Source of the DNA: Hericium rajendrae
Lineage: Eukaryota; Basidiomycota; Agaricomycetes; Russulales; Hericiaceae
Reading direction: 5' to 3'
Assembly (NCBI GenBank): GCA_033439255.1
Contig: CM065889.1
Coordinates: 2,162,261 to 2,226,260 of the forward strand
DNA length: 64,000 bases
The first letter of the stretch is position 1. The number at the start of each line of letters is the position of its first letter. Positions 1 through 64,000 of this stretch are shown here, in pieces. The notes under the pieces were generated by a model that saw only the letters and a program-made list of their open reading frames with translations, searched no databases and was not told where the DNA came from. The translations under genes were made by a program, and so were the position numbers.

Positions 1-1735
1 CTGGCGGAAGATGAACTCTGAGGTCGTCTGCCACTCCGTTTTCCTACACGTCTATGCAGGTTACTGTTTCCAAAGATCGTTTCGCTCGCGAGAAACCTTC
101 TGATACCGGTAGGTGCCCCATGAGATATGCGCCAAACATCTATTAACACTATCCCATAGATTTTCCCTGTTTCTATGCGGTTTAATTTCTCAGATGTTGT
201 TACGGGATTGAGCCCTCACCGTCTGAGGCAACTTTTCACCCTCCTCGTTGCACCGAAAGCAAGATTTTCCTCATGCGTTTATTTTTCTCCATTCATTTTC
301 GTCCCACCATTCGTATTCTTGTTCCAAACTTGTTGCAAAGGTATCGTACAGTCGTGCTGAATGTTTCAATTTTCCCGCCTCTTCACACGGACAGTTCCCT
401 TCTACGTACGCGATTCTGGATTTGTCCGAGCAAAAAATCGGTTTTATTTGAACATTATACTGGCAGAGGGATTCAATCTCTTATGTAAAGTAGTACATCA
501 AAGCGATTCAGCTTTATTACTACAGATTCGCATGTGCATACCGGTTCTCTGTGTTATATCAAGACAATGTCATCTTTGAAACCAAATTTACTGCATCAAC
601 CAATGCTAATGAACAAAAGCATAATCACATCTGACCGACCATGTTACCCAAAGATAAAAACAGTTCTCCAAACCACACAGACCCTCACTGCGGGCATCAT
701 GCTATATAGATCCATCGCACCACTTTCGCTATGCACACTGGGGCATAAAATCCATGCACGAAGCGCATCGCCACTTTCCCTGCCATACGTGCATTGAGAC
801 AACACCGGAGGGGAATGGGTCAGAGTCTGGATGTCTCCGTTTATAGTTTGATGACGTGCTGCTTGCTGATTCCTGAGATAGTCCATGTCAGGGGGTCGTA
901 ACAGGTGCGTCCAGAATGACAATGTCATTTTCCTGGGTGTGAATCCTCTCGACAGATAAACGTGTCCCAAGATTGAACGTGAGTGCCAGCGTTGGACCGC
1001 AGTCCAGATATTTTAATCTAGCCTAATGATTGGCATGCCCGGATTGCTTGGGCTCGTTGCTCTCGATGGGCCGGCTCTTTTCAATGAGCCGCTCTCGATG
1101 AGCCGCTCCCTCTGCGAGCATGTCTCCGTGGGCGCATGCCCCGCGTCTGAGCCTCCTTGCCGACACGTATTTTGTGTCCGTCCATACCCTTTTTCGTCCA
1201 ATTCGCATCAGTAATCCTGAAGTGCACTGCGCCGGTCATTCAGGAGGGTTCGCCTTCTGCTCACGACCATTGCACGCCTTCAGCACGACGCATTTTGAGT
1301 ACCCCTCCTACCCACCCATTGTTCTTTTTTCATTATCTTTCACATCATAGCTACACATTTATTATCGTGGGGATCGTATTTCTCTGTGGCTCTATAATAC
1401 AATGTCCCGCTTCGGCCAACGTTGGAGCACAGTCCTGGGCAAGACCGCATCGCCGAACCATGCCTCTCTGATCCTAAACCGGATGGAACCAAGTCTCAAG
1501 CTCTCACGTTTCACCGCAGTCTTATGCACGCCCCGCAATATTCGGCTTTGTACTTCGCACTCGCCTTCTCTCATAGTCCCGATACAAAGTTCTTCAAATT
1601 TACGCAGTCTGACTTGGAAAGACAATCCTCATTCTGAGTCCTTTTCTTATTGTATGTCGTAGAGGTATCAAGATTTGTAATCGCTGTCAGCTATGGAGCG
1701 GCACTCTAATCTACATACAACTTCAGAAAGGCGAT
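1..1735. other. No supportable gene
   Basis: Only short overlapping open frames in all phases, with no recognisable domain. Around 1057-1110 are three copies of a GATGRGCC/AATGAGCCG-like motif (see the dispersed-motif finding). A TATAATA-like stretch near 1394 precedes a short frame that I could not link to any family. Confidence 0.4.
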
Positions 1736-1749
1736 AAAGAAATTATAAA

Positions 1750-1923
1750 AAGGAGAGACGAGACGACGAGGAGAACAGCTATGCAGACGAGAACGGCGAT
1801 GCAGAGGAGAATGAAAAGACAAATGATAATGATGACGATAGCCACAACGACCAGGAAAGCAACAAGGACAGCCTTCAAATGACGAGAAAAAGAACGAGAA
1901 CAGTATTCCATTTCATCCTATGA
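1750..1923 (+). pseudogene. Acidic C-terminal exon remnant, F-box-tail-like
   Basis: An open frame of 57 codons ending in TGA encodes a strongly acidic, Asn-rich tail (runs such as DDEEN, GDAEENEKTNDNDDD) that turns basic at the end (TRKRTRT). No F-box body lies upstream on this strand. A similar tail (GKTNDN ... GQESN ... KRKKKRR) lies at 10411-10530 downstream of a plus-strand F-box gene, and the nearby minus-strand F-box genes also end in acidic exons. I infer a leftover terminal exon of a decayed paralogue. Seen: the composition and the shared short words. Inferred: the link to F-box genes. Confidence 0.3.
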
Positions 1924-1928
1924 ACGCG

Positions 1929-3552
1929 CTAACCTTGTTCATGTGGAGCATTCTCTTCTTCCCCTAGATGAGCATCAAGGGGCCTGTATTCGTGAACCTG
2001 TCCAGAGTCGGTAATGATTGAAGCCTACATAAAATGTAAGCAAATAATGAAATTATTTTGTCAGTTCTGACACACTCACCGTGATGATGGGAATCTGCGA
2101 CCCAAAACGTCGAGAGATCAAACTTTGCAGCATATCGCAAAATATGAATTCAGTTTGAACTCTGTCATCGTTCGTGTGGATGGCCCCCAGATTCACGATC
2201 TTCAACCTAGGCAGATCGATCTCGAGATCTCTATTCATCTCGAGGAATAAGGAGAAGATCCACATGACCTCGTGGTGGAGATGTATTTCCTCCAGTTCTC
2301 TGCATCCGGAGATTATGTCCAGCCACAAACACGAAATCCTGCATGCGAGAGCCGAATAGATGCGGAGAGAACGAAGTTTTGGCAAGGGAAGCAAGCGGTG
2401 GATGTCCGGGAGGATACGCCGCCATTCGATGCCCGAGAAGTGGAGATCAATAATTGCTGGGACGGCACGCCCATCGCAGGGCTTTTCGTACGAGTCTTCC
2501 ACCTCCGATACTTTAACAGATGTGACATCATCCCCGACTTCAAGTAAGCTGTGGAGTGATAACAGGTTGGTCGTCCAGGTACGCTCTAGGAATGATCTCA
2601 ATGTTGAAAGTCGTACGACATCTTCTCGCTCGAAACGTATGAAGGAGGCCTCGAAATAGCAGGTCTTTGGAATCGACAGGCAGGTGAAAAGCTCCACGCA
2701 TATATTCGCTCTTTCGATCTTCAGCTGGGATAGGTGGGGTAAGACGATGTTTATATCTTGGAACAAGTAGGGAGTCCTTGGAAAGCGTCCTCCGAGGACG
2801 AGCACTTCGAGCGACTTCATGTTACCGAGAGCAGCCAACATCAGGGGTATATCTTGCGGAAGGTATTGGTCTTGCCAAACAGAGCTCGTGATGGCCAAAT
2901 GGGTGAGTGCGGTTTGAAGGCCGAGCCTGTCCCAACAGGGGAGGACGTTATGCAGAACGAAAGTACGAAGAAGAGGGTGGGGGGATTGAAAAACGTCGGT
3001 CGGAAGGTTGGCTAGCCTGAAATTGAGGTCTACGTCTTTCACCAGGGTAATATCTGTCAAAAGAGGGCCTAGTCCTGTCAAAAAATCAAGTGTGATATCG
3101 TGCTTGGGGAGATGCAGATTCAGAGAAGTGATATTGGCGATATTATTGACGAGCATGTTTTCAAATGCTTTGGGAATGGTTCTCCGATCAATACTCTCGC
3201 GGTCACAGAAGAATGGACCTAGCGAGATGGATAGAGGAATAGTTCTTGCACGCTTGATCATTTCGGCCAGTCCTTCAGAGCCCAAGCCCATGCTGATGTT
3301 GGACGCCCAGATCCTTGCGTCACCGTTAGCTACTTCCCTCCACCAGCGACAGACCTGTGTCGCAGCAACCCAGTCTCGTCTTTCTTCCCCAGGATGTTGA
3401 TTGAATCCATACGGGGAGATGAGGGCAAGATAAAAGATAATCCTGGCAAGTAGTTCGGCAGGAAGGCACCGAGCCTGTGTTCCTTTCCGTGGATACACTG
3501 CCTCTTCATACTGTGAGTTGCGTCCAGGTTCTATCAGACGTTGATCCATCAC
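1929..3552 (-). CDS. F-box/LRR-like protein, paralogue A
   Basis: Predicted 522-aa protein from two exons (3552-2080 and 2024-1929; intron GTGAGT...GTAG). Residues ~28-85 match an agaricomycete F-box (LPAELLARIIFYLAL, then WVAATQVCRWWREVANG and W), the usual SCF-ligase Skp1-binding module. The rest is a series of leucine-rich segments (LTSLNLHLP, LKSLEVLVLGG, LRSLRIYSAL) expected to form a substrate-recognition horseshoe. The second exon is chosen because the splice keeps frame and gives an acidic tail (LGEEENAPHEQG) like that of paralogue B; without it the frame stops seven codons after the donor. The neighbour at 5534-7217 has the same strand and shared blocks (DITLDFLTG, SIPKTCYFEA), so the two are a tandem duplication. 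The degradation target is unknown. Confidence 0.8.
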
Positions 3553-4509
3553 GAGCGGTACCTGCTTCTGTCAGTTACCTAGGTAATCTGCAGCGACCGC
3601 ACATGCGCATATACTCACTGCTTTGCCTGTGTAACTGTAGTCACAATTGTATCACAAATTTATAACACTGTTAGAAATTTTTAGATATCAACTCACCTAT
3701 ACTGCCTGTATGCTAGCTCGTGGGTGTATACAGCACGGCGAGGATTGCCTTGAGAGCGAGGCACGGGACTTCTGAAGCACAAGATCAGTGAATCGTTAAT
3801 TGCGATATACCGGGATAAAGTTCTCAGTAGAGGATAATACATACGGGTTGAGGAAGAATGCTTCGGTGACTCACTCGAAGGGGACTGCTGAGGGTAGGGA
3901 TATAGTGAAGGCAGTGAAGGCTCGTTGCGCGTCGCCTGGTGTGTGGCGTGTTAGGATACTCCCACGACCTCTTCACGATGCGTTCTTCTATCCAGACACC
4001 CATCCTAAGGAGTAACATCTCGTGGAAGCCCACGCAACCAAGGCGCGACTTGCAGAGAAGCGGACTTCAGCGCTCTCATAACCGTCTTCCTCGCCAACCC
4101 TCCCCTGGCAGGATGCGACTCCGACGTTGACGTTAAGCCCGAATTCATCGTTTACAGCAGTAGGGGAGTCCGAGACCCAGTCTAGCATTGGTGAAAAGCG
4201 CCCCGCATCTGCCCCCGGTCTCACAGATAATGAATCTGCAGACATCGTCGAGATCGATGCTTCGACTCCAACGGCTGGTACGTGTTAGGTTAATGCAGCC
4301 GGATTTTAGCTTACTTTTTCGTAGGAAGAAAACGGCAGAGAAAACGGCAGAGAATCTTGGAACCACTTGTCGACGGACATGCCAGAACAGTGGGGATGAA
4401 CGTATCCAATGCTTGACCGTGCCGAAACGCATAAGGAGGTATGATTTCCCGTTCTTCCATCCTTGCGAACGGCTTATCTTGCATGACATATTTCGTCAAT
4501 CTTCTTGTA
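3553..4509. other. Intergenic, mostly featureless
   Basis: Upstream region of F-box paralogue A on the minus strand. Short frames on both strands carry no recognisable domain. Part of 4150-4500 may be decayed upstream sequence of the hAT remnant that follows, but I could not identify N-terminal transposase motifs. Confidence 0.35.
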
Positions 4510-5022
4510 TACGACATGGGCCATGAGGAGAAGGACATCCGGAAACGACAGAAAATTGACAAAATAGAGTTTACAGATGACGAATGGACTCGTGCAAAGG
4601 TCTTCATAGATTTGCTTGCTGTACGCTTCAACTCTTATATCCGTTCATTCAATATTCTCATTTGATTTTCTGCCAGCACGCAGATCGAGCGCAGCAAGCC
4701 TGCTTATCAGATAACGAACCGACGTTGCAGATGGCGCTTCCTGCGTTGGAGGCACTAAAAAAGGCATGGTCTGTTCGTCGCAATGAGTCCAACTACATTC
4801 AGTTCAGACCCGCTCTTGACGCCGCAATCAATAAGATCTCTGAGTACTGTAAACATAGGGATGACTCCGACGCATCCATCATCGCTATGTGTAGGTCCAC
4901 AATGACCTCCTCTAACTAGCAATGATCCTCATTTCGCAGTGCTCGATCCAGTAGAGAGAAAAAAACACTTCAAGAATCACTGGTCTGTTGAACGTCAAGA
5001 GAAATGGGTGCGCCGCTGGTAA
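4510..5022 (+). pseudogene. hAT-family transposase, C-terminal remnant
   Basis: Three short spliced segments (to 4620, 4677-4890, 4940-5022) read in frame as the C-terminal part of an agaricomycete hAT transposase: KIDKIEFTDDEW, then LQMALPALEALKKAW, ALDAAINKISEYC, and after the last intron LLDPVERKKHFKNHW. In known family members this block (P-E-L helix, LDP-K-x-x-F-x-x-HW) lies in the distal RNase-H-like/dimerisation region. The reading frame stops at 5020-5022 before the usual C-terminal hATC dimerisation signature, and no N-terminal BED finger or DDE core is visible upstream, so this is a fragment. It sits between two duplicated F-box genes. No terminal inverted repeats were found around it. 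Confidence 0.65.
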
Positions 5023-5324
5023 GGTGGGTGGTTGTTACGTGGTCCTTGTAATGAACCATCCCCACCGTACCCAGTCCGCTTGAGCTGTTCTTCGTTCATG
5101 TGCCGTTCAAATACATGTATATCACGTTCTATTACTCCGGATTCTTTGTTTTCTTGTCTCTGTGTATCATACTCGTTGCTTTTCATATTAACTTGATTTA
5201 ACGTCCATGAGAATTCAATATATGGGATACTCCCATAGGTCTAGTGGTTTACTTCGTCCAGGAGTGAAACCTCAACTGAAGTATACCTTTCTCTTTCCTG
5301 ATAACATGATCTCGTACCCAATAG

Positions 5325-5365
5325 AGGAATGAGCCGGTGATTGGACGAGCCGGGCGCTGAATCCG
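5325..5365. repeat. AATGAGCCGG / CGAGCCGGGCGCT motif pair
   Basis: Two half-copies of a motif that recurs at 1057-1110, 7494-7545, 28557-28642 and 31011-31088. Here GGAATGAGCCGG is followed by GACGAGCCGGGCGCTGAAT. It lies 3' of F-box paralogue B. Confidence 0.4.
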
Positions 5366-5533
5366 TGTCCCATATCAGCCGGGAAATAAAGCAACTGTCA
5401 AATGTCTCCTCTCAGCCTTGTCAGATTTATCTTTGTTACGCAATTTGTTCCAAGAGATACATGGTAACATTCGTTAGCAAAACGTTTAACAGGCCGCAAG
5501 CTCCACACTTTTCGACGGTGCCGTTGCTTGTCT

Positions 5534-7217
5534 TCACAACTCTGAATCATCATCCATGTCGCCATTGTCACATTGCTCGGAGTCATCTTCCACCAAAGAT
5601 TCCTGAGACGCTCTCGATTCGTGTATTCGTCCGTTCACAGAACCCTAGAAACATGTCAGCAAATATTTTAATGAATGTGTTAGAACTGACAATTACCTTG
5701 ACTATGAGCGCTTTTGAATTGTGGTGTCTATGCAACACCTGTCCCAGGAGGTCGCACCATTCAAACTGTGGATCTCTCCCTATCGAAATTTCCTTTGCTC
5801 TGTATACAGTCCCAAGATCGACAATCTTCAACCTCGGGAGAGCTTTGCTGATGTCTACGCGTGGATAGTGAGATAAATGCGAGAAGAAGGAGGAATAGGC
5901 CGCAAAGCCATGAAGATGGATCTCCTCCAGTTGGCTGCATTTCGAGAATATCACCCCCCATCTCTCATCAGGCCAAGCGTCATCCTGTATCCTCAAGCAG
6001 AGAGTCCGAAGATTCAGAGATGCAAGCAATCCTAGGATCTGAGAGAATACATCCGACGCTTTCCATCGGTCGCCACAGAATGCTAGATCGAACAACTCCG
6101 GCGGGCGAGATTCATCTGAGAAGTCCGCCCAGCATTCTGGGTTCACAGATAGTCTGACGGTTGCCATATTATGATCGATTTCAAGGGTTCCGTGAACTTC
6201 TGAGAAGCGGGTGATCCATACGCGGTCTAGGAATGACTTCAGATTGACCAAGTCCTCGGGTGCATGGAAATCAGTGAAGTCCGCCTCGAAATAGCATGTC
6301 TTAGGAATCGATAGGCAGTCCAGAAAATCGGCACATATATTGCCTCCTTGGACCTCGAGGCTCATAAGACGGGGAAAGACGATGTTGGTATATGCAACAA
6401 AGCGGGAATTTTTCGGGAACGGATTCGTGATAACGAGAACTTCAAGCAACGGCATGTTACGGAGGGCAGCGATCATCAAGGAGACTCCTCGAAGAATTCG
6501 TTCCTGGCGGATATCACGAAGGGACAGAGCAAAATCATTCGTGATCTCCAGATGTGTGATCGCGGTTTGAAGAGCAAGACTGTCCCAGCGAGGAAGCATA
6601 TTATGGAGGACAAAAGTGCGAAGAAGGGGCCGGTATGAATTGAAAGCATCACCCGGGAGAATACTTGGCTCTTCATCTTCTGAGAGCAGGCTTATTTCCT
6701 TGTTCAAGGTAAAATCTGTCAAGAGACCTCCTATTCCTGTCAGAAAATCGAGCGCGATGTCCCCTTCAGGCAAAAAGAGCTCTAGAGAAGCCACCTGCGC
6801 CATGTTCTTTTCTAGAATCTTGGAAAAAGGATCAAAGAGAGTTCGTGGATCCACCAGTGGGTCTTTAGAGAGGAATGGACCCATAGAGATGCATAGCGGC
6901 ATGGTTCTTGCACGTGAGATGATCTCGACAAGCCCTTGAGACCCCAAGCCCGCAGTGCCATTCGAAGCCCATAGGCTTGAATCCTGAATGACGATGCTCC
7001 TGAACCAGCGAGAGACCTGTGAAGCTGCGACCCAGTCTCTTCGATCCTCCCCAGGCTTAGTTTTGAATCCAAAGGGGGCGAGGATTGATAGGTAGAAGAT
7101 GATCCGGGTAAACACCTCCACGGGCAGACGTTCCAACGGACTGTGTTCACTTGGAGAGAGATTTTGTTCATAGAATGAATCGGGTTCACAGTCAGTCTCG
7201 AGATGGACGTTATCCAT
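5534..7217 (-). CDS. F-box/LRR-like protein, paralogue B
   Basis: Predicted 543 aa from two exons (7217-5697 and 5644-5534). Residues ~29-90 form the F-box (LERLPVEVFTRIIFYLSIL ... WVAASQVSRWFRSIV ... LWASNG). Leucine-rich repeats follow, with blocks shared with paralogue A (IALDFLTGIGGLLTDF, SIPKTCYFEADF), so they are recent tandem duplicates in the same orientation. The second exon is inferred from a GTAATT...TTCTAG intron that keeps phase and yields a 36-residue acidic tail (LVEDDSEQCDNGDMDDDSEL). Reading through the intron instead gives a non-acidic end of similar length, so the splice needs RNA support. The expected role is an SCF adaptor of unknown substrate. Confidence 0.8.
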
Positions 7218-7493
7218 TGCGTTTTTTTATCTGCTTTTATCAATGAGAACGCATAATCCACAGATAGTGCGCCTGCATATACTGACATAGTGATATCGAC
7301 AACTAGGCAATCACAAGGCGTGTTGTGAGTGTTCTAGATTGGGTAAAAATACATGGAAAATTTACAGCCTTCTAAAAACATACCTGGATGTACCGCCCGA
7401 GGTCTATGGCAATGGGGCACTGAGGCACGATGAGTATTTGCGGAGTATTCGTGGACGCCTGCACAGGGTGCATGTGACCCAAACGTGACCTGC

Positions 7494-7545
7494 TGGGCGC
7501 TAAATGACCCGGGCGCCACATGGGTCGGGAGCTAAATCGACCGTC
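7494..7545. repeat. GCGCTAAATGACCCGGGCGCC motif cluster
   Basis: GGGCGCTAAATGACCCGGGC is followed after about ten bases by a second degenerate copy (GGTCGGGAGCTAAATCGACC). It lies about 280 bp upstream of the ATG of F-box paralogue B. The same core (CTAAATGA/CTAATTGA + CCGGG) recurs upstream of the F-box gene at 29008-30492. Confidence 0.4.
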
Positions 7546-7923
7546 AAACGCCCTGCAATCCGGGGGCCGACGTGTGCCAGAATCTTACCATCCCACTGCA
7601 CACTCCATACAGTTTTCAATTCCTCTATATCTCTTACCTCGAACTTTTATTGCCATTGTTGATACGTGGAAAGACTCCAGTACACTCTCAGTGCGACTTT
7701 TGATAGCATATATTCAGCTTTCAACCACTGATCACATGGCAGACGGCTGCCGTGACAAGTTATCTTCATAGGCGCTGCTGTATCCATTCATTCCAGTATT
7801 TTAGGTCAGTAATTATCAAGAATGAACGCAGTCAAACGCGCGATTAGAATAAGTGTACGCTGACAAGGGTACAGGATCTTACCGGTACCGTCGACGTTTG
7901 TCACTCTGGTACTCTGACCAGCC

Positions 7924-9609
7924 ATGTCCCTTCTGGCGTCAAATGGTATGTTATATAAATAATGAATGAAGTTCGTTTTCACTAAGTTTCCGCTCCGCAT
8001 CTCAGTCACTGGCAATATTCTTCTGTCTCCGCAGATCCTCGCCGAGTCTATAGTAGGACCAGAGCACAACCTTATAGCGGCTAAGCGCGCATACAACTCG
8101 ACATTGCCAGTATTGAGTCTCCCTGTTGAAGTCCTGTGCAAGATTACTCGCAAGGTTGCGCAGGAGGTACCGCAGGCATATGATGGGAAACCTTCCAGGA
8201 GCTGGCTTTCCGTCACCCATGTCTGCCACTTTTGGCGGGAGGTGTGCCTCTCCGACGCCTTCCTGTGTGCGCGTGGAATCAACAACCATCTGGGACCTCG
8301 TTCCGTTCTGGAGATGATTGAACGATCACGAGGAGTTCCCATGGCCCTTTCCTTGAAAGGCTCGAAAACGTCTCATTTGGACCTCATCCTCACCGAGTCC
8401 CATCTCAAGTTGACCAAGGAACTCTCCATATCTAACAACCCCCCTCGCATAGAGCATATACTAAGACACCTACTCTCCAATGCTCCGATCTTGGAGACTC
8501 TAGCGATTCGCACACCTCGGTTCAAAGGTTCTCCCGCTGTGTCTTTCTCCGAGAATCACGGGACGTACAACTTTCCCCAGCTCAAGTCACTCCTTCTCAA
8601 ACAGGTCTTGCCATCCTGGTCCCTCCCCTTCCTTGCCGAAAATATGACAAGGTTGGAGATTAATAACCCAAGATACGCATATGGCCCATTGGTCCACGAC
8701 GACGTTCTCATCCCTACGCAACGCTATGCTGAAATGCTCTCGGCCATTCACAGAATGAAAAATCTCACTTCTCTCGTTCTTATGGGCGTGTTTCCGCAAG
8801 TTCTCGAAGTCAATGCACAGATTCCCGATCGCATCCCGCTACTGTACCTGAAAGACCTAAAATTCCATGCACCTGCACCGCTTGCATCCGATTTCCTCTC
8901 CAGAATCCAAGTCCCAAAGTCCTGTACGGTCAAGGCTTGGTTCTCTTCCACCTGTTCGCCAAGTGACGCTGTCAAGATTACCTCGTTTCTGACTAAGCTG
9001 CATGCCTTTGATCTTCGGGAACCTCTCAAGATATCTCTCGAGGAAGACTTTGCCAAGGTTATGCTCACTGTCGTGCTCGCCGAAAATCCTCTCAAAGTTC
9101 CTCCTATTCGCCTCATCCTCTACTCCCGTGATTCTTTCGAAGGTATCATGGCATTATTGACCGCTTTTCCATTGTCCTGCCTGCACACCCTCAGGATCCA
9201 TCACGACAACGTGACTGCTGGAAATGCTTTTGTCGGTTATGATGGACATCTGTGGCCCGAGGATGACTGGCTTGCGCTGTTTGATGCTTGCAAAATGGTT
9301 CAGAAACTCGTCGTGGAAACTGCCGACTGCGACTTCTTCACTAGACTGGCTAAGAATACCTCCATCGCAACGACTTGCAACATTGCGTCCGTCGTTCTAT
9401 ACCTAGGCATGAACTCCCCAGATGAACAAACCCGTGTCTGGAAACAGCTATTCCTATATGTCAGAAGACGACGTCTTTATCGTCTTCCACAGGCACACTG
9501 CCTCGTGCGTTTCTCACATCATCGCATGGCTCAATCTTTGCTATGGCTTGATCTCGGCAGACAAATAGCTTCCATTGACGTGGAGTATATGGCACGACAA
9601 GACCTGTAA
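7924..9609 (+). CDS. F-box/LRR-like protein C
   Basis: Predicted 541 aa. I place the start at 7924 because ATG TCC CTT ... AATG is followed by a canonical intron (GTATGT...CTCAG, 7946-8005) that joins in frame to 8006-9609; the uninterrupted frame from 7966 starts inside that intron. The F-box is at ~residues 43-95 (LSLPVEVLCKITRKVAQEV ... WLSVTHVCHFWREVCL). The remainder is leucine-rich (LEMIERSRGVPMALSL, FPQLKSLLLKQVLPSW, LTSLVLMGVFP). It lies on the opposite strand to paralogues A and B and is only distantly similar to them. An acidic tail remnant occurs 0.8 kb downstream; whether it is spliced to this gene is not known. Confidence 0.75.
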
Positions 9610-10410
9610 CGGCATTCTGACGAGCTATTTTCCCATGCTTCTATTGTGGTAGATTTCGAAACTGGTCTCGCTCCCCAAACGACTGCCCTATGTTCTTTCT
9701 CTACCTGTGGTGCGCTCAAGCTTCTCAGATGTTCTTATTCCACTGAAGTTGTACCGGTTTGGGTAATTACTCGGTGTCCTCGTTTATCCGAAAACTGCAT
9801 TTCTCGCCGACTTTGCTTTTCAATTCATTTTCGATATTCGATATCCTTGTTGCGATGTTCTGATGTATCAATTGCCCTGTACACTTCCTTTATTGTACAC
9901 GATGTAGGGATATCTTGGAATCGACGAAGAACTATATGCTCACCGGCGGAGAGATTCACTGTCTCATATCAGCAGGGCAGCAACACGCTTGAACTGTATT
10001 ACCTAGATTCCGCATACGTATACCCAGTGACCGCGTCCTTCGACCACGTTCTCTGCACCGCCGATTTCAAAGACCAGAATGACATATCAGAAATGATTTC
10101 ACCAGGAGAGTCAGAGCTATGCTTTGCCAAACCACACCTACACGCAGTACAATCAAGATATGCAGGTTCGTTATGTATATTGCCTCTTGATCGTCGTCGT
10201 TTCATGCTATCTGAGCCTCATTCCATTCATACCGTCATGACAAGAAAAGGCAAAGAAGAGTGAGGCTAATCGTGATTTTATAACAATAGATACGGGGGGC
10301 TATAACGGAAACAAGGACAAGAACAAGCGACGAACACAGCTATAAATACTCTAGGTTTTTATGGGTCTTTTCCCTCAGTGTGAAGAGAGTGATAATGGCA
10401 AGGTAAAAAA
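9610..10410. other. Intergenic, no confident gene
   Basis: A plus-strand open frame covers about 9646-10263, but it has no recognisable domain and its composition is unlike the neighbouring genes. It could be 3' untranslated or decayed sequence of F-box gene C. Confidence 0.3.
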
Positions 10411-10530
10411 AACGACACAGACAAGAATGGGAAAACCAACGACAATGGCGAGGGTAACCTCGACGGCCAGGAAAGCAACTACACGACCGGAAAAAGAAAG
10501 AAAAAAAGACGATTGCCTTCTGTCCGATGA
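10411..10530 (+). pseudogene. Acidic-to-basic tail exon remnant
   Basis: Thirty-nine codons ending in TGA: NDTDKNGKTNDNGEGNLDGQ, then ESN..., then a KRKKKRR cluster. The words KTNDN, GQESN/DQESN and the underlying CCAGGAAAGCAAC are shared with 1750-1923, so the two pieces are homologous. Possibly a far-downstream exon of F-box gene C, or a relic. Confidence 0.3.
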
Positions 10531-10633
10531 AGGTGCCATCAACACTGTCTTGAACAATCGCTGTGATTCAGAACTCTTCGTCCGTAGTACTTGTGAGAGA
10601 GTCAGCGTTCAGTGATTTGTGAAAGCGAGAGCC

Positions 10634-11650
10634 TTACAAATTATCCTGCCCTCTAGCCACAGAACTGTCTCCAGCTATTGGAACGGTAGAGGAGGGGATG
10701 ATCCAGTTCCCAGTTCTGTGCTCTCCAAAGATGGGCGGGTAGCCGAGCCGTTGGACGAGCGTGTCCATGACTTGTTGGACGTGAGCTAAAATGCGATGCC
10801 CCTCAGGGCATTCGACGGCTTGCCCATAGACCTCTGATGGCAAATAGATTAGTATTTTGCTGACTTATTTGAGGATAATCCACCTTTAACAAAAGCTAAT
10901 TCAACATCGGCCAGCTCACGAACAATAGCGAGGGCATTCGAAGGTAGAGGGCCGGCGAGGGGGAGGATGTGAATGAAGAAATCGGCCAATCGTTCCATGT
11001 CTCCGGCACATTTACCTGCCCAGGATTGAAGTTCAGTTTGACACCTGCCATCCATTTCGATTTGACAGAACACTCCGGAGAAGGCGACGGTGGTAGTAAG
11101 AAGACAAGTGAGAATAGAGGTGACGATGCATTGCTGTGGACAGAACCGACTTTTGATCCATTCTTCACGAGCGTGGTGATATTTGCTCTGTTCGACATGT
11201 AAGAATGCCGAAGCACGTAAATAATGGTCGGGAAGGAGTGCCGCGCAAATGTCATGAGAAGACTCGCTGTGGATGTTGGAAATCATGACTTGGTATCCAA
11301 TGAAGGAACGAGCTTCAGCCAACTCCATGGCTTGCGCCAATGAGCAGAGCATGCTTTGAAAAGAAGAGTTGGGACCCCTGGCGATCGAAAAGGCGGCGAT
11401 AAATTTTGCTAGGCGGAGAGATGTAGGTGTATCCTGGACCTTCCACTCGATTTTGGAGGTTAATTGCTCAGCAGTCCAAAACGCCGCCAGAGATTGCTTG
11501 TACAAAGACCATATCTAGGTCGCGGGTATTAGAAAAATCGATTCACAATCACAATGCCAATAGCGAACTCACAGTCTTGTCATGCAGAGGAAAAAGCACA
11601 AAGCGTCGTTCCCCACTGCTGAAAAGTGGCTGGAAGCTCTCGTTGTCCAT
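10634..11650 (-). CDS. Divergent ribonucleotide reductase R2-like protein
   Basis: Three in-phase exons (11650-11573, 11514-10884, 10833-10634) give 302 aa. Homology to class I RNR small subunits is clear: GERRFVLFPLHDKTIWSLYK and AAFWTAEQL at the N terminus, AEARSFIGYQVMISNIHSES in the ligand helix, VAFSGVF in the middle, and DTLVQRLGYPPIFGE at the end. R2 normally reduces ribonucleotides with R1 through a di-iron/tyrosyl radical centre. Compared with mouse R2 as I remember it, most ligands are missing: Asp of ASDG becomes Arg, Glu of ENIH becomes Ser, Glu of VEG becomes Thr, DEGLH is lost, and the radical Tyr is gone; only one His (NIH) remains. It is about 90 aa short, mainly between the ligand helices. 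The frame and introns are intact, so it may be an expressed pseudoenzyme, comparable in concept to yeast Rnr4, or a young pseudogene. Confidence 0.75.
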
Positions 11651-11753
11651 GACGGTTCAACACAGCAGGAAAATGTGCGCTTGAATCTAAATTGATTGAT
11701 TGTACAATAAACAAAGAGGGACATAACACATACAAATACAGGAGTTCCGGAGC

Positions 11754-13292
11754 TCACATGATTCTCTCCTCCATCGGCTCAATCAAAGTGGGATGCTCGT
11801 AAATGAAATTGAGAACATAGTCCTTCCCCCGAGGGCCTAAGATAACCTTTGCAATAGAAACGAAAGTTGCCACGTTGTCATACTGCAGCGGTCGCAGGCA
11901 ATCCATATCCTCTCCACCCTCTCCGTACTCAATCTCAGGCGTGTTCGCACGGAGGTACTTGAGAAGATCGGGGAAGTCTGCCGAATGGTTCGTTGCAAGG
12001 CGTTCGACATTCCAAAAGGGATCTAGAAGAACTGCGATACCAAACTGGTTCAAGGGTCAAGAGATGCCAATGGAACGATGAAGGGATGACTTACAAACTC
12101 GTACATATCAACCAGCCGGTTTCTGGCCGTGATGATGCTCTCCATCTTCTTTCGCCATTTACCATATGTCGAATTTTCTTGGAGCCCCTTCATTACCTGA
12201 TTCTGCTGCTCTTCATTCAAGCCATCAAAGTTATGCTTATGCTGAATGTCCTGTTTGAACAGGCTTTTGAACATGTTAGTCTTCCACGTCTTGTTTCGAT
12301 CCTTTGAGTTCCATTCATAGCCGAAGCGCAGTGCTTGCATCTGCGATAACAGAAGCAAGGCGTATGCGTGGCCAGCCTCAGATCCATGTACTTGCGTCAG
12401 AGACTGACGTGGAAAATGGTAAGTGACGATCACCGGCAGATAGACAAGGTATATCACCGAATTTATCTTCAACAGCTTGTTCACACCGCCCTCGAGTCGG
12501 TCACATGCTTCTATCTCGTCCAGGTACCTCGTTATGGTAAAGTGCCCTCCATTGGGTGCTTTGAATTCTGCCAGGTTGGCCGCCTGACGGGTGTTACAGA
12601 AGCAAGGTGATCGTCCGCAAAGAAGAACATACCCATGTGGTATCGTGATGCTTAGCGTAACCTCTGTACAGACGCCCCAGAGTGAGATCCTCACGTATGA
12701 CTTGGGATCTAGCTGGTGTGGAGATGATCGTTCTAAAGTAGTCCTGCACTTCCTCAGTTGTCACCTTGTCCTTTTGCACGTTCTTCAATACCGAAGCTGC
12801 TCGTTTCTCAACTCGACGAATTTTGGCAGCAGAACGCTTGTCTTCAACTACGATCTCTTCTGGTTGTTCGCGGGGGGTGGCGTTTTCGGGGACTTGTGCT
12901 TGGCTAGGAGGTATTTGGCTATGATCTGACATTTGTCCTTGGCTCGGTCCTCTGGCGGGGGTGGAAGTCGGCTCATCGGTGACAGCGCGTGAACTCCGCG
13001 GGACAGCCTGCGTGCCTTCAGGCAGTGTGAGATCCCAGGCTATCTTATCTTGTGTGTTAGACGCTGAAATGGAAGCTGCGTCGTCCAGAAGAAGGGCACG
13101 AGTGTCGATAGTTAGTTGACCTAGGCGAGCATGCAGCGCAGAATAGGCAGCCCGCAGTTTTGGACTGGCTAGATTGTCTAGCGGAGGAAGATCCAATATC
13201 GACTTTTCGAGTTCTTCTGCCAGCGTCAAAGCCTCAAAAGCAGACATTGTCTGGATAGACAACAGAGGGCCTGGTGCAAAGAACGAGGGCAT
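11754..13292 (-). CDS. Unassigned three-exon protein
   Basis: Exons 13292-12633, 12583-12095 and 12044-11754 join in phase through GTATGT...TCAG and GTAAGT...CCAG introns to a 479-aa protein (464 aa if the second Met, MSAFEALTLAEELEKSI, is used). The N-terminal ~120 aa are helical, then a Pro/Ser/Gln-rich linker, then a basic helical stretch (KIRRVEKRAASVLKNV), then a globular C-terminal ~280 aa with an aromatic-rich segment (SVIYLVYLPVIVTYHFP) and WRKKMESIITARNRLVDMYE. I do not recognise the family. Only about 100 bp separates its stop from the start of the R2-like gene on the same strand, and the two could share transcription signals. A 20-bp palindrome lies ~100 bp upstream of the first ATG. 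Confidence 0.65.
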
Positions 13293-13395
13293 GTGGAAAC
13301 TAGAAGTGTCTGTCTCGAATATTGTCTGGATTGTCCAAACTGTTCCGGACTATCCATCTGAGTCTGTCTGAATGAGTCAGAACTGTCCGTCCGCG

Positions 13396-13415
13396 GCCGA
13401 TCGGGCCCGATCGGC
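13396..13415. promoter_or_regulatory. Perfect 20-bp GC-rich palindrome
   Basis: GCCGATCGGGCCCGATCGGC is self-complementary over its full length. It lies about 100 bp upstream of the minus-strand gene starting at 13292. The inner CGGGCCCG resembles CGG...CCG half-site pairs bound by fungal Zn2Cys6 factors; that role is inference only. Confidence 0.4.
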
Positions 13416-13450
13416 GATAGCTATCCGTCGGCAGTCCATGACGGTAAACC

Positions 13451-13934
13451 CTAAAGGACGCACCTAACCCCTAGCGTAGGGTTGGGTATTACACAGGCGT
13501 TGAGCGCCGAACTTGGCGCCCGAAATTCCATCCATTGACGTGCGTTGGTCCGCCGCGGGCTGCCAACCTCGCATAGATCTGCTCTTGCAGAGCTTACTGT
13601 CGGCACCGGTGGTGCAGGTAGTCTTAGGGTATCAGTAGAATAAACAGGATTCGAGTCGAAGGCGGCAGCGGGACGGGACATGTAAGTGGGAAGGGACGCT
13701 TGAAGAGGACGGGGCGTGGCTCAATCGAGTCTTGCTTATCCCACAAGCTGTCGACGCTCGAGCTGCTCGTCAGCCGATGCCTTGAAATTCTATTTAAATA
13801 ATGAACATCTGTATCATAACTACGGGCACGACTATACATGCTTCTCTTAATTTGCCTTTCAAGCTTTCGTTGACATATGCCAGTAAGTGACTGCGGATTA
13901 ACGATGATGAAATTGGTGCCACGGTGGTGTAAGT
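13451..13934. other. Intergenic, no gene seen
   Basis: Short overlapping frames only. This is the spacer between the palindrome and the 3' end of the histone H3-like gene. Confidence 0.35.
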
Positions 13935-14521
13935 CTACAAACGCATGCCATGAAGCCTCCTCGCAAGTGCAAGATCCTTCTGCTGAATGATGACGTGCTT
14001 CGCGTGGATGGCAGCAAGGTTGGTGTCCTCGAAGAGGGAGATGAGGCAGGCCTCAGCAGCCTCCTGAAGGGCCATGGCGGCCGACGACTGGAAGCGCATG
14101 TCGGGCTGTCAACGAAGATGAGCGAGAGAGATAAATACAAGCAATGAAACATACCGTTATGCCGTACGCAATCTCATGAAGCAGGTGCTGGAAAGGGAGC
14201 TTGCGGATGAGCAGCTCCGTCGACTTTTGGTAGCGACGGATTTGGGCCACGGTACCCCGGCGGAAACGATGAGGCTTTTTCACAAGCATGGGAGCAGGCC
14301 CCTTGTAATCGGCCTTGGATTCTGAAATAAAAAACAGATATAACATGCTAAGAGACGTACCCTTCTAGGATCATGATAATTGCTGGCCGTCATTGCCGCG
14401 ATATGTTCACGGGGTACCTTGCCTAATGACGAAAGTTCGTCACACTGAAAAAAAATATTCAGCCGCACTGCAAACAATCACTCACCACCAGTTGACTTGC
14501 GGACAGTCTGCTTTGTGCTTC
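13935..14521 (-). CDS. Divergent histone H3-like gene, 5' end unresolved
   Basis: Four segments (14521-14486, 14422-14357, 14321-14155, 14105-13935) join in phase. They begin [17 protein letters not shown], matching the H3 tail ARTKQTARKSTGGKAPRK, and continue with [41 protein letters not shown] and [16 protein letters not shown]3 packages DNA in nucleosomes. Oddities: three residues (LRE of the alpha-N helix) are missing before IRRYQKS; the tail from K18 on is replaced, losing K18, K23 and K27; one donor is a weak GTCTCT; and the C terminus reads LHGMRL. Loop 1 is not lengthened, so it is not CENP-A-like. No ATG can be joined in frame upstream: the obvious upstream donor would create TGA. 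It is either a variant with a missed first exon or a 5'-broken copy. Confidence 0.75.
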
Positions 14522-15508
14522 CTAGCAGAATAGCAGGAAGATTCGGCAAAAGTGAAGAACTCACAGCTTAGTGGCCTGACTTCATATAGGCCAACGGCAC
14601 CATCATAGCTGGGGCATGATGCCGACATGTCCGCGACAACTGGAAGACCGGATAACAAGTATTAGACCGAAGTCAATCAGGAATTGGCGAACTTATGGAA
14701 GAAGTTGTCGACTGCATGGGGTAATGCCGGCATTGTCCGCGAGAAACGGTCTAATCCCAGCTTCTGGCTTCATGACTGCAGCGTCGCACCGCTGGCTATC
14801 TTTTTTCGCCAGCAGCACGTGGACGCAAACCTCCACGAGAAGATGATTTTCCGAGGGGTGAGACAGGTCATGTTTCCCGAAAGGGGTTGGATTCGGTGGA
14901 CATGGTGAACAATCATCTATTATATATGCTAGGGTGATTATGAGAGCTATTCGTACGATTTCATCGGGATTTTATCATTTGAAACAAAGCGGAGGATTGC
15001 ATCGGTTTGTTGTCTCACATTTTGTCGTCGTTGTCGGTGGCGGAGGTACTCTACAGGTGAGGGCAAGGAGAATATGGTCGGTGCAAGCAGAAGAAGGGCG
15101 CGGTACGTACGAGGGACGGAGAAGGAGGTCCGGTCAGAAAGTGCTCCTCGGGAGATGGGGGAGATCCCGTCAAGGGACACGGAGGATCGAGGAAAACACC
15201 GCCCTGAGGAACCAAGCAAAGGTCCATGTCCTCCGCGCCATGGATGCACTGTTATCGGTAAGAGAGGGATGCGGAAGCTCAAAGTAATCTCCTCACAAGT
15301 TCACGTGAGGGTCCGGCCTGGGTGGGATTGGTGCTGCTGGCCTTGTTCGGTACAGTGGCCTATGAACACGCAGTTCATCGTGTGACGAGGTGTAGAAATT
15401 CTCACAGATGCGGATACCAGCGTAGGATCATACCCGGCATTGGCAGGGAGGGTGGGGAGCTGGAGAGGGTAAGTGTATGATGACGGATGACGGATACATG
15501 GAACTGAC
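14522..15508. other. Intergenic with a small coding-like fragment
   Basis: At about 14684-14850 on the plus strand is a coding-like stretch (LWKKLSTAWGNAGIVREKR, then PSFWLHDCSVAPLAIFFRQQ, then KMIFRGVRQVMFP), with no family that I recognise. The rest shows only overlapping short frames. Exons downstream of the minus-strand gene at 15509-15906 may lie here. Confidence 0.3.
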
Positions 15509-15906
15509 GTAGTAGCGATCGATTATATAATCCCTGTGGCGGGCGATGGCTGCATAATTGGAAATAGGACCACTGAATTGATATTCTTGAAGGGCGGCGA
15601 CGACGGAGACACCGAAGCGATTTAAGCCAGAATCACCCCCGAGAGCATGGGGAAAGGGAGCATCGTCGTCCCCTTCCATGGCCTCGAGGTCCGGAATGTC
15701 GGTATCCGCACCGGCAACGGTGGCATCGGAGGTTGCATGCTAAGACAGTGAAAGGCGCATGTATGCGAACAATTAAGAGGGAGACTTACGCTATCCATGA
15801 GTTGTTGAGCGTGTTCTAAGAGATCAGCACATTCCTCCTCAGGAATGAGAGAGGATTGGGGGAGGTCCGCATTGTTTGTGATGAGTTCGGTTGGAGTGGG
15901 AGGCAT
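15509..15906 (-). CDS. Unassigned small protein, 3' end unresolved
   Basis: Two exons (15906-15790, 15739-15509) join in phase with a GTAAGT...CTTAG intron. The protein starts MPPTPTELITNNADLPQSSL, has an acidic helix (EEECADLLEHAQQLMDS), then an Asp-rich stretch and a C-terminal block ALQEYQFSGPISNYAAIARH. A further donor (GTCAGT) follows RDYIIDRYY, so at least one more exon lies downstream that I could not place. No family recognised. Confidence 0.45.
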
Positions 15907-16382
15907 TGGGTGGATAGAGAAAGGACGCGGAGGACGTGGAGTTTATATAGGTCATGATGGACGGACTCAACGTGGATCGCTGGGTTCATGCTACACAGGA
16001 AAGTGTAGACACAGTCGCGCGGCAGTCCCGCTACCTCGCCCGTTACAGTATACAATCTTGTGTATAATCATTTTCAATATTTCACGATGGTGTTCGATTA
16101 CAACAGAGATATAGGAAGGGACCATATAAGGTAGAGCAAAGACCTCTCTGACAGAGAGTCAGAGCTTGTGATGTGATAGATGCGGTAACTATCTGATGTA
16201 CAGTACGTAATAGCACTCAGGCCAATGGGAATTGAATTATAGAGCTGGATGGCTCAGAGACACAGATGAAATTACAGCACAGTCAGGAAGGTCAAAATGC
16301 GAAGGCCAATAGAGAGCAAGTTGGGGACGAGCGAGAGAAGGCGAGAGACTGGTCACTGAGGGAGAAGGATTTACAAGGAACA

Positions 16383-16417
16383 AGAAACGGGGCTCGGCTT
16401 CGCCTCGCCTGGTTTCT
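16383..16417. repeat. Imperfect GC-rich hairpin
   Basis: AGAAAC and GTTTCT arms flank two GGC/GCC blocks separated by GA.GA mismatches around a short loop. It lies about 50 bp beyond the stop of the Helitron helicase remnant, where Helitrons carry a 3' hairpin, but the expected CTRR terminus does not follow. Confidence 0.3.
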
Positions 16418-16465
16418 TTTGTTATGGTTTGTTTTGGTCACTACTCAATTGCAATCCGGTTTCTT

Positions 16466-18880
16466 TTACAGTAATTCAGAGTACACTACGTTATCCATCT
16501 TTGTTTGTTCTGGAGCAACTCTAACCACACAATCTTGACCGAACGGAACTCTGGAGAATGCCGTATAAAGCTGTCCGTGGCTGAAAACCGGGTGTGTCAC
16601 GTCGACAGCTAATTTTTGCAGTGTCATCCCTTGCGCACTGTTGATTGTCGTTGCGTAGGCCAGTCGCAGAGGAACCTGGCGGCGCTTGACAGTCCAGCCT
16701 TTGTCTGGGAAGTAGTGTGTGAAGTCGATGCAAGGTAAAACGATGTTGTCGGCCTGTTGTAGGTGCGTGCCTCGAATGAGACGAACAACGATGACTCGCT
16801 GACCGAGTTCATCGACAACGACTTTAGTGTTCTTGGTTAAATTGCGTTCGACGGAGAAGTTGCGCGTCAAGACGCAAACTGATCTGATCTTGAGGATAAG
16901 CTCGTGATCAGGTATTCCTGGTAGGCGCATGCTGTTGAGGTGATCGATGTCGGCCATGGGGTCTTGGTCGATCCGCCTGTCTTCCTCTATTACGCTATCT
17001 GTGCTCAAATACGAACGTTCGGGCCCGTCAAGTATAGCTAGGATGCGGTCATTGTATTTTGCAACTTGAACCTTCAGCGGACAAAGGATGGCCCGTTGAA
17101 TGGCGCGGGAGGGTTCAGATAAGATGTCGGGTGGAAATACAAAGTCAGTGATATGTTGCCGTTCGTTGCAGCTGGATATGAGGTGGAACGGTATGTCCAC
17201 CTCGTGCGGTTCTTCATTTTCGGCGAGCGCATCGGCCCACTGCACGAATACAGGGTCATCTGCATTACACACAGGTGTTGTCAGGTGCATAGTGTCGAAA
17301 CATCTCCAAAGTGGTGAGGACTTTAGAGATGCATTTACGACGGCCGAGCGCGAGCCACCTCTAATGACGGGTGGTATTTGGGCCCAATCTCCCAGAAGGA
17401 CAATCTCCCAGAAGGACAATGCGCTTCCCACCAAACGGGACGTGCTCATCACCGAGTGAGCGCAGAAGATCATCAATACATTCCGTGACCTGTCAAGCCA
17501 TGCTTAACATCATGGGTACGTCGCAAAGATCATAAAAGATGACACCGACTGCTTTATTTGCCATAGGCCCTTCATCCAGTACGTGTAGGTCGGCCTGACG
17601 GAGAAGGTCAGCACGTGCAGATCGCATGCCAACAGTTGACTTCAACAGGGTGCTGTTTTCTTCGACCGGGACCCTGTACAAAGAGTGGGCAGTACGACCA
17701 CCGCTGTATAGGCCAGCAGCAAGAGCTGTCGTCGCTGTTGGCAGAACTATTCTTCCCTCTGCACGGAGGGCTTGGCAAAGCGTGTCAATGATGTATGTTT
17801 TTCCTCGACCTGCGCGTGCCTGCACAAAGAGGACTAACGGCTGATCGTCATGGACAGCAGCCATAATACGATCATATATCTGCCGTTGTTCGATGTTCAT
17901 GGATGCGACTCGGGCTGCTGCAGACACCCGATATTCGTCTTCGAAGATGCTCCAGCGCTGCAGCTCATGGGTCACCTCACGGGAATGCTCTGTCGGACAG
18001 AGCAGACCAAAGTCTGTGAGAGATTGTCCGCGCTCGTCGAGTGCAGCTGCAACAGTTAGCAGGACTTCGTTCATTGCAAGATTGAGGCTCATTGCGCGGT
18101 GTCACAGATGTGGTGTTGTCGAGGCAAAGTGCGGAGACTTCACCCTGTGCAACGTGGGCACGAATGTCGATGCTAGCAACAGCTGCTGTCGCTTCGGCAG
18201 CCAGGGAACAGATCTCGCGAATGAAGGGATTAACGTCGAAGAGGCCCCGACGTGCAGATAATACGACGTCAGCCGGTAATTGCCACTGTACGCCAGACTG
18301 CAGCTGTTGATCCATTTCATCAAACAGATACCACTTAAGGGCATGTTCTCCACCATGATTCCCAGCAAAAAGACGGTGGTACACGCGGCCATGTGCAGCC
18401 ACGTATGCAGGAGGGGCTTGGTTGTAGAATCCCCGCCCGCCATGACCATCTGTCGCACCAATAGAGGTGAAGGCGAACGTGTTGTTTAGACGACGGGACT
18501 CCTGCGAGATCTTTCGGTAGGATAGAATAGGATCGAAATTGGCAGGGAGGGGTCTGCCTACGTAAGAGAGTAAGTGAGTGGGTTTGTGTGGATGGGGTAA
18601 AGTGCACGGATTGTACCTCTCTACGCTCGCGGCGACGGCAGCGTCCGCGTTCATTGTGCTTTTGTCTGCGAGTTTCACGTTTACGTGAGCTTTCATTGAC
18701 CTTGTCTTGAAGCAGGCAGTTGAGGAGCCATAGGTCATCATTTGAGAGGCCGTCAGCAACGACCTTCTTGATGAGAGCCGTTTTTCGTAGGTTGCGAACA
18801 GCGGAACTGTTCACGACGAAGTTTGTCTTAATTTCATCCACTGTGAGGCGCCGAAGGAGGCATGGTATGTCATGACTCAT
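16466..18880 (-). pseudogene. Helitron/PIF1-type helicase, truncated and frameshifted
   Basis: From the ATG at 18880 the first ~90 codons (MSHDIPCLLRRLTVDEIKTN ...) end in a basic stretch. A second frame (18550-18100) carries a Helitron-like N-terminal block (RPLPANFDPILSYRKISQES, HGRVYHRLFAG, WYLFDEMDQQ). It then runs directly into a PIF1 helicase (FGLLCPTEHSREVTHEL; Walker A GRGKT; TATTALAAGLYSGGRTAHS; DEGPM; LLGDWAQIPPV; TINSAQGMTLQK; GQLYTAFSRV). The large replication-initiator (HUH) middle of an autonomous Helitron is absent. A 16-bp tandem duplication at 17386-17417 shifts the frame inside IVLLGDWAQ. Expected ancestral role: rolling-circle transposition helicase. Now almost certainly inactive. 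Confidence 0.85.
17386..17417. repeat. 16-bp tandem duplication breaking the helicase frame
   Basis: AATCTCCCAGAAGGAC occurs twice head to tail. One copy gives the in-frame helicase motif VLLGDWAQIPPV on the minus strand; two copies shift the frame by one base. Confidence 0.8.
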
Positions 18881-20096
18881 GCTGGGCGATGGGAGGTGGG
18901 AGGAGAAGACAGAGGAGTGGAATAGGCACGTAAGCTGCGGTAGGATTTGGTTCCGCACAACGGAGCCGATATGGATGCAAGGTTTGGATACTTGAGTGAT
19001 CGCGTCCGAAAGAGAGGTGCGAAGCGAAGAAAAATAACAGCAAGACTCACCATGTCATTTATAAATGCTGCCACTACACATAGCCGTCGGAGAATGGATC
19101 AAGGTTTAACATTTCACGCACTGTATGCAGATTAACAGGAAAAAAGTACAGCAACTGTTAGTAGGTTTCCTTCGAGATAGGATATATCTTGTAATGGCAG
19201 GTGTGATGATACCATAGCGCAAAGGTTGTGAAGAGCGCTGGAGGTGCGTAGGTGGGTACATGGACGATGAACACGCGGTAGGGGAGAGCGAGAGGCAGAG
19301 GAAAAAAAGGCAGAAGACGATGTGCAGCGCGAGTCGCATCACGTTATGGGCCATCAGTCATGCACGTCACGCACGTAGCATATCTCGACCGTCGGCACGT
19401 ACTAAGGCGCGAAAAGTGGGGTAGAGCATGGTGTGGTATGAAAGACCGCATATCGCATACGAAAAGCTAGTTCTCAGTGGGTATGTTCACAGAGAGGGCG
19501 TGGTACGATATGTCACAGTCGAGTGGAGCACGACGGCATCGTTCCGGCCGGAAAGGGTAAGGCCGAGGTTTACACCGAGGTGGGCTCGCGCGGAGGCATC
19601 TTGTGAGAATGATGTAGTAGTGATGATATAGTAGTGATGATAGTAGTGATGATAGTAGTGATAGTAGTGATGATGATGAAGAGCCGGCCGACGCAGCTGT
19701 CGGAGAGGCAAAGTCACTGCGGATGTGGATCTGCGCGCAAAAATCGAGCGACACAAATGAGGTGTAAGACCCACTAGGTAGTGAGAATAGCGCGAAACAA
19801 CTTATTATTACTAGGGATAGGGATCGGCATAAGGATGATTGTGCCGCTCAAACGCACCAATCTGGACATCAAGTGCTGTATGCAAGATGCAAATTATCGA
19901 GCGCGCTCAGGTTACAGACAACATCTAATTTGGGATGATATGTTCACAAATCAACATGGTACAGTAGATGACGGTAGTGGTCACAAGAAACACAGGTACA
20001 CACCGAAAGGGGAAGTCTGTAATGGTAATAGGCAGCAGGGTATACGGGAAGGAATCGAATGAGGATGATATAGTAGCCATGATCTTGGCGACCTTC
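18881..20096. other. Intergenic with microsatellite
   Basis: No gene supported. A GATGATAGTAGT-type trinucleotide-rich microsatellite spans about 19610-19680. The region is otherwise unremarkable. Confidence 0.4.
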
Positions 20097-21304
20097 TCAC
20101 TCGCTCCAGACTACAGGTTTGACGAGCGCTCGATGATGTACATTGTCGCGCATGAACCAGGCGTAGCACACTCGTGATCCGCGAGAGTAGGATGCTCCAT
20201 GGCGCAATGCCTTTCCTGCAATAGCCATGACCGTTCGAGGCTTGTAATCGAACGTCCACCCGACATCCGGTAAGTTGAAGGCTCCGTTATCGTAGTCCCC
20301 GATGGTGCATAACATATCAAACCCCGCATCCTGGCCCGATCTGTCTGTGTGGGCTGGCGTTAATCGATTGGCGATGACAGAAACGCCATTGAATACGCTC
20401 GGCCACTTTCCAATGGAAGGATATAGTCGTTCCTCCCGTCGGAGGTACTCCATCACCTTTTTTCCCGCCCGATACAACGAAGGGTGCACGACTGCCAAGA
20501 TGGCGCTGATTAGTGCGGCACTCTCCTGGATGCCTTCCAGCCATTTTTCGACGTCTGGGTCCCTCAAGGAGGCTGATGTCTTCACCTCGAATTCGTGGGT
20601 CTGATAATGTAACAAAATCAGGTAAAGGTATGATATAATGTTTTGTTACATACGTCGCGTCCCTGCTTGAACCATCCTGGGGACATTGTGGCGGTCCCAG
20701 GCGTGAGTTCCATGGAGGAGTCCTGCTTGTAGAATTTACTGTTTACTCGCCAGTTCCTCGAAGTCGTGCCCAACGACGAGCAAAAGACATTATTCAGATT
20801 CTTCGTCGCCTCGATCATCTTCGCCTAGTCGAAAAAATCAGACATAATACTCACACTCTCGACGTCGTGCCACCTACCTCACGCTGTCGCGACAATATGC
20901 CTGGAAGGTACCATCCAAAGCAGGAGCCATAGACATCCACTAGCTTGTGCGGGGTGTCGAATACTCCTCCCTCCTTAGCCTTGGGGTATTTGGAATACGG
21001 ACTTGATGTATCCGGCTTGTGCCCAGCATTTGCATACCTGTGCATGTCCCAGTCCAGTTTCACTGTGGATGCACAATGGGATCAAAAAGGACATAACAGG
21101 AGAGTAACCCTTACATGGATTCGCAAGTGCTTCATCCAGGACAATGGCGGCCCAGTCCAGCTCCTGCATGACATGGACGGGTACGTTCGAGGGTTTCGCA
21201 ATATCAGGAACCCTCCCGTCCATCGCATTCCGTTGTTGGACAAGATTCTTCCACCTATCAGTCAAATACTCGGCCATATGATGCTCGAGTTGGATAGAGT
21301 CCAT
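20097..21304 (-). CDS. TET/JBP-type 2-oxoglutarate/Fe(II) dioxygenase
   Basis: Exons 21304-21115, 21062-20878, 20824-20654 and 20600-20097 join in phase to 349 aa; the start is the first Met and an upstream exon is possible. The C-terminal block is the fungal TET/JBP double-stranded beta-helix: NRLTPAHTDRSG gives the HxD iron ligands (His codon at 20351-20349), FDMLCTIGDYDNGAFNLPDV follows, LRHGA gives the distal His, and the Arg of GSRVCYAW is placed to hold 2-oxoglutarate. All catalytic residues are present. Known members oxidise 5-methylcytosine or thymine; fungal expansions are reported to travel with transposons. The preceding region (FDTPHKLVDVYGSCFGWYLP, LTPGTATMSPGWFKQGRD) matches the usual N-terminal part. 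Substrate and expression are unknown. Confidence 0.8.
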
Positions 21305-22640
21305 GATGAGAAATTGAAACGGGTCACTAGCCGTCTACAAAACCATAGACCGCTTCTAACAGAAGTTGATGCGTACGTCGGACGTTCAACATACAGGCGA
21401 AGCTTGATTTTAGCTCAAACCCGGCGATAACGGGAGCACGATTGTAGGCTCGGACCTAGCCGGTAGTTGACACTCCGCACGAATGCAGCATGCTCGGCTT
21501 GCCCGGCTGCTAACGACTCCGACGAAAAGCAGCCGGGAAATTCGAGCTCAGCTGCACCGACGGCGTGGATTCGAGCGAAACGGTAGCCGTTGTCATTAGG
21601 CGTAGTGTAGATAGATATAATGTCGGCAATGTACTGAAATCGAGAATATTGTCCACAAATGGCCCCCCGACCCTCCAAAGATGGTCCTGAGGCATCGCCC
21701 GCGCACCCTCACAACGTCGAAGGGGCCGCGATTGTGGCCGTCGTAGCGTGCGCTGCCGATGTCGAGGCGGCGCTCGGTGCGGGGTGTTCGGTGCTTGTCG
21801 ACGGGGCCGCCATCGCGCCATGTGTGCCCGACGTTGATGCAGGGTCGGTCACGCGGTGCTCGGTCGATGTCGATGCATATCAGCACCCGCGGCCGCCTGC
21901 ACGGTCAGACGCAGATCGGACAGACAGATTGCACACCGGCGACTGACCAGCTTCCCATCCATGTTGAGTTTCATGTCCACGTCGGCTTGCCCTTCACTAT
22001 TTTGACACCATGTCAATGTTTCGTCTAGAAGATCTCCGTGGAACCGATGTTCTTCGCTGGATGAAAGACAAGAAGCCTGTGAGCGCGAAGGACAAGATCA
22101 ATATAGCAGACAATGCACCCTTGTAGTCACTGGCACTGATCCTGCGTGCAAGCTCGAGCTCGACTTCCTTCAGCCGCTCGTAAAGTGCGCGCACGCTCTT
22201 CGGCACGAAACTGTCTGACGGGCCCGGCAGTTTAGACTTGAGGCGTCAATTGTAGTACTCGATGGTTTCGATCCAACGTTTGGGCATCATCGAGGGAGAC
22301 CACCCACTGCTTGTCGAGCCGAAGGTCCATGAACTCGAAGAACTCGAGGCCGCTATTGATCTTGAATGCATTGAAGTCGACACTTGTGCATTGCTTCAAG
22401 AACCTTGCCAAGCGCAAAAGGCCATGAAGCGATGAGACGGGCGGAACTGGCGGGAGGGAAAGGACTGCCGACAAACTTCTGTCGGACGTGGCTGTGGGCA
22501 GCGCAGCCTGTACAGCAGTGACTGCCCTCGAGACGATAGTGGGGTCGTCCTGAGATGGGCGCTAGTGTCCTCGTCGCGGCGACGGTCTTCCCCGTCGGCG
22601 CAGGGACTTTCGGTCCTGGTGGCGTGCCAGTGCTCATAGT
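21305..22640 (-). other. Fragmentary coding-like region
   Basis: Minus-strand stretches look coding but do not assemble: 22637 onward begins MSTGTPPGPKVPAPTGKTVA; a second frame has SSLHGLLRLARFLKQCTSVD and FFEFMDLRLDKQWVVSLDDA; 22206-22150 has VRALYERLKEVELELARR; and 21610-21415 has ADIISIYTTPNDNGYRFARI. Possible frameshifts or unseen introns. No family recognised. Part of it could be upstream sequence of the dioxygenase gene. Confidence 0.25.
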
Positions 22641-23114
22641 CTACAATGCTCGCATAGGTAAAATGGGCGCCTCCGCTCTAATCATTGTTGGCATTTGGTA
22701 TAAATGGGAATCGAACTGATTGCAAATTGCAACAAAAAAAATTACATTCGAGACAGGTGCAGCAATCATGTTACAGGAGAGATAGCAAAGGGCAATGAGA
22801 CGCAACACAGCACTAGGCAGGTAGCCACAGAAGACCAACGAAGCACAGACCAGGCAAGGCCAAGACCGAACAAGAAAAGAGGAACTGTGAAGAAGCGAAC
22901 TTGAAAACTCTTGATACCAGGCGAAAAGCTAGGAGAGAATGAAGCCAGCGCAAGAGAGAAACGGTGGGTGCCTAGGACAGGGACTTGCAGCCAACAGATC
23001 TGTATCGCTTTCTTCCTGGACGACATCCAGCATAGTCAGGCATATGAAGCACGATGTTAAGTGTGGAGGCATACCGATTTGCCTTGACGAACCAATAAAA
23101 TGGTAAGCGACGTG
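22641..23114. other. Intergenic, nothing seen
   Basis: No supported gene, repeat or RNA. Confidence 0.35.
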
Positions 23115-23556
23115 TCAGTTGGACAAGTCCTCGTCAAATTGTCCAGTCGAGTCGACGTCCATCGATGTTGCCTTGCGTTTTCCTTCAGCCTTGCTCTGTT
23201 GCCTGCTCGATTGCTCCCAACAACGCAATTCCAAAGTCCGATTCTCCTCCTTGCGAACCATGAGATCGTGGTGGTCGAGGTGGCACTTCATGTGAAACGC
23301 CCATTCCAATGCTGCCCTCACCACGGCCGCAGGGATTTTGGGCCTTTTCGATATGCATACAGACATTAGCTTTCTTATTCGGAGAATCAATCAGATAGTT
23401 ACAGTGGCTGGGTCGTTTCTTCATTTTCCCTTGCACGTTTTGCAGGACGATCGGAATGAGCGGATGAACCAGGTGAAGACATGAGGTAACGACAGCTACT
23501 GGGAAATGGACGTTGATGTAGTGGCCGAAGAAAGTAGGGACCCGGGTGCTGTGCAT
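23115..23556 (-). CDS. Possible small gene fragment
   Basis: Two overlapping minus-strand frames: MHSTRVPTFFGHYINVHFPV ... from 23556, and ISKRPKIPAAVVRAALEWAF ... DLMVRKEENRTLELR from 23390 to the stop at 23115. A short intron could join them. A TATATATA stretch lies just upstream, facing away from the Crypton-like gene, so the CACGTG repeat at 23611-23724 may be a divergent promoter. No family recognised. Confidence 0.25.
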
Positions 23557-23610
23557 GGATGAGGTATATATATGCGTGTGACAGTGACTGTCCCAGTATG
23601 CAAAGCCAGT

Positions 23611-23724
23611 TATGACATCACGTGATACGTCATCATGAGCCGCCCAAGTATGACATCACGTGATACGTCATCATGAGCCGCCCAGTCATGACATCACGTG
23701 ATACGTCATCATGAGCCGCCCAAG
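23611..23724. repeat. Three tandem 37-39-bp CRE/E-box repeats
   Basis: Each unit contains TGACATCACGTGATACGTCA followed by TCATGAGCCGCCCA. TCACGTGA is a palindromic E-box (CACGTG), flanked by TGAC and GTCA half-sites of CRE/ATF type. The array ends 20 bp before a TATATAAG box, so it is a good candidate upstream activating sequence for the gene starting at 23958. The bound factor is unknown; bHLH or bZIP are inferred. Confidence 0.65.
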
Positions 23725-23744
23725 TACTGCTGGGGCATTTCTTC

Positions 23745-23752
23745 TATATAAG
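23745..23752 (+). promoter_or_regulatory. TATA box of the recombinase gene
   Basis: TATATAAG lies 20 bp after the triple repeat and about 205 bp upstream of the ATG, followed by a pyrimidine-rich leader. Confidence 0.55.
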
Positions 23753-23957
23753 AGAAGGGAATCATCGCTCTTGCCTCTTGCTTTCCGACCTCTTCGAATT
23801 GCCCAATCCTTCTCGCATAGTAAATCTTCTTTGAAATACCCAAACTCTTCCCTACAAAAATAACAATACTCCTGATTCGTCCCTGTTATCTCACCTCTGT
23901 CCATTCACGTTGTCCTATCGTTTCGCTGTTCTTCAAATACCAATCTGCTCTGCCAAA

Positions 23958-26900
23958 ATGACCGACTCAGAATCGGTATGCCGCATGTAGTATCGCGTTT
24001 CTCATACATTCTTAGGCTATTGTTTCATAGCCCCAGACGCACGACGCTCTCCACACAGTGCGGAAGGCGTCAAAGCCATCTGGCCTGGCCGCGTTTGCTG
24101 CTGTTGTTTCACCTGGAACAGCCCATGATTCCTTCCAGATCAGCAACGGTGCGAGACGCATCACTGAGCAGCACACAACTTTGCAAGATCCCGAAAAAAA
24201 CATAGCTCTGTTCTACATGAAGAATGCGTTGGAGACGCATGGAGCTAGCCTTCCCTCTCTCGAGCCGTCTTCTGCGACCGCCAATTGTGCGCTTCCTTCT
24301 ATCATTTCCTCTGTGTCAGTCTGAGATGTATATCCCAATAGCTTCCTCCGCGTCAAGTCTCTCGGTATCCATCTCCTTGGCTCCTCCAGGCAGGGTTCCA
24401 GGGGGGAAGACCGACCGGATGTTAATGCAGGAGCAGAGACGCAACAAGGTCCTTGGAAGCCGTGTTGAAGAAGGAAAGATACAAAAAGACTGGAAAGATG
24501 ACGCGCATATGCGAGCGCAGTTCCACCGGGATCGCCTCTCACCCTCCACCCGTCGTCGCCGACTCTTGACGGAAGAGTATTGGCGTGCATGCGTCGTAGA
24601 CTATTCGCGCGATGCAGCGCTTTATCAAGACGGCGAGTACGCGCCCGCCTGGGAGGAACGGTACTTGATTGAGTACGGGCCGACCTACTTCTGTTGGCGC
24701 GTGAGTACTCGCTCGATTCTTGCAAACCGACCACTCACAAACCGACCACTTGTAATCCCACAGTTCGCTGGTGCCATTGGACGAGACCATGAATTCGTCT
24801 GTCTGCGCACAATGATGACGTGGCTCTACGACATGTATTCGGCAGTCCTCGCCCTATGCCACGATAATGGGAAGTCATGCGGCGTGCGTGTTCTGATTAC
24901 TGGAGGAATGTATGACCGGTTCTACGGTGTTGTAATGATGGGTAAGTACATTCATCCCGCTTACGCAAGACAAATCGTTAATGCCTGGCTTTTCAGTGGC
25001 AGAAGAACACAATGTTCGTCGCAGCCTGAAAGAAAAGACTTGGTTTGGTTTGCTGGAAGTCAGAATGATGCTCAATGGCATCCTAACCGGTACCCACAAC
25101 GGCTTTCAAGTGAAGTTGCAAACTGCCGTGGCGCTCCTTCTGTTCTTCTATACTGCCCTGCGTGGGGGCAGCCTTGCCGCTTCCGAAGCGACATACAAGG
25201 AGCAAGGCAGAGTAAGTCTTAACCCACAATTCTACCGAACGCACCTGATATGGCTTGGCTGCCGCCAGTATATGAAATTATCGGACCTGGAGATCAGGCG
25301 TGAAGGGTGCATGAACTTTGTCGTCATCTTGACCGTGATGTGGAGGAAAGTGAGTTCATTTTCTAAAATTTCACCGCCATTGCTTCCTAATCGTTGTGAA
25401 TATGCAGTGCGAGATGAAAGGGGCAGTTGTTCCGAAGAAATACAGGCTAGATCCTGTCAAACTGCACCAGAACGTCGTGTTCGAACCAAGTCTCTACATC
25501 ATCGCGCTTCTCCACTCCAGGGGCTGCTTTGGAAACAAGGTCACATTGGCTCCTATCTTGCCCTGCCCTGAATTAAACACGGATTTCAGACCATGGCAGA
25601 TATCCGAGATGAAAAGAGCGCGCTCCTTGACATCGACCCGTCCAAACTCGACGAACCTCTGTATGTGCCTCATTTACTGATACGTATCCCATTCTCATAA
25701 AGCAGCAGATTTCTCAAAGCGGATCCCGGTGGACGCACCCTTTTGAGCGGTCAGCCTACACGGTCCCACGCCTTGTCATCTTCCCTACGACACATAGCTG
25801 CTAAGGTTAATCTACCGCCCATTGGCTCTTCTGCATTTCGCAGAGAGGCTCTCAACGATGTGAGACTCTATCCTGTGCGCGATCCTTAACCTCTGCACGC
25901 ATGACTCATCCTACACCGTTCAGTTCGTGCTCGCGTATGGCCCTGAGACTGCAAGGGTGATCGCGATCCATCGACAAGAAGGGGGGACGCTTCATGATTT
26001 CTACACCCGTGGGGCCGAGAATTACAATATTGTGGAGACTCGGATGAGAGAGGACGGGGTGAACATGGTTCGTTTATACCTTCGCTGCTCACCTGGCCAT
26101 TCCAAGACATATTTTGGCAGATACTGAGAACGCGGCATGACCGCAACACCGAAGCCGTCAAGGTACTCTTCTTCAAGGGCCCGACAGCCCAGACAGGAGA
26201 TGTCCTGAACGATACCATTGAGGCGGCCAAGATCGTTCTGACACCTGAGCAGGACCAGGCTGCAAAGGTGTTTCCTTTGCTACTTTCCTGTTTTTCGTCT
26301 AAACGATGTTCCATACAGGACTCGGTAGAAGTTATCGCAGTTCAGGATCAGATAGACCAACATTGGGCGGCACTGATTCGCAGCGTGTATCCTGTGTGTT
26401 CAGGAAGACATACTGCTCAGCAACTGGCGGAGATCTTTAAAAGCAGCACAAAATATAAGATAATAGATGTGGAAGCTGCTGAGAAGGTTCGTGGATCCAT
26501 CATCTGGCCCTGGCATGATTTGACATCCGGCCAGGCAAGGGCAGCACTTATCCCCCTGTTTCGGGACTTGGGGAAAGCACTCAAGATCGTGCGCAGGGGA
26601 ATCAGAAAGGAAATATATCGCAGTCGCTACCTGGAGCGTCGAGCAAATGATACGTTTGTTAGCCGAGACCGGGCCCTCCAGGAACACCAGAAACCCTTGC
26701 CGATCCTCGAAACGCTTGCCCTGGGAATTGAACCTTCATGTGAGAGGCTATACGCCTTGTCATTTTCCGAATTGATGTTGACTCTTTGTCCATTTCCACG
26801 CATGTAGCCAGCGCCATGACGATCGCCTCTCCCGCTGCACCCGAAATCGGTCAGTCTGAATATATATATTCCTATCACCTCCACTGGCCTTATTTCGATT

Positions 26901-28176
26901 GGTATTGATGTGAACAGCACCTGTAACGGAAAGACGTGCTCTGTGTGGAGCTCATATAACTTCTGCCGGTGTGTTCATGTCCATATTTTTCTATCTTCGC
27001 GGACATCAGCTCACTTCCACGATTCTCAGACGAGGACGAAGGATGCGTAGATGACGATGAAGTAGACGACGATAACGTTGTTGCTGATATGGATAATTTC
27101 CATAAACTCATGGGGAAGGGCGCGAACCTCCGCGAAGTAACACTTCAATCCCAGGATTATAAGCCAAAGCAGAAACCCGACTCCGATCTCTTCACACCTG
27201 CTCCGTTGTCTGCGGATGCATCCGATGCAAGCGACTTATCAACCTCAGAGCTTCTGGGGGAGGATCTCGTCGTCAGGCGCGATTCAGAACTACTCAAGAC
27301 AGTGTCGATCGAAGAGTTGAGATTCATGCTCCTCTCTTACCTTACTACCGCCGTGCAGACAGACAACGCACGTAGTGAAGGATTCAGGAAACAGGTGCAT
27401 CTGCCCACCACATGCCAACCCTGTGCCTTTGCTGACGGCGTCATTTAGGACGGGAAACTGTATTGCACGCGCGACGGGTGTGACTTTTCCATCTACACGC
27501 CGGAGGCTATGAGGATACATATTGCGTGAGTGTATATACTTCTTGCCATTCAGCTCAGCAAGATGACGGAAAGATCTCAGTGTCGGTCATCACCCTTGGC
27601 GTGTCGACATGGACAGCTGTGTTCAACCAACGAAACCTAAACAAAAGAAGTCCTATGTCTGCCCCAGCCTCGATTGTAACGCGTGAGTGCCGCTTATGAC
27701 ATTCTCCAAATGAGCTGACCATGTTGGCAACAGCGTTGCCAAATCCGTTCTCGACATGGAAAAGCACTGCTACTTCGCCTGCGGTGACTCTGAATTTTTC
27801 AGATCGCAGCGAGACGATTACTACATCAAACTGCTCGCAGTAAAGGGAGCGGGCCCTGAGTCGATTAGAGGCAAGAGCCATGTGAGACAGCGGGATTCCA
27901 TCTTCGATGTGCCAAAGTCGAAGAAGCCACGCAATATCTCCGTGGCAAATCGTGCTGCGTGGTCCGGTAAGTATGAAGAACAGGACATCCTCAAAAGAAT
28001 TGTCAAATATTCGGCAGATGAGTTCATCGCTCGTGCAAAAGAGGTACTTGTCTCTCTTCTCATATCCGGCTCTTTTATTGACCGTGTAAATTCAGTTAAA
28101 AATGGACGTTCCTGACAACTTTCGCTCGATATACGCAATCCTAGTAGAACTTGCATTCCTTGAGCGCGAGGATTGA
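23958..28176 (+). CDS. Crypton-like tyrosine recombinase
   Basis: A multi-exon gene (at least 12 exons). Exon 1 is 23958-23975 (MTDSES); clear later exons include 24764-24941, 24997-25211, 25269-25349, 25408 on, and a last exon ending in TGA at 28176. The core is a tyrosine recombinase: FYTALRGGSL (catalytic Arg I), YMKLSDLEIRREG, SSAFRREALNDF (Arg II), then IAIHRQEGGTLHDFYTRG with the distal His and nucleophilic Tyr. This pattern is that of Crypton/DUF3435-type fungal recombinases, which move DNA by strand exchange without terminal inverted repeats. C-terminal additions are an acidic linker (DEDEGCVDDDEVDDDN) and two Cys/His modules (YCTRDGCDFSIYTPEAMRIH; YVCPSLDCNAV ... HCYFAC). Exons splice in frame and catalytic residues remain, so it may be intact; the join near 24320 and some late joins are uncertain. 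Confidence 0.7.
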
Positions 28177-28556
28177 ACCATGTTGGAAAGATTGTCCATG
28201 TCACCGTGTTTTGTTTTTTCACTTGTTTGAACTTTTTCACCAGGATCCAGTCATTCATTCCCGGTTCCCTCACACTTGTACTTTTTATACCCTTGTGATG
28301 GATTCAGTCGTCATATCCGGTGGAATTCCAATATCGTTACCCACAGATTCGGTCGTATCTCTTGTCTCTGGCTTTTGACTTCGCATTCTTTACCTCGCAA
28401 CCATCGATACATTAGTTTGGACCCGGCTTGTCAGTTGTGATAGCCTTTCTGTTTATAGCTTGGTACAGTCTCATCAATATTGTTAACCTTGTGCCTTTAC
28501 GTGCTCTGCATACCGAAATGCAATAGACGATGTAAAGGAACTTGCGAAGAAGCTAT
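28177..28556. other. Intergenic
   Basis: 3' flank of the recombinase gene; no further gene seen. Confidence 0.35.
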
Positions 28557-28642
28557 CAATGAGCCGGGACTCAATGAGCCGGGACTCAATGAGCCGGGAC
28601 TCAATGAGCCGGGATGCAATGAGCCGGGACGCAATGAACCCA
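28557..28642. repeat. 15-bp tandem repeat, five copies plus partial
   Basis: CAATGAGCCGGGACT is repeated head to tail, the last copies reading GGGATG and GGGACG, then a degenerate CAATGAACCCA. The same AATGAGCCGGG core occurs singly near F-box genes elsewhere in the window. Confidence 0.8.
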
Positions 28643-29007
28643 GAATTCCCTCCATCCTATTATATCATATCACGGCCCTTTGGGAACACCCTGGTCCTTG
28701 CACCCCACAGTGACACACAGAACAACGTTATTTAACAGAACAGGTGACATACCTCCTCCCCAACAACCGGCTTGCATATCCTGAGCAAGTTAATCGGCTA
28801 ATAGGATGGCTGATACGTGAGGGATGTGATATCCGGGTTTTTGCATGGTGTATGAAATATCGTCCATCTGATGCATGGTGGTCGCCATGACCGACGCCAT
28901 CTCCTTATTTATTGTTACACATACTAGAGTTTCTTACAATTCGTGTGACAAGAAATGCAAACCATTGATCCCCTCTATCGTCTGCGCAAGGAATGCGGAT
29001 CCGTCGC
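28643..29007. other. Intergenic
   Basis: Between the 15-bp repeat and the 3' end of the F-box gene at 29008; nothing further recognised. Confidence 0.3.
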
Positions 29008-30492
29008 CTATTCATCTCCCTCACTAACCAGTGATTCAGTCTCGGAAAAATCTTCCTCACCGTCCCACTCGAGTTCGACATCATGCGTAACACTCTCCAA
29101 GATAGATGCGAGCACCTGGTTTGTCGTGCGTGAGCGTTCCACTGTGAGCGTCATGGAGCGGCGTCTGGGTTGGTCCAAGCAGCGTCGCACAAGGTCCGCG
29201 AGGGTGAGATTCAGTAGATCAGTGTGCATCCCGAAGTCAACGTGAACGAGGTGGAGCGTAGACAGTTGAGGCAAGGGGATCAAGACAGTACCGAGCTGAG
29301 TGAGTGCGCTGAGTGCGAGCAAGAGATCCAGAGTGCCGGGTCCAGAGAGTGAAAGCGTTCTGACACGGTTGCAAGATATCAGAAAGAACCACCAAGCAAG
29401 CGAGATATCAGGTAGGCCATCTCCGGTTACTGCGATGTCTGAGATAACTTGCATGGGCATGAACGTTGATGCGATGACCAGGAGATGACCATCTGCATCT
29501 GGAAACGATGCCTGTAGTCTCGAAGAGGCGTCGTTTGCTTCCAGGCCAAAGTCAATGCGACCCCAGGTCGCCTCTACGTTTAGCTTCATAGATTGCGTGG
29601 CGGGAAAGGCGACCCTTCTCATGAAAGTCGTCAAGAGTCCGTCATAATCGCCCTCAGTCCTACCCCAAAGCTTGATCTTGCAAGAAGGGGGAAGGGAAAG
29701 AGCCAGGACAAGGGTCAGAATATCCGATGAGACGCCCGTGAGGTCCAAGATTTTCAGATGTGGGAGGTGCACAATGAAATCGGGACTGAGGTCTGAATCT
29801 GTCGTTCGGACACAATCGGCGAGGATGATGACCTCCATGCTAGGGGCGTTGCGGAGTGCATCCAGTAGAGGAAGAAGGGAATACTGTGGACCGAACCAGG
29901 GGTTCCATGGTCCCAGGTTGATGGAATGCATTCCGCGAAACACAGTGGGAGACAAGGGAACAGTGAATCCTAGTAGTGTCAGAGAATTGAGAAGCGGAGC
30001 ACCATGGTTGAAGAGAGTGGCGGGTAAAAAAGACGCGTCTTGTTGTGCATTTTCATGCTCAAAACTGACTCCATCCCGGAGAGTAAGTGTCAGATTCCGA
30101 AGGTATGGAGCAGGGGTATTGAAGGCATTGATGATGAGGGAACGAAGAGAGAAAGGGACAAGGAGATCGAGACTCTCGATGCGGCAAAGATTGGAAGCGA
30201 CAATTTCAGGGAACTGGGACGTTCGTGGACGATAAGATAGGGAAACAGCAGAGGATAAAGATTGCAGAAGAATCTTTGCCAAGAATGATTCCGGAATATC
30301 AAGCCCGACTAGCTCGAGCCAGAACTTGCAGTGGTGGTGTGTGATGTCCTGCCACTGTCTGCAGACCAGGGATAAACGGATGATGGCTTCGTATTTGTTT
30401 GAGTTGTAGGCCATGAAGTGTGAAAATATCCGCAGTAACAGTTCCGTCGGAATATATGTCTTGTCTCGACGGGTCGTGAGAGCAATAGGCAT
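29008..30492 (-). CDS. F-box/LRR-like protein D
   Basis: A single-exon frame of 494 aa. The F-box is close to the N terminus (YIPTELLLRIFSHFMAYNS ... IIRLSLVCRQWQDITHHH ... FWLELVGLD). Leucine-rich segments follow (NLCRIESLDLLVPFSLRSL, LRNLTLTLRDG, LNSLTLLGFTVPL, LPHLKILDLTGVSSDILTL). It ends in an acidic tail (EWDGEEDFSETESLVSEGDE), the same style as the tails of F-box genes A and B. Expected role: Skp1-dependent ubiquitin-ligase adaptor, substrate unknown. The conserved motif cluster at 31011-31088 lies 0.5 kb upstream. Confidence 0.8.
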   Translation of the reverse strand: MPIALTTRRDKTYIPTELLLRIFSHFMAYNSNKYEAIIRLSLVCRQWQDITHHHCKFWLELVGLDIPESFLAKILLQSLSSAVSLSYRPRTSQFPEIVASNLCRIESLDLLVPFSLRSLIINAFNTPAPYLRNLTLTLRDGVSFEHENAQQDASFLPATLFNHGAPLLNSLTLLGFTVPLSPTVFRGMHSINLGPWNPWFGPQYSLLPLLDALRNAPSMEVIILADCVRTTDSDLSPDFIVHLPHLKILDLTGVSSDILTLVLALSLPPSCKIKLWGRTEGDYDGLLTTFMRRVAFPATQSMKLNVEATWGRIDFGLEANDASSRLQASFPDADGHLLVIASTFMPMQVISDIAVTGDGLPDISLAWWFFLISCNRVRTLSLSGPGTLDLLLALSALTQLGTVLIPLPQLSTLHLVHVDFGMHTDLLNLTLADLVRRCLDQPRRRSMTLTVERSRTTNQVLASILESVTHDVELEWDGEEDFSETESLVSEGDE

Positions 30493-31010
30493 TGTGGGTT
30501 ACAGATCGAGGGCTGTAGAGAGAGAGTAAGAAGATGACTATGAAAATAAGAGGTAGATACCTCACGGTATTGGTTTTACGGTAACAGTTTTTCTTTCCAG
30601 GGGCGATGAGTGACCTTTTTTTGATCGAAAGAGAGAATATATGCGCGATGAATGGGCTGTTTGTGAGCAAGAGCGATCATTTGGAAGTGTTCCAAGGAAA
30701 CAAATTGGGAAAACTCACTCTTTTTCGTAGAAGGTTGAAAGTGAAGAGGTTTTTAGACACGAAAATTTGGAGGAATAGTTTCTGTGCAGCAATGTGAACG
30801 TCTAATGATGCAGGTGAGGGAAGGGTACCCCACTATATGCGGAGCGTTGCTAGTGGATATTGGGAGATGCAGACAGAAACACAGAAATTGAACTTGATTG
30901 TAGCAGAATGAGTAAATGGATGATTCCGAGGTGCGGGAAGTGTGGTGGGATGGAAAGGTTGAGGCGCGTGTTCACACCGAGATTGCAAGGACGTTTTGAG
31001 AGTCGATCAC
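30493..31010. other. Upstream region of F-box gene D
   Basis: No gene seen; presumably promoter sequence for the minus-strand F-box gene. Confidence 0.3.
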
Positions 31011-31088
31011 GGTTCAATTAGCGCCCGCCAGCACCCGGTTCAATTAGCGTCCGGCCCACTTAGCGCCCGGCTCACTCAGCGTGCGCTC
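31011..31088. repeat. Degenerate AATTAGCGCCCGG repeat, four copies
   Basis: Successive copies GGTTCAATTAGCGCCCG, GGTTCAATTAGCGTCCGG, CCCACTTAGCGCCCGG and CTCACTCAGCGTGCGC. Read on the minus strand the unit is CGCTAATTGAACCGGG, matching the cluster at 7494-7545 upstream of another F-box gene. It lies about 520 bp upstream of the F-box gene D start codon. Confidence 0.65.
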
Positions 31089-32093
31089 CAGTGTCGTCGG
31101 AATGAGATCCACTACTGTACACCCAGACGAGCGTGCTCCGTCTTGAGTTCACGTCTCCCGTCACCCGCTAATGTTGATTTTCAATGGTGGATAATGGAGA
31201 TGGTTATCAGTTGAAATCCTTCGCAGCGGGACTTGCACAGTAATCTGAAGAAAACATTGAACGGAACCTCGTGTCCTTGATGGATTTGAAACTGAAGTGC
31301 GAGTGTGAGTATTGCTGCTTAACGAATACAACACAGTTACGCAGGTTCAGAGACACCTGCTAAAGAACCACATTTCCGGAATAAGCACAAATTCCGGACA
31401 AGAAAATATGTACGGCTGAACAAGTCGTGAAGGAATGAGGGAACGAAAAATCGGGAAGAGGTGAGTGAAGTGGAGCACGGTAATTCCTACGTAAAACCGA
31501 TTCACCAAGATATGAAATCTAGACAGAATGACAATGGTCAAGAAAGGAGGGTTTCATAGGTGGAGTGGTTCCTGAGCAAGAGTACTTGTGACGTCCTTGC
31601 ACTCCTTTAAAAACATCTTGCCAAGGACATAACCCATGCTCAACCGGGGGTTCCCCCAGCCGAGCCAGCATTCAAGATTCCTCAACGACCGGGCACCAGC
31701 CATATATGATGGAAAGTCTCGTGCATAGTGCGAAGGTGAAGGGCTATTCAATAGGAGATGAAGCTCCCATTTGCGTGCCAGCTCATTTAGGATGCGATCC
31801 CTGGTGTGCAATCATATATGAGAGCCTCTCGCGTATTCCCGAACATATCTCTCACTTTGTCGTCAAAGGTGTGGAGGAGGATAGGCCACCGTTGACCCAT
31901 ATCGATGCGTAAATGGGATTGTTGAACGTTTGATCAAGGGCTGTGCGCAAGGAGGCAGTTGCCCGCTCCCGTAAAGCGAGCTTCGTATCGTTATCCCACG
32001 ATCACGGCGTTCTAAATCAGCATGGGATGAAATTTGATTGCACTGAAACTAGCACATACGTCATTCTCCGAAAGGAGATCGCCATTTTCCCAG
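31089..32093. other. Intergenic, no confident gene
   Basis: Only short frames on both strands; none with a recognisable motif. Confidence 0.35.
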
Positions 32094-35000
32094 CTACAAT
32101 GATCGGAGCCGCTTGCTGGAGTGCAGAAGAATGAGATTCATGGCCCCGTGGCATAAATATCGAGGACCATCCTCACCAGGCGTGAGCATGCCCTCGGTTC
32201 TGCTTGAATAGTCCTCGTCGTTGCGTGCATTTTGGACCTGGGATGCACGGTTCGCCAAATGGGTATTGTTCAGGACGATTGCGGGCAGTTGCTGTGGCCC
32301 GCGCAAGGGTATATGGAACATACTCACTCGTTGAGACGCTGTATGCGGTGTGACAGGAACATCAATCGTGGATTGATGTAAGTCATGCCTTTGAGAGGTG
32401 ACGCGGCAGATGGTCGGCTTGTCAGCGCTCTCGCTAACCGATGCATGTGCGTGACTTGACGCCCGCCTCTTCCAGGATCGAATAATGGATGTGGTTGACG
32501 AGGTAAGCAAGGCCATGTTCTTGGATTGCGCTACAGCGCTGGAAGAATGGGCTGTGGACAATTGACGTCCAATCTGATGAGCGTCGCTGCCTCCCGGCTC
32601 AGGGACGGGTTCTGCCTCTTCGTCCAGAGTTGACGCCCGCCTCTTCAAGGATCGAATAGTGGATGTGGTTGACGAGGTAAGCAAGGCCATGTTCTTGGAT
32701 TGCGCTACAGCGCTGGAAGAATGGGCTGTGGACAATTGACGTCCAATCTGATGAGCGTCGCTGCCTCCCGGCTCCTCGCTGCCTCCCGGCTCCTCGCTGC
32801 CTCCCGGCTCCTCGGGCTCCTGGTCCTCCTCGGGCTCCTGGTCCTCCTCGGGCTCCTGCTGCTCCTCCGGCTCCTGGTCCTCCTCGGGCTCCTGGTCCTC
32901 CTCGGGCTCCTGGAAGTGCACTGCTTCTGCGTCGATCGCTTGGAGTATCTTCGCTATGAAGGTGGCGCCTTCAGGCGTGGACATGGCGCTGTGACGGCGG
33001 ACCACCTTCTCGCGGCTATTGCAGACCTACGTAGGATCAAGTAAGATTTGATAGCACTGATGGCATGCAAACTGACATCACAGCAATGGCGTAGCTCATC
33101 CCTGGGGTTCATCACCTGGCCAAAGTAGTCGCAAAGCCTCTGTGGAAGAAGGGGGTAAGAGAACAAGTGGGCTTGAGTTGGGCGTACGGCATACATTGTG
33201 ACGACAATCACGCGTGTTCTCCGCGTATTTGATGAGCTAACATGGGCAAAGTAAGTCACTGAGCATCTCATGACAGTGTACATACACTGATGAAGCTGTG
33301 GTCAGTATTTGGATCGCGAGGGGCCACTTTCCGCACGTGTAGAGCGTCCTCTCGCGCTGTCTTCTCTTTAGCTGAGGGAGTAATGATGACCGTGATTCTT
33401 ACAATAATATAAAACGGACGAAGCTCTCTGGTTTTCTTGTGAGCGATAGTCTGATTACAAGGTGGACAAGGTAATGACCAAACCATCTCTGCCGGCCATC
33501 TCTGAGCTTTGATCAGCCTCGAAGCACAAGTGACATCGGAGTCGTCACCTACCACTCTCTTGATAAAACTCTGGCGAGGACTCAGTATAAAACGTTGATA
33601 ATACGCAGAACGTACCTTCAAAGCTCTTCGGGAGGTCATAATGAATCACATAACTAAACCATATTTTGGTCAGAGCATGATCCGACAAGTAAAGTGATGG
33701 TAATGGCTTACAGAATCGTCCGCGTCTTGACGTTATTGACAAAGGCTCCTGTCGCGCATACCTTGTTCCTGATATTGAAGTCGAATTCAGATAAAGCACC
33801 ACAGCAGAGCTCACCACATGGACTTCGCCTTCACCCATGCTAGCGTTCTCCCATTCTTCAATTGTCTCCTCTAGCGTGGCTGAGCTATGCGGATAAGGAG
33901 TCAATTCATTGCAGCCTTTTAAGTCTGGAATCCCTACCGGATTCCGGGGTGATAAGGCCTGGCCTTGATGTCATGTTCCTGGAGATATGACGAGAGCTTG
34001 TCGCATGTGCTACGCGTGCGACAAAAGATGATGCCAATAGGTAGATCGGCCCGTTTATTATACAGCCGCTTAATGACTTTGCAGATGTCTTCCATGAGCT
34101 CAGGCTCTGTAAAGGCATGGTTGCAGACCTACGGGCGGTAGTAAAGTGAATAAGTATCACAAAATCATGATTAGCGGTGCAAACCTGATAGAAAACATGT
34201 GGTCTGTGGACGGAGTATACCGCTTGAAAGGTGTGCGCATCCGACATGGGTCTAATTTTCATGATGTCCGTTTGCACTCTGTTTCAATTACCGAATTACT
34301 CTTCAAAAATCTTCGGGATAGTCGGGCCACGTACCCAACTGTTGCCCATGCAGCGAGGGCTGTGACGGGGACTTCCGGAAATTTATCTGCAAACCGGAAA
34401 ATGTTGAGATACTCATCGTTGAAATTATGGCTGTATTCCTGTCATAACTGGTAAATTTCTGAGTGGATTGCCTAGGACATGAGACTTGCAGAGATACATT
34501 CCGCCTTGAAAGGGTCAGTACAACGCGGTTGCCAGAGAGGAACACGAACATCTCTAACGACCAAGCGATTCAAATCCTTATTGTTGTAGAGTTTGGTCAT
34601 GGTTGTCAAGAAATCATTTGATAAGAGAATGTCGGGGGTGACTGGGGCAAGATTGAATGGGTCATGTTTTATGTACGAAGTACAGCGCTTACCATAAAAA
34701 AGCCGGCAATGCACGATATTATGGCAAAGCTCCGCGAGAACCTTGCGGAATATTAGCTCTGCGGCAGAGGAAAAGGCAAACGTGAGCAGATACCCTTTTT
34801 CTATCGGAGTGAAGAGTTTCATTGTTCACTTCTTGGACATTGATACCGTGTCGGCGTAGAAGAGAGATATCTGGAGTCAAACGGAAAATTACGCATATAG
34901 TCCGACATTGTTCACAGGACTCACCGGTTTCAGTTGAGGCTGCATGTCACGCAATCAGCCAGCTGGTCGACACCAAGAAAACAGCCTTTACCTAGTTTGG

Positions 35001-35306
35001 AAGAGACGACAAGCGTCAATCCAGACTGTATGCATTATCAGACAGGTAATAATGTGCCTATAAAAGTACTTACATTCGCGGCAAGGGCGGGATATTGGAA
35101 GCATATCGTCTGCACCTCGGGTTAGACCTGTACACCAAAGGCAGAAGACGGATGACCTCGCCAATACCACCCGCCCCTACCACCAGGACATTTTTGCCTG
35201 TCAATGTTGGTTAATATCACGAGGATGACAACGGTAAACGGGCAACCTTGCATCGCAGCTTGGCACACAGCTTCTTGTTGTGCCTCAAACTTCGAATGGC
35301 CTAGGA
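32094..35306 (-). pseudogene. RecQ-type DNA helicase, decayed
   Basis: Minus-strand exons spell an agaricomycete RecQ: VLGHSKFEAQQEAVCQAAMQ (Q-motif region), GKNVLVVGAGGIGE/TICFQYPALAAN (motif I), CTSYIKHDPFNLAPVTPDIL, LLSNDFLTTMTKLYNNKDLN, FADKFPEVPVTALAA, LPIGIIFCRTRSTCDKLSSY (motif IV), YVIHYDLPKSFEG and FYQESGR (motif VI), then the zinc-binding DYFGQVMNPRDELRHCCDVC. Inactivating changes: the Walker A Lys is Glu (GGIGET for GLGKS); the DEAH box is lost (RLVVRDVRV) with stops before HNFNDEY; TATA of motif III is altered. The last exon (from 33020) encodes a low-complexity tail with EPEEDQ and EEPGGS repeats and a duplicated segment. RecQ copies unwind DNA; this one should not. Confidence 0.8.
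32457..32774. repeat. 144-bp direct duplication in the RecQ-like tail
   Basis: 32457-32600 and 32631-32774 are near-identical (at least two mismatches, TTCCAGG/TTCAAGG and ATAATGG/ATAGTGG). On the minus strand both encode GGSDAHQIGRQLSTAHSSSA and a following basic stretch. Immediately after are 15-bp repeats (CTCGCTGCCTCCCGG) encoding EEPGGS. Confidence 0.85.
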
Positions 35307-36010
35307 CTGAAATACACATCAAAAGCAATCGTACAGTATAATCAAAGCACTCGCCATTGTTCAGGATTCTGTGAAACCAATCAACGGTGAACTGTGGGCA
35401 CGAGTAGATGGGCGTTTCGCAACGTACGGGAAGTGGGTGGGTGATTCCTCTCTGGTCTCACTTTCGACGTCTCTGATCCAGCTGGTGGAAGAACATTCTT
35501 CAGTGTCTTGACTTGGGGTACGTGAATGCGAGTCCATCGCCAGGAAGTGGGTATGGGGACCTCACCGCCGGACACGCAGGGGGGGCATACCGAGGGATAC
35601 CAGGGGATATCTGTGTGGCGTCATCCCTTACCTCCGGGACATGGGGGGGATGGCGGGAATGGCGGGCCGAACTTCTCGCAGGTTTTGGCAACTTGCTCCC
35701 ACGTCTCATCGACGTGACTGCGTATCAAGGCATAAGCATAGCATGACCGACTCCTCTCATTGTCGTCGAATACGGAGCCAGTTGTGAAAGAAAGGAAAGA
35801 TAAATGGAGCTTCCTCCCCTCGCGTAACATGATCGTGCGGGACACGAGGTCACACAGCAGCCTGCTGCACGTTGTAACGGGTATGTTTTTTTTTCAATGA
35901 TAAGACAGGGTGTGTCTGAACATTGCATTAGTACTGCATAATACAGGCGATCAGACAGTGGAAGGAGATCGTTATGTTCGCGTATGGCCATGCTCGCAAG
36001 GAGAAGTGTC
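35307..36010. other. Upstream of RecQ relic; coding-like fragment
   Basis: A minus-strand stretch near 35735-35640 reads HVDETWEQVAKTCEKFGPPF and ends at a GTAAGG donor, so it may be an upstream exon of the RecQ-like gene or of a separate small gene. Otherwise nothing. Element copy 1 begins at 36011. Confidence 0.25.
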
Positions 36011-37258
36011 CATCAGGGAAATGATCAGATCCTATATAGCTCTATAAGTCCTACATAGATTTCCTAGGGCCATAGCAACGTCAAGTTCTACATAGCTCAT
36101 ATAGCTGTAGTGAGATGCTATGTAGTGCTATGTAGCTTGGCTGGGTTGCTATGTAGCTCTATGATAGCTATGATAGCTTCCTAGTCAGCTATGATATCTA
36201 TTATAGCAGACTTAGCTATACAATGTATGGAAGGTATCTTACTAATATAAGTTATGCTCAGTAGATACATTTATAAATTCTATCATAGCTACATTTTTAA
36301 AATTCATTATATAGCTTTAGTAGACTTTATAAAAGTCTACAATATTATATCCACTTTTATCACATGAAAATCAGACATCAACCAATATAAGATCACATCA
36401 AAAAGATTATATTCAAATCTAATACAGCTATTTGTAATCTACTACACAACTAAACTAAGTGTATATATATCTAGCAAGATAACAATTAATCATAATATCA
36501 CAAGGTTATATATATATATAAGCAAGAAAACTTACTAGCATGAGAAAAAAGCGAAAATCTAGAAGTATAAATTGTCAACAAAGATAATATGAGAAGTCTA
36601 CAAGTCTACAGTAAGTACTCACCAATATGATCAAAAAGCGAAAATCTAGCAACCTAGCAAGAGAAGACAAATCAGTATAAGAATATAGACCAATAATAAA
36701 AGAAAGCTTACCATAGGTAGTGGAGTCAAGAGCGAAAGGTAAAGTTAAGAGAGAAGAGCTCGAAGACGGAGGAGATGGTGGTGGTAAGAGAGAGAGAGAC
36801 GACGCGCGTCGCGCGAGCCTTATATAAGATTGCCAGCGGAGCCACAATTATCTCCGGGCCGGACACTGCCGGACGCGGCAACAGAGCTAGGCGGACAGAC
36901 TTCATTATATTGTCTGTGTTGCCCGGTAGTTCACAGTACAGTAGCTAGAAGTATTGCTCATACAATATATTCTTCTGATTATTCCACAGCTGTCGCTTTT
37001 TTCCCGTATATTATGCGATTTTATTTGATTTGTTGTGCCTTGTAGATGTGAACTTCGCGCGTTGAGCAGCGAAGTCGCGTCGTTTGTCTTCGTACTCTCG
37101 ACTCTCTCCTTGCCCACTCCCTCTCCTCTGGTCTCTCCTCCCTCTTCTCGTCTTCTGCCGTCTCTCGTCAACTTGAAGGGTTCCAGTGTCGGGGCTCGAG
37201 GGTCCAGGGGTACAGGTGAGTAATAAAAAACTATATTTCGTGTGTAATGTACTAATAT

Positions 37259-37292
37259 CGAGAGTGCCACTCGTCGACGAGTGGCACTCTCG
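37259..37292. repeat. Perfect 34-bp palindrome in copy 1
   Basis: Two 17-bp arms (cgagagtgccactcgtc and its complement) with no spacer. It could extrude a cruciform or bind a dimer. Confidence 0.9.
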
Positions 37293-37922
37293 TTTTCTCG
37301 TTTGTTTTCCACCCCCAACGTGCACCCTCTCCCTTCCAACACTCCGCCGCCCCGCTCTCGCGCACCCTCCGCGCCCATTCGCTTGCATTACCCGCGCCGC
37401 CGACCAACTACCGCCTCTGACGCATCGCGCTTGCCCCTGCGCACGGCCCCCGACTGTCCGCGCGCAGGGCCAGCACGACTGCGCCAGCGCACGCACGCAC
37501 GCCCGGGCCCGGTCAACATCACCCAGCTGCGCGTGCAGGCCTGCATGCGTGGATGGCTGCGCACGTCTACGCCAGCGCACGGACCCACCAACGCGCGCGT
37601 CTGCATACGGCCCCGCCTCCGCAGCACTGGCACACGGCCCTGCGCGCTCGCGCCAGCGCGCCCACCGGTACACGCCCCAGGCCATCTGCGCACGGGCGTG
37701 CCAGCACACGGCGCCGCGTTGACCCGTTGCCGTGGCAACTGGCACCAACGCGCGGAATGGCTGCCAGCGGCTCAGCTGCCCATGCCCGCACCTCGCCCAC
37801 CCCGCGTCCACTCGTGCGTAGAACGCCCCGCACCTGTTCAACGCCCCTCCGCGTTCCCTACCACGGTGCGCCTGTGCACGATGAGCACCGGCTCGTCGAC
37901 GACCACGCGCGCACGACACCCG

Positions 37923-38318
37923 CAGCCCGGATACGACCTCCGCAGCCCGGACACGACGCGTGCCAGCCATGAACGATGCCGGCAGCCCGCGAACGACGCC
38001 AGCAGCCCGCGAACGACGCCAGCAGCCCGCGAACGACGCCAGCAGCCCGCGAACGACGCCTGCAGTCCGTGCACGGCAGCAACAGCCCGTGAACGACGTG
38101 CGCAGCCCCGCGAACGATGTGCGCAGCCCCGCAAACGACGTGCGCAGTCCGCAAACGACACCCGCAGCCCAAGAATGACGCCGGCAGCCCAAGAACGACG
38201 CCTGCAGCCCGGCCACGATATCCGCAGCCCGCGTACCGCACCTGCAGCCCGCGCGCGACTCCTCCAGCCCGAAACGACGTTCGCGCACGACGCTTGCAGC
38301 CCGGACACCTGCGCATGG
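37923..38318. repeat. 20-bp-period GC-rich minisatellite in copy 1
   Basis: About 18-20 units with consensus CAGCCCGCGAACGACGCCAG, four of them nearly perfect near 37983-38060. The repeat lacks stop codons in several frames, which explains the long open frames on both strands. Confidence 0.85.
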
Positions 38319-38844
38319 CCCCAGTGCCTCGCGCGCAGTCCTCGTACCTCGCGCACGACCTGCGCGCTTCGCGTACGATCCCAGTGCCCCGCGCAACAGC
38401 CGTAACGACCCCGCACCTCACACACGACGTCCCGCGTGCCTACGACAGCATGCTTGGTGCCATGTCAGTGGTGTACCCCATGCCTGTTCCCTGTAGCTAG
38501 TATTTCATGTAGCTACATCAATGATTTGAACAAATTTACCTTGATGATCAAGCTTATAATCCTCCAATCTGAAGCATAGAAAACCTGACATTGATGCTTC
38601 TTGTGTTTACCTGAATGGTCATAGGGCATATACCTTTCATAGCATGCCTATGGGATTATATAGCAATCATAGCTACTCCTCACAACTACATAGTGCTATA
38701 TACCTTGTAACTACTGCTATGGAGACTATGATAGCCATCATAGCTCTATATAGATAAGAAGGGAGCTATGTAGGCCATATAGCCCTATCATAGACCACAT
38801 AACCTGACACTAGGCTATGTAGAATTTCCATTTCCCTGATGTCA

Positions 38845-41152
38845 TTATCGTTGCTCTTCCCCATCCTGCATGCATCTCCATTGCTGAGATAGGCTCTCAA
38901 TTCGGCGGCTCAAGTCTTCGCATAAACTTGGAATCGATCCGTCATCCCAATGATCATTGGGAGGGTTTCCCCTGCACTTGGAGGGCTGAGCCTATCGAAC
39001 AATTGGCACGTTGTAGGCGGTCACCATAGAGGTATCATTTTAAGTACACACCAGGATTACTTGTTGGGACAGCTCTGGTTCGTTGAAGAATGTCTTGGCA
39101 AAGTGCAATAAATAGACGCCGCAATCGCAGTGATTCGGTTGAGAGGGCACCTATAGCAGGAGTTTGAACAGCGCCCAGAAAGGAAAAGAGTGGTCGTACG
39201 TGAACTGTTTTGCCATGTGCGTGCCCTGTGTCCTCTAGATCCAAATTCTTTTTGTCCATTGCCTCGTATTTCAAGTATGCACCAAGCCTGTTCACGACCT
39301 TGGGGTGAGTTGAACCCATCGAGTCAAGAGTGAAGATATAGGTGCTGCCACGCAGGCGATCAGCGAGCATATTCAATCTTCAATGACACCTCGACCTCAC
39401 CTCCCAAGTTGTTGACTGTTGCCTCCCTGAGACGAGCTACGGGCATCACTGAGACATGAATCGGAGGCCGGTGCACCGGAGGTCGAACGAGAACTGAGTG
39501 CAGGATTGCGGGTGGCGAGTGGGTCAAGTGAAGCAGTCACTGGATGGCTTGTGATGTGAGAGGCCGCCGAACCAGACTCCACGATTCCCTGTTGTGCTGC
39601 GCTCGATTGTAGATCACAGGCCGCTCCTCGTTGCGGAAATAGAATATACTGTGGATGGGAAATGATGGCCAGATACCAATGAAAGCTACCCAGTGCGCGA
39701 TAAGTATGAGGCAATCCGAAAATCCCAGAGCAAACAGGATCTTACTCTTCGTTAATCGGGACAACAATATATTTTTTGTGGAAAATGTCGACTTTCGATG
39801 TCCATGTGCGGACACTCTTGTAACCATCTGTGGTCCTAGATGTCATGTGGGTACCGTGGTATCAGGATGTAAACTCATACCCCAAAACTCACTTGTTTTC
39901 TGACAGTTTCTTGTACAAGAAGGAGTTAAACAGGTGTATTTGTTCTGCAATTTCAGGTTTCCGTTGACGTAATTCGTCCAAGAACAGTCTGATCACACGT
40001 TCTGAGTGATTGCTCGAAGTATATGGTACCTCTTACCTCAGTCCAAATTCGATTACAGTGTCGTTCAAGAATTCTCCTGGTCTCAATCGCCCGCAATCGG
40101 CTCTTGTTATGTGCACCGCCCGAGATCCTGCTAAGGGGTACACCAAGACACTTCAGATGAAGTCAGCGGTGGTTGGGAAACGCGTGGGCAGAGTAAGATC
40201 TGTTACTTACACCTCCGGGGATTGGGAGATGTCGGATTCAGAATCGAGTGTATCTGCACTTGAAGATGCACGAGAAGGGAAGCGTGATAGGGAATGTGCT
40301 GCGGTGGAGGGGATACTGCCGTCGACTGGGACTGGGGAGATCAAGGATGTATAACCTGTTGAATCACCTGGTACAGAGGACGACTGGGGTACAACCCTCG
40401 AGGCAGACCCGTCATCTCGTCCATGGACAACACCCGCAGGTGGGTTGGATACTTGGCATGTCCTGTCCCAAAGCGACGCTGCAGTAGATGGTCTGTGATA
40501 TGTCAGAGTTTAAACCAATTGTATTCGTTTCCAGACAGGGAACGATGCATACGCAACATAGCGCACGTTTGATGTCCCTCTCGACAAGTGCGCGAGCAAG
40601 GATGTGTACCCATCCGGTTGCCATTCGGGGACGTTGGTCGTAAATCTAAACATCAGATCACCGGAATGACCGGCATTCCCTGACATGCGAGTGAGATGCA
40701 GGCTAGAAAGACAGCCAGCGTTACGTACCGGGCTTGAGCGCTGTGCAGTACCGGCCTTTGGCCCGCATCTTCGAAGAGGACTTGATCTTGACAGCAAGGG
40801 TATGTTGTACAGGTTGCTGTCGAGATGATGGTCAATTAAAACTCAACTTGTCTTAGACTGCGCCAACCTGGACATTCACAGCTACCACGGAGTCTACCGT
40901 ATGGATGGCGAGGTTGGTCCACAACATCACGGCTTCGATGACTGTGTCCACCAAGAGCAAGTAGCTATATTCCTCGTCCCATATAAGCGCGTAGCGAGTG
41001 AGAAGAGACGAATATTCGTCTGTGGCCATGATTTTGAGGCCTACCGCCCATCCACTGAGCGGAAGTTGGAAACGGCGAGGTAAGATGCAGGTTGTGGTGT
41101 TTAGATCCATGAGATCCAGAAGTGTCTTGGCTGGACTGTGGCCTGCCTTCAC
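38845..41152 (-). CDS. Ulp1-like (C48) cysteine protease
   Basis: Eleven exons join in phase to 580 aa: 41152-40868, 40816-40729, 40679-40553, 40492-40211, 40150-40037, 39988-39893, 39835-39746, 39685-39401, 39344-39200, 39150-39061, 38985-38845. The N-terminal ~165 aa are unassigned (LPLSGWAVGLKIMATDEYSS, YSYLLLVDTVIEAVMLW), then a Ser-rich linker. From ~270 is the C48 fold: CGRLRPGEFLNDTVIEFGLR, EQIHLFNSFLYKKL, KVDIFHKKYIVVPIN. All catalytic residues are present: His in FHWYLAIISHP (39681-39679), Asp in FTLDSMGS (39325-39323), Gln and Cys in SQPNHCDCGVYLLHF (Cys 39123-39121). The family removes SUMO-like modifiers; such multi-copy genes in basidiomycetes often ride on transposons. The frame looks intact. 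Element copy 1 is inserted just after the stop. Confidence 0.85.
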
Positions 41153-41705
41153 CCGACCCGATCACAAGCCACAGATCAGAATCTACAATCCACAATCCAA
41201 ACTAGAACTGTGATGTGACAACAAGGTCACAAACAGAAAGCGACTTACCGGTCTTCGGACCGTCGTCGAAGGCCAATCGTGACGAAGTCAGTGGGTTTAA
41301 TGACCGGCCCATGTGGTACCCGGGTGTAGCACGCGTCTATGAGTGGCCGGCTCGTGTACCATTTCAGCAAGAAAAAATCGGCTTATGGGAACTATATTGG
41401 TTATGTCTCGACAAGGTCAAGCTACATGTCAGTTGGTGATTTACTACTGGACGCATGCAACAACTACCTAAGTCGAACTTCCAAGGTGGAATCTGTATGG
41501 ACGTTCTGGACGTTCAATCAAGTCAACCTGCCAAGAACGAGTAGGATACATGGACATAAGAAGACGAAGAAGCAACGCAGTATTAGAACATGAACTTCGA
41601 TATCATATACTCGAACGCAGTGGAGATGAGGAACCTGCTAATTGTGCGTAGGTTACACGTCACAGACATTCCGTTTCTGGTTGGTAGGACGTTGCGTCTG
41701 TCACT
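41153..41705. other. Intergenic, nothing recognised
   Basis: Short plus-strand frames without motifs; upstream of the Ulp1-like gene and 3' of the next F-box gene. Confidence 0.35.
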
Positions 41706-43253
41706 CTATGCCCATCCGTCTGTATCATAAAAGCGGCCACAATAGTCGCTCTCGGGACAGAGAGTGGAATGAAGAGGAAGCTGCCACGCGCCGACTTCTC
41801 GATCACATATCCACCATGGCCCTTCTGATCCCTGTTGTCTTGCGATCTCTGTTGAGCAGTGCTTGCAGCCAGAGATAGTCGCTTGTTGTACATGCGACTC
41901 CATTTGCCGCGCTCGAACCCACTGCACTATCCCCGTGTGGTCGTCGTGCTCATAATGATTGATGTTGAATGCGAGGTGTTGTAGGCGCGGAACAGCAAAT
42001 GTACCATCAAACTGTAATAGATGGGGAAACAAAGACCAAGGATTCGGGACATCAAAATGAACCTTTTTTAGACCTGTAAAACGAGAGATGGAGGGGAGCA
42101 CCGTAGGAATGGAACCCGAGGCTGAGTCGAACACCACCCGCATCCTTGTAATATCTGTGAATGCAGCTATCTGGATAGAGGAGAGATCGAGAGCTTGTAA
42201 TATGGATGGGATAACGGTGATATGTCTATCACCGAGGCGCCATAGAAATCGCGGTCCATGTACCGGCGAGAAATGCTGACCGATATTTTGACCGACACAC
42301 CAAATGGCGACATGGGCTTCATTGAACCTCATGGAAAGCCGGAATGTATGCAGGATCTGTGTGGAAAAGAGAGACTCTAGGTACTTTCCAATAATGGTAG
42401 GGGTCTCCGCCCGTGGGGATGCATGGCTCCAGTCGTCCACCTTGAGGCAGATGGCCATGCCTTCCGCCCCCGAGATAGCACGAGCAAGCAGGACACAATC
42501 TGTTGACGATCTGGTTCCCAGGCAGAGAGACATGAGGCGGGGTAAAGACACGTGTATGGATTCGTCTGGCGGCGGTATCGGGGCCGCATTTTCCAGATGC
42601 AAAGTCTCGATCCGTCTCATGCACGTCAAACTGTCAAAGAGCAGTGTATATGGTGTCTGTATCGCAGATGAGTTTCCTGAGTCGCATTTTACTGTGAGGG
42701 ATACGAGGTTCGTAGGCACGACTGTTTGCCATGCAATATTGAGATTGAGCAGGGTAAATGATTTCAGCATGGGCGTTGCGTCCGGGATTGACGTGAGTGG
42801 GAAAGTGCTTTCAAAAACATTGTGATGGAGCGTCAGATGCTGGAGATTCATCGCCGCTGGCATGATCAAAGCCAGAGCACTGTCGACAGTGGAATCATCC
42901 GTTAAATCAATATGCAAGGTTTCGATACGCGAGGCATTTCCTTGGATAAAAGATGCGAGGATGGAGGAATAATGGGCTGTGATGGACAACGGAACTGGCC
43001 TGGCCATCTCACTCCAAAGCTGAGCACATCTCAGGCCGCGTTTAAGGCTCACGTGTCTCCATAACCCCGGATAGCGAAGAACCTCCTTTCTCCAATGCTG
43101 GCAGACTAAACTGAGAGTTACTGCAAAGGCGGGGTCGCCGTTGGTTGCTAACAAGAAAATGGCGTCGAGGATTTCACGGGGCAGTCTCTGCCACGGAAGT
43201 TGGGAGTTCCTCTTGTAGTGGACCATGGAGGCAACACGTTCTGCCATGCGCAA
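41706..43253 (-). CDS. F-box/LRR-like protein E
   Basis: A single-exon frame of 515 aa. F-box at ~residues 19-75 (LPWQRLPREILDAIFLLATN ... AVTLSLVCQHWRKEVLRYPG ... LWRHVSL). Leucine-rich segments follow (NASRIETLHIDLTDD, AAMNLQHLTLHHNVFE, MLKSFTLLNLNI, LHTFRLSMRFNEAHV). Unlike F-box genes A, B and D it has no acidic tail. The C-terminal part contains a Cys/His-containing stretch (QATISGCKHCSTEIARQ). Expected role: SCF substrate adaptor, target unknown. It is not a close paralogue of A or B. Confidence 0.8.
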   Translation of the reverse strand: MRMAERVASMVHYKRNSQLPWQRLPREILDAIFLLATNGDPAFAVTLSLVCQHWRKEVLRYPGLWRHVSLKRGLRCAQLWSEMARPVPLSITAHYSSILASFIQGNASRIETLHIDLTDDSTVDSALALIMPAAMNLQHLTLHHNVFESTFPLTSIPDATPMLKSFTLLNLNIAWQTVVPTNLVSLTVKCDSGNSSAIQTPYTLLFDSLTCMRRIETLHLENAAPIPPPDESIHVSLPRLMSLCLGTRSSTDCVLLARAISGAEGMAICLKVDDWSHASPRAETPTIIGKYLESLFSTQILHTFRLSMRFNEAHVAIWCVGQNIGQHFSPVHGPRFLWRLGDRHITVIPSILQALDLSSIQIAAFTDITRMRVVFDSASGSIPTVLPSISRFTGLKKVHFDVPNPWSLFPHLLQFDGTFAVPRLQHLAFNINHYEHDDHTGIVQWVRARQMESHVQQATISGCKHCSTEIARQQGSEGPWWICDREVGAWQLPLHSTLCPESDYCGRFYDTDGWA

Positions 43254-44680
43254 TATGGCTTCATCGTAGGTACCGCAAAGATGCAGCGTATTTTTTAACG
43301 AGGATCTAGCCTGGGTTAGTACTGGAGAGAACGGGACATGTTCGTTGAATTACTCGATTTTTTCAATGTAATCGGCTGGATGCATGGCCATGCGACTTCA
43401 ATGGCGTGGGCTGACGCAAAACGAGAAAAGAGGTGATATCAGCAAGGATGGTGGTGTTAATGCATGAAATCCCACCTTTTTGACAAGATACGTTTGATCA
43501 GGGAACTTTTTCCGGAAGTAGAGTGAATCGAGGACTGGGGATAGCGGGGAGCTGGAATGCAGGACACAGTTCGCCGTCCTTCCCGCACTCATTCCCAAAC
43601 TCAAAGAGAGGGAGTCATATCTCACGATTGTCATCCATCCACCAATGCGGCGTACATGTAGCCTATTTCAATAAACGCCTTCAAGGGTGCGAGTCTTGAC
43701 ATGAGGACGAACGTGCGATATTGGCGGAGACTTGGTCTTCTGTTGGATGGAGGATATGCTGTGGTTCGCGAACTTGAGCGACTGCAGCGTCATATGCACA
43801 TTTTTTTTACTACTTTCGCGAAGGGAGCTGCCATCATCGCAGCAGCCAACACTCACTGCCCTGAATGCCTCTACCCAGCGGAAAACCGAAGGCCCCAACC
43901 GTTTGTAAAAGTAAACAGAGACACAAATGAATTTGAGGCTAAAGCAGTATAGGAGATGTCAACCTGGCTGCTTTTCGTCAGAGTCGTTACTGTAGCAGCC
44001 GGGATAGCTGAGCATGCTGCATACGACGCAAGCCTGGGGAGTGTCAATTACTGGGTATGTCCGAGCCTAGCGTTGAGCCAAACATCAAGGAAATGCTTGG
44101 GCGTGGGAACCGGGCCACTACAGCCCATGAGCCGCGCGCGTGGAGACCCTCTTCCCCAACGAAAGCTGTCCTGAATCGACTAACACATTGTTTTGTCCAG
44201 CGTCTGGCTCCTCTCTTATACTGAGTATCTTTAGAGACTATTGCCATCACAAGTCACGAGATCTTGTATCGGAAGCGACCGTAAACTACTGTGTCTTATA
44301 CCACGCACCGTTTGGCACTTGCCAATCCCTTTGAGTGAGCATGACAATCAGCATGCAGGGTCCTGCCCTACGCAACAGTTGAGCCTCATAGAGAGCAGGC
44401 AGGGCGGGGATATGATGACCAGGTGGCTCTATCACCGGAATGTATTCACGACATATGCTTAGCGTCCCGTCTCGCCGAGTGCGTAATGATTGCACTGGTA
44501 TGTATAACTCGCAGTAACAGTTTATTCGAGCAATAGAAGATGCTTTGCGAGCTCAAAATCTACTTTCTGCGTTATTTGCAGGAAGTAAAGGCATGACTTC
44601 ATGTCACAGACGTGACAGTTGACAGCCCTTTGGAGTCGGGGACGGGCGCATGAACCGCTGCGATGTAACTGTTCTGTACA
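43254..44680. other. Intergenic, no confident gene
   Basis: A plus-strand stretch at 43840-43950 (HCPECLYPAENRRPQPFVKV ...) looks coding-like but short. No domain recognised elsewhere. Confidence 0.3.
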
Positions 44681-44740
44681 CCGCCGCCAGGCTCGAACTC
44701 GCTCTACACGCTTCCGGTGACAGTTCGAGCCTGGCGGCGG
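44681..44740. repeat. Perfect 19-bp inverted repeat with 22-bp loop
   Basis: CCGCCGCCAGGCTCGAACT at 44681-44699 is exactly complementary to 44722-44740. It lies about 210 bp upstream of the small gene at 44951 and would fold into a stable hairpin. The arm contains GTTCGAGCC, the core of a Pol III B-box, but no tRNA fold surrounds it. Confidence 0.75.
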
Positions 44741-44950
44741 GGATCTTTCTCTCACATCGGGCGTCTCCGCGAGACCACGGACGCGCGGGACTGCGTGTCG
44801 CAGAATCACGTGACATTGTGACATGCATCCTAATCGTTTTTATTGATACCGATCCTCTCACCGGTCACCATTAACTCCCTACACGATCTCACAAGCAGAC
44901 CACCCGTACTACTGTTCACGCTATACATTTCTTTCTCAAAAAACATCGAC

Positions 44951-45427
44951 ATGCCGTGAGTACCTAACTTCCATAACATAACTCAAAGCCTAGTTACGAC
45001 TCGTTACTCGAACAGAGATCAATCCGAAGGCGCCGTAGCACAAAACCAGCATGTCTACAAAAAACCCAACCGCCTCGAAGGCACCAATCCCAGAAATATC
45101 GTCGATGGTCAACTCCTATGCCCTATCCATCATTCCCTTGACTCACACATTGCTGATCCAGTCGGTTCCGATATTGATGCCCTAGACAAGGCCGAGCCCG
45201 CGTTCATCAAATTCTTGTCTAAGCTTGAAATGGACAACGCGTTCTATGTTGCACGCTGGTACACTGTTGGCGTCACGAGTACCAATCAGTTGAGCTGGCT
45301 GCTTGACATGATCGACGATGATCATGACAACATCCGCAACGAATTTATAAACTGTGGGTTCACACCCTTCGAGTTCATGCAAATTGTACAGGTTTTGAAG
45401 GATCATATGAAGATCACACCTACATAG
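44951..45427 (+). CDS. Unassigned 138-aa protein
   Basis: Two exons: 44951-44955 (ATGCC) and 45016-45427, joined by a GTGAGT...ACAG intron in phase. The protein begins MPDQSEGAVAQNQHVYKKPN and has a compact helical C-terminal half (AFIKFLSKLEMDNAFYVARW, LSWLLDMIDDDHDNI, FTPFEFMQIVQVLKDHM) resembling a SAM-like or death-domain-like helical bundle, a layout common in small agaricomycete proteins. Function unknown. The tiny first exon right after ATG, the TCACGTGA site at 44809-44816 and the 19-bp inverted repeat upstream suggest a regulated real gene. Confidence 0.65.
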
Positions 45428-46272
45428 ACCCCCCTCCCCGTACGACGTGTTCCATACATACGTTTTACAGAATATCATACATGCCATGAGACATGGAGGT
45501 GTTGGGAGATTTTGAATTGTACCATTTTTCTCTTATCGTGTTGAGAACCTAATATTTGAGGCTCTACCACTATCCACAGGTGTACACTGCCGTCTGAGCT
45601 CCGATGCAGGAGCGATGTGAAATGAAGCGATACCGCGTCCGCATCGAAACCTGCATAGGGGCCGTGAGATTTCCCTCGTAGAGCCCACATAGAGGTTATG
45701 TACATGGATGCGACGTCGTGTCCTAAATACGAGCCATAATCCTCTTCGACAAATTGAAGATCTTCCATGGCTCGCAAGCAAAAGCCCGGGCGCACGTCGA
45801 ATCAACAGAAGTCTGGAGCCGCCTGCGCTCGAGAAGGAAGGGCGCGACAACGTTTGATCGAGAACATTTATAGGGATATTCGGGCAAGGGGCAAGGGGCG
45901 TCCGGAACCTAAGCGCCCAAATATGACTACCCAGTGGTAGTATACGAAAATCAAGGACCCCGAAAGCCAACGCCACAATTGGCACTATCCTCACCGTACT
46001 TAGTGAAATCCCTCTCGGAGACTTGTTCGTCGTTATACAAAGTGGTGTAAAGCCATGTCTATCATAGTCTACTATATGTCATGAATAGACACAAATATTT
46101 TCGTGATTTCTACTGCCACCATTCTGCGACAATTCAAGTCCCATGCGAGCACCCAGCGGTACGGCGCGCGCGCGCCCATGCCCGCTGTGTCGAGTCGCGC
46201 CATTCAACAGACCGCGACGCGACGACAACGCGAAACCCTCGCGCTGCGATTCCGACTGGACTCAGCGCGCAG
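45428..46272. other. Intergenic with a doubtful small frame
   Basis: A minus-strand frame from 45768 to 45478 (MEDLQFVEEDYGSYLGHDVA ..., 97 aa with a plausible composition) may be a small gene or fragment; no family recognised. The rest is the upstream region of the transposase-like gene. Confidence 0.25.
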
Positions 46273-48825
46273 ATGAGCGCACCTCATGACCTTCACGATC
46301 CTATTGTATTCCACTTTCATTCATTCTTTGGCCATTCTCTCGATGTTGATGACTCCGCGCATGCTGAGTATGGCTCAGAAAGCGATACTGACAATGATAT
46401 ATCCTTTCAGGAACTTGAATCCTATGACTTAGACCTTAATCCAGAGGATTCCTTTCGATTTGTTCATGTCCAGGTGATAGAGCAAGTGCCTGCAACATGC
46501 ACTACCACTGAGAAGCCAGTCGAGGATCTCGAGGATAGGCAAAGCTCACCAGTTCAAGGTCCATCTCGACTTTCCTCGCTAGCAAGGAGCCAATTCATTC
46601 CAACCCCATGCGATCTATGCGGCATTTCCATCAATATAACCTTGAATTCTAGACATGCGCTTACCGTGCACCGCAACAGCAAGAAATGCAAGTCGCAGCA
46701 ACGAAAGCTGTTGACACGGCATCCGCAGCCACAGATATCAGTGCCAACGCCGATGGTCATTGACGAACAGACTGCACTTCCCATCATTCGAATGATACCG
46801 CCAACACCTCAGCGTATGACGCTATCATCGTCCAATCGCGCGACCTCGGAAGGGAATCTTACCAGCTCGCTCTCGGCAACTCATTCTTCCGAGAGCACCT
46901 GGCTTCACCCAGCTCGGCTTCCTACAAGGTCAACATCTGTGCCGGTTCGAGTCAGCGAGAGCTCCTACTTCTCCGGAGATGAATATGATGGCGCCGAATC
47001 CGAAACCAGGAGCGAGATGAGCAGCTCAGACTGGGGAGAAAATGAGGCCTTCTGTGCCGGTGTCCCGCTTGTATGGCATGCAGGGCCTGTTTTCACGACG
47101 TTCCCGTGGCAAATCTTTGATGATTGCGATGGGACGCTTGGTTTCTGTCTAGCCGGATTCGAGAATGGCGATGGTGGAGGGATCATATGGATCCGATCTG
47201 ATCGTTGCGCGGGAAAGAGGGATCATTTGGCGGATGCTTGCGAGGCATGTCGTCTTCTCCAACCTCCACGCGTACTGCGCCTTGCGGACCTGCGAGCACA
47301 AGCAACAAACACGGAGCACTGGGCGTCGAAGTGGCTCACCTATAATCAGCTCGTAGCTAAGCTCAACCAGAAAGCCAAGGAGATTGCAGAGCTGAGGATC
47401 AAGGTCAGCATGGCTTCCACGTTGAGCAATGATCAGACGACTTACGAGTTTTCCTTAGGCCAGTAATCAAGCTCTTAAAGTCCATCGTCTAACTGCCCCA
47501 CTCGATGATCATAAACGTCTGATGATGGCCGTCGCAACGAAAGATGTCAAACGTGTTCATCAGCTATTCAATCTTGCGCTCAAAGAGGGAATGAGCCCAC
47601 GCGCTATCTTGTCTCGAATCGAACGGGCTGTTCAGGGCGTTTACGAGGTTCGCGGGTATGACGATTTTGATCTCGACCTTGCAAGGCTCCTCCGGCATCT
47701 CTCTGGCCGAAAGGGTTTGTTCGCTCTGTCTGAGGCGATTGGCTTACCCTCATCCACTACCGTCCAAAATAGCCTTTTATCACCTGTCATCACGCCCTGC
47801 TCATCCCGTCCTAAGCCGTCTGAAATTACCCAAAATATCTTGTCTTGCTCTCGTGCATTGAAGAAGCCAGCGGAGGTAGCTGCTTGTGGGTTCGGCTTGA
47901 TGATTGACGGGCTGGCATTAAATCAACGTGCCCGATGGTGGAAGTCAACAAATCAGATCGTCGGATTTTGTCGGGAACATACCGAAGGACTAGACCTTGC
48001 TATGACCAATCTCCCAGCCGTGCTCAAGATTGTAGATGCTGTGCATGGTACCCACCCTTCATGCCATTACGCTCGCGAGTCTACAGTTGCTGCTATAGGC
48101 AGGTTTGGCCAAGAAGGATATGAGCCCCTTCCCGTTATGGTGTCCGGCACATGCAAGTCAGAGACGTCAGAGGACTTTGCCGTCATCATTCGCATGTTGA
48201 TTGAGCAGTGGGTGATGCATGGCTCGGGCCCCCTTTGGATCGTTTCGACAGATGGCGACGCGACGTTTCGAGGCACGATGTTCCGAGTCCTTATGGATAC
48301 TGAGTTCGAGAAGACAGGGCGACTCTATGCTCTGCTATCGCCGCTGGAAGGCTTGAATCTCAACTGCAGCAGAGACGAAATTGTGATGTGCCCTGATCCC
48401 AAGCACATCCTGAAGCGTATGGGATTACTTTATTATGCAATGGCTACATATATCTGACGCATTCTCACAGGTGCTGCTACACTGCTCTGCAGCAAAGACG
48501 GTATGCTTATACATGATGCCATCGTCAACCGCAATACGCTGGAGAAACACCTTTTGCGATTGCCTGGACAGAACGCCAAGAGTGTCGCCGTGTTGATAGA
48601 CCCGAAGGATCATCAGAATGTTCCACGTGCTATCCGTCTGCTTACTGCGCTGTCTGCGGTTGCAGACATGGATTCTTCATCCCTTGACCCTTCTGGACAG
48701 TCTGATATGTGCGCTGTCAGGGTCAGTGCTAAACTATGGAAGTCTCTCCTTGAAGCATTTGTGAATCCGGCATTTTCGCTGTCGGACCAGCTTCGGTCTC
48801 TGTCCACATATGCGCATTTGTGTTT
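46273..48825 (+). pseudogene. Zinc-finger transposase-like gene, 5' part
   Basis: Exons 46273-47403, 47459-48416 and 48471-48825 join in phase. The start is chosen as the Met of MSAPHDLHDPIVFHFHSFFG. The N-terminal ~115 aa are acidic, then a C2H2-like finger (CDLCGISINITLNSRHALTV H...K C), a Ser/Pro-rich linker, and a long C-terminal part with GFGLMIDGLALNQRARWWKS, IVSTDGDATFRGTMFRVLMD and MCPDPKHILKR. The Asp-rich blocks in these positions are those of a multi-copy agaricomycete gene family that I recall as transposase-like; I cannot name it with certainty. The gene is split at 48825 by element copy 2 inside ...STYAHLC(F) and resumes at 51662. Confidence 0.7.
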
Positions 48826-49348
48826 CATCAGGGAAATGGAAATTCTACATAGCCTAGTGTCAGGTTATGTGGTCTATGATAGGGCTATATGGCCTACATA
48901 GCTCCCTTCTTATCTATATAGAGCTATGATGGCTATCATAGTCTCCATAGCAGTAGTTACAAGGTATATAGCACTATGTAGTTGTGAGGAGTAGCTATGA
49001 TTGCTATATAATCCCATAGGCATGCTATGAAAGGTATATGCCCTATGACCATTCAGGTAAACACAAGAAGCATCAATGTCAGGTTTTCTATGCTTCAGAT
49101 TGGAGGATTATAAGCTTGATCATCAAGGTAAATTTGTTCAAATCATTGATGTAGCTACATGAAATACTAGCTACAGGGAACAGGCATGGGGTACACCACT
49201 GACATGGCACCAAGCATGCTGTCGTAGGCACGCGGGACGTCGTGTGTGAGGTGCGGGGTCGTTACGGCTGTTGCGCGGGGCACTGGGATCGTACGCGAAG
49301 CGCGCAGGTCGTGCGCGAGGTACGAGGACTGCGCGCGAGGCACTGGGG

Positions 49349-49745
49349 CCATGCGCAGGTGTCCGGGCTGCAAGCGTCGTGCGCGGAACGTCGTTTCGGG
49401 CTGGAGGAGTCGCGCGCGGGCTGCAGGTGCGGTACGCGGGCTGCGGATATCGTGGCCGGGCTGCAGGCGTCGTTCTTGGGCTGCCGGCGTCATTCTTGGG
49501 CTGCGGGTGTCGTTTGCGGACTGCGCACGTCGTTTGCGGGGCTGCGCACATCGTTCGCGGGGCTGCGCACGTCGTTCACGGGCTGTTGCTGCCGTGCACG
49601 GACTGCAGGCGTCGTTCGCGGGCTGCTGGCGTCGTTCGCGGGCTGCTGGCGTCGTTCGCGGGCTGCTGGCGTCGTTCGCGGGCTGCCGGCATCGTTCATG
49701 GCTGGCACGCGTCGTGTCCGGGCTGCGGAGGTCGTATCCGGGCTG
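49349..49745. repeat. 20-bp minisatellite in copy 2
   Basis: Complement of the copy 1 array (unit CTGGCGTCGTTCGCGGGCTG) with one extra base. Confidence 0.85.
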
Positions 49746-50375
49746 CGGGTGTCGTGCGCGCGTGGTCGTCGACGAGCCGGTGCTCATCGTGCACAGGCGC
49801 ACCGTGGTAGGGAACGCGGAGGGGCGTTGAACAGGTGCGGGGCGTTCTACGCACGAGTGGACGCGGGGTGGGCGAGGTGCGGGCATGGGCAGCTGAGCCG
49901 CTGGCAGCCATTCCGCGCGTTGGTGCCAGTTGCCACGGCAACGGGTCAACGCGGCGCCGTGTGCTGGCACGCCCGTGCGCAGATGGCCTGGGGCGTGTAC
50001 CGGTGGGCGCGCTGGCGCGAGCGCGCAGGGCCGTGTGCCAGTGCTGCGGAGGCGGGGCCGTATGCAGACGCGCGCGTTGGTGGGTCCGTGCGCTGGCGTA
50101 GACGTGCGCAGCCATCCACGCATGCAGGCCTGCACGCGCAGCTGGGTGATGTTGACCGGGCCCGGGCGTGCGTGCGTGCGCTGGCGCAGTCGTGCTGGCC
50201 CTGCGCGCGGACAGTCGGGGGCCGTGCGCAGGGGCAAGCGCGATGCGTCAGAGGCGGTAGTTGGTCGGCGGCGCGGGTAATGCAAGCGAATGGGCGCGGA
50301 GGGTGCGCGAGAGCGGGGCGGCGGAGTGTTGGAAGGGAGAGGGTGCACGTTGGGGGTGGAAAACAAACGAGAAAA

Positions 50376-50409
50376 CGAGAGTGCCACTCGTCGACGAGTG
50401 GCACTCTCG
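50376..50409. repeat. Perfect 34-bp palindrome in copy 2
   Basis: Identical to those at 37259-37292 and 56735-56768. Confidence 0.9.
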
Positions 50410-50842
50410 ATATTAGTACATTACACACGAAATATAGTTTTTTATTACTCACCTGTACCCCTGGACCCTCGAGCCCCCGACACTGGAACCCTTCAAGTTG
50501 ACGAGAGACGGCAGAAGACGAGAAGAGGGAGGAGAGACCAGAGGAGAGGGAGTGGGCAAGGAGAGAGTCGAGAGTACGAAGACAAACGACGCGACTTCGC
50601 TGCTCAACGCGCGAAGTTCACATCTACAAGGCACAACAAATCAAATAAAATCGCATAATATACGGGAAAAAAGCGACAGCTGTGGAATAATCAGAAGAAT
50701 ATATTGTATGAGCAATACTTCTAGCTACTGTACTGTGAACTACCGGGCAACACAGACAATATAATGAAGTCTGTCCGCCTAGCCTCTGTTGCCGCGTCCG
50801 GCAGTGTCCGGCCCGGAGATAATTGTGGCTCCGCTGGCAATC

Positions 50843-50958
50843 TTATATAAGGCTCGCGCGACGCGCGTCGTCTCTCTCTCTCTTACCACCACCATCTCCT
50901 CCGTCTTCGAGCTCTTCTCTCTTAACTTTACCTTTCGCTCTTGACTCCACTACCTATG
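50843..50958 (+). promoter_or_regulatory. Promoter-like block inside the element
   Basis: TTATATAA (50843-50850) is followed by a CT-rich leader and an ATG at 50956 immediately adjoining GTAAGC, a canonical 5' splice site. Downstream are repeated acceptor-like TTGCTAG/TTCTAG sites and a repeated ATTTTCGCTTTTT segment. It looks like a Pol II promoter for a spliced, perhaps non-coding, transcript running toward the AT-rich end. The equivalent blocks in copies 1 and 3 are on the minus strand. Confidence 0.5.
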
Positions 50959-51659
50959 GTAAGCTTTCTTTTATTATTGGTCTATATTCTTATACTGATT
51001 TGTCTTCTCTTGCTAGGTTGCTAGATTTTCGCTTTTTGATCATATTGGTGAGTACTTACTGTAGACTTGTAGACTTCTCATATTATCTTTGTTGACAATT
51101 TATACTTCTAGATTTTCGCTTTTTTCTCATGCTAGTAAGTTTTCTTGCTTATATATATATATAACCTTGTGATATTATGATTAATTGTTATCTTGCTAGA
51201 TATATATACACTTAGTTTAGTTGTGTAGTAGATTACAAATAGCTGTATTAGATTTGAATATAATCTTTTTGATGTGATCTTATATTGGTTGATGTCTGAT
51301 TTTCATGTGATAAAAGTGGATATAATATTGTAGACTTTTATAAAGTCTACTAAAGCTATATAATGAATTTTAAAAATGTAGCTATGATAGAATTTATAAA
51401 TGTATCTACTGAGCATAACTTATATTAGTAAGATACCTTCCATACATTGTATAGCTAAGTCTGCTATAATAGATATCATAGCTGACTAGGAAGCTATCAT
51501 AGCTATCATAGAGCTACATAGCAACCCAGCCAAGCTACATAGCACTACATAGCATCTCACTACAGCTATATGAGCTATGTAGAACTTGACGTTGCTATGG
51601 CCCTAGGAAATCTATGTAGGACTTATAGAGCTATATAGGATCTGATCATTTCCCTGATG

Positions 51660-53129
51660 TTTGCACTCTTTACAAAGCACAAGTCTTCTTTTATGACAGG
51701 CCAGCTGTATAGCAACACGCAAGCCCTGGTCAAAGCTGCCTTCATATGTGTTGCGAGGCAATCTCTTCTTGATCCAACGAAGCCATTTTACCTCTATCAG
51801 CTAGGTTCAGACCGCCTCGAGGAAATTTTCTGCGAAGTACGGACAATGTCTCACGACTGCAACTGTGATATCCTACAGCTTTGCGATAGGCTTTCAGAAT
51901 CTGCCGACTGTATTAAACCTAAAGAGGATGCACGGGCGTGAGAGGCGCAGATAGCCAGACATGCGAAGAGTAATACCTAGACCAGGCGCATCCGCGCCCG
52001 CAGAGCGCAGGGCAGGAATGGGCGTGACAGGGCCGGCGACCAGCGCAACGGAAGGTGGGGCACGAGATGAGGAAATAGAACAGGAAAGGCGGGCCATGAG
52101 TGTGCGAAAGAGCGCAACAGACCCGTCTAATAAGGCCCCTGCGGATGAGGGGACTCGTGAGATGAAACGGGGGCGCGCATATGGGGTGCGGGCAACAGCG
52201 CGGGCGACATGGACCCCCGATCTGGCAAAGCTGACAAAGTATGGTGACAGCGACGTGTTACCCTATCGGGACGAGACAGGTGCGATATTCCTAGTACCTT
52301 TCCTTCACGTTCAGGATATTGATTGATCCCCACTAGGTTCTCGATGTTTCCTCATTGGCGGCGCGACTCAAATTCTCAGTGAGCGAAGTGCAGGCTCTGA
52401 TAAGATCGCTTGCTATCAATGCGGCGCTCTTATTGCACAAGACCGAGCTCGTGCGCACGTTGGGATCCACGTACTACGCGCCCTTGTAGGGATTGTCGAA
52501 CCTGACTTACGGGAACAGGTGCGTATCCAATGGCCCTATCCTTCATTACTGATCCTCATTGCTATGTCGTGGCTCGCGCTTCCGATCAGGTCATCCCCAA
52601 CATGGCATGTGGGTTTTGTGGCCGCAATGGGTGCAGCATAGCGCTGAAGAAGAGCCCTTCAAAGTCGTTCCAAGCAGTCATGAACTGCCCTCGCCAGCAC
52701 CCATTTAGGTACAACACTGCGCTCTTGTCTTCCGAGCGGACTGCCTCGACAAATATCCCGATTCAATGCTCACTTTGCGGCCCTGATCCTTTCTCGAAAC
52801 TAGTACCAACGTTTTGGAAGTACGCTATGTATGACCACATTTGCATCCACCACCCTCATCACTGGGATAATGTCAAGCATGTTCCACAGAACCTCGACCA
52901 CGAGCTCAATAAAAAGCTCATTCTATCGAGCGATGAGTTCTCCAGGATCACAAAGGACCAAGTTTTCACGGCCTCGCTCAATACCTTGGTTTCTTTGCCC
53001 TTCGCTGGATGTCAAGTAATGCCCATACCAGCGGTCGCTCCCTCAAAGCGCAAGGCGCCCTCGCCGCGCCCTCGGGATAACTCCAACGGTGCTCCTAGCA
53101 TGTCAAAGAGGCCGAAGACCTCGAGATAA
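51660..53129 (+). pseudogene. Zinc-finger transposase-like gene, 3' part
   Basis: Continuation of the gene interrupted at 48825. From 51662: ALFTKHKSSFMTGQLYSNTQ, LVKAAFICVARQSLLDPTKP, LGSDRLEEIFCEVRTMSHDC, NCDILQLCDRLSE, conserved in this family. The frame stops at 51941 and the middle (51940-52336) is unclear, possibly decayed. It resumes at 52337-52518 (DKIACYQCGALIAQDRARAH) and 52590-53129, with Cys pairs (CGFCGRNGC, IQCSLCG) and His residues (YDHICIHHPHHW) that look like a zinc-binding C-terminal domain, and ends in a basic PSKRKAPSPRPRD tail. Confidence 0.65.
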
Positions 53130-54450
53130 ATCAGTACGACTGCAATCTTTCAGTAATTTTTGTCACAATAGCACACAATTAACTCTTGCATTATAGCTTC
53201 ATACACAATACTTTCAACCTACATACATTCTATAGCTTCTATTCGTATGTTGCGCGACGTAATTACAGTACAACTACACTTCTACTCCTTACGACTGCGA
53301 CGAGGACTTTGTTATGGCGAGCATGCCTACTAGCTGACTAAGATATCCTTCCAAATATAGTCGTGGTAGTGCTTTGATGGGGTCCCTCACTAGAGGGTGT
53401 TTGTTTTGGTGGTTTCTGATCCCGGACGCCCCTTGATGTAACGAAATGGCTCGTGTAATCAGGAGTCCACTGAAGAACTGCGATGGGGAGACTAATCTGT
53501 GAACAGCGAGTCTGACATAGGATAGAGTAAGTACGAAATATGATGCCGGGCGTGTTAGGACGAGCGCGTCGCATCCAGCATCGCGTCGTGCTGTGCTCAG
53601 CTCACTTCTGCAGACCGTCACACTCGTCAAGGACTCCGCAGACGTGTTCTGGGAGACAGCGGAGGAATTTTCGCATGATGTCGGGCCGTCCGGTGTGCAA
53701 AAATCAGTAGCAGGCGCCGTCTCGGTGATGAAGTTTTGAGTGCCCACCCTGGAGAGGCCTCGAGCGCGCGAAACGGCCACCTTCAGTTCCTACACATCAA
53801 TAAGAACAGCTCAGGACATAATAGCTATATAGATAGTTTGGTCCCACCTTTTGAGGACATAAATCACCCTGCAGCTAACATAGTTCGGCCAGAACTCAGA
53901 TCACAAGTTACTGCAATATGATTGCTTGCCCGCGGCAGCGCGCCCCCCCAAAAAAAGGCATGACACGTATTCATGGTCTCCACCAAGGAATGGTCATTGT
54001 AAGCTACCTTAATACTAACAAATTCACCCCGTTCGATGATACTCGCCCCGACAAGCAGCAGCAGAGGCCTTAGATAGAGGCCTGTGATTGGCCGATTTTT
54101 TATATTATTAATATTTGAGTTATTATTAATAAGCCCACAGGCATGAACAGCATGCCGGCATCCTTGGTGCCAAGGAGCGACAAGTCATTAGTCAGGTTTC
54201 CTGAAGATCACGTCACCGCCAGTTTGCAGATGTTACACACTACACAAGATACGGTGGAGCTGGCGCTCCGCCAATCTTGTTGAGGGTTCAGATTCATGTT
54301 TATATTCCATTTGGCCAAAAGTTATGAGACCAGATGTCATGAACCGTCATCTTCGCCGGAAAGTATTGCAGATGACAATATGTGCATGGCCATAAAATAC
54401 TACAATAAAATACCAACTCAATGGTGTACATACGGCCGTGCTTTCTAGCG
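53130..54450. other. Intergenic; one doubtful minus-strand frame
   Basis: A minus-strand frame of 163 codons (53780-53289) lacks a recognisable domain. Near 54095-54135 is an AT-rich TATTATTAATATTTGAG-type stretch. No gene is supported. Confidence 0.3.
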
Positions 54451-54454
54451 CATG

Positions 54455-55484
54455 CTAGCCAGACGCCATCACATAGACTCGCAAAGTGGCATTAATCCAT
54501 GGGAGAGCCGTTATTGACAGACAGGTGGAACTACAGACTGTACAAATACGAAACGTACCAGAGCTATTTGAGCTGGCTAAATCCGGCACGCGCAGAACGT
54601 CAACCGCGACGCGCATGTCCCGCAAATCCACCATCATGACCATGTACATCACAAACGCGGAGATGGGGTACGTCATCAATACCATGCTCAGGCGAACGCT
54701 GCCCAACGAAGAGTGCACATTGAACATACGCGTGATCGCACTATCTTCGGTCAGAAGCGCGGAAGAACACAGGAGATGGCGAAACACACATAATGAGTCC
54801 TCCGACGTGTACCCCACCGCATCGCCGTCGTTCTTCGCGATCACGAAGAGGACGTTCGTGTTCAGCGTGGCCGACAGCGCGACAGCGCCCGGGATGCGAC
54901 ACAGCGCGAGACCCGATTTGGTACTGAAACTACTCGATGACATGTAGATGAATGGATGCATACCTCATCCAAAGCGAGCAAGGCGTATAGACGAGCGCGA
55001 TGTTGCTGTGCGGGCCGATAGACCGCGTTCGGCGTGGGGTAATATTGTATCTGAACGCATTGATGTGGTACAGCGCAAGATCGACGCATCGAGCACGGAA
55101 AAGTCCAACGTGTCATGGAAGAAGAGCATGTTGTGGCGCGATGGGAATACTACCTCGCCAGCATTAAATGAGTGGTCCGGGGATAAGCGCGAGCAAAGGC
55201 ATGCTGAGTGGGATGGGGTGAGACATCTCGCACGACTCGACAACGTGCGCGCCGTTCGCGAGCTCGGTGGTCATAAAGCAAAGATAGAAATACGGGCGCA
55301 CCTCCCATTCATAAACAAAACACATCCTACGGTTTCGCATCACGGTGATCAGCACAGAAGAAGGACGCAACGGCACACCTGGCACGGTCTCTTTCCGGTC
55401 GGAGGGGATGCCCGCCCAAAGCGCATTGCATCTCTCGAAGATCACACACAACCTGTCCAGATGTCACACACAGGCAGACACCAG
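54455..55484 (-). pseudogene. Possible membrane-protein gene remnant
   Basis: Minus-strand stretches contain hydrophobic segments (RLSMVLMTYPISAFVMYMVM followed by MVDLRDMR) and, further upstream, VIFERCNALWAG, reminiscent of the transmembrane parts of fungal seven-helix-like (DUF6533-type) proteins. I could not assemble a full frame. Element copy 3 is inserted at 55485 and similar hydrophobic frames (LFLYYYPH ...) reappear beyond it at 58316-58640, so one gene may have been split. Low confidence. Confidence 0.25.
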
Positions 55485-56734
55485 CATCAGGGAAATGATC
55501 AGATCCTATATAGCTCTATAAGTCCTACATAGATTTCCTAGGGCCATAGCAACGTCAAGTTCTACATAGCTCATATAGCTGTAGTGAGATGCTATGTAGT
55601 GCTATGTAGCTTGGCTGGGTTGCTATGTAGCTCTATGATAGCTATGATAGCTTCCTAGTCAGCTATGATATCTATTATAGCAGACTTAGCTATACAATGT
55701 ATGGAAGGTATCTTACTAATATAAGTTATGCTCAGTAGATACATTTATAAATTCTATCATAGCTACATTTTTAAAATTCATTATATAGCTTTAGTAGACT
55801 TTATAAAAGTCTACAATATTATATCCACTTTTATCACATGAAAATCAGACATCAACCAATATAAGATCACATCAAAAAGATTATATTCAAATCTAATACA
55901 GCTATTTGTAATCTACTACACAACTAAACTAAGTGTATATATATCTAGCAAGATAACAATTAATCATAATATCACAAGGTTATATATATATATAAGCAAG
56001 AAAACTTACTAGCATGAGAAAAAAGCGAAAATCTAGAAGTATAAATTGTCAACAAAGATAATATGAGAAGTCTACAAGTCTACAGTAAGTACTCACCAAT
56101 ATGATCAAAAAGCGAAAATCTAGCAACCTAGCAAGAGAAGACAAATCAGTATAAGAATATAGACCAATAATAAAAGAAAGCTTACCATAGGTAGTGGAGT
56201 CAAGAGCGAAAGGTAAAGTTAAGAGAGAAGAGCTCGAAGACGGAGGAGATGGTGGTGGTAAGAGAGAGAGAGACGACGCGCGTCGCGCGAGCCTTATATA
56301 AGATTGCCAGCGGAGCCACAATTATCTCCGGGCCGGACACTGCCGGACGCGGCAACAGAGGCTAGGCGGACAGACTTCATTATATTGTCTGTGTTGCCCG
56401 GTAGTTCACAGTACAGTAGCTAGAAGTATTGCTCATACAATATATTCTTCTGATTATTCCACAGCTGTCGCTTTTTTCCCGTATATTATGCGATTTTATT
56501 TGATTTGTTGTGCCTTGTAGATGTGAACTTCGCGCGTTGAGCAGCGAAGTCGCGTCGTTTGTCTTCGTACTCTCGACTCTCTCCTTGCCCACTCCCTCTC
56601 CTCTGGTCTCTCCTCCCTCTTCTCGTCTTCTGCCGTCTCTCGTCAACTTGAAGGGTTCCAGTGTCGGGGGCTCGAGGGTCCAGGGGTACAGGTGAGTAAT
56701 AAAAAACTATATTTCGTGTGTAATGTACTAATAT

Positions 56735-56768
56735 CGAGAGTGCCACTCGTCGACGAGTGGCACTCTCG
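56735..56768. repeat. Perfect 34-bp palindrome in copy 3
   Basis: Same sequence as in copies 1 and 2. Confidence 0.9.
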
Positions 56769-57396
56769 TTTTCTCGTTTGTTTTCCACCCCCAACGTGCA
56801 CCCTCTCCCTTCCAACACTCCGCCGCCCCGCTCTCGCGCACCCTCCGCGCCCATTCGCTTGCATTACCCGCGCCGCCGACCAACTACCGCCTCTGACGCA
56901 TCGCGCTTGCCCCTGCGCACGGCCCCCGACTGTCCGCGCGCAGGGCCAGCACGACTGCGCCAGCGCACGCACGCACGCCCGGGCCCGGTCAACATCACCC
57001 AGCTGCGCGTGCAGGCCTGCATGCGTGGATGGCTGCGCACGTCTACGCCAGCGCACGGACCCACCAACGCGCGCGTCTGCATACGGCCCCGCCTCCGCAG
57101 CACTGGCACACGGCCCTGCGCGCCGCGCCAGCGCGCCCACCGGTACACGCCCCAGGCCATCTGCGCACGGGCGTGCCAGCACACGGCGCCGCGTTGACCC
57201 GTTGCCGTGGCAACTGGCACCAACGCGCGGAATGGCTGCCAGCGGCTCAGCTGCCCATGCCCGCACCTCGCCCACCCCGCGTCCACTCGTGCGTAGAACG
57301 CCCCGCACCTGTTCAACGCCCTCCGCGTTCCCTACCACGGTGCGCCTGTGCACGATGAGCACCGGCTCGTCGACGACCACGCGCGCACGACACCCG

Positions 57397-57792
57397 CAGC
57401 CCGGATACGACCTCCGCAGCCCGGACACGACGCGTGCCAGCCATGAACGATGCCGGCAGCCCGCGAACGACGCCAGCAGCCCGCGAACGACGCCAGCAGC
57501 CCGCGAACGACGCCAGCAGCCCGCGAACGACGCCTGCAGTCCGTGCACGGCAGCAACAGCCCGTGAACGACGTGCGCAGCCCCGCGAACGATGTGCGCAG
57601 CCCCGCAAACGACGTGCGCAGTCCGCAAACGACACCCGCAGCCCAAGAATGACGCCGGCAGCCCAAGAACGACGCCTGCAGCCCGGCCACGATATCCGCA
57701 GCCCGCGTACCGCACCTGCAGCCCGCGCGCGACTCCTCCAGCCCGAAACGACGTTCGCGCACGACGCTTGCAGCCCGGACACCTGCGCATGG
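57397..57792. repeat. 20-bp minisatellite in copy 3
   Basis: Same length as the copy 1 array; I see no difference in it. Confidence 0.85.
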
Positions 57793-58315
57793 CCCCAGTG
57801 CCTCGCGCGCAGTCCTCGTACCTCGCGCACGACCTGCGCGCTTCGCGTACGATCCCAGTGCCCCGCGCAACAGCCGTAACGACCCCGCACCTCACACACG
57901 ACGTCCCGCGTGCCTACGACAGCATGCTTGGTGCCATGTCAGTGGTGTACCCCATGCCTGTTCCCTGTAGCTAGTATTTCATGTAGCTACATCAATGATT
58001 TGAACAAATTTACCTTGATGATCAAGCTTATAATCCTCCAATCTGAAGCATAGAAAACCTGACATTGATGCTTCTTGTGTTTACCTGAATGGTCATAGGG
58101 CATATACCTTTCATAGCATGCCTATGGGATTATATAGCAATCATAGCTACTCCTCACAACTACATAGTGCTATATACCTTGTAACTACTGCTATGGAGAC
58201 TATGATAGCCATCATAGCTCTATATAGATAAGAAGGGAGCTATGTAGGCCATATAGCCCTATCATAGACCACATAACCTGACACTAGGCTATGTAGAATT
58301 TCCATTTCCCTGATG

Positions 58316-59784
58316 AGGAGCACGCATAGGCTGTCGATGGGAGGAATGTGGTGGCATTGAAGAGGATTGAGTCCTTTATGAAGACTTCCGTGGTTTAGTA
58401 TGCGGGCGCACTCTGAGCAGAAGATATACGTCATATCCGAGTGCGGGATGACGTTCAATCCACAACGACATGTCTCGGAAGTGGGGTAGTCTACAGACTG
58501 CGCAACAGAGTGTACAACCAAACACGAGCAAAGGCAAGACAGACGCGCGAGGAGGGCTACAACCAAACATGTACAATTGAATTGCTGCGCTGTCATGTGG
58601 GTAATAGTAGAGGAATAAGTGTGACACTTTGCCACAGATAATCAGAGTCCGTAGGAAAGCGTGACGAGCATCCTGCTGCAGTCCTGCCCTCATCTTCAGG
58701 GTGGAAGGACACAGAGATCGACTGTCATATCTCCATCAACATCTGGCTGTTGGAGACTACATGAGAGCGCTGGCAGCCTCATAGACAGCAGGCCAGGTGG
58801 GTATAATGTGGGAGGATATGAGGACCAGGTGAATGGCTGTTTTCTATCACGAGGGTGTGTTCACAACATATGTTCAGGATCCTATTTCCTCAAGTGCGTG
58901 CGATGAACACGCATGGACCTTTTGCCAGGACCACCTGATCCCTTACCACATGGTGAGCTGCAGGGAGTTGGGTCCATGCCCTGTTGATCCATGCACAATG
59001 AGCGCGTGCTCCCTTCCTGTCTGGCCACTGCCGAAGGAATTGGTTGCATGTGCACACGGGGTCTGACTGGAACTTAGCTTGGCAATTGTCGGCGGCGCCG
59101 GTCCCAAGGTGCGCGAAATTCTTTAAGATGGCGTGCTACGATGTCCGGACTAGAATCGTCCTGCGCCTGTCTCTTTTACCCCCACCAGAGTCCATGGTTC
59201 TCTCGAGATAAGCATTCCACAGGCAAGCCTCGTCCCATATTAGGACGAAATCGCAGCGTTGCGCAAGGCCTCGTTTCACTTGGACTGCAGAAGCGGCTGT
59301 AGGTGAGGATATCGAGGTTCAAGAGGTAAGCTTACCCCCTGGGAGACTTGCTGGAGGTGGAAAGCTCTGCTTGAGGTGAAAACGATTTGGCAAAAACCAG
59401 GATGAAACCTGCGTTATTCTTCGAAAGCTGGTGGTGTCTGGGGCATAGCAGCAAAGCGCCGGTTTCGTTGTAGTGTTGAGGTATGTGCATCTTACTCCAT
59501 TCGAGACATTCAGGTCTGACACACCTATTCTTAGCATATTCATCTTATCAAATTGTATACACCCAACTGGTTTATGCATAAATCAAACGGGTTTCTCTTT
59601 GGTATTGGTTCAAAGACATGAGTCATGCGCACACTCAATCAACTCAGACCACTCTGAACTTTCAACAAGAAACCACCTGAAGGATTCAGCCATAACGGCA
59701 ACTAATGACCGCGATCGAATGATGAACAAGAAGGTCTGTCATGACATAGCAGAATGCCCATCCCTACACTCCATAGTGTTGGGT
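58316..59784. other. Right flank of copy 3, no confident gene
   Basis: Minus-strand hydrophobic frames at 58320-58640 may be the other half of the possible membrane-protein gene. Other short frames have no motifs. Confidence 0.3.
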
Positions 59785-60432
59785 TTACTTCCGTCCACTC
59801 TGCTTCTTTACAATTTCCTTCTTTTTCGAACCCTTCTTACCGTCACATTTCTCTTTTCCTTTCTGCTCGCCGCCCTTCCCGGATTCACCTTTACCACCTC
59901 GCAAATCGGCCATCCGGTTCGACCACTCACTGATGAATCCTTCTTCGTCCGGCGGCACCTTGACGTCGATCTCGAGTGTCAGAATTTTATGATGGCTGTC
60001 TCTCCCCGCCATCTTCCTCAACTCCTCGTGGACAGCGCCCTTATTGGCTTGCATGACCAGCGTGCGCATGATGCGCCCGTCTGGCCTCGCCCATTTCTCC
60101 CCCCAATCCAAGCGCACACCGACGGCCTTGTCATGATGCCTGCTGGGCCATGCTCGAGATCCTGGAGAGGCATCGTCCAGTGACCGAACGATTTTCTGGT
60201 AAGCTTGGTCCTGAAGAATCCCAATGTCTAAATACTGATGTAACTTAATAGGTAGTTTACTTGCGATTTTAAATGCCGGGAGGATAGATTTATTGAAGTA
60301 TTTAAGCAACACCATTGGTAGGCTAACGAGAAGGAGAGGATGACAATGCGAGGATGAGGCTGAGAAGGATGCGCGAGGGCGAGAACGCAAGGGGAGCACG
60401 GTATGTACTGTCGAGTTTGCTTTGGGTTGCAA
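59785..60432 (-). CDS. Unassigned Lys-rich-tail protein
   Basis: An open frame of 215 aa; a start at the internal Met (MVLLKYFNKSILPAFKIASK) would give about 176 aa. The middle (MRTLVMQANKGAVHEELRKM, LEIDVKVPPDEEGFISEW) looks like a genuine folded segment. The C terminus is a Gly/Lys-rich low-complexity tail (GGKGESGKGGEQKGKEK ... KKGSKKKEIVKK). An intron near 60200 (GTAAGCTT on the other strand complicates reading) is possible. No family recognised. Confidence 0.4.
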   Translation of the reverse strand: MQPKANSTVHTVLPLRSRPRASFSASSSHCHPLLLVSLPMVLLKYFNKSILPAFKIASKLPIKLHQYLDIGILQDQAYQKIVRSLDDASPGSRAWPSRHHDKAVGVRLDWGEKWARPDGRIMRTLVMQANKGAVHEELRKMAGRDSHHKILTLEIDVKVPPDEEGFISEWSNRMADLRGGKGESGKGGEQKGKEKCDGKKGSKKKEIVKKQSGRK

Positions 60433-60485
60433 TAACAGCGATTGAATTGAGTTAATCAGATGCAGTGAACACTGGATACTCTACA

Positions 60486-60770
60486 TTAAGCCTGTAAGGC
60501 GTTCAAGATGGCTACTTCTACGACAGCATATGCGCCTGCATACATGTTGGCCCACAATGAGGTATACAGTACATGTAGATGTGTGGAGATGGCCACTACC
60601 GTCTCTAGCAATGTCTGGATCAGTGCCTTCGCAGAGTCTGCGAGACGTGCCACTTTCTCTGTCTTGTTCCACTCGAATGAGTCCGCAGTCCGCAAAGGGA
60701 AGCAAAAGAAGTCCAAACGTACACAGTCTAGGTTCGTGGGAACCGGCTCACTACATCCCATGAGCCGCAC
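60486..60770 (-). CDS. Possible 3' exon of an unassigned gene
   Basis: A frame ending WNKTEKVARLADSAKALIQT, LLETVVAISTHLHVLYTSLW, ANMYAGAYAVVEVAILNAL: regular amphipathic helix pattern, then stop. No upstream exons could be joined. It may be an exon or chance. Confidence 0.25.
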   Translation of the reverse strand: MRLMGCSEPVPTNLDCVRLDFFCFPLRTADSFEWNKTEKVARLADSAKALIQTLLETVVAISTHLHVLYTSLWANMYAGAYAVVEVAILNALQA

Positions 60771-61227
60771 GGCGACCCTCGTCCCTTCAATAGAGCGTAT
60801 TAGTTAGTAGACTCTAATATCGTCCTCCATGAAATCGAATAAACCGGTAAACGTGTGCAGCATGGAGACGAGATACCAAGAGTGCAAAAGTGATGGGCAG
60901 GCGGAATCGCCTTGTTTAGCCCATGTCCTGGAATTAGCGGATGACGGATGTCGATAACGTGATCACCCGCTACCTGATCAAATGCAAGTATTGGATGTCA
61001 TGTCGGAATCAAAAATAATTACGTAAGAGTAACAGTCGGACGCTGTAACCAACTCAGTCATGGGGCAGACATTATGTTGTTAAATTGTTCAATACAAGTA
61101 CTATAAATCCTTCCATTTCTTAGTCTCTTTACATTAGTCTCTTTACACAAGAGGTGCTACACATAATGTCCCAGTCCCAGTCCTCCATTCAAATCGAACA
61201 ACGATAAACAGACCAGAGGACCTTCCG
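60771..61227. other. Intergenic
   Basis: 3' flank of SerC; nothing recognised. Confidence 0.35.
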
Positions 61228-62576
61228 TCAATTCTCGACTTCTGGTAGTTTGTTCTTCCCTTCCTCCGCCAGGAAGCGATCGACATACGACACAAGTTTG
61301 TCCACGTCTTCTTCCGTGATGGCATTATACAAGGACACACGGATACCTGCGTACACAAGATCAGCATTCGATCCCAATCTACAACAAGCAGCACATACCA
61401 CCGACAGATCTATGGCGGGAGACAGGACGCATTAACAAAAATGAGTCCAAGAGATGAGGGTGACACGCACCGATGGCCTTTCAAGCCCTTCATGCCCTCC
61501 TTTTCTGCACCCTCCAGGAAACGCCGCTCTGCACCTTCTCCGATAACGCCGAAAACGACATTCATCCAGCTCCCCGAGTTCTCCTGCACCTTCCTGCGCA
61601 AGACGCCCTGCTCCTCGCCGCGCCGCAGCGCAGCATACACCTTCTCCGCCTTGCGCCTGTTCATCTCCTCGAAGTACGGGAGCCCGCCGAGGTCCGCCAT
61701 ACGCTGCAGCACGAGGCCGGACATGTACACCGGCAGCACGGAGGGCGTGTTGTACAGGCTCTTGCTATCATAGAGCGTCTTGTACGCCATCGTCAGCGGC
61801 ACCGGCGCCGCACCGAGCTGCGCCGCGGCGTCCACGTCGACGATGCAGTCCTGCCGCACGATGAGGATCGTCAGGCCCGCAGGCCCGATGTTCTTCTGCG
61901 CGCCGGCGAAGATGACGGCGTGGTCCGCGAGGTGCGGGATCGGCCGGCACATGAACGACGAGGAGTAGTCCGCGACGAGCGGGTGCAGCGCCCCTTTCTC
62001 GAGCAGGTGGAACGGGAACGACGTCGGCGCCGCGTCGACGTGCGAGAACTCGACGCCGTCGACGGTCTCGTTCTCGCAGTAATAGATCAGCGCGGGGTCC
62101 GCGCAGAACGCGTACTCGCTGTGCGGCGGGATGTTGTCGAACGACTTGCCGTCGACGGAGTACTTCCGCGAGTCGACGGCGACGTGCACGCGCGCGCCGC
62201 CCAGGCGGACGGCCTCCTGCATCGCCTTCTTGCTCCAGGAGCCCGTGACGACGTAGTCCATGACGCGGTCTTCGTCTGCGAGACGAGGATGGAGCAGGCG
62301 GTGGCGCGCGAGCAGGTTGAGCACGATGGCGGAGAACTGCGCGGAGCCGCCGCCTTGGGTGAAGAGGATGGAGTGGGTCGGCGGGACGTCGAGCTGTGTG
62401 CGGATCAAGGATTCAAGGTTGGAGATGAAGGTCATGAACTCTTTCGAGCGATGCGAGATCTCCGCGATGCCGATTCCGGTACCTTCAAAGTCCATGAGCC
62501 CCTCAGCGGCGCGCTCGAGCACCGAGGTCGGCAGGGCTGAGGGACCTGCACCGAAATTGATAACGCGGTTGGCCAT
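61228..62576 (-). CDS. Phosphoserine aminotransferase (SerC-type)
   Basis: Three exons (62576-61471, 61409-61399, 61346-61228) join in phase to 411 aa; the middle exon is only 11 nt. The protein transfers an amino group from glutamate to 3-phosphohydroxypyruvate, the second step of serine biosynthesis, using PLP. Family motifs are complete: INFGAGPSALPTSVLERAAE at the start, GIAEISHRSKEF, ILFTQGGGSAQFSAIVLNLL, YVVTGSWSKKA, VADYSSSF, the PLP-lysine region IFAGAQKNIGPAGLTILIVR, NTPSVLPVYMSGLV, and the C-terminal GGIRVSLYNAITEEDVDKLV. Length and start match the fungal family. The exon is GC-rich relative to its surroundings, as expected for a well-expressed conserved gene. Intact; the best-supported housekeeping gene in the window. 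Confidence 0.97.
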
Positions 62577-62913
62577 GGCTACAGAAAATTAAAGATTCGT
62601 CAGAGAAACCAAGGCCTGGTGGATATCATACCAAGTCCTCGTGACTACGGTCTATGCAGCAGTACTTAAGGGTAAAGGACTGCTGGGTAGCAGGGTTCCT
62701 GAAAATGAGAAACATCAGTCTCAATAGGTCCATCCATTAAGATGTAAACATCAGCTACCTTGGTCGATATTGGATGGCAAGACGTGCCTTCCAGATGGTA
62801 GGAGCCAGTAGTACTCGAATGATTCAATGAAGTCGCAATTGCAGGCGGAGTCATTTCCATGACGCACTTTCGGGCTTTGGGCGTCATAAGAGCCGTGTGA
62901 AAGCAAAAATGCC
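62577..62913. other. Upstream region of SerC
   Basis: A short minus-strand frame (62887-62666) is present but carries no motif. Probably promoter and leader sequence. Confidence 0.3.
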
Positions 62914-62977
62914 TGCCCTATGGCTGAGTTGCTTACAGCATCCCATCCAGGTCGTGAGTTCGAGCCTCACCGGGGCA
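62914..62977 (+). tRNA. tRNA-Lys-like relic lacking the anticodon arm
   Basis: TGCCCTATGGCTGAGTTGC matches the 5' half of a fungal tRNA-Lys with an A-box, and GGTCGTGAGTTCGAGCC with CTCACCGGGGCA gives a perfect 5-bp T-arm, B-box and 3' acceptor strand. About 9-11 nt covering the anticodon loop are missing and the acceptor stem has one mismatch plus a G.T pair, so it cannot be a normal tRNA. It is a pseudogene or tRNA-derived repeat. Confidence 0.55.
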
Positions 62978-64000
62978 GATCTCCTTCCAATAAACAACTT
63001 TAATTTTTGCACCCACATGCTGAACGTCGACCATTGGCATTCTGCCTGATGGTACCCGAATAGCGGCTCTTTTTGCTCGCTTGCCAGTCGCTTGGTTTAC
63101 ATGCAGATCCTACATGCAGATCTTGTCTTCTAACTTAGCCTTCGGACTTGATCTATGAATGATTTACAGTCACCCCAGTATTCATCCGTCTCGTGGACAA
63201 ATGTAATCGCCTTCTTAGTACGACAAGACCATGGAAGTCAAATAGATGGTAGGCAAAGCTTAAGCGACACGGCGGCGCATTACTGATAAATAATGACTGG
63301 TAGAGATAGACATGGACATTTCGACGATCTGGCGTGACGCGCATACAAAGACGTACATATGAATGCAAAACGAGGCAGCGACGATGACGTGCTGAATGGA
63401 TGAGACAGGCGTAAGTGAGAAGGAACAACAAAGATAAAACAGAGTAGGCAGAGTAGCTACGGCATGAAGATAAGCTCATTATATAGTTGAAGCCAGCATG
63501 AGATATATGAGAATATTCGTGGGGAAACAACAACGCCAGGTTGCATGGCGCGTCGTGGACGGGCGGAAGGTAAATTAACGTGGGCAGCAAAACATAGATA
63601 GCAGAACGTGAAGAGGACGGAAAGCAAACACAGTAAATACGTGCGGGTACAGCGCGAAAGTTCATTGATGACATGTTAGATAAAAAGATCATGAGATGGA
63701 AGCCGGGAGCGAGCAGATGCAGATGCGGAGATAACAGCTTGCGATGCGATCATATGGTGCAGATTGATGGATTATAATACTGGATGATCCATGAGATGGT
63801 TGAGGCGGGGTGAGGCAGGGCGAATGCGATGGGGCGATGGATATGAAACGAGGTGATGGATGGCGGGACGTGCGTCGGTGAAGATGGGAAGTAGATGGAC
63901 GTGATGTATGATATGATATCAACGTCGATGGCCGAGCATGATTCCGAGCCAGCAGCCACGCCGTACCCTTAAGGTGCCCCAGGCGTGGGCGTCATTACAG
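62978..64000. other. No gene supported
   Basis: Overlapping short frames on both strands. 63740-63930 is rich in GATGG/GATGA words. Confidence 0.35.

Follow-up and report, generated by a model that had tools for sequence, protein, structure and literature searches.

The window analyzed here is a stretch of 64,000 nucleotides from Hericium rajendrae (assembly GCA_033439255.1, contig CM065889.1, positions 2,162,261 to 2,226,260). It harbors three copies of a transposable element of about 2.83 kb, which a sequence-only reading had already placed together with their 13-bp terminal inverted repeats (TIRs) and their target duplications TC, TT and AG. These positions and letters proved to be exact:

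36011..38841, plus strand: element copy 1, 2831 bp
48826..51659, minus strand: element copy 2, inverted, 2834 bp
55485..58315, plus strand: element copy 3, 2831 bp
36011..36023, plus strand: left TIR CATCAGGGAAATG of copy 1 (copy 2, 51647-51659, minus strand; copy 3, 55485-55497)
38829..38841, minus strand: right TIR of copy 1 (copy 2, 48826-48838; copy 3, 58303-58315)
36009..36010, no strand: 2-bp target duplication TC of copy 1, partner at 38842-38843
48824..48825, no strand: 2-bp target duplication TT of copy 2, partner at 51660-51661, the third base also being identical
55483..55484, no strand: 2-bp target duplication AG of copy 3, partner at 58316-58317

The TIRs are perfect in all three copies, which differ by exactly five single-base indels (about five had been estimated) and by no substitution. 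In BLAST comparisons of 2.5-kb flanks, the surroundings of the copies were mutually dissimilar apart from one 1175-bp stretch, where the flank to the right of copy 2 physically overlaps the flank to the left of copy 3. Since the flanks are unrelated, the copies are separate insertions, and segmental duplication is ruled out as their origin.

A search of the whole genome, which the sequence-only reading had proposed, revealed that the contig carries two other near-identical copies (C12:1187339 and C12:1771232) and that the genome has many diverged relatives. The five near-identical copies together show five indels and two substitutions. There are 47 genomic occurrences of the TIR 13-mer and none of its reversed control; right ends of the window type are found exactly at 85 places and, when up to two mismatches are allowed, at 244. 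Complete copies are mostly 2.6-3.0 kb long. The length of the duplication, which was to be confirmed from the flanks, is exactly 2 bp in 24 of the 25 complete copies read (23/24 in the main flank comparison, plus one additional copy), and the match extends to a third base in one of the 24, copy 2 of the window. The copy lacking an exact duplication (L064) belongs to a 99.96% identical inverted pair on contig C3. The duplicated dinucleotides are diverse (TC, TT, AG, AC, TG, CG and others).

Longer relatives with the same TIRs and a transposase, which had also been suggested as a search, were not found among the members read. The two long members, L056 (5.4 kb) and L051 (5.9 kb), contain by eye only low-complexity frames, and the genome-wide Plavaka domain search gave no match inside them; they were rejected as autonomous copies and look composite or nested. 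One further TIR match (L053) has no right end in the 3.6 kb read and sits among long open frames, and was therefore taken as a chance match. Another locus (L054) yielded a single end.

The interior of the element, given here for copy 1, is organized as follows:

36011..36310, plus strand: left subterminal region with 10 CTAYNRTAG-type motifs
36820..36827, minus strand: TATA-box-like TTATATAA, read by eye
37216..37292, plus strand: intron-like module of GTGAGT, TACTAAT and then a 34-bp hairpin (37259-37292; hairpin of copy 2 at 50376-50409, minus strand; of copy 3 at 56735-56768)
37726..37739, no strand: second short inverted repeat, GTTGCCGTGGCAAC
37908..38279, plus strand: 20-bp tandem repeat of 18.5 units, within the middle part, which is rich in GC and poorly conserved
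38542..38841, plus strand: right subterminal region with 6 CTAYNRTAG-type motifs

The subterminal motifs noticed earlier are thus confined to the two outer 300-bp regions, with none in the intervening 2.2 kb; the means after mononucleotide shuffling were 0.05 on the left, 0.05 on the right and 0.17 in the middle. The left array is likely to be a transposase-binding array. In an alignment of 17 of the 24 elements (four near-identical copies, the two long members and L064 being left out), the first 150 bp were among the most conserved parts and the GC-rich middle was the least conserved. Three frames of copy 1 had no Pfam match at E values up to 1, and this result and the poor conservation of the middle led us to reject a protein hidden there. 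At gathering scores, Rfam gave no match within the window. The TATA-box-like TTATATAA is followed on the minus strand, by eye, by a CT-rich stretch and then a donor-like GTAAGC site, and it may serve as a promoter. The inverted repeat GTTGCCGTGGCAAC presumably resembles an RFX X-box, and the relatives carry longer palindromes around a similar core.

The hairpin module is unexpected and is a more novel part of the element than its family assignment. In the scanned elements it comprises a 5' splice site, a branch-point-like motif and a near-perfect hairpin, in whose stem the letters vary among elements and the pairing is kept. The module pattern has 117 genomic occurrences and the reversed pattern none; a scan of three Plavaka loci (L072-L074) did not reveal the module. 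Among 12 imperfect hairpins oriented by eye, the putative RNA strand has G-U in 5 and A-C in 7, which indicates no RNA preference, and selection at the RNA level through G-U tolerance was rejected on these counts. A C-to-T change at a CG site can account for 11 of the 12. Our literature search found no account of the element family or of the module in titles and abstract openings. We tentatively suggest, as a possibility with somewhat less than an even chance, that the module is a non-coding device under selection, acting as RNA or DNA, which more than one family of transposon-like elements has spread to at least 117 places in the genome. Its parts might then be a strong 5' splice site followed after about 40 nt by the branch-point-like motif, the hairpin and an AG-poor, C-rich tract. 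Such a device could be an intron whose acceptor the hairpin withholds or brings closer, or a palindrome to which a protein of the host or the transposon binds; in either case, transposon transcription would be tied to splicing or silencing. If functional, the module would give non-coding transposon families a shared means of control, either linked to splicing or based on a palindrome.

PlavakaB elements, which are relatives of CACTA described from Agaricomycotina and belong to the CACTA/EnSpm-Mirage-Chapaev-Transib (CMCT) clade, have 5'-CATCA..TGATG-3' termini and duplications of 2-3 bp (PMC12730594). The elements described here have these termini and, in 24 of 25 complete copies, a 2-bp duplication. 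When the genome was searched for the Plavaka transposase domain (PF18759), no match fell within the window copies, and the three frames of copy 1 had none in Pfam; the copies are therefore non-autonomous, and only their ends and duplication assign them to PlavakaB. The best reading is that they are non-autonomous elements of PlavakaB type. The sequence-only reading had considered that the ends and duplications fit no superfamily nameable with confidence. This is not supported, as they equal the published PlavakaB signature (PMC12730594), Plavaka domains are abundant and some have CATCAG ends downstream. Its choice of CACTA-like elements as the nearest named kind is supported, and so is its picture of a non-autonomous TIR element that moved recently, has 2-bp duplications other than TA and depends on a transposase in trans. 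PlavakaA was rejected, as its termini are TGT..ACA and those of the elements CATCAG..CTGATG. The diversity of the duplications also excludes elements with a TA target, such as Tc1/mariner. ESTA and PHISTA are likewise TA-target elements in the account available (PMC12730594).

The genome contains 132 matches to PF18759 (best E value 3.9e-124). The end pattern CATCAGCAAAACCCAAAAT, read 3' of one Plavaka gene, occurs at 55 places with up to three mismatches (reversed control, 4). Eleven of the 75 placed Plavaka domains, including the gene that supplied the pattern, have a CATCAGCAAAA-type end in the right orientation 2.7-5.1 kb downstream, and no wrong-orientation end lies within 6 kb of any of the 75. 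Over 500 random placements the average was 0.36 and the highest count 3; this control used guessed lengths for three contigs, and its uniform placement ignores transposon clustering. Two pairs of CATCAGCAAAACCCAAAAT-type ends, spaced 10.6 and 10.9 kb, bracket Plavaka genes, and eight pairs are spaced 192-616 bp, like MITEs. C4:1908647-1919580 and C4:1685208-1695833 are examples of complete Plavaka elements. No Plavaka gene with window-type ends (CATCAGRRAAAT plus CTAYNRTAG motifs) was found. Within 6 kb on the 3' side of placed Plavaka domains, one of the 85 exact right ends is correctly oriented and two face the opposite way, the expectation from random placement being 0.52; the correctly oriented one has the look of an insertion into the Plavaka gene concerned. 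The CATCAG core is common to the window ends and the ends 3' of Plavaka genes. The subterminal motifs differ: the four Plavaka loci read have 29 to 97 TCTGA/TCAGA motifs per locus and 0-1 CTAYNRTAG motifs.

The Plavaka loci compared yielded no transposase that recognizes CTAYNRTAG-bearing ends, which speaks for a mover from an unknown superfamily with 2-bp duplications, as the sequence-only reading had allowed. Such a mover is quite improbable, given that the termini and duplication signature are already published for PlavakaB and that the Plavaka transposase is abundant here. It is unlikely, to a lesser degree, that the mover is a CACTA/EnSpm transposase proper (Transposase_21) or an undescribed relative of the same clade with CATCAG ends. 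Transposase_21 matches number 31, of which 29 exceed the cut-off, and CMCT elements mostly have CA..TG termini and 2-5 bp duplications; however, EnSpm families have CAC..GTG termini and 3-bp duplications (available part of PMC12730594), which the elements, with CATCAG ends and 2 bp, do not share, and EnSpm was rejected as a classification on these features. Only a single exact window-type right end, out of 85, is within 10 kb of any Transposase_21 match; the match in question scores under the cut-off, and the orientation of the end is wrong. A KDZ (Kyakuja-Dileera-Zisupton) transposase is scarcely credible as the mover. KDZ is the most numerous of the three transposase groups searched (172 matches, their positions being compared with window-type ends by eye), and Kyakuja elements also have CA..TG termini, but the 7-8 bp duplications of KDZ elements (same part of PMC12730594) differ from the 2 bp that 24 of the 25 copies show, and KDZ was rejected as a classification.

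We therefore favor, with a probability of roughly 0.8, the reading that the copies were inserted recently, belong to a PlavakaB-like family of non-autonomous DNA transposons and are moved by a Plavaka-type DDE transposase. The transposase would be supplied from elsewhere in the genome, would bind the 13-bp TIRs and the short motif arrays behind them, and would move the elements by cut-and-paste into 2-bp staggered cuts. Because the five near-identical copies are all on one contig, a recent burst with local hopping is probable. With the PlavakaB-type assignment an apparent new superfamily disappears, and those who annotate mushroom genomes gain a recognizable non-autonomous Plavaka-type family with very recent insertions, which may be useful for catching Plavaka activity.

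Like the non-autonomous DNA elements of Marasmius oreades, this is a mushroom family classified by TIR and duplication length. About half of the DNA elements of M. oreades are KDZ or Plavaka; the available parts of the accounts describe no family with these ends or the hairpin module, and the M. oreades non-autonomous elements, unlike ours, are mostly <1 kb (PMC8290104, PMC9674265). The elements resemble PlavakaB in their CATCA..TGATG termini, 2-bp duplications and residence in a genome rich in PF18759, with CATCAG ends downstream of some of these domains. They differ from PlavakaB in having no recognizable transposase, a length of mostly 2.6-3.0 kb and the intron-hairpin module, and their subterminal arrays are of CTAYNRTAG, in contrast to the TCTGA arrays in the four Plavaka loci read here. 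Subterminal repeat arrays are known from CACTA elements, and the window elements are like CACTA/EnSpm in this respect, in their CA..TG ends and in belonging to the same broad clade. The CAC..GTG ends and 3-bp duplications of CACTA/EnSpm families, as given in the available part of PMC12730594, set the two apart.

The window is the terminal 64 kb of contig 12 in a 46.8-Mb genome assembled as 19 contigs. It contains one element in three copies, all bearing perfect TIRs of 13 bp:

Element copies
36011-38841, + strand: copy 1, TIRs CATCAGGGAAATG, target duplication TC
48826-51659, inverted: copy 2, TIRs CATCAGGGAAATG, target duplication TT
55485-58315, + strand: copy 3, TIRs CATCAGGGAAATG, target duplication AG

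Five single-base indels and zero substitutions separate them; coordinates, TIRs, duplications and indels are thus as the sequence-only reading had described. BLAST of copy 1 located the repeat elsewhere in the assembly, as two further near-identical copies, both on contig 12, and, among the best candidates scored, many relatives with piecewise matches of about 66-91%. The exact TIR 13-mer occurs at 47 genome places and a broader right end (CATCAGNNAAAT and TCTACATAG separated by 6 bases, with at most 2 mismatches) at 244, against 0 for each reversed pattern searched likewise as control; the latter count indicates that many families make up this group. Complete copies (25 read) measure 2.58-2.96 kb, apart from two longer ones, of 5.4 and 5.9 kb, which seem composite. 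An exact 2-bp duplication flanks 24 of the 25, and a third base also matches in only 1 of 24 copies compared for it, so that the proposed duplication length of 2 bp is borne out. Two copies on contig C3 (2231917-2234597 and 2251401-2254081) are inverted, about 17 kb apart and 99.96% identical, and one of them has no matching target duplication.

Mean pairwise identity of 17 aligned elements, taken in 50-bp steps, is 0.86-0.91 over the first 150 bp, 0.51-0.77 at positions 150 to 1300, 0.07-0.57 in the GC-rich middle (to about position 2450) and 0.79-0.93 over the last 230 bp. Short CTAYNRTAG-type motifs number 10 in the left 300 bp, 6 in the right 300 bp and 0 between, compared with 7 in the 55.5 kb of window beyond the copies, a layout that suggests transposase-binding arrays. 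As had been suspected, no transposase is recognisable: at E values up to 1, none of three frames of copy 1 matched a Pfam family. A second short inverted repeat (core GTTGCC..GGCAAC, window 37726-37739), which we take to resemble an RFX X-box, also occurs in the GC-rich middle of several related elements. F-box-like matches were obtained for five of ten long frames tested in the window, one of them over the Pfam cut-off, and another frame matched a helicase:

Other frames in the window
2053-3570: F-box-like
5583-7226: F-box-like
7966-9609: F-box-like
29008-30498: F-box-like
41706-43349: F-box-like
16466-17503: PIF1-like helicase match

The element had been said to fit no superfamily that could be named with confidence. 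That statement is not supported, since the 2025 fungal DNA transposon study (PMC12730594) gives PlavakaB families the same signature, termini 5'-CATCA..TGATG-3' with duplications of 2 or 3 bp; it groups Plavaka with CACTA/EnSpm, Mirage, Chapaev and Transib. The genome is rich in Plavaka, KDZ and Transposase_21 matches, which together with the F-box-like frames would suit a mushroom-forming basidiomycete as host. Four Plavaka loci were read to test this signature within the genome. One of them, L075, terminates in TTTTGCTGATG at a G+C jump. Searched for with at most 3 mismatches, this end occurs at 55 places, its control at 4. Correctly oriented ends of this type lie 2.7-5.1 kb downstream of 11 of 75 placed Plavaka domains, the pattern source included, and none lies within 6 kb of these domains in the wrong orientation. 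Random placement, with three contigs' sizes guessed and transposon clustering ignored, gave a mean of 0.36 and a maximum of 3 (500 trials). Two pairs of such ends, spaced 10.6 and 10.9 kb apart, bracket Plavaka genes. Eight others, known by their end positions alone, are MITE-like, only 192-616 bp apart:

MITE-sized pairs with CATCAGCAAAA-type Plavaka ends
C2:3298315-3298930
C4:1745814-1746026
C4:1900670-1900872
C6:2369321-2369534
C7:2699845-2700066
C9:1935357-1935569
C17:58534-58725
C17:171052-171243

These placements and pairs indicate that CATCAG..CTGATG ends belong to Plavaka elements in this genome, and the pairs that short derivatives with such ends exist. The window element is best read as a new non-autonomous family of PlavakaB type, a kind already described. 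By eye, the left parts of L075 and of another Plavaka locus, L072, hold an apparent divergent intron-containing gene on the opposite strand beside the transposase.

The family's own transposase partner was not found among the four loci or by comparing 85 exact right ends with the 75 placed domains. Within 6 kb on the 3' side of a domain there is one correctly oriented end, apparently inserted into that Plavaka gene, and there are two in the wrong orientation (0.52 expected). The four loci contain 29, 97, 86 and 63 TCTGA/TCAGA motifs and 1, 0, 0 and 0 CTAYNRTAG motifs, whereas the window elements carry CTAYNRTAG arrays instead. It is well supported that the family works like Plavaka and is most likely moved by it; given the missing partner and the motif mismatch, descent from a known Plavaka element here is not shown.

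The hairpin module is the part worth a specialist's look:

Intron-like module
37216-37292 (element position 1206-1282): GTGAGT, followed by TACTAAT and a perfect 34-bp hairpin

In a scan of the separately read loci L002 and L051-L074, such a hairpin was present in every locus holding a window-type element and absent from L053 (no element) and the Plavaka loci L072-L074. In 24 of 25 inspected, GTRAGT lies 41-47 bases before the hairpin, with a branch-point-like motif near it (by eye); the exception, in L056, has no GTRAGT. One of the 25 is outside any recognised element (L064, position 256) and two belong to an adjacent element whose ends differ. The latter, a second CATCAG-ended stretch (L071:3140-5001), adjoins a window-type relative and shows TCTGA motifs and two modules in the part read; the module is thus common to elements with different ends. 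Genome-wide, 180 places match the general palindrome AGTNNNNCTCGNNNNCGAGNNNNACT and 117 the full module with splice donor and branch point (controls 0), which at times occurs three in a row (C12:1031880, 1032221, 1032542).

The four unconstrained positions of the stem pair in 191 of 200 cases (50 places with 30 distinct sequences, hence not fully independent); 2000 shuffles of the arms among places gave 130 on average and never more than 152. Stem letters vary between families with pairing retained. Four folded modules had z-scores of -3.7 to -5.5, as for any strong hairpin, and imperfect hairpins, judged by eye, showed no preference for G-U (5) over A-C (7), so that RNA-level selection is not shown. 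Equally open is a DNA palindrome maintained through protein binding or template switching. In 24 modules the 150 bases past the hairpin are C-rich (0.41-0.56), with 34 AG against about 91 expected and 117 GA. AG is absent from this tract in six; in the other 18 the first AG reads CAGCC in 8 and NAGCC in 13. Cryptococcus silences transposons through stalled spliceosomes, and it is tempting to speculate that a withheld acceptor in this module, should there be one, would recall that system.
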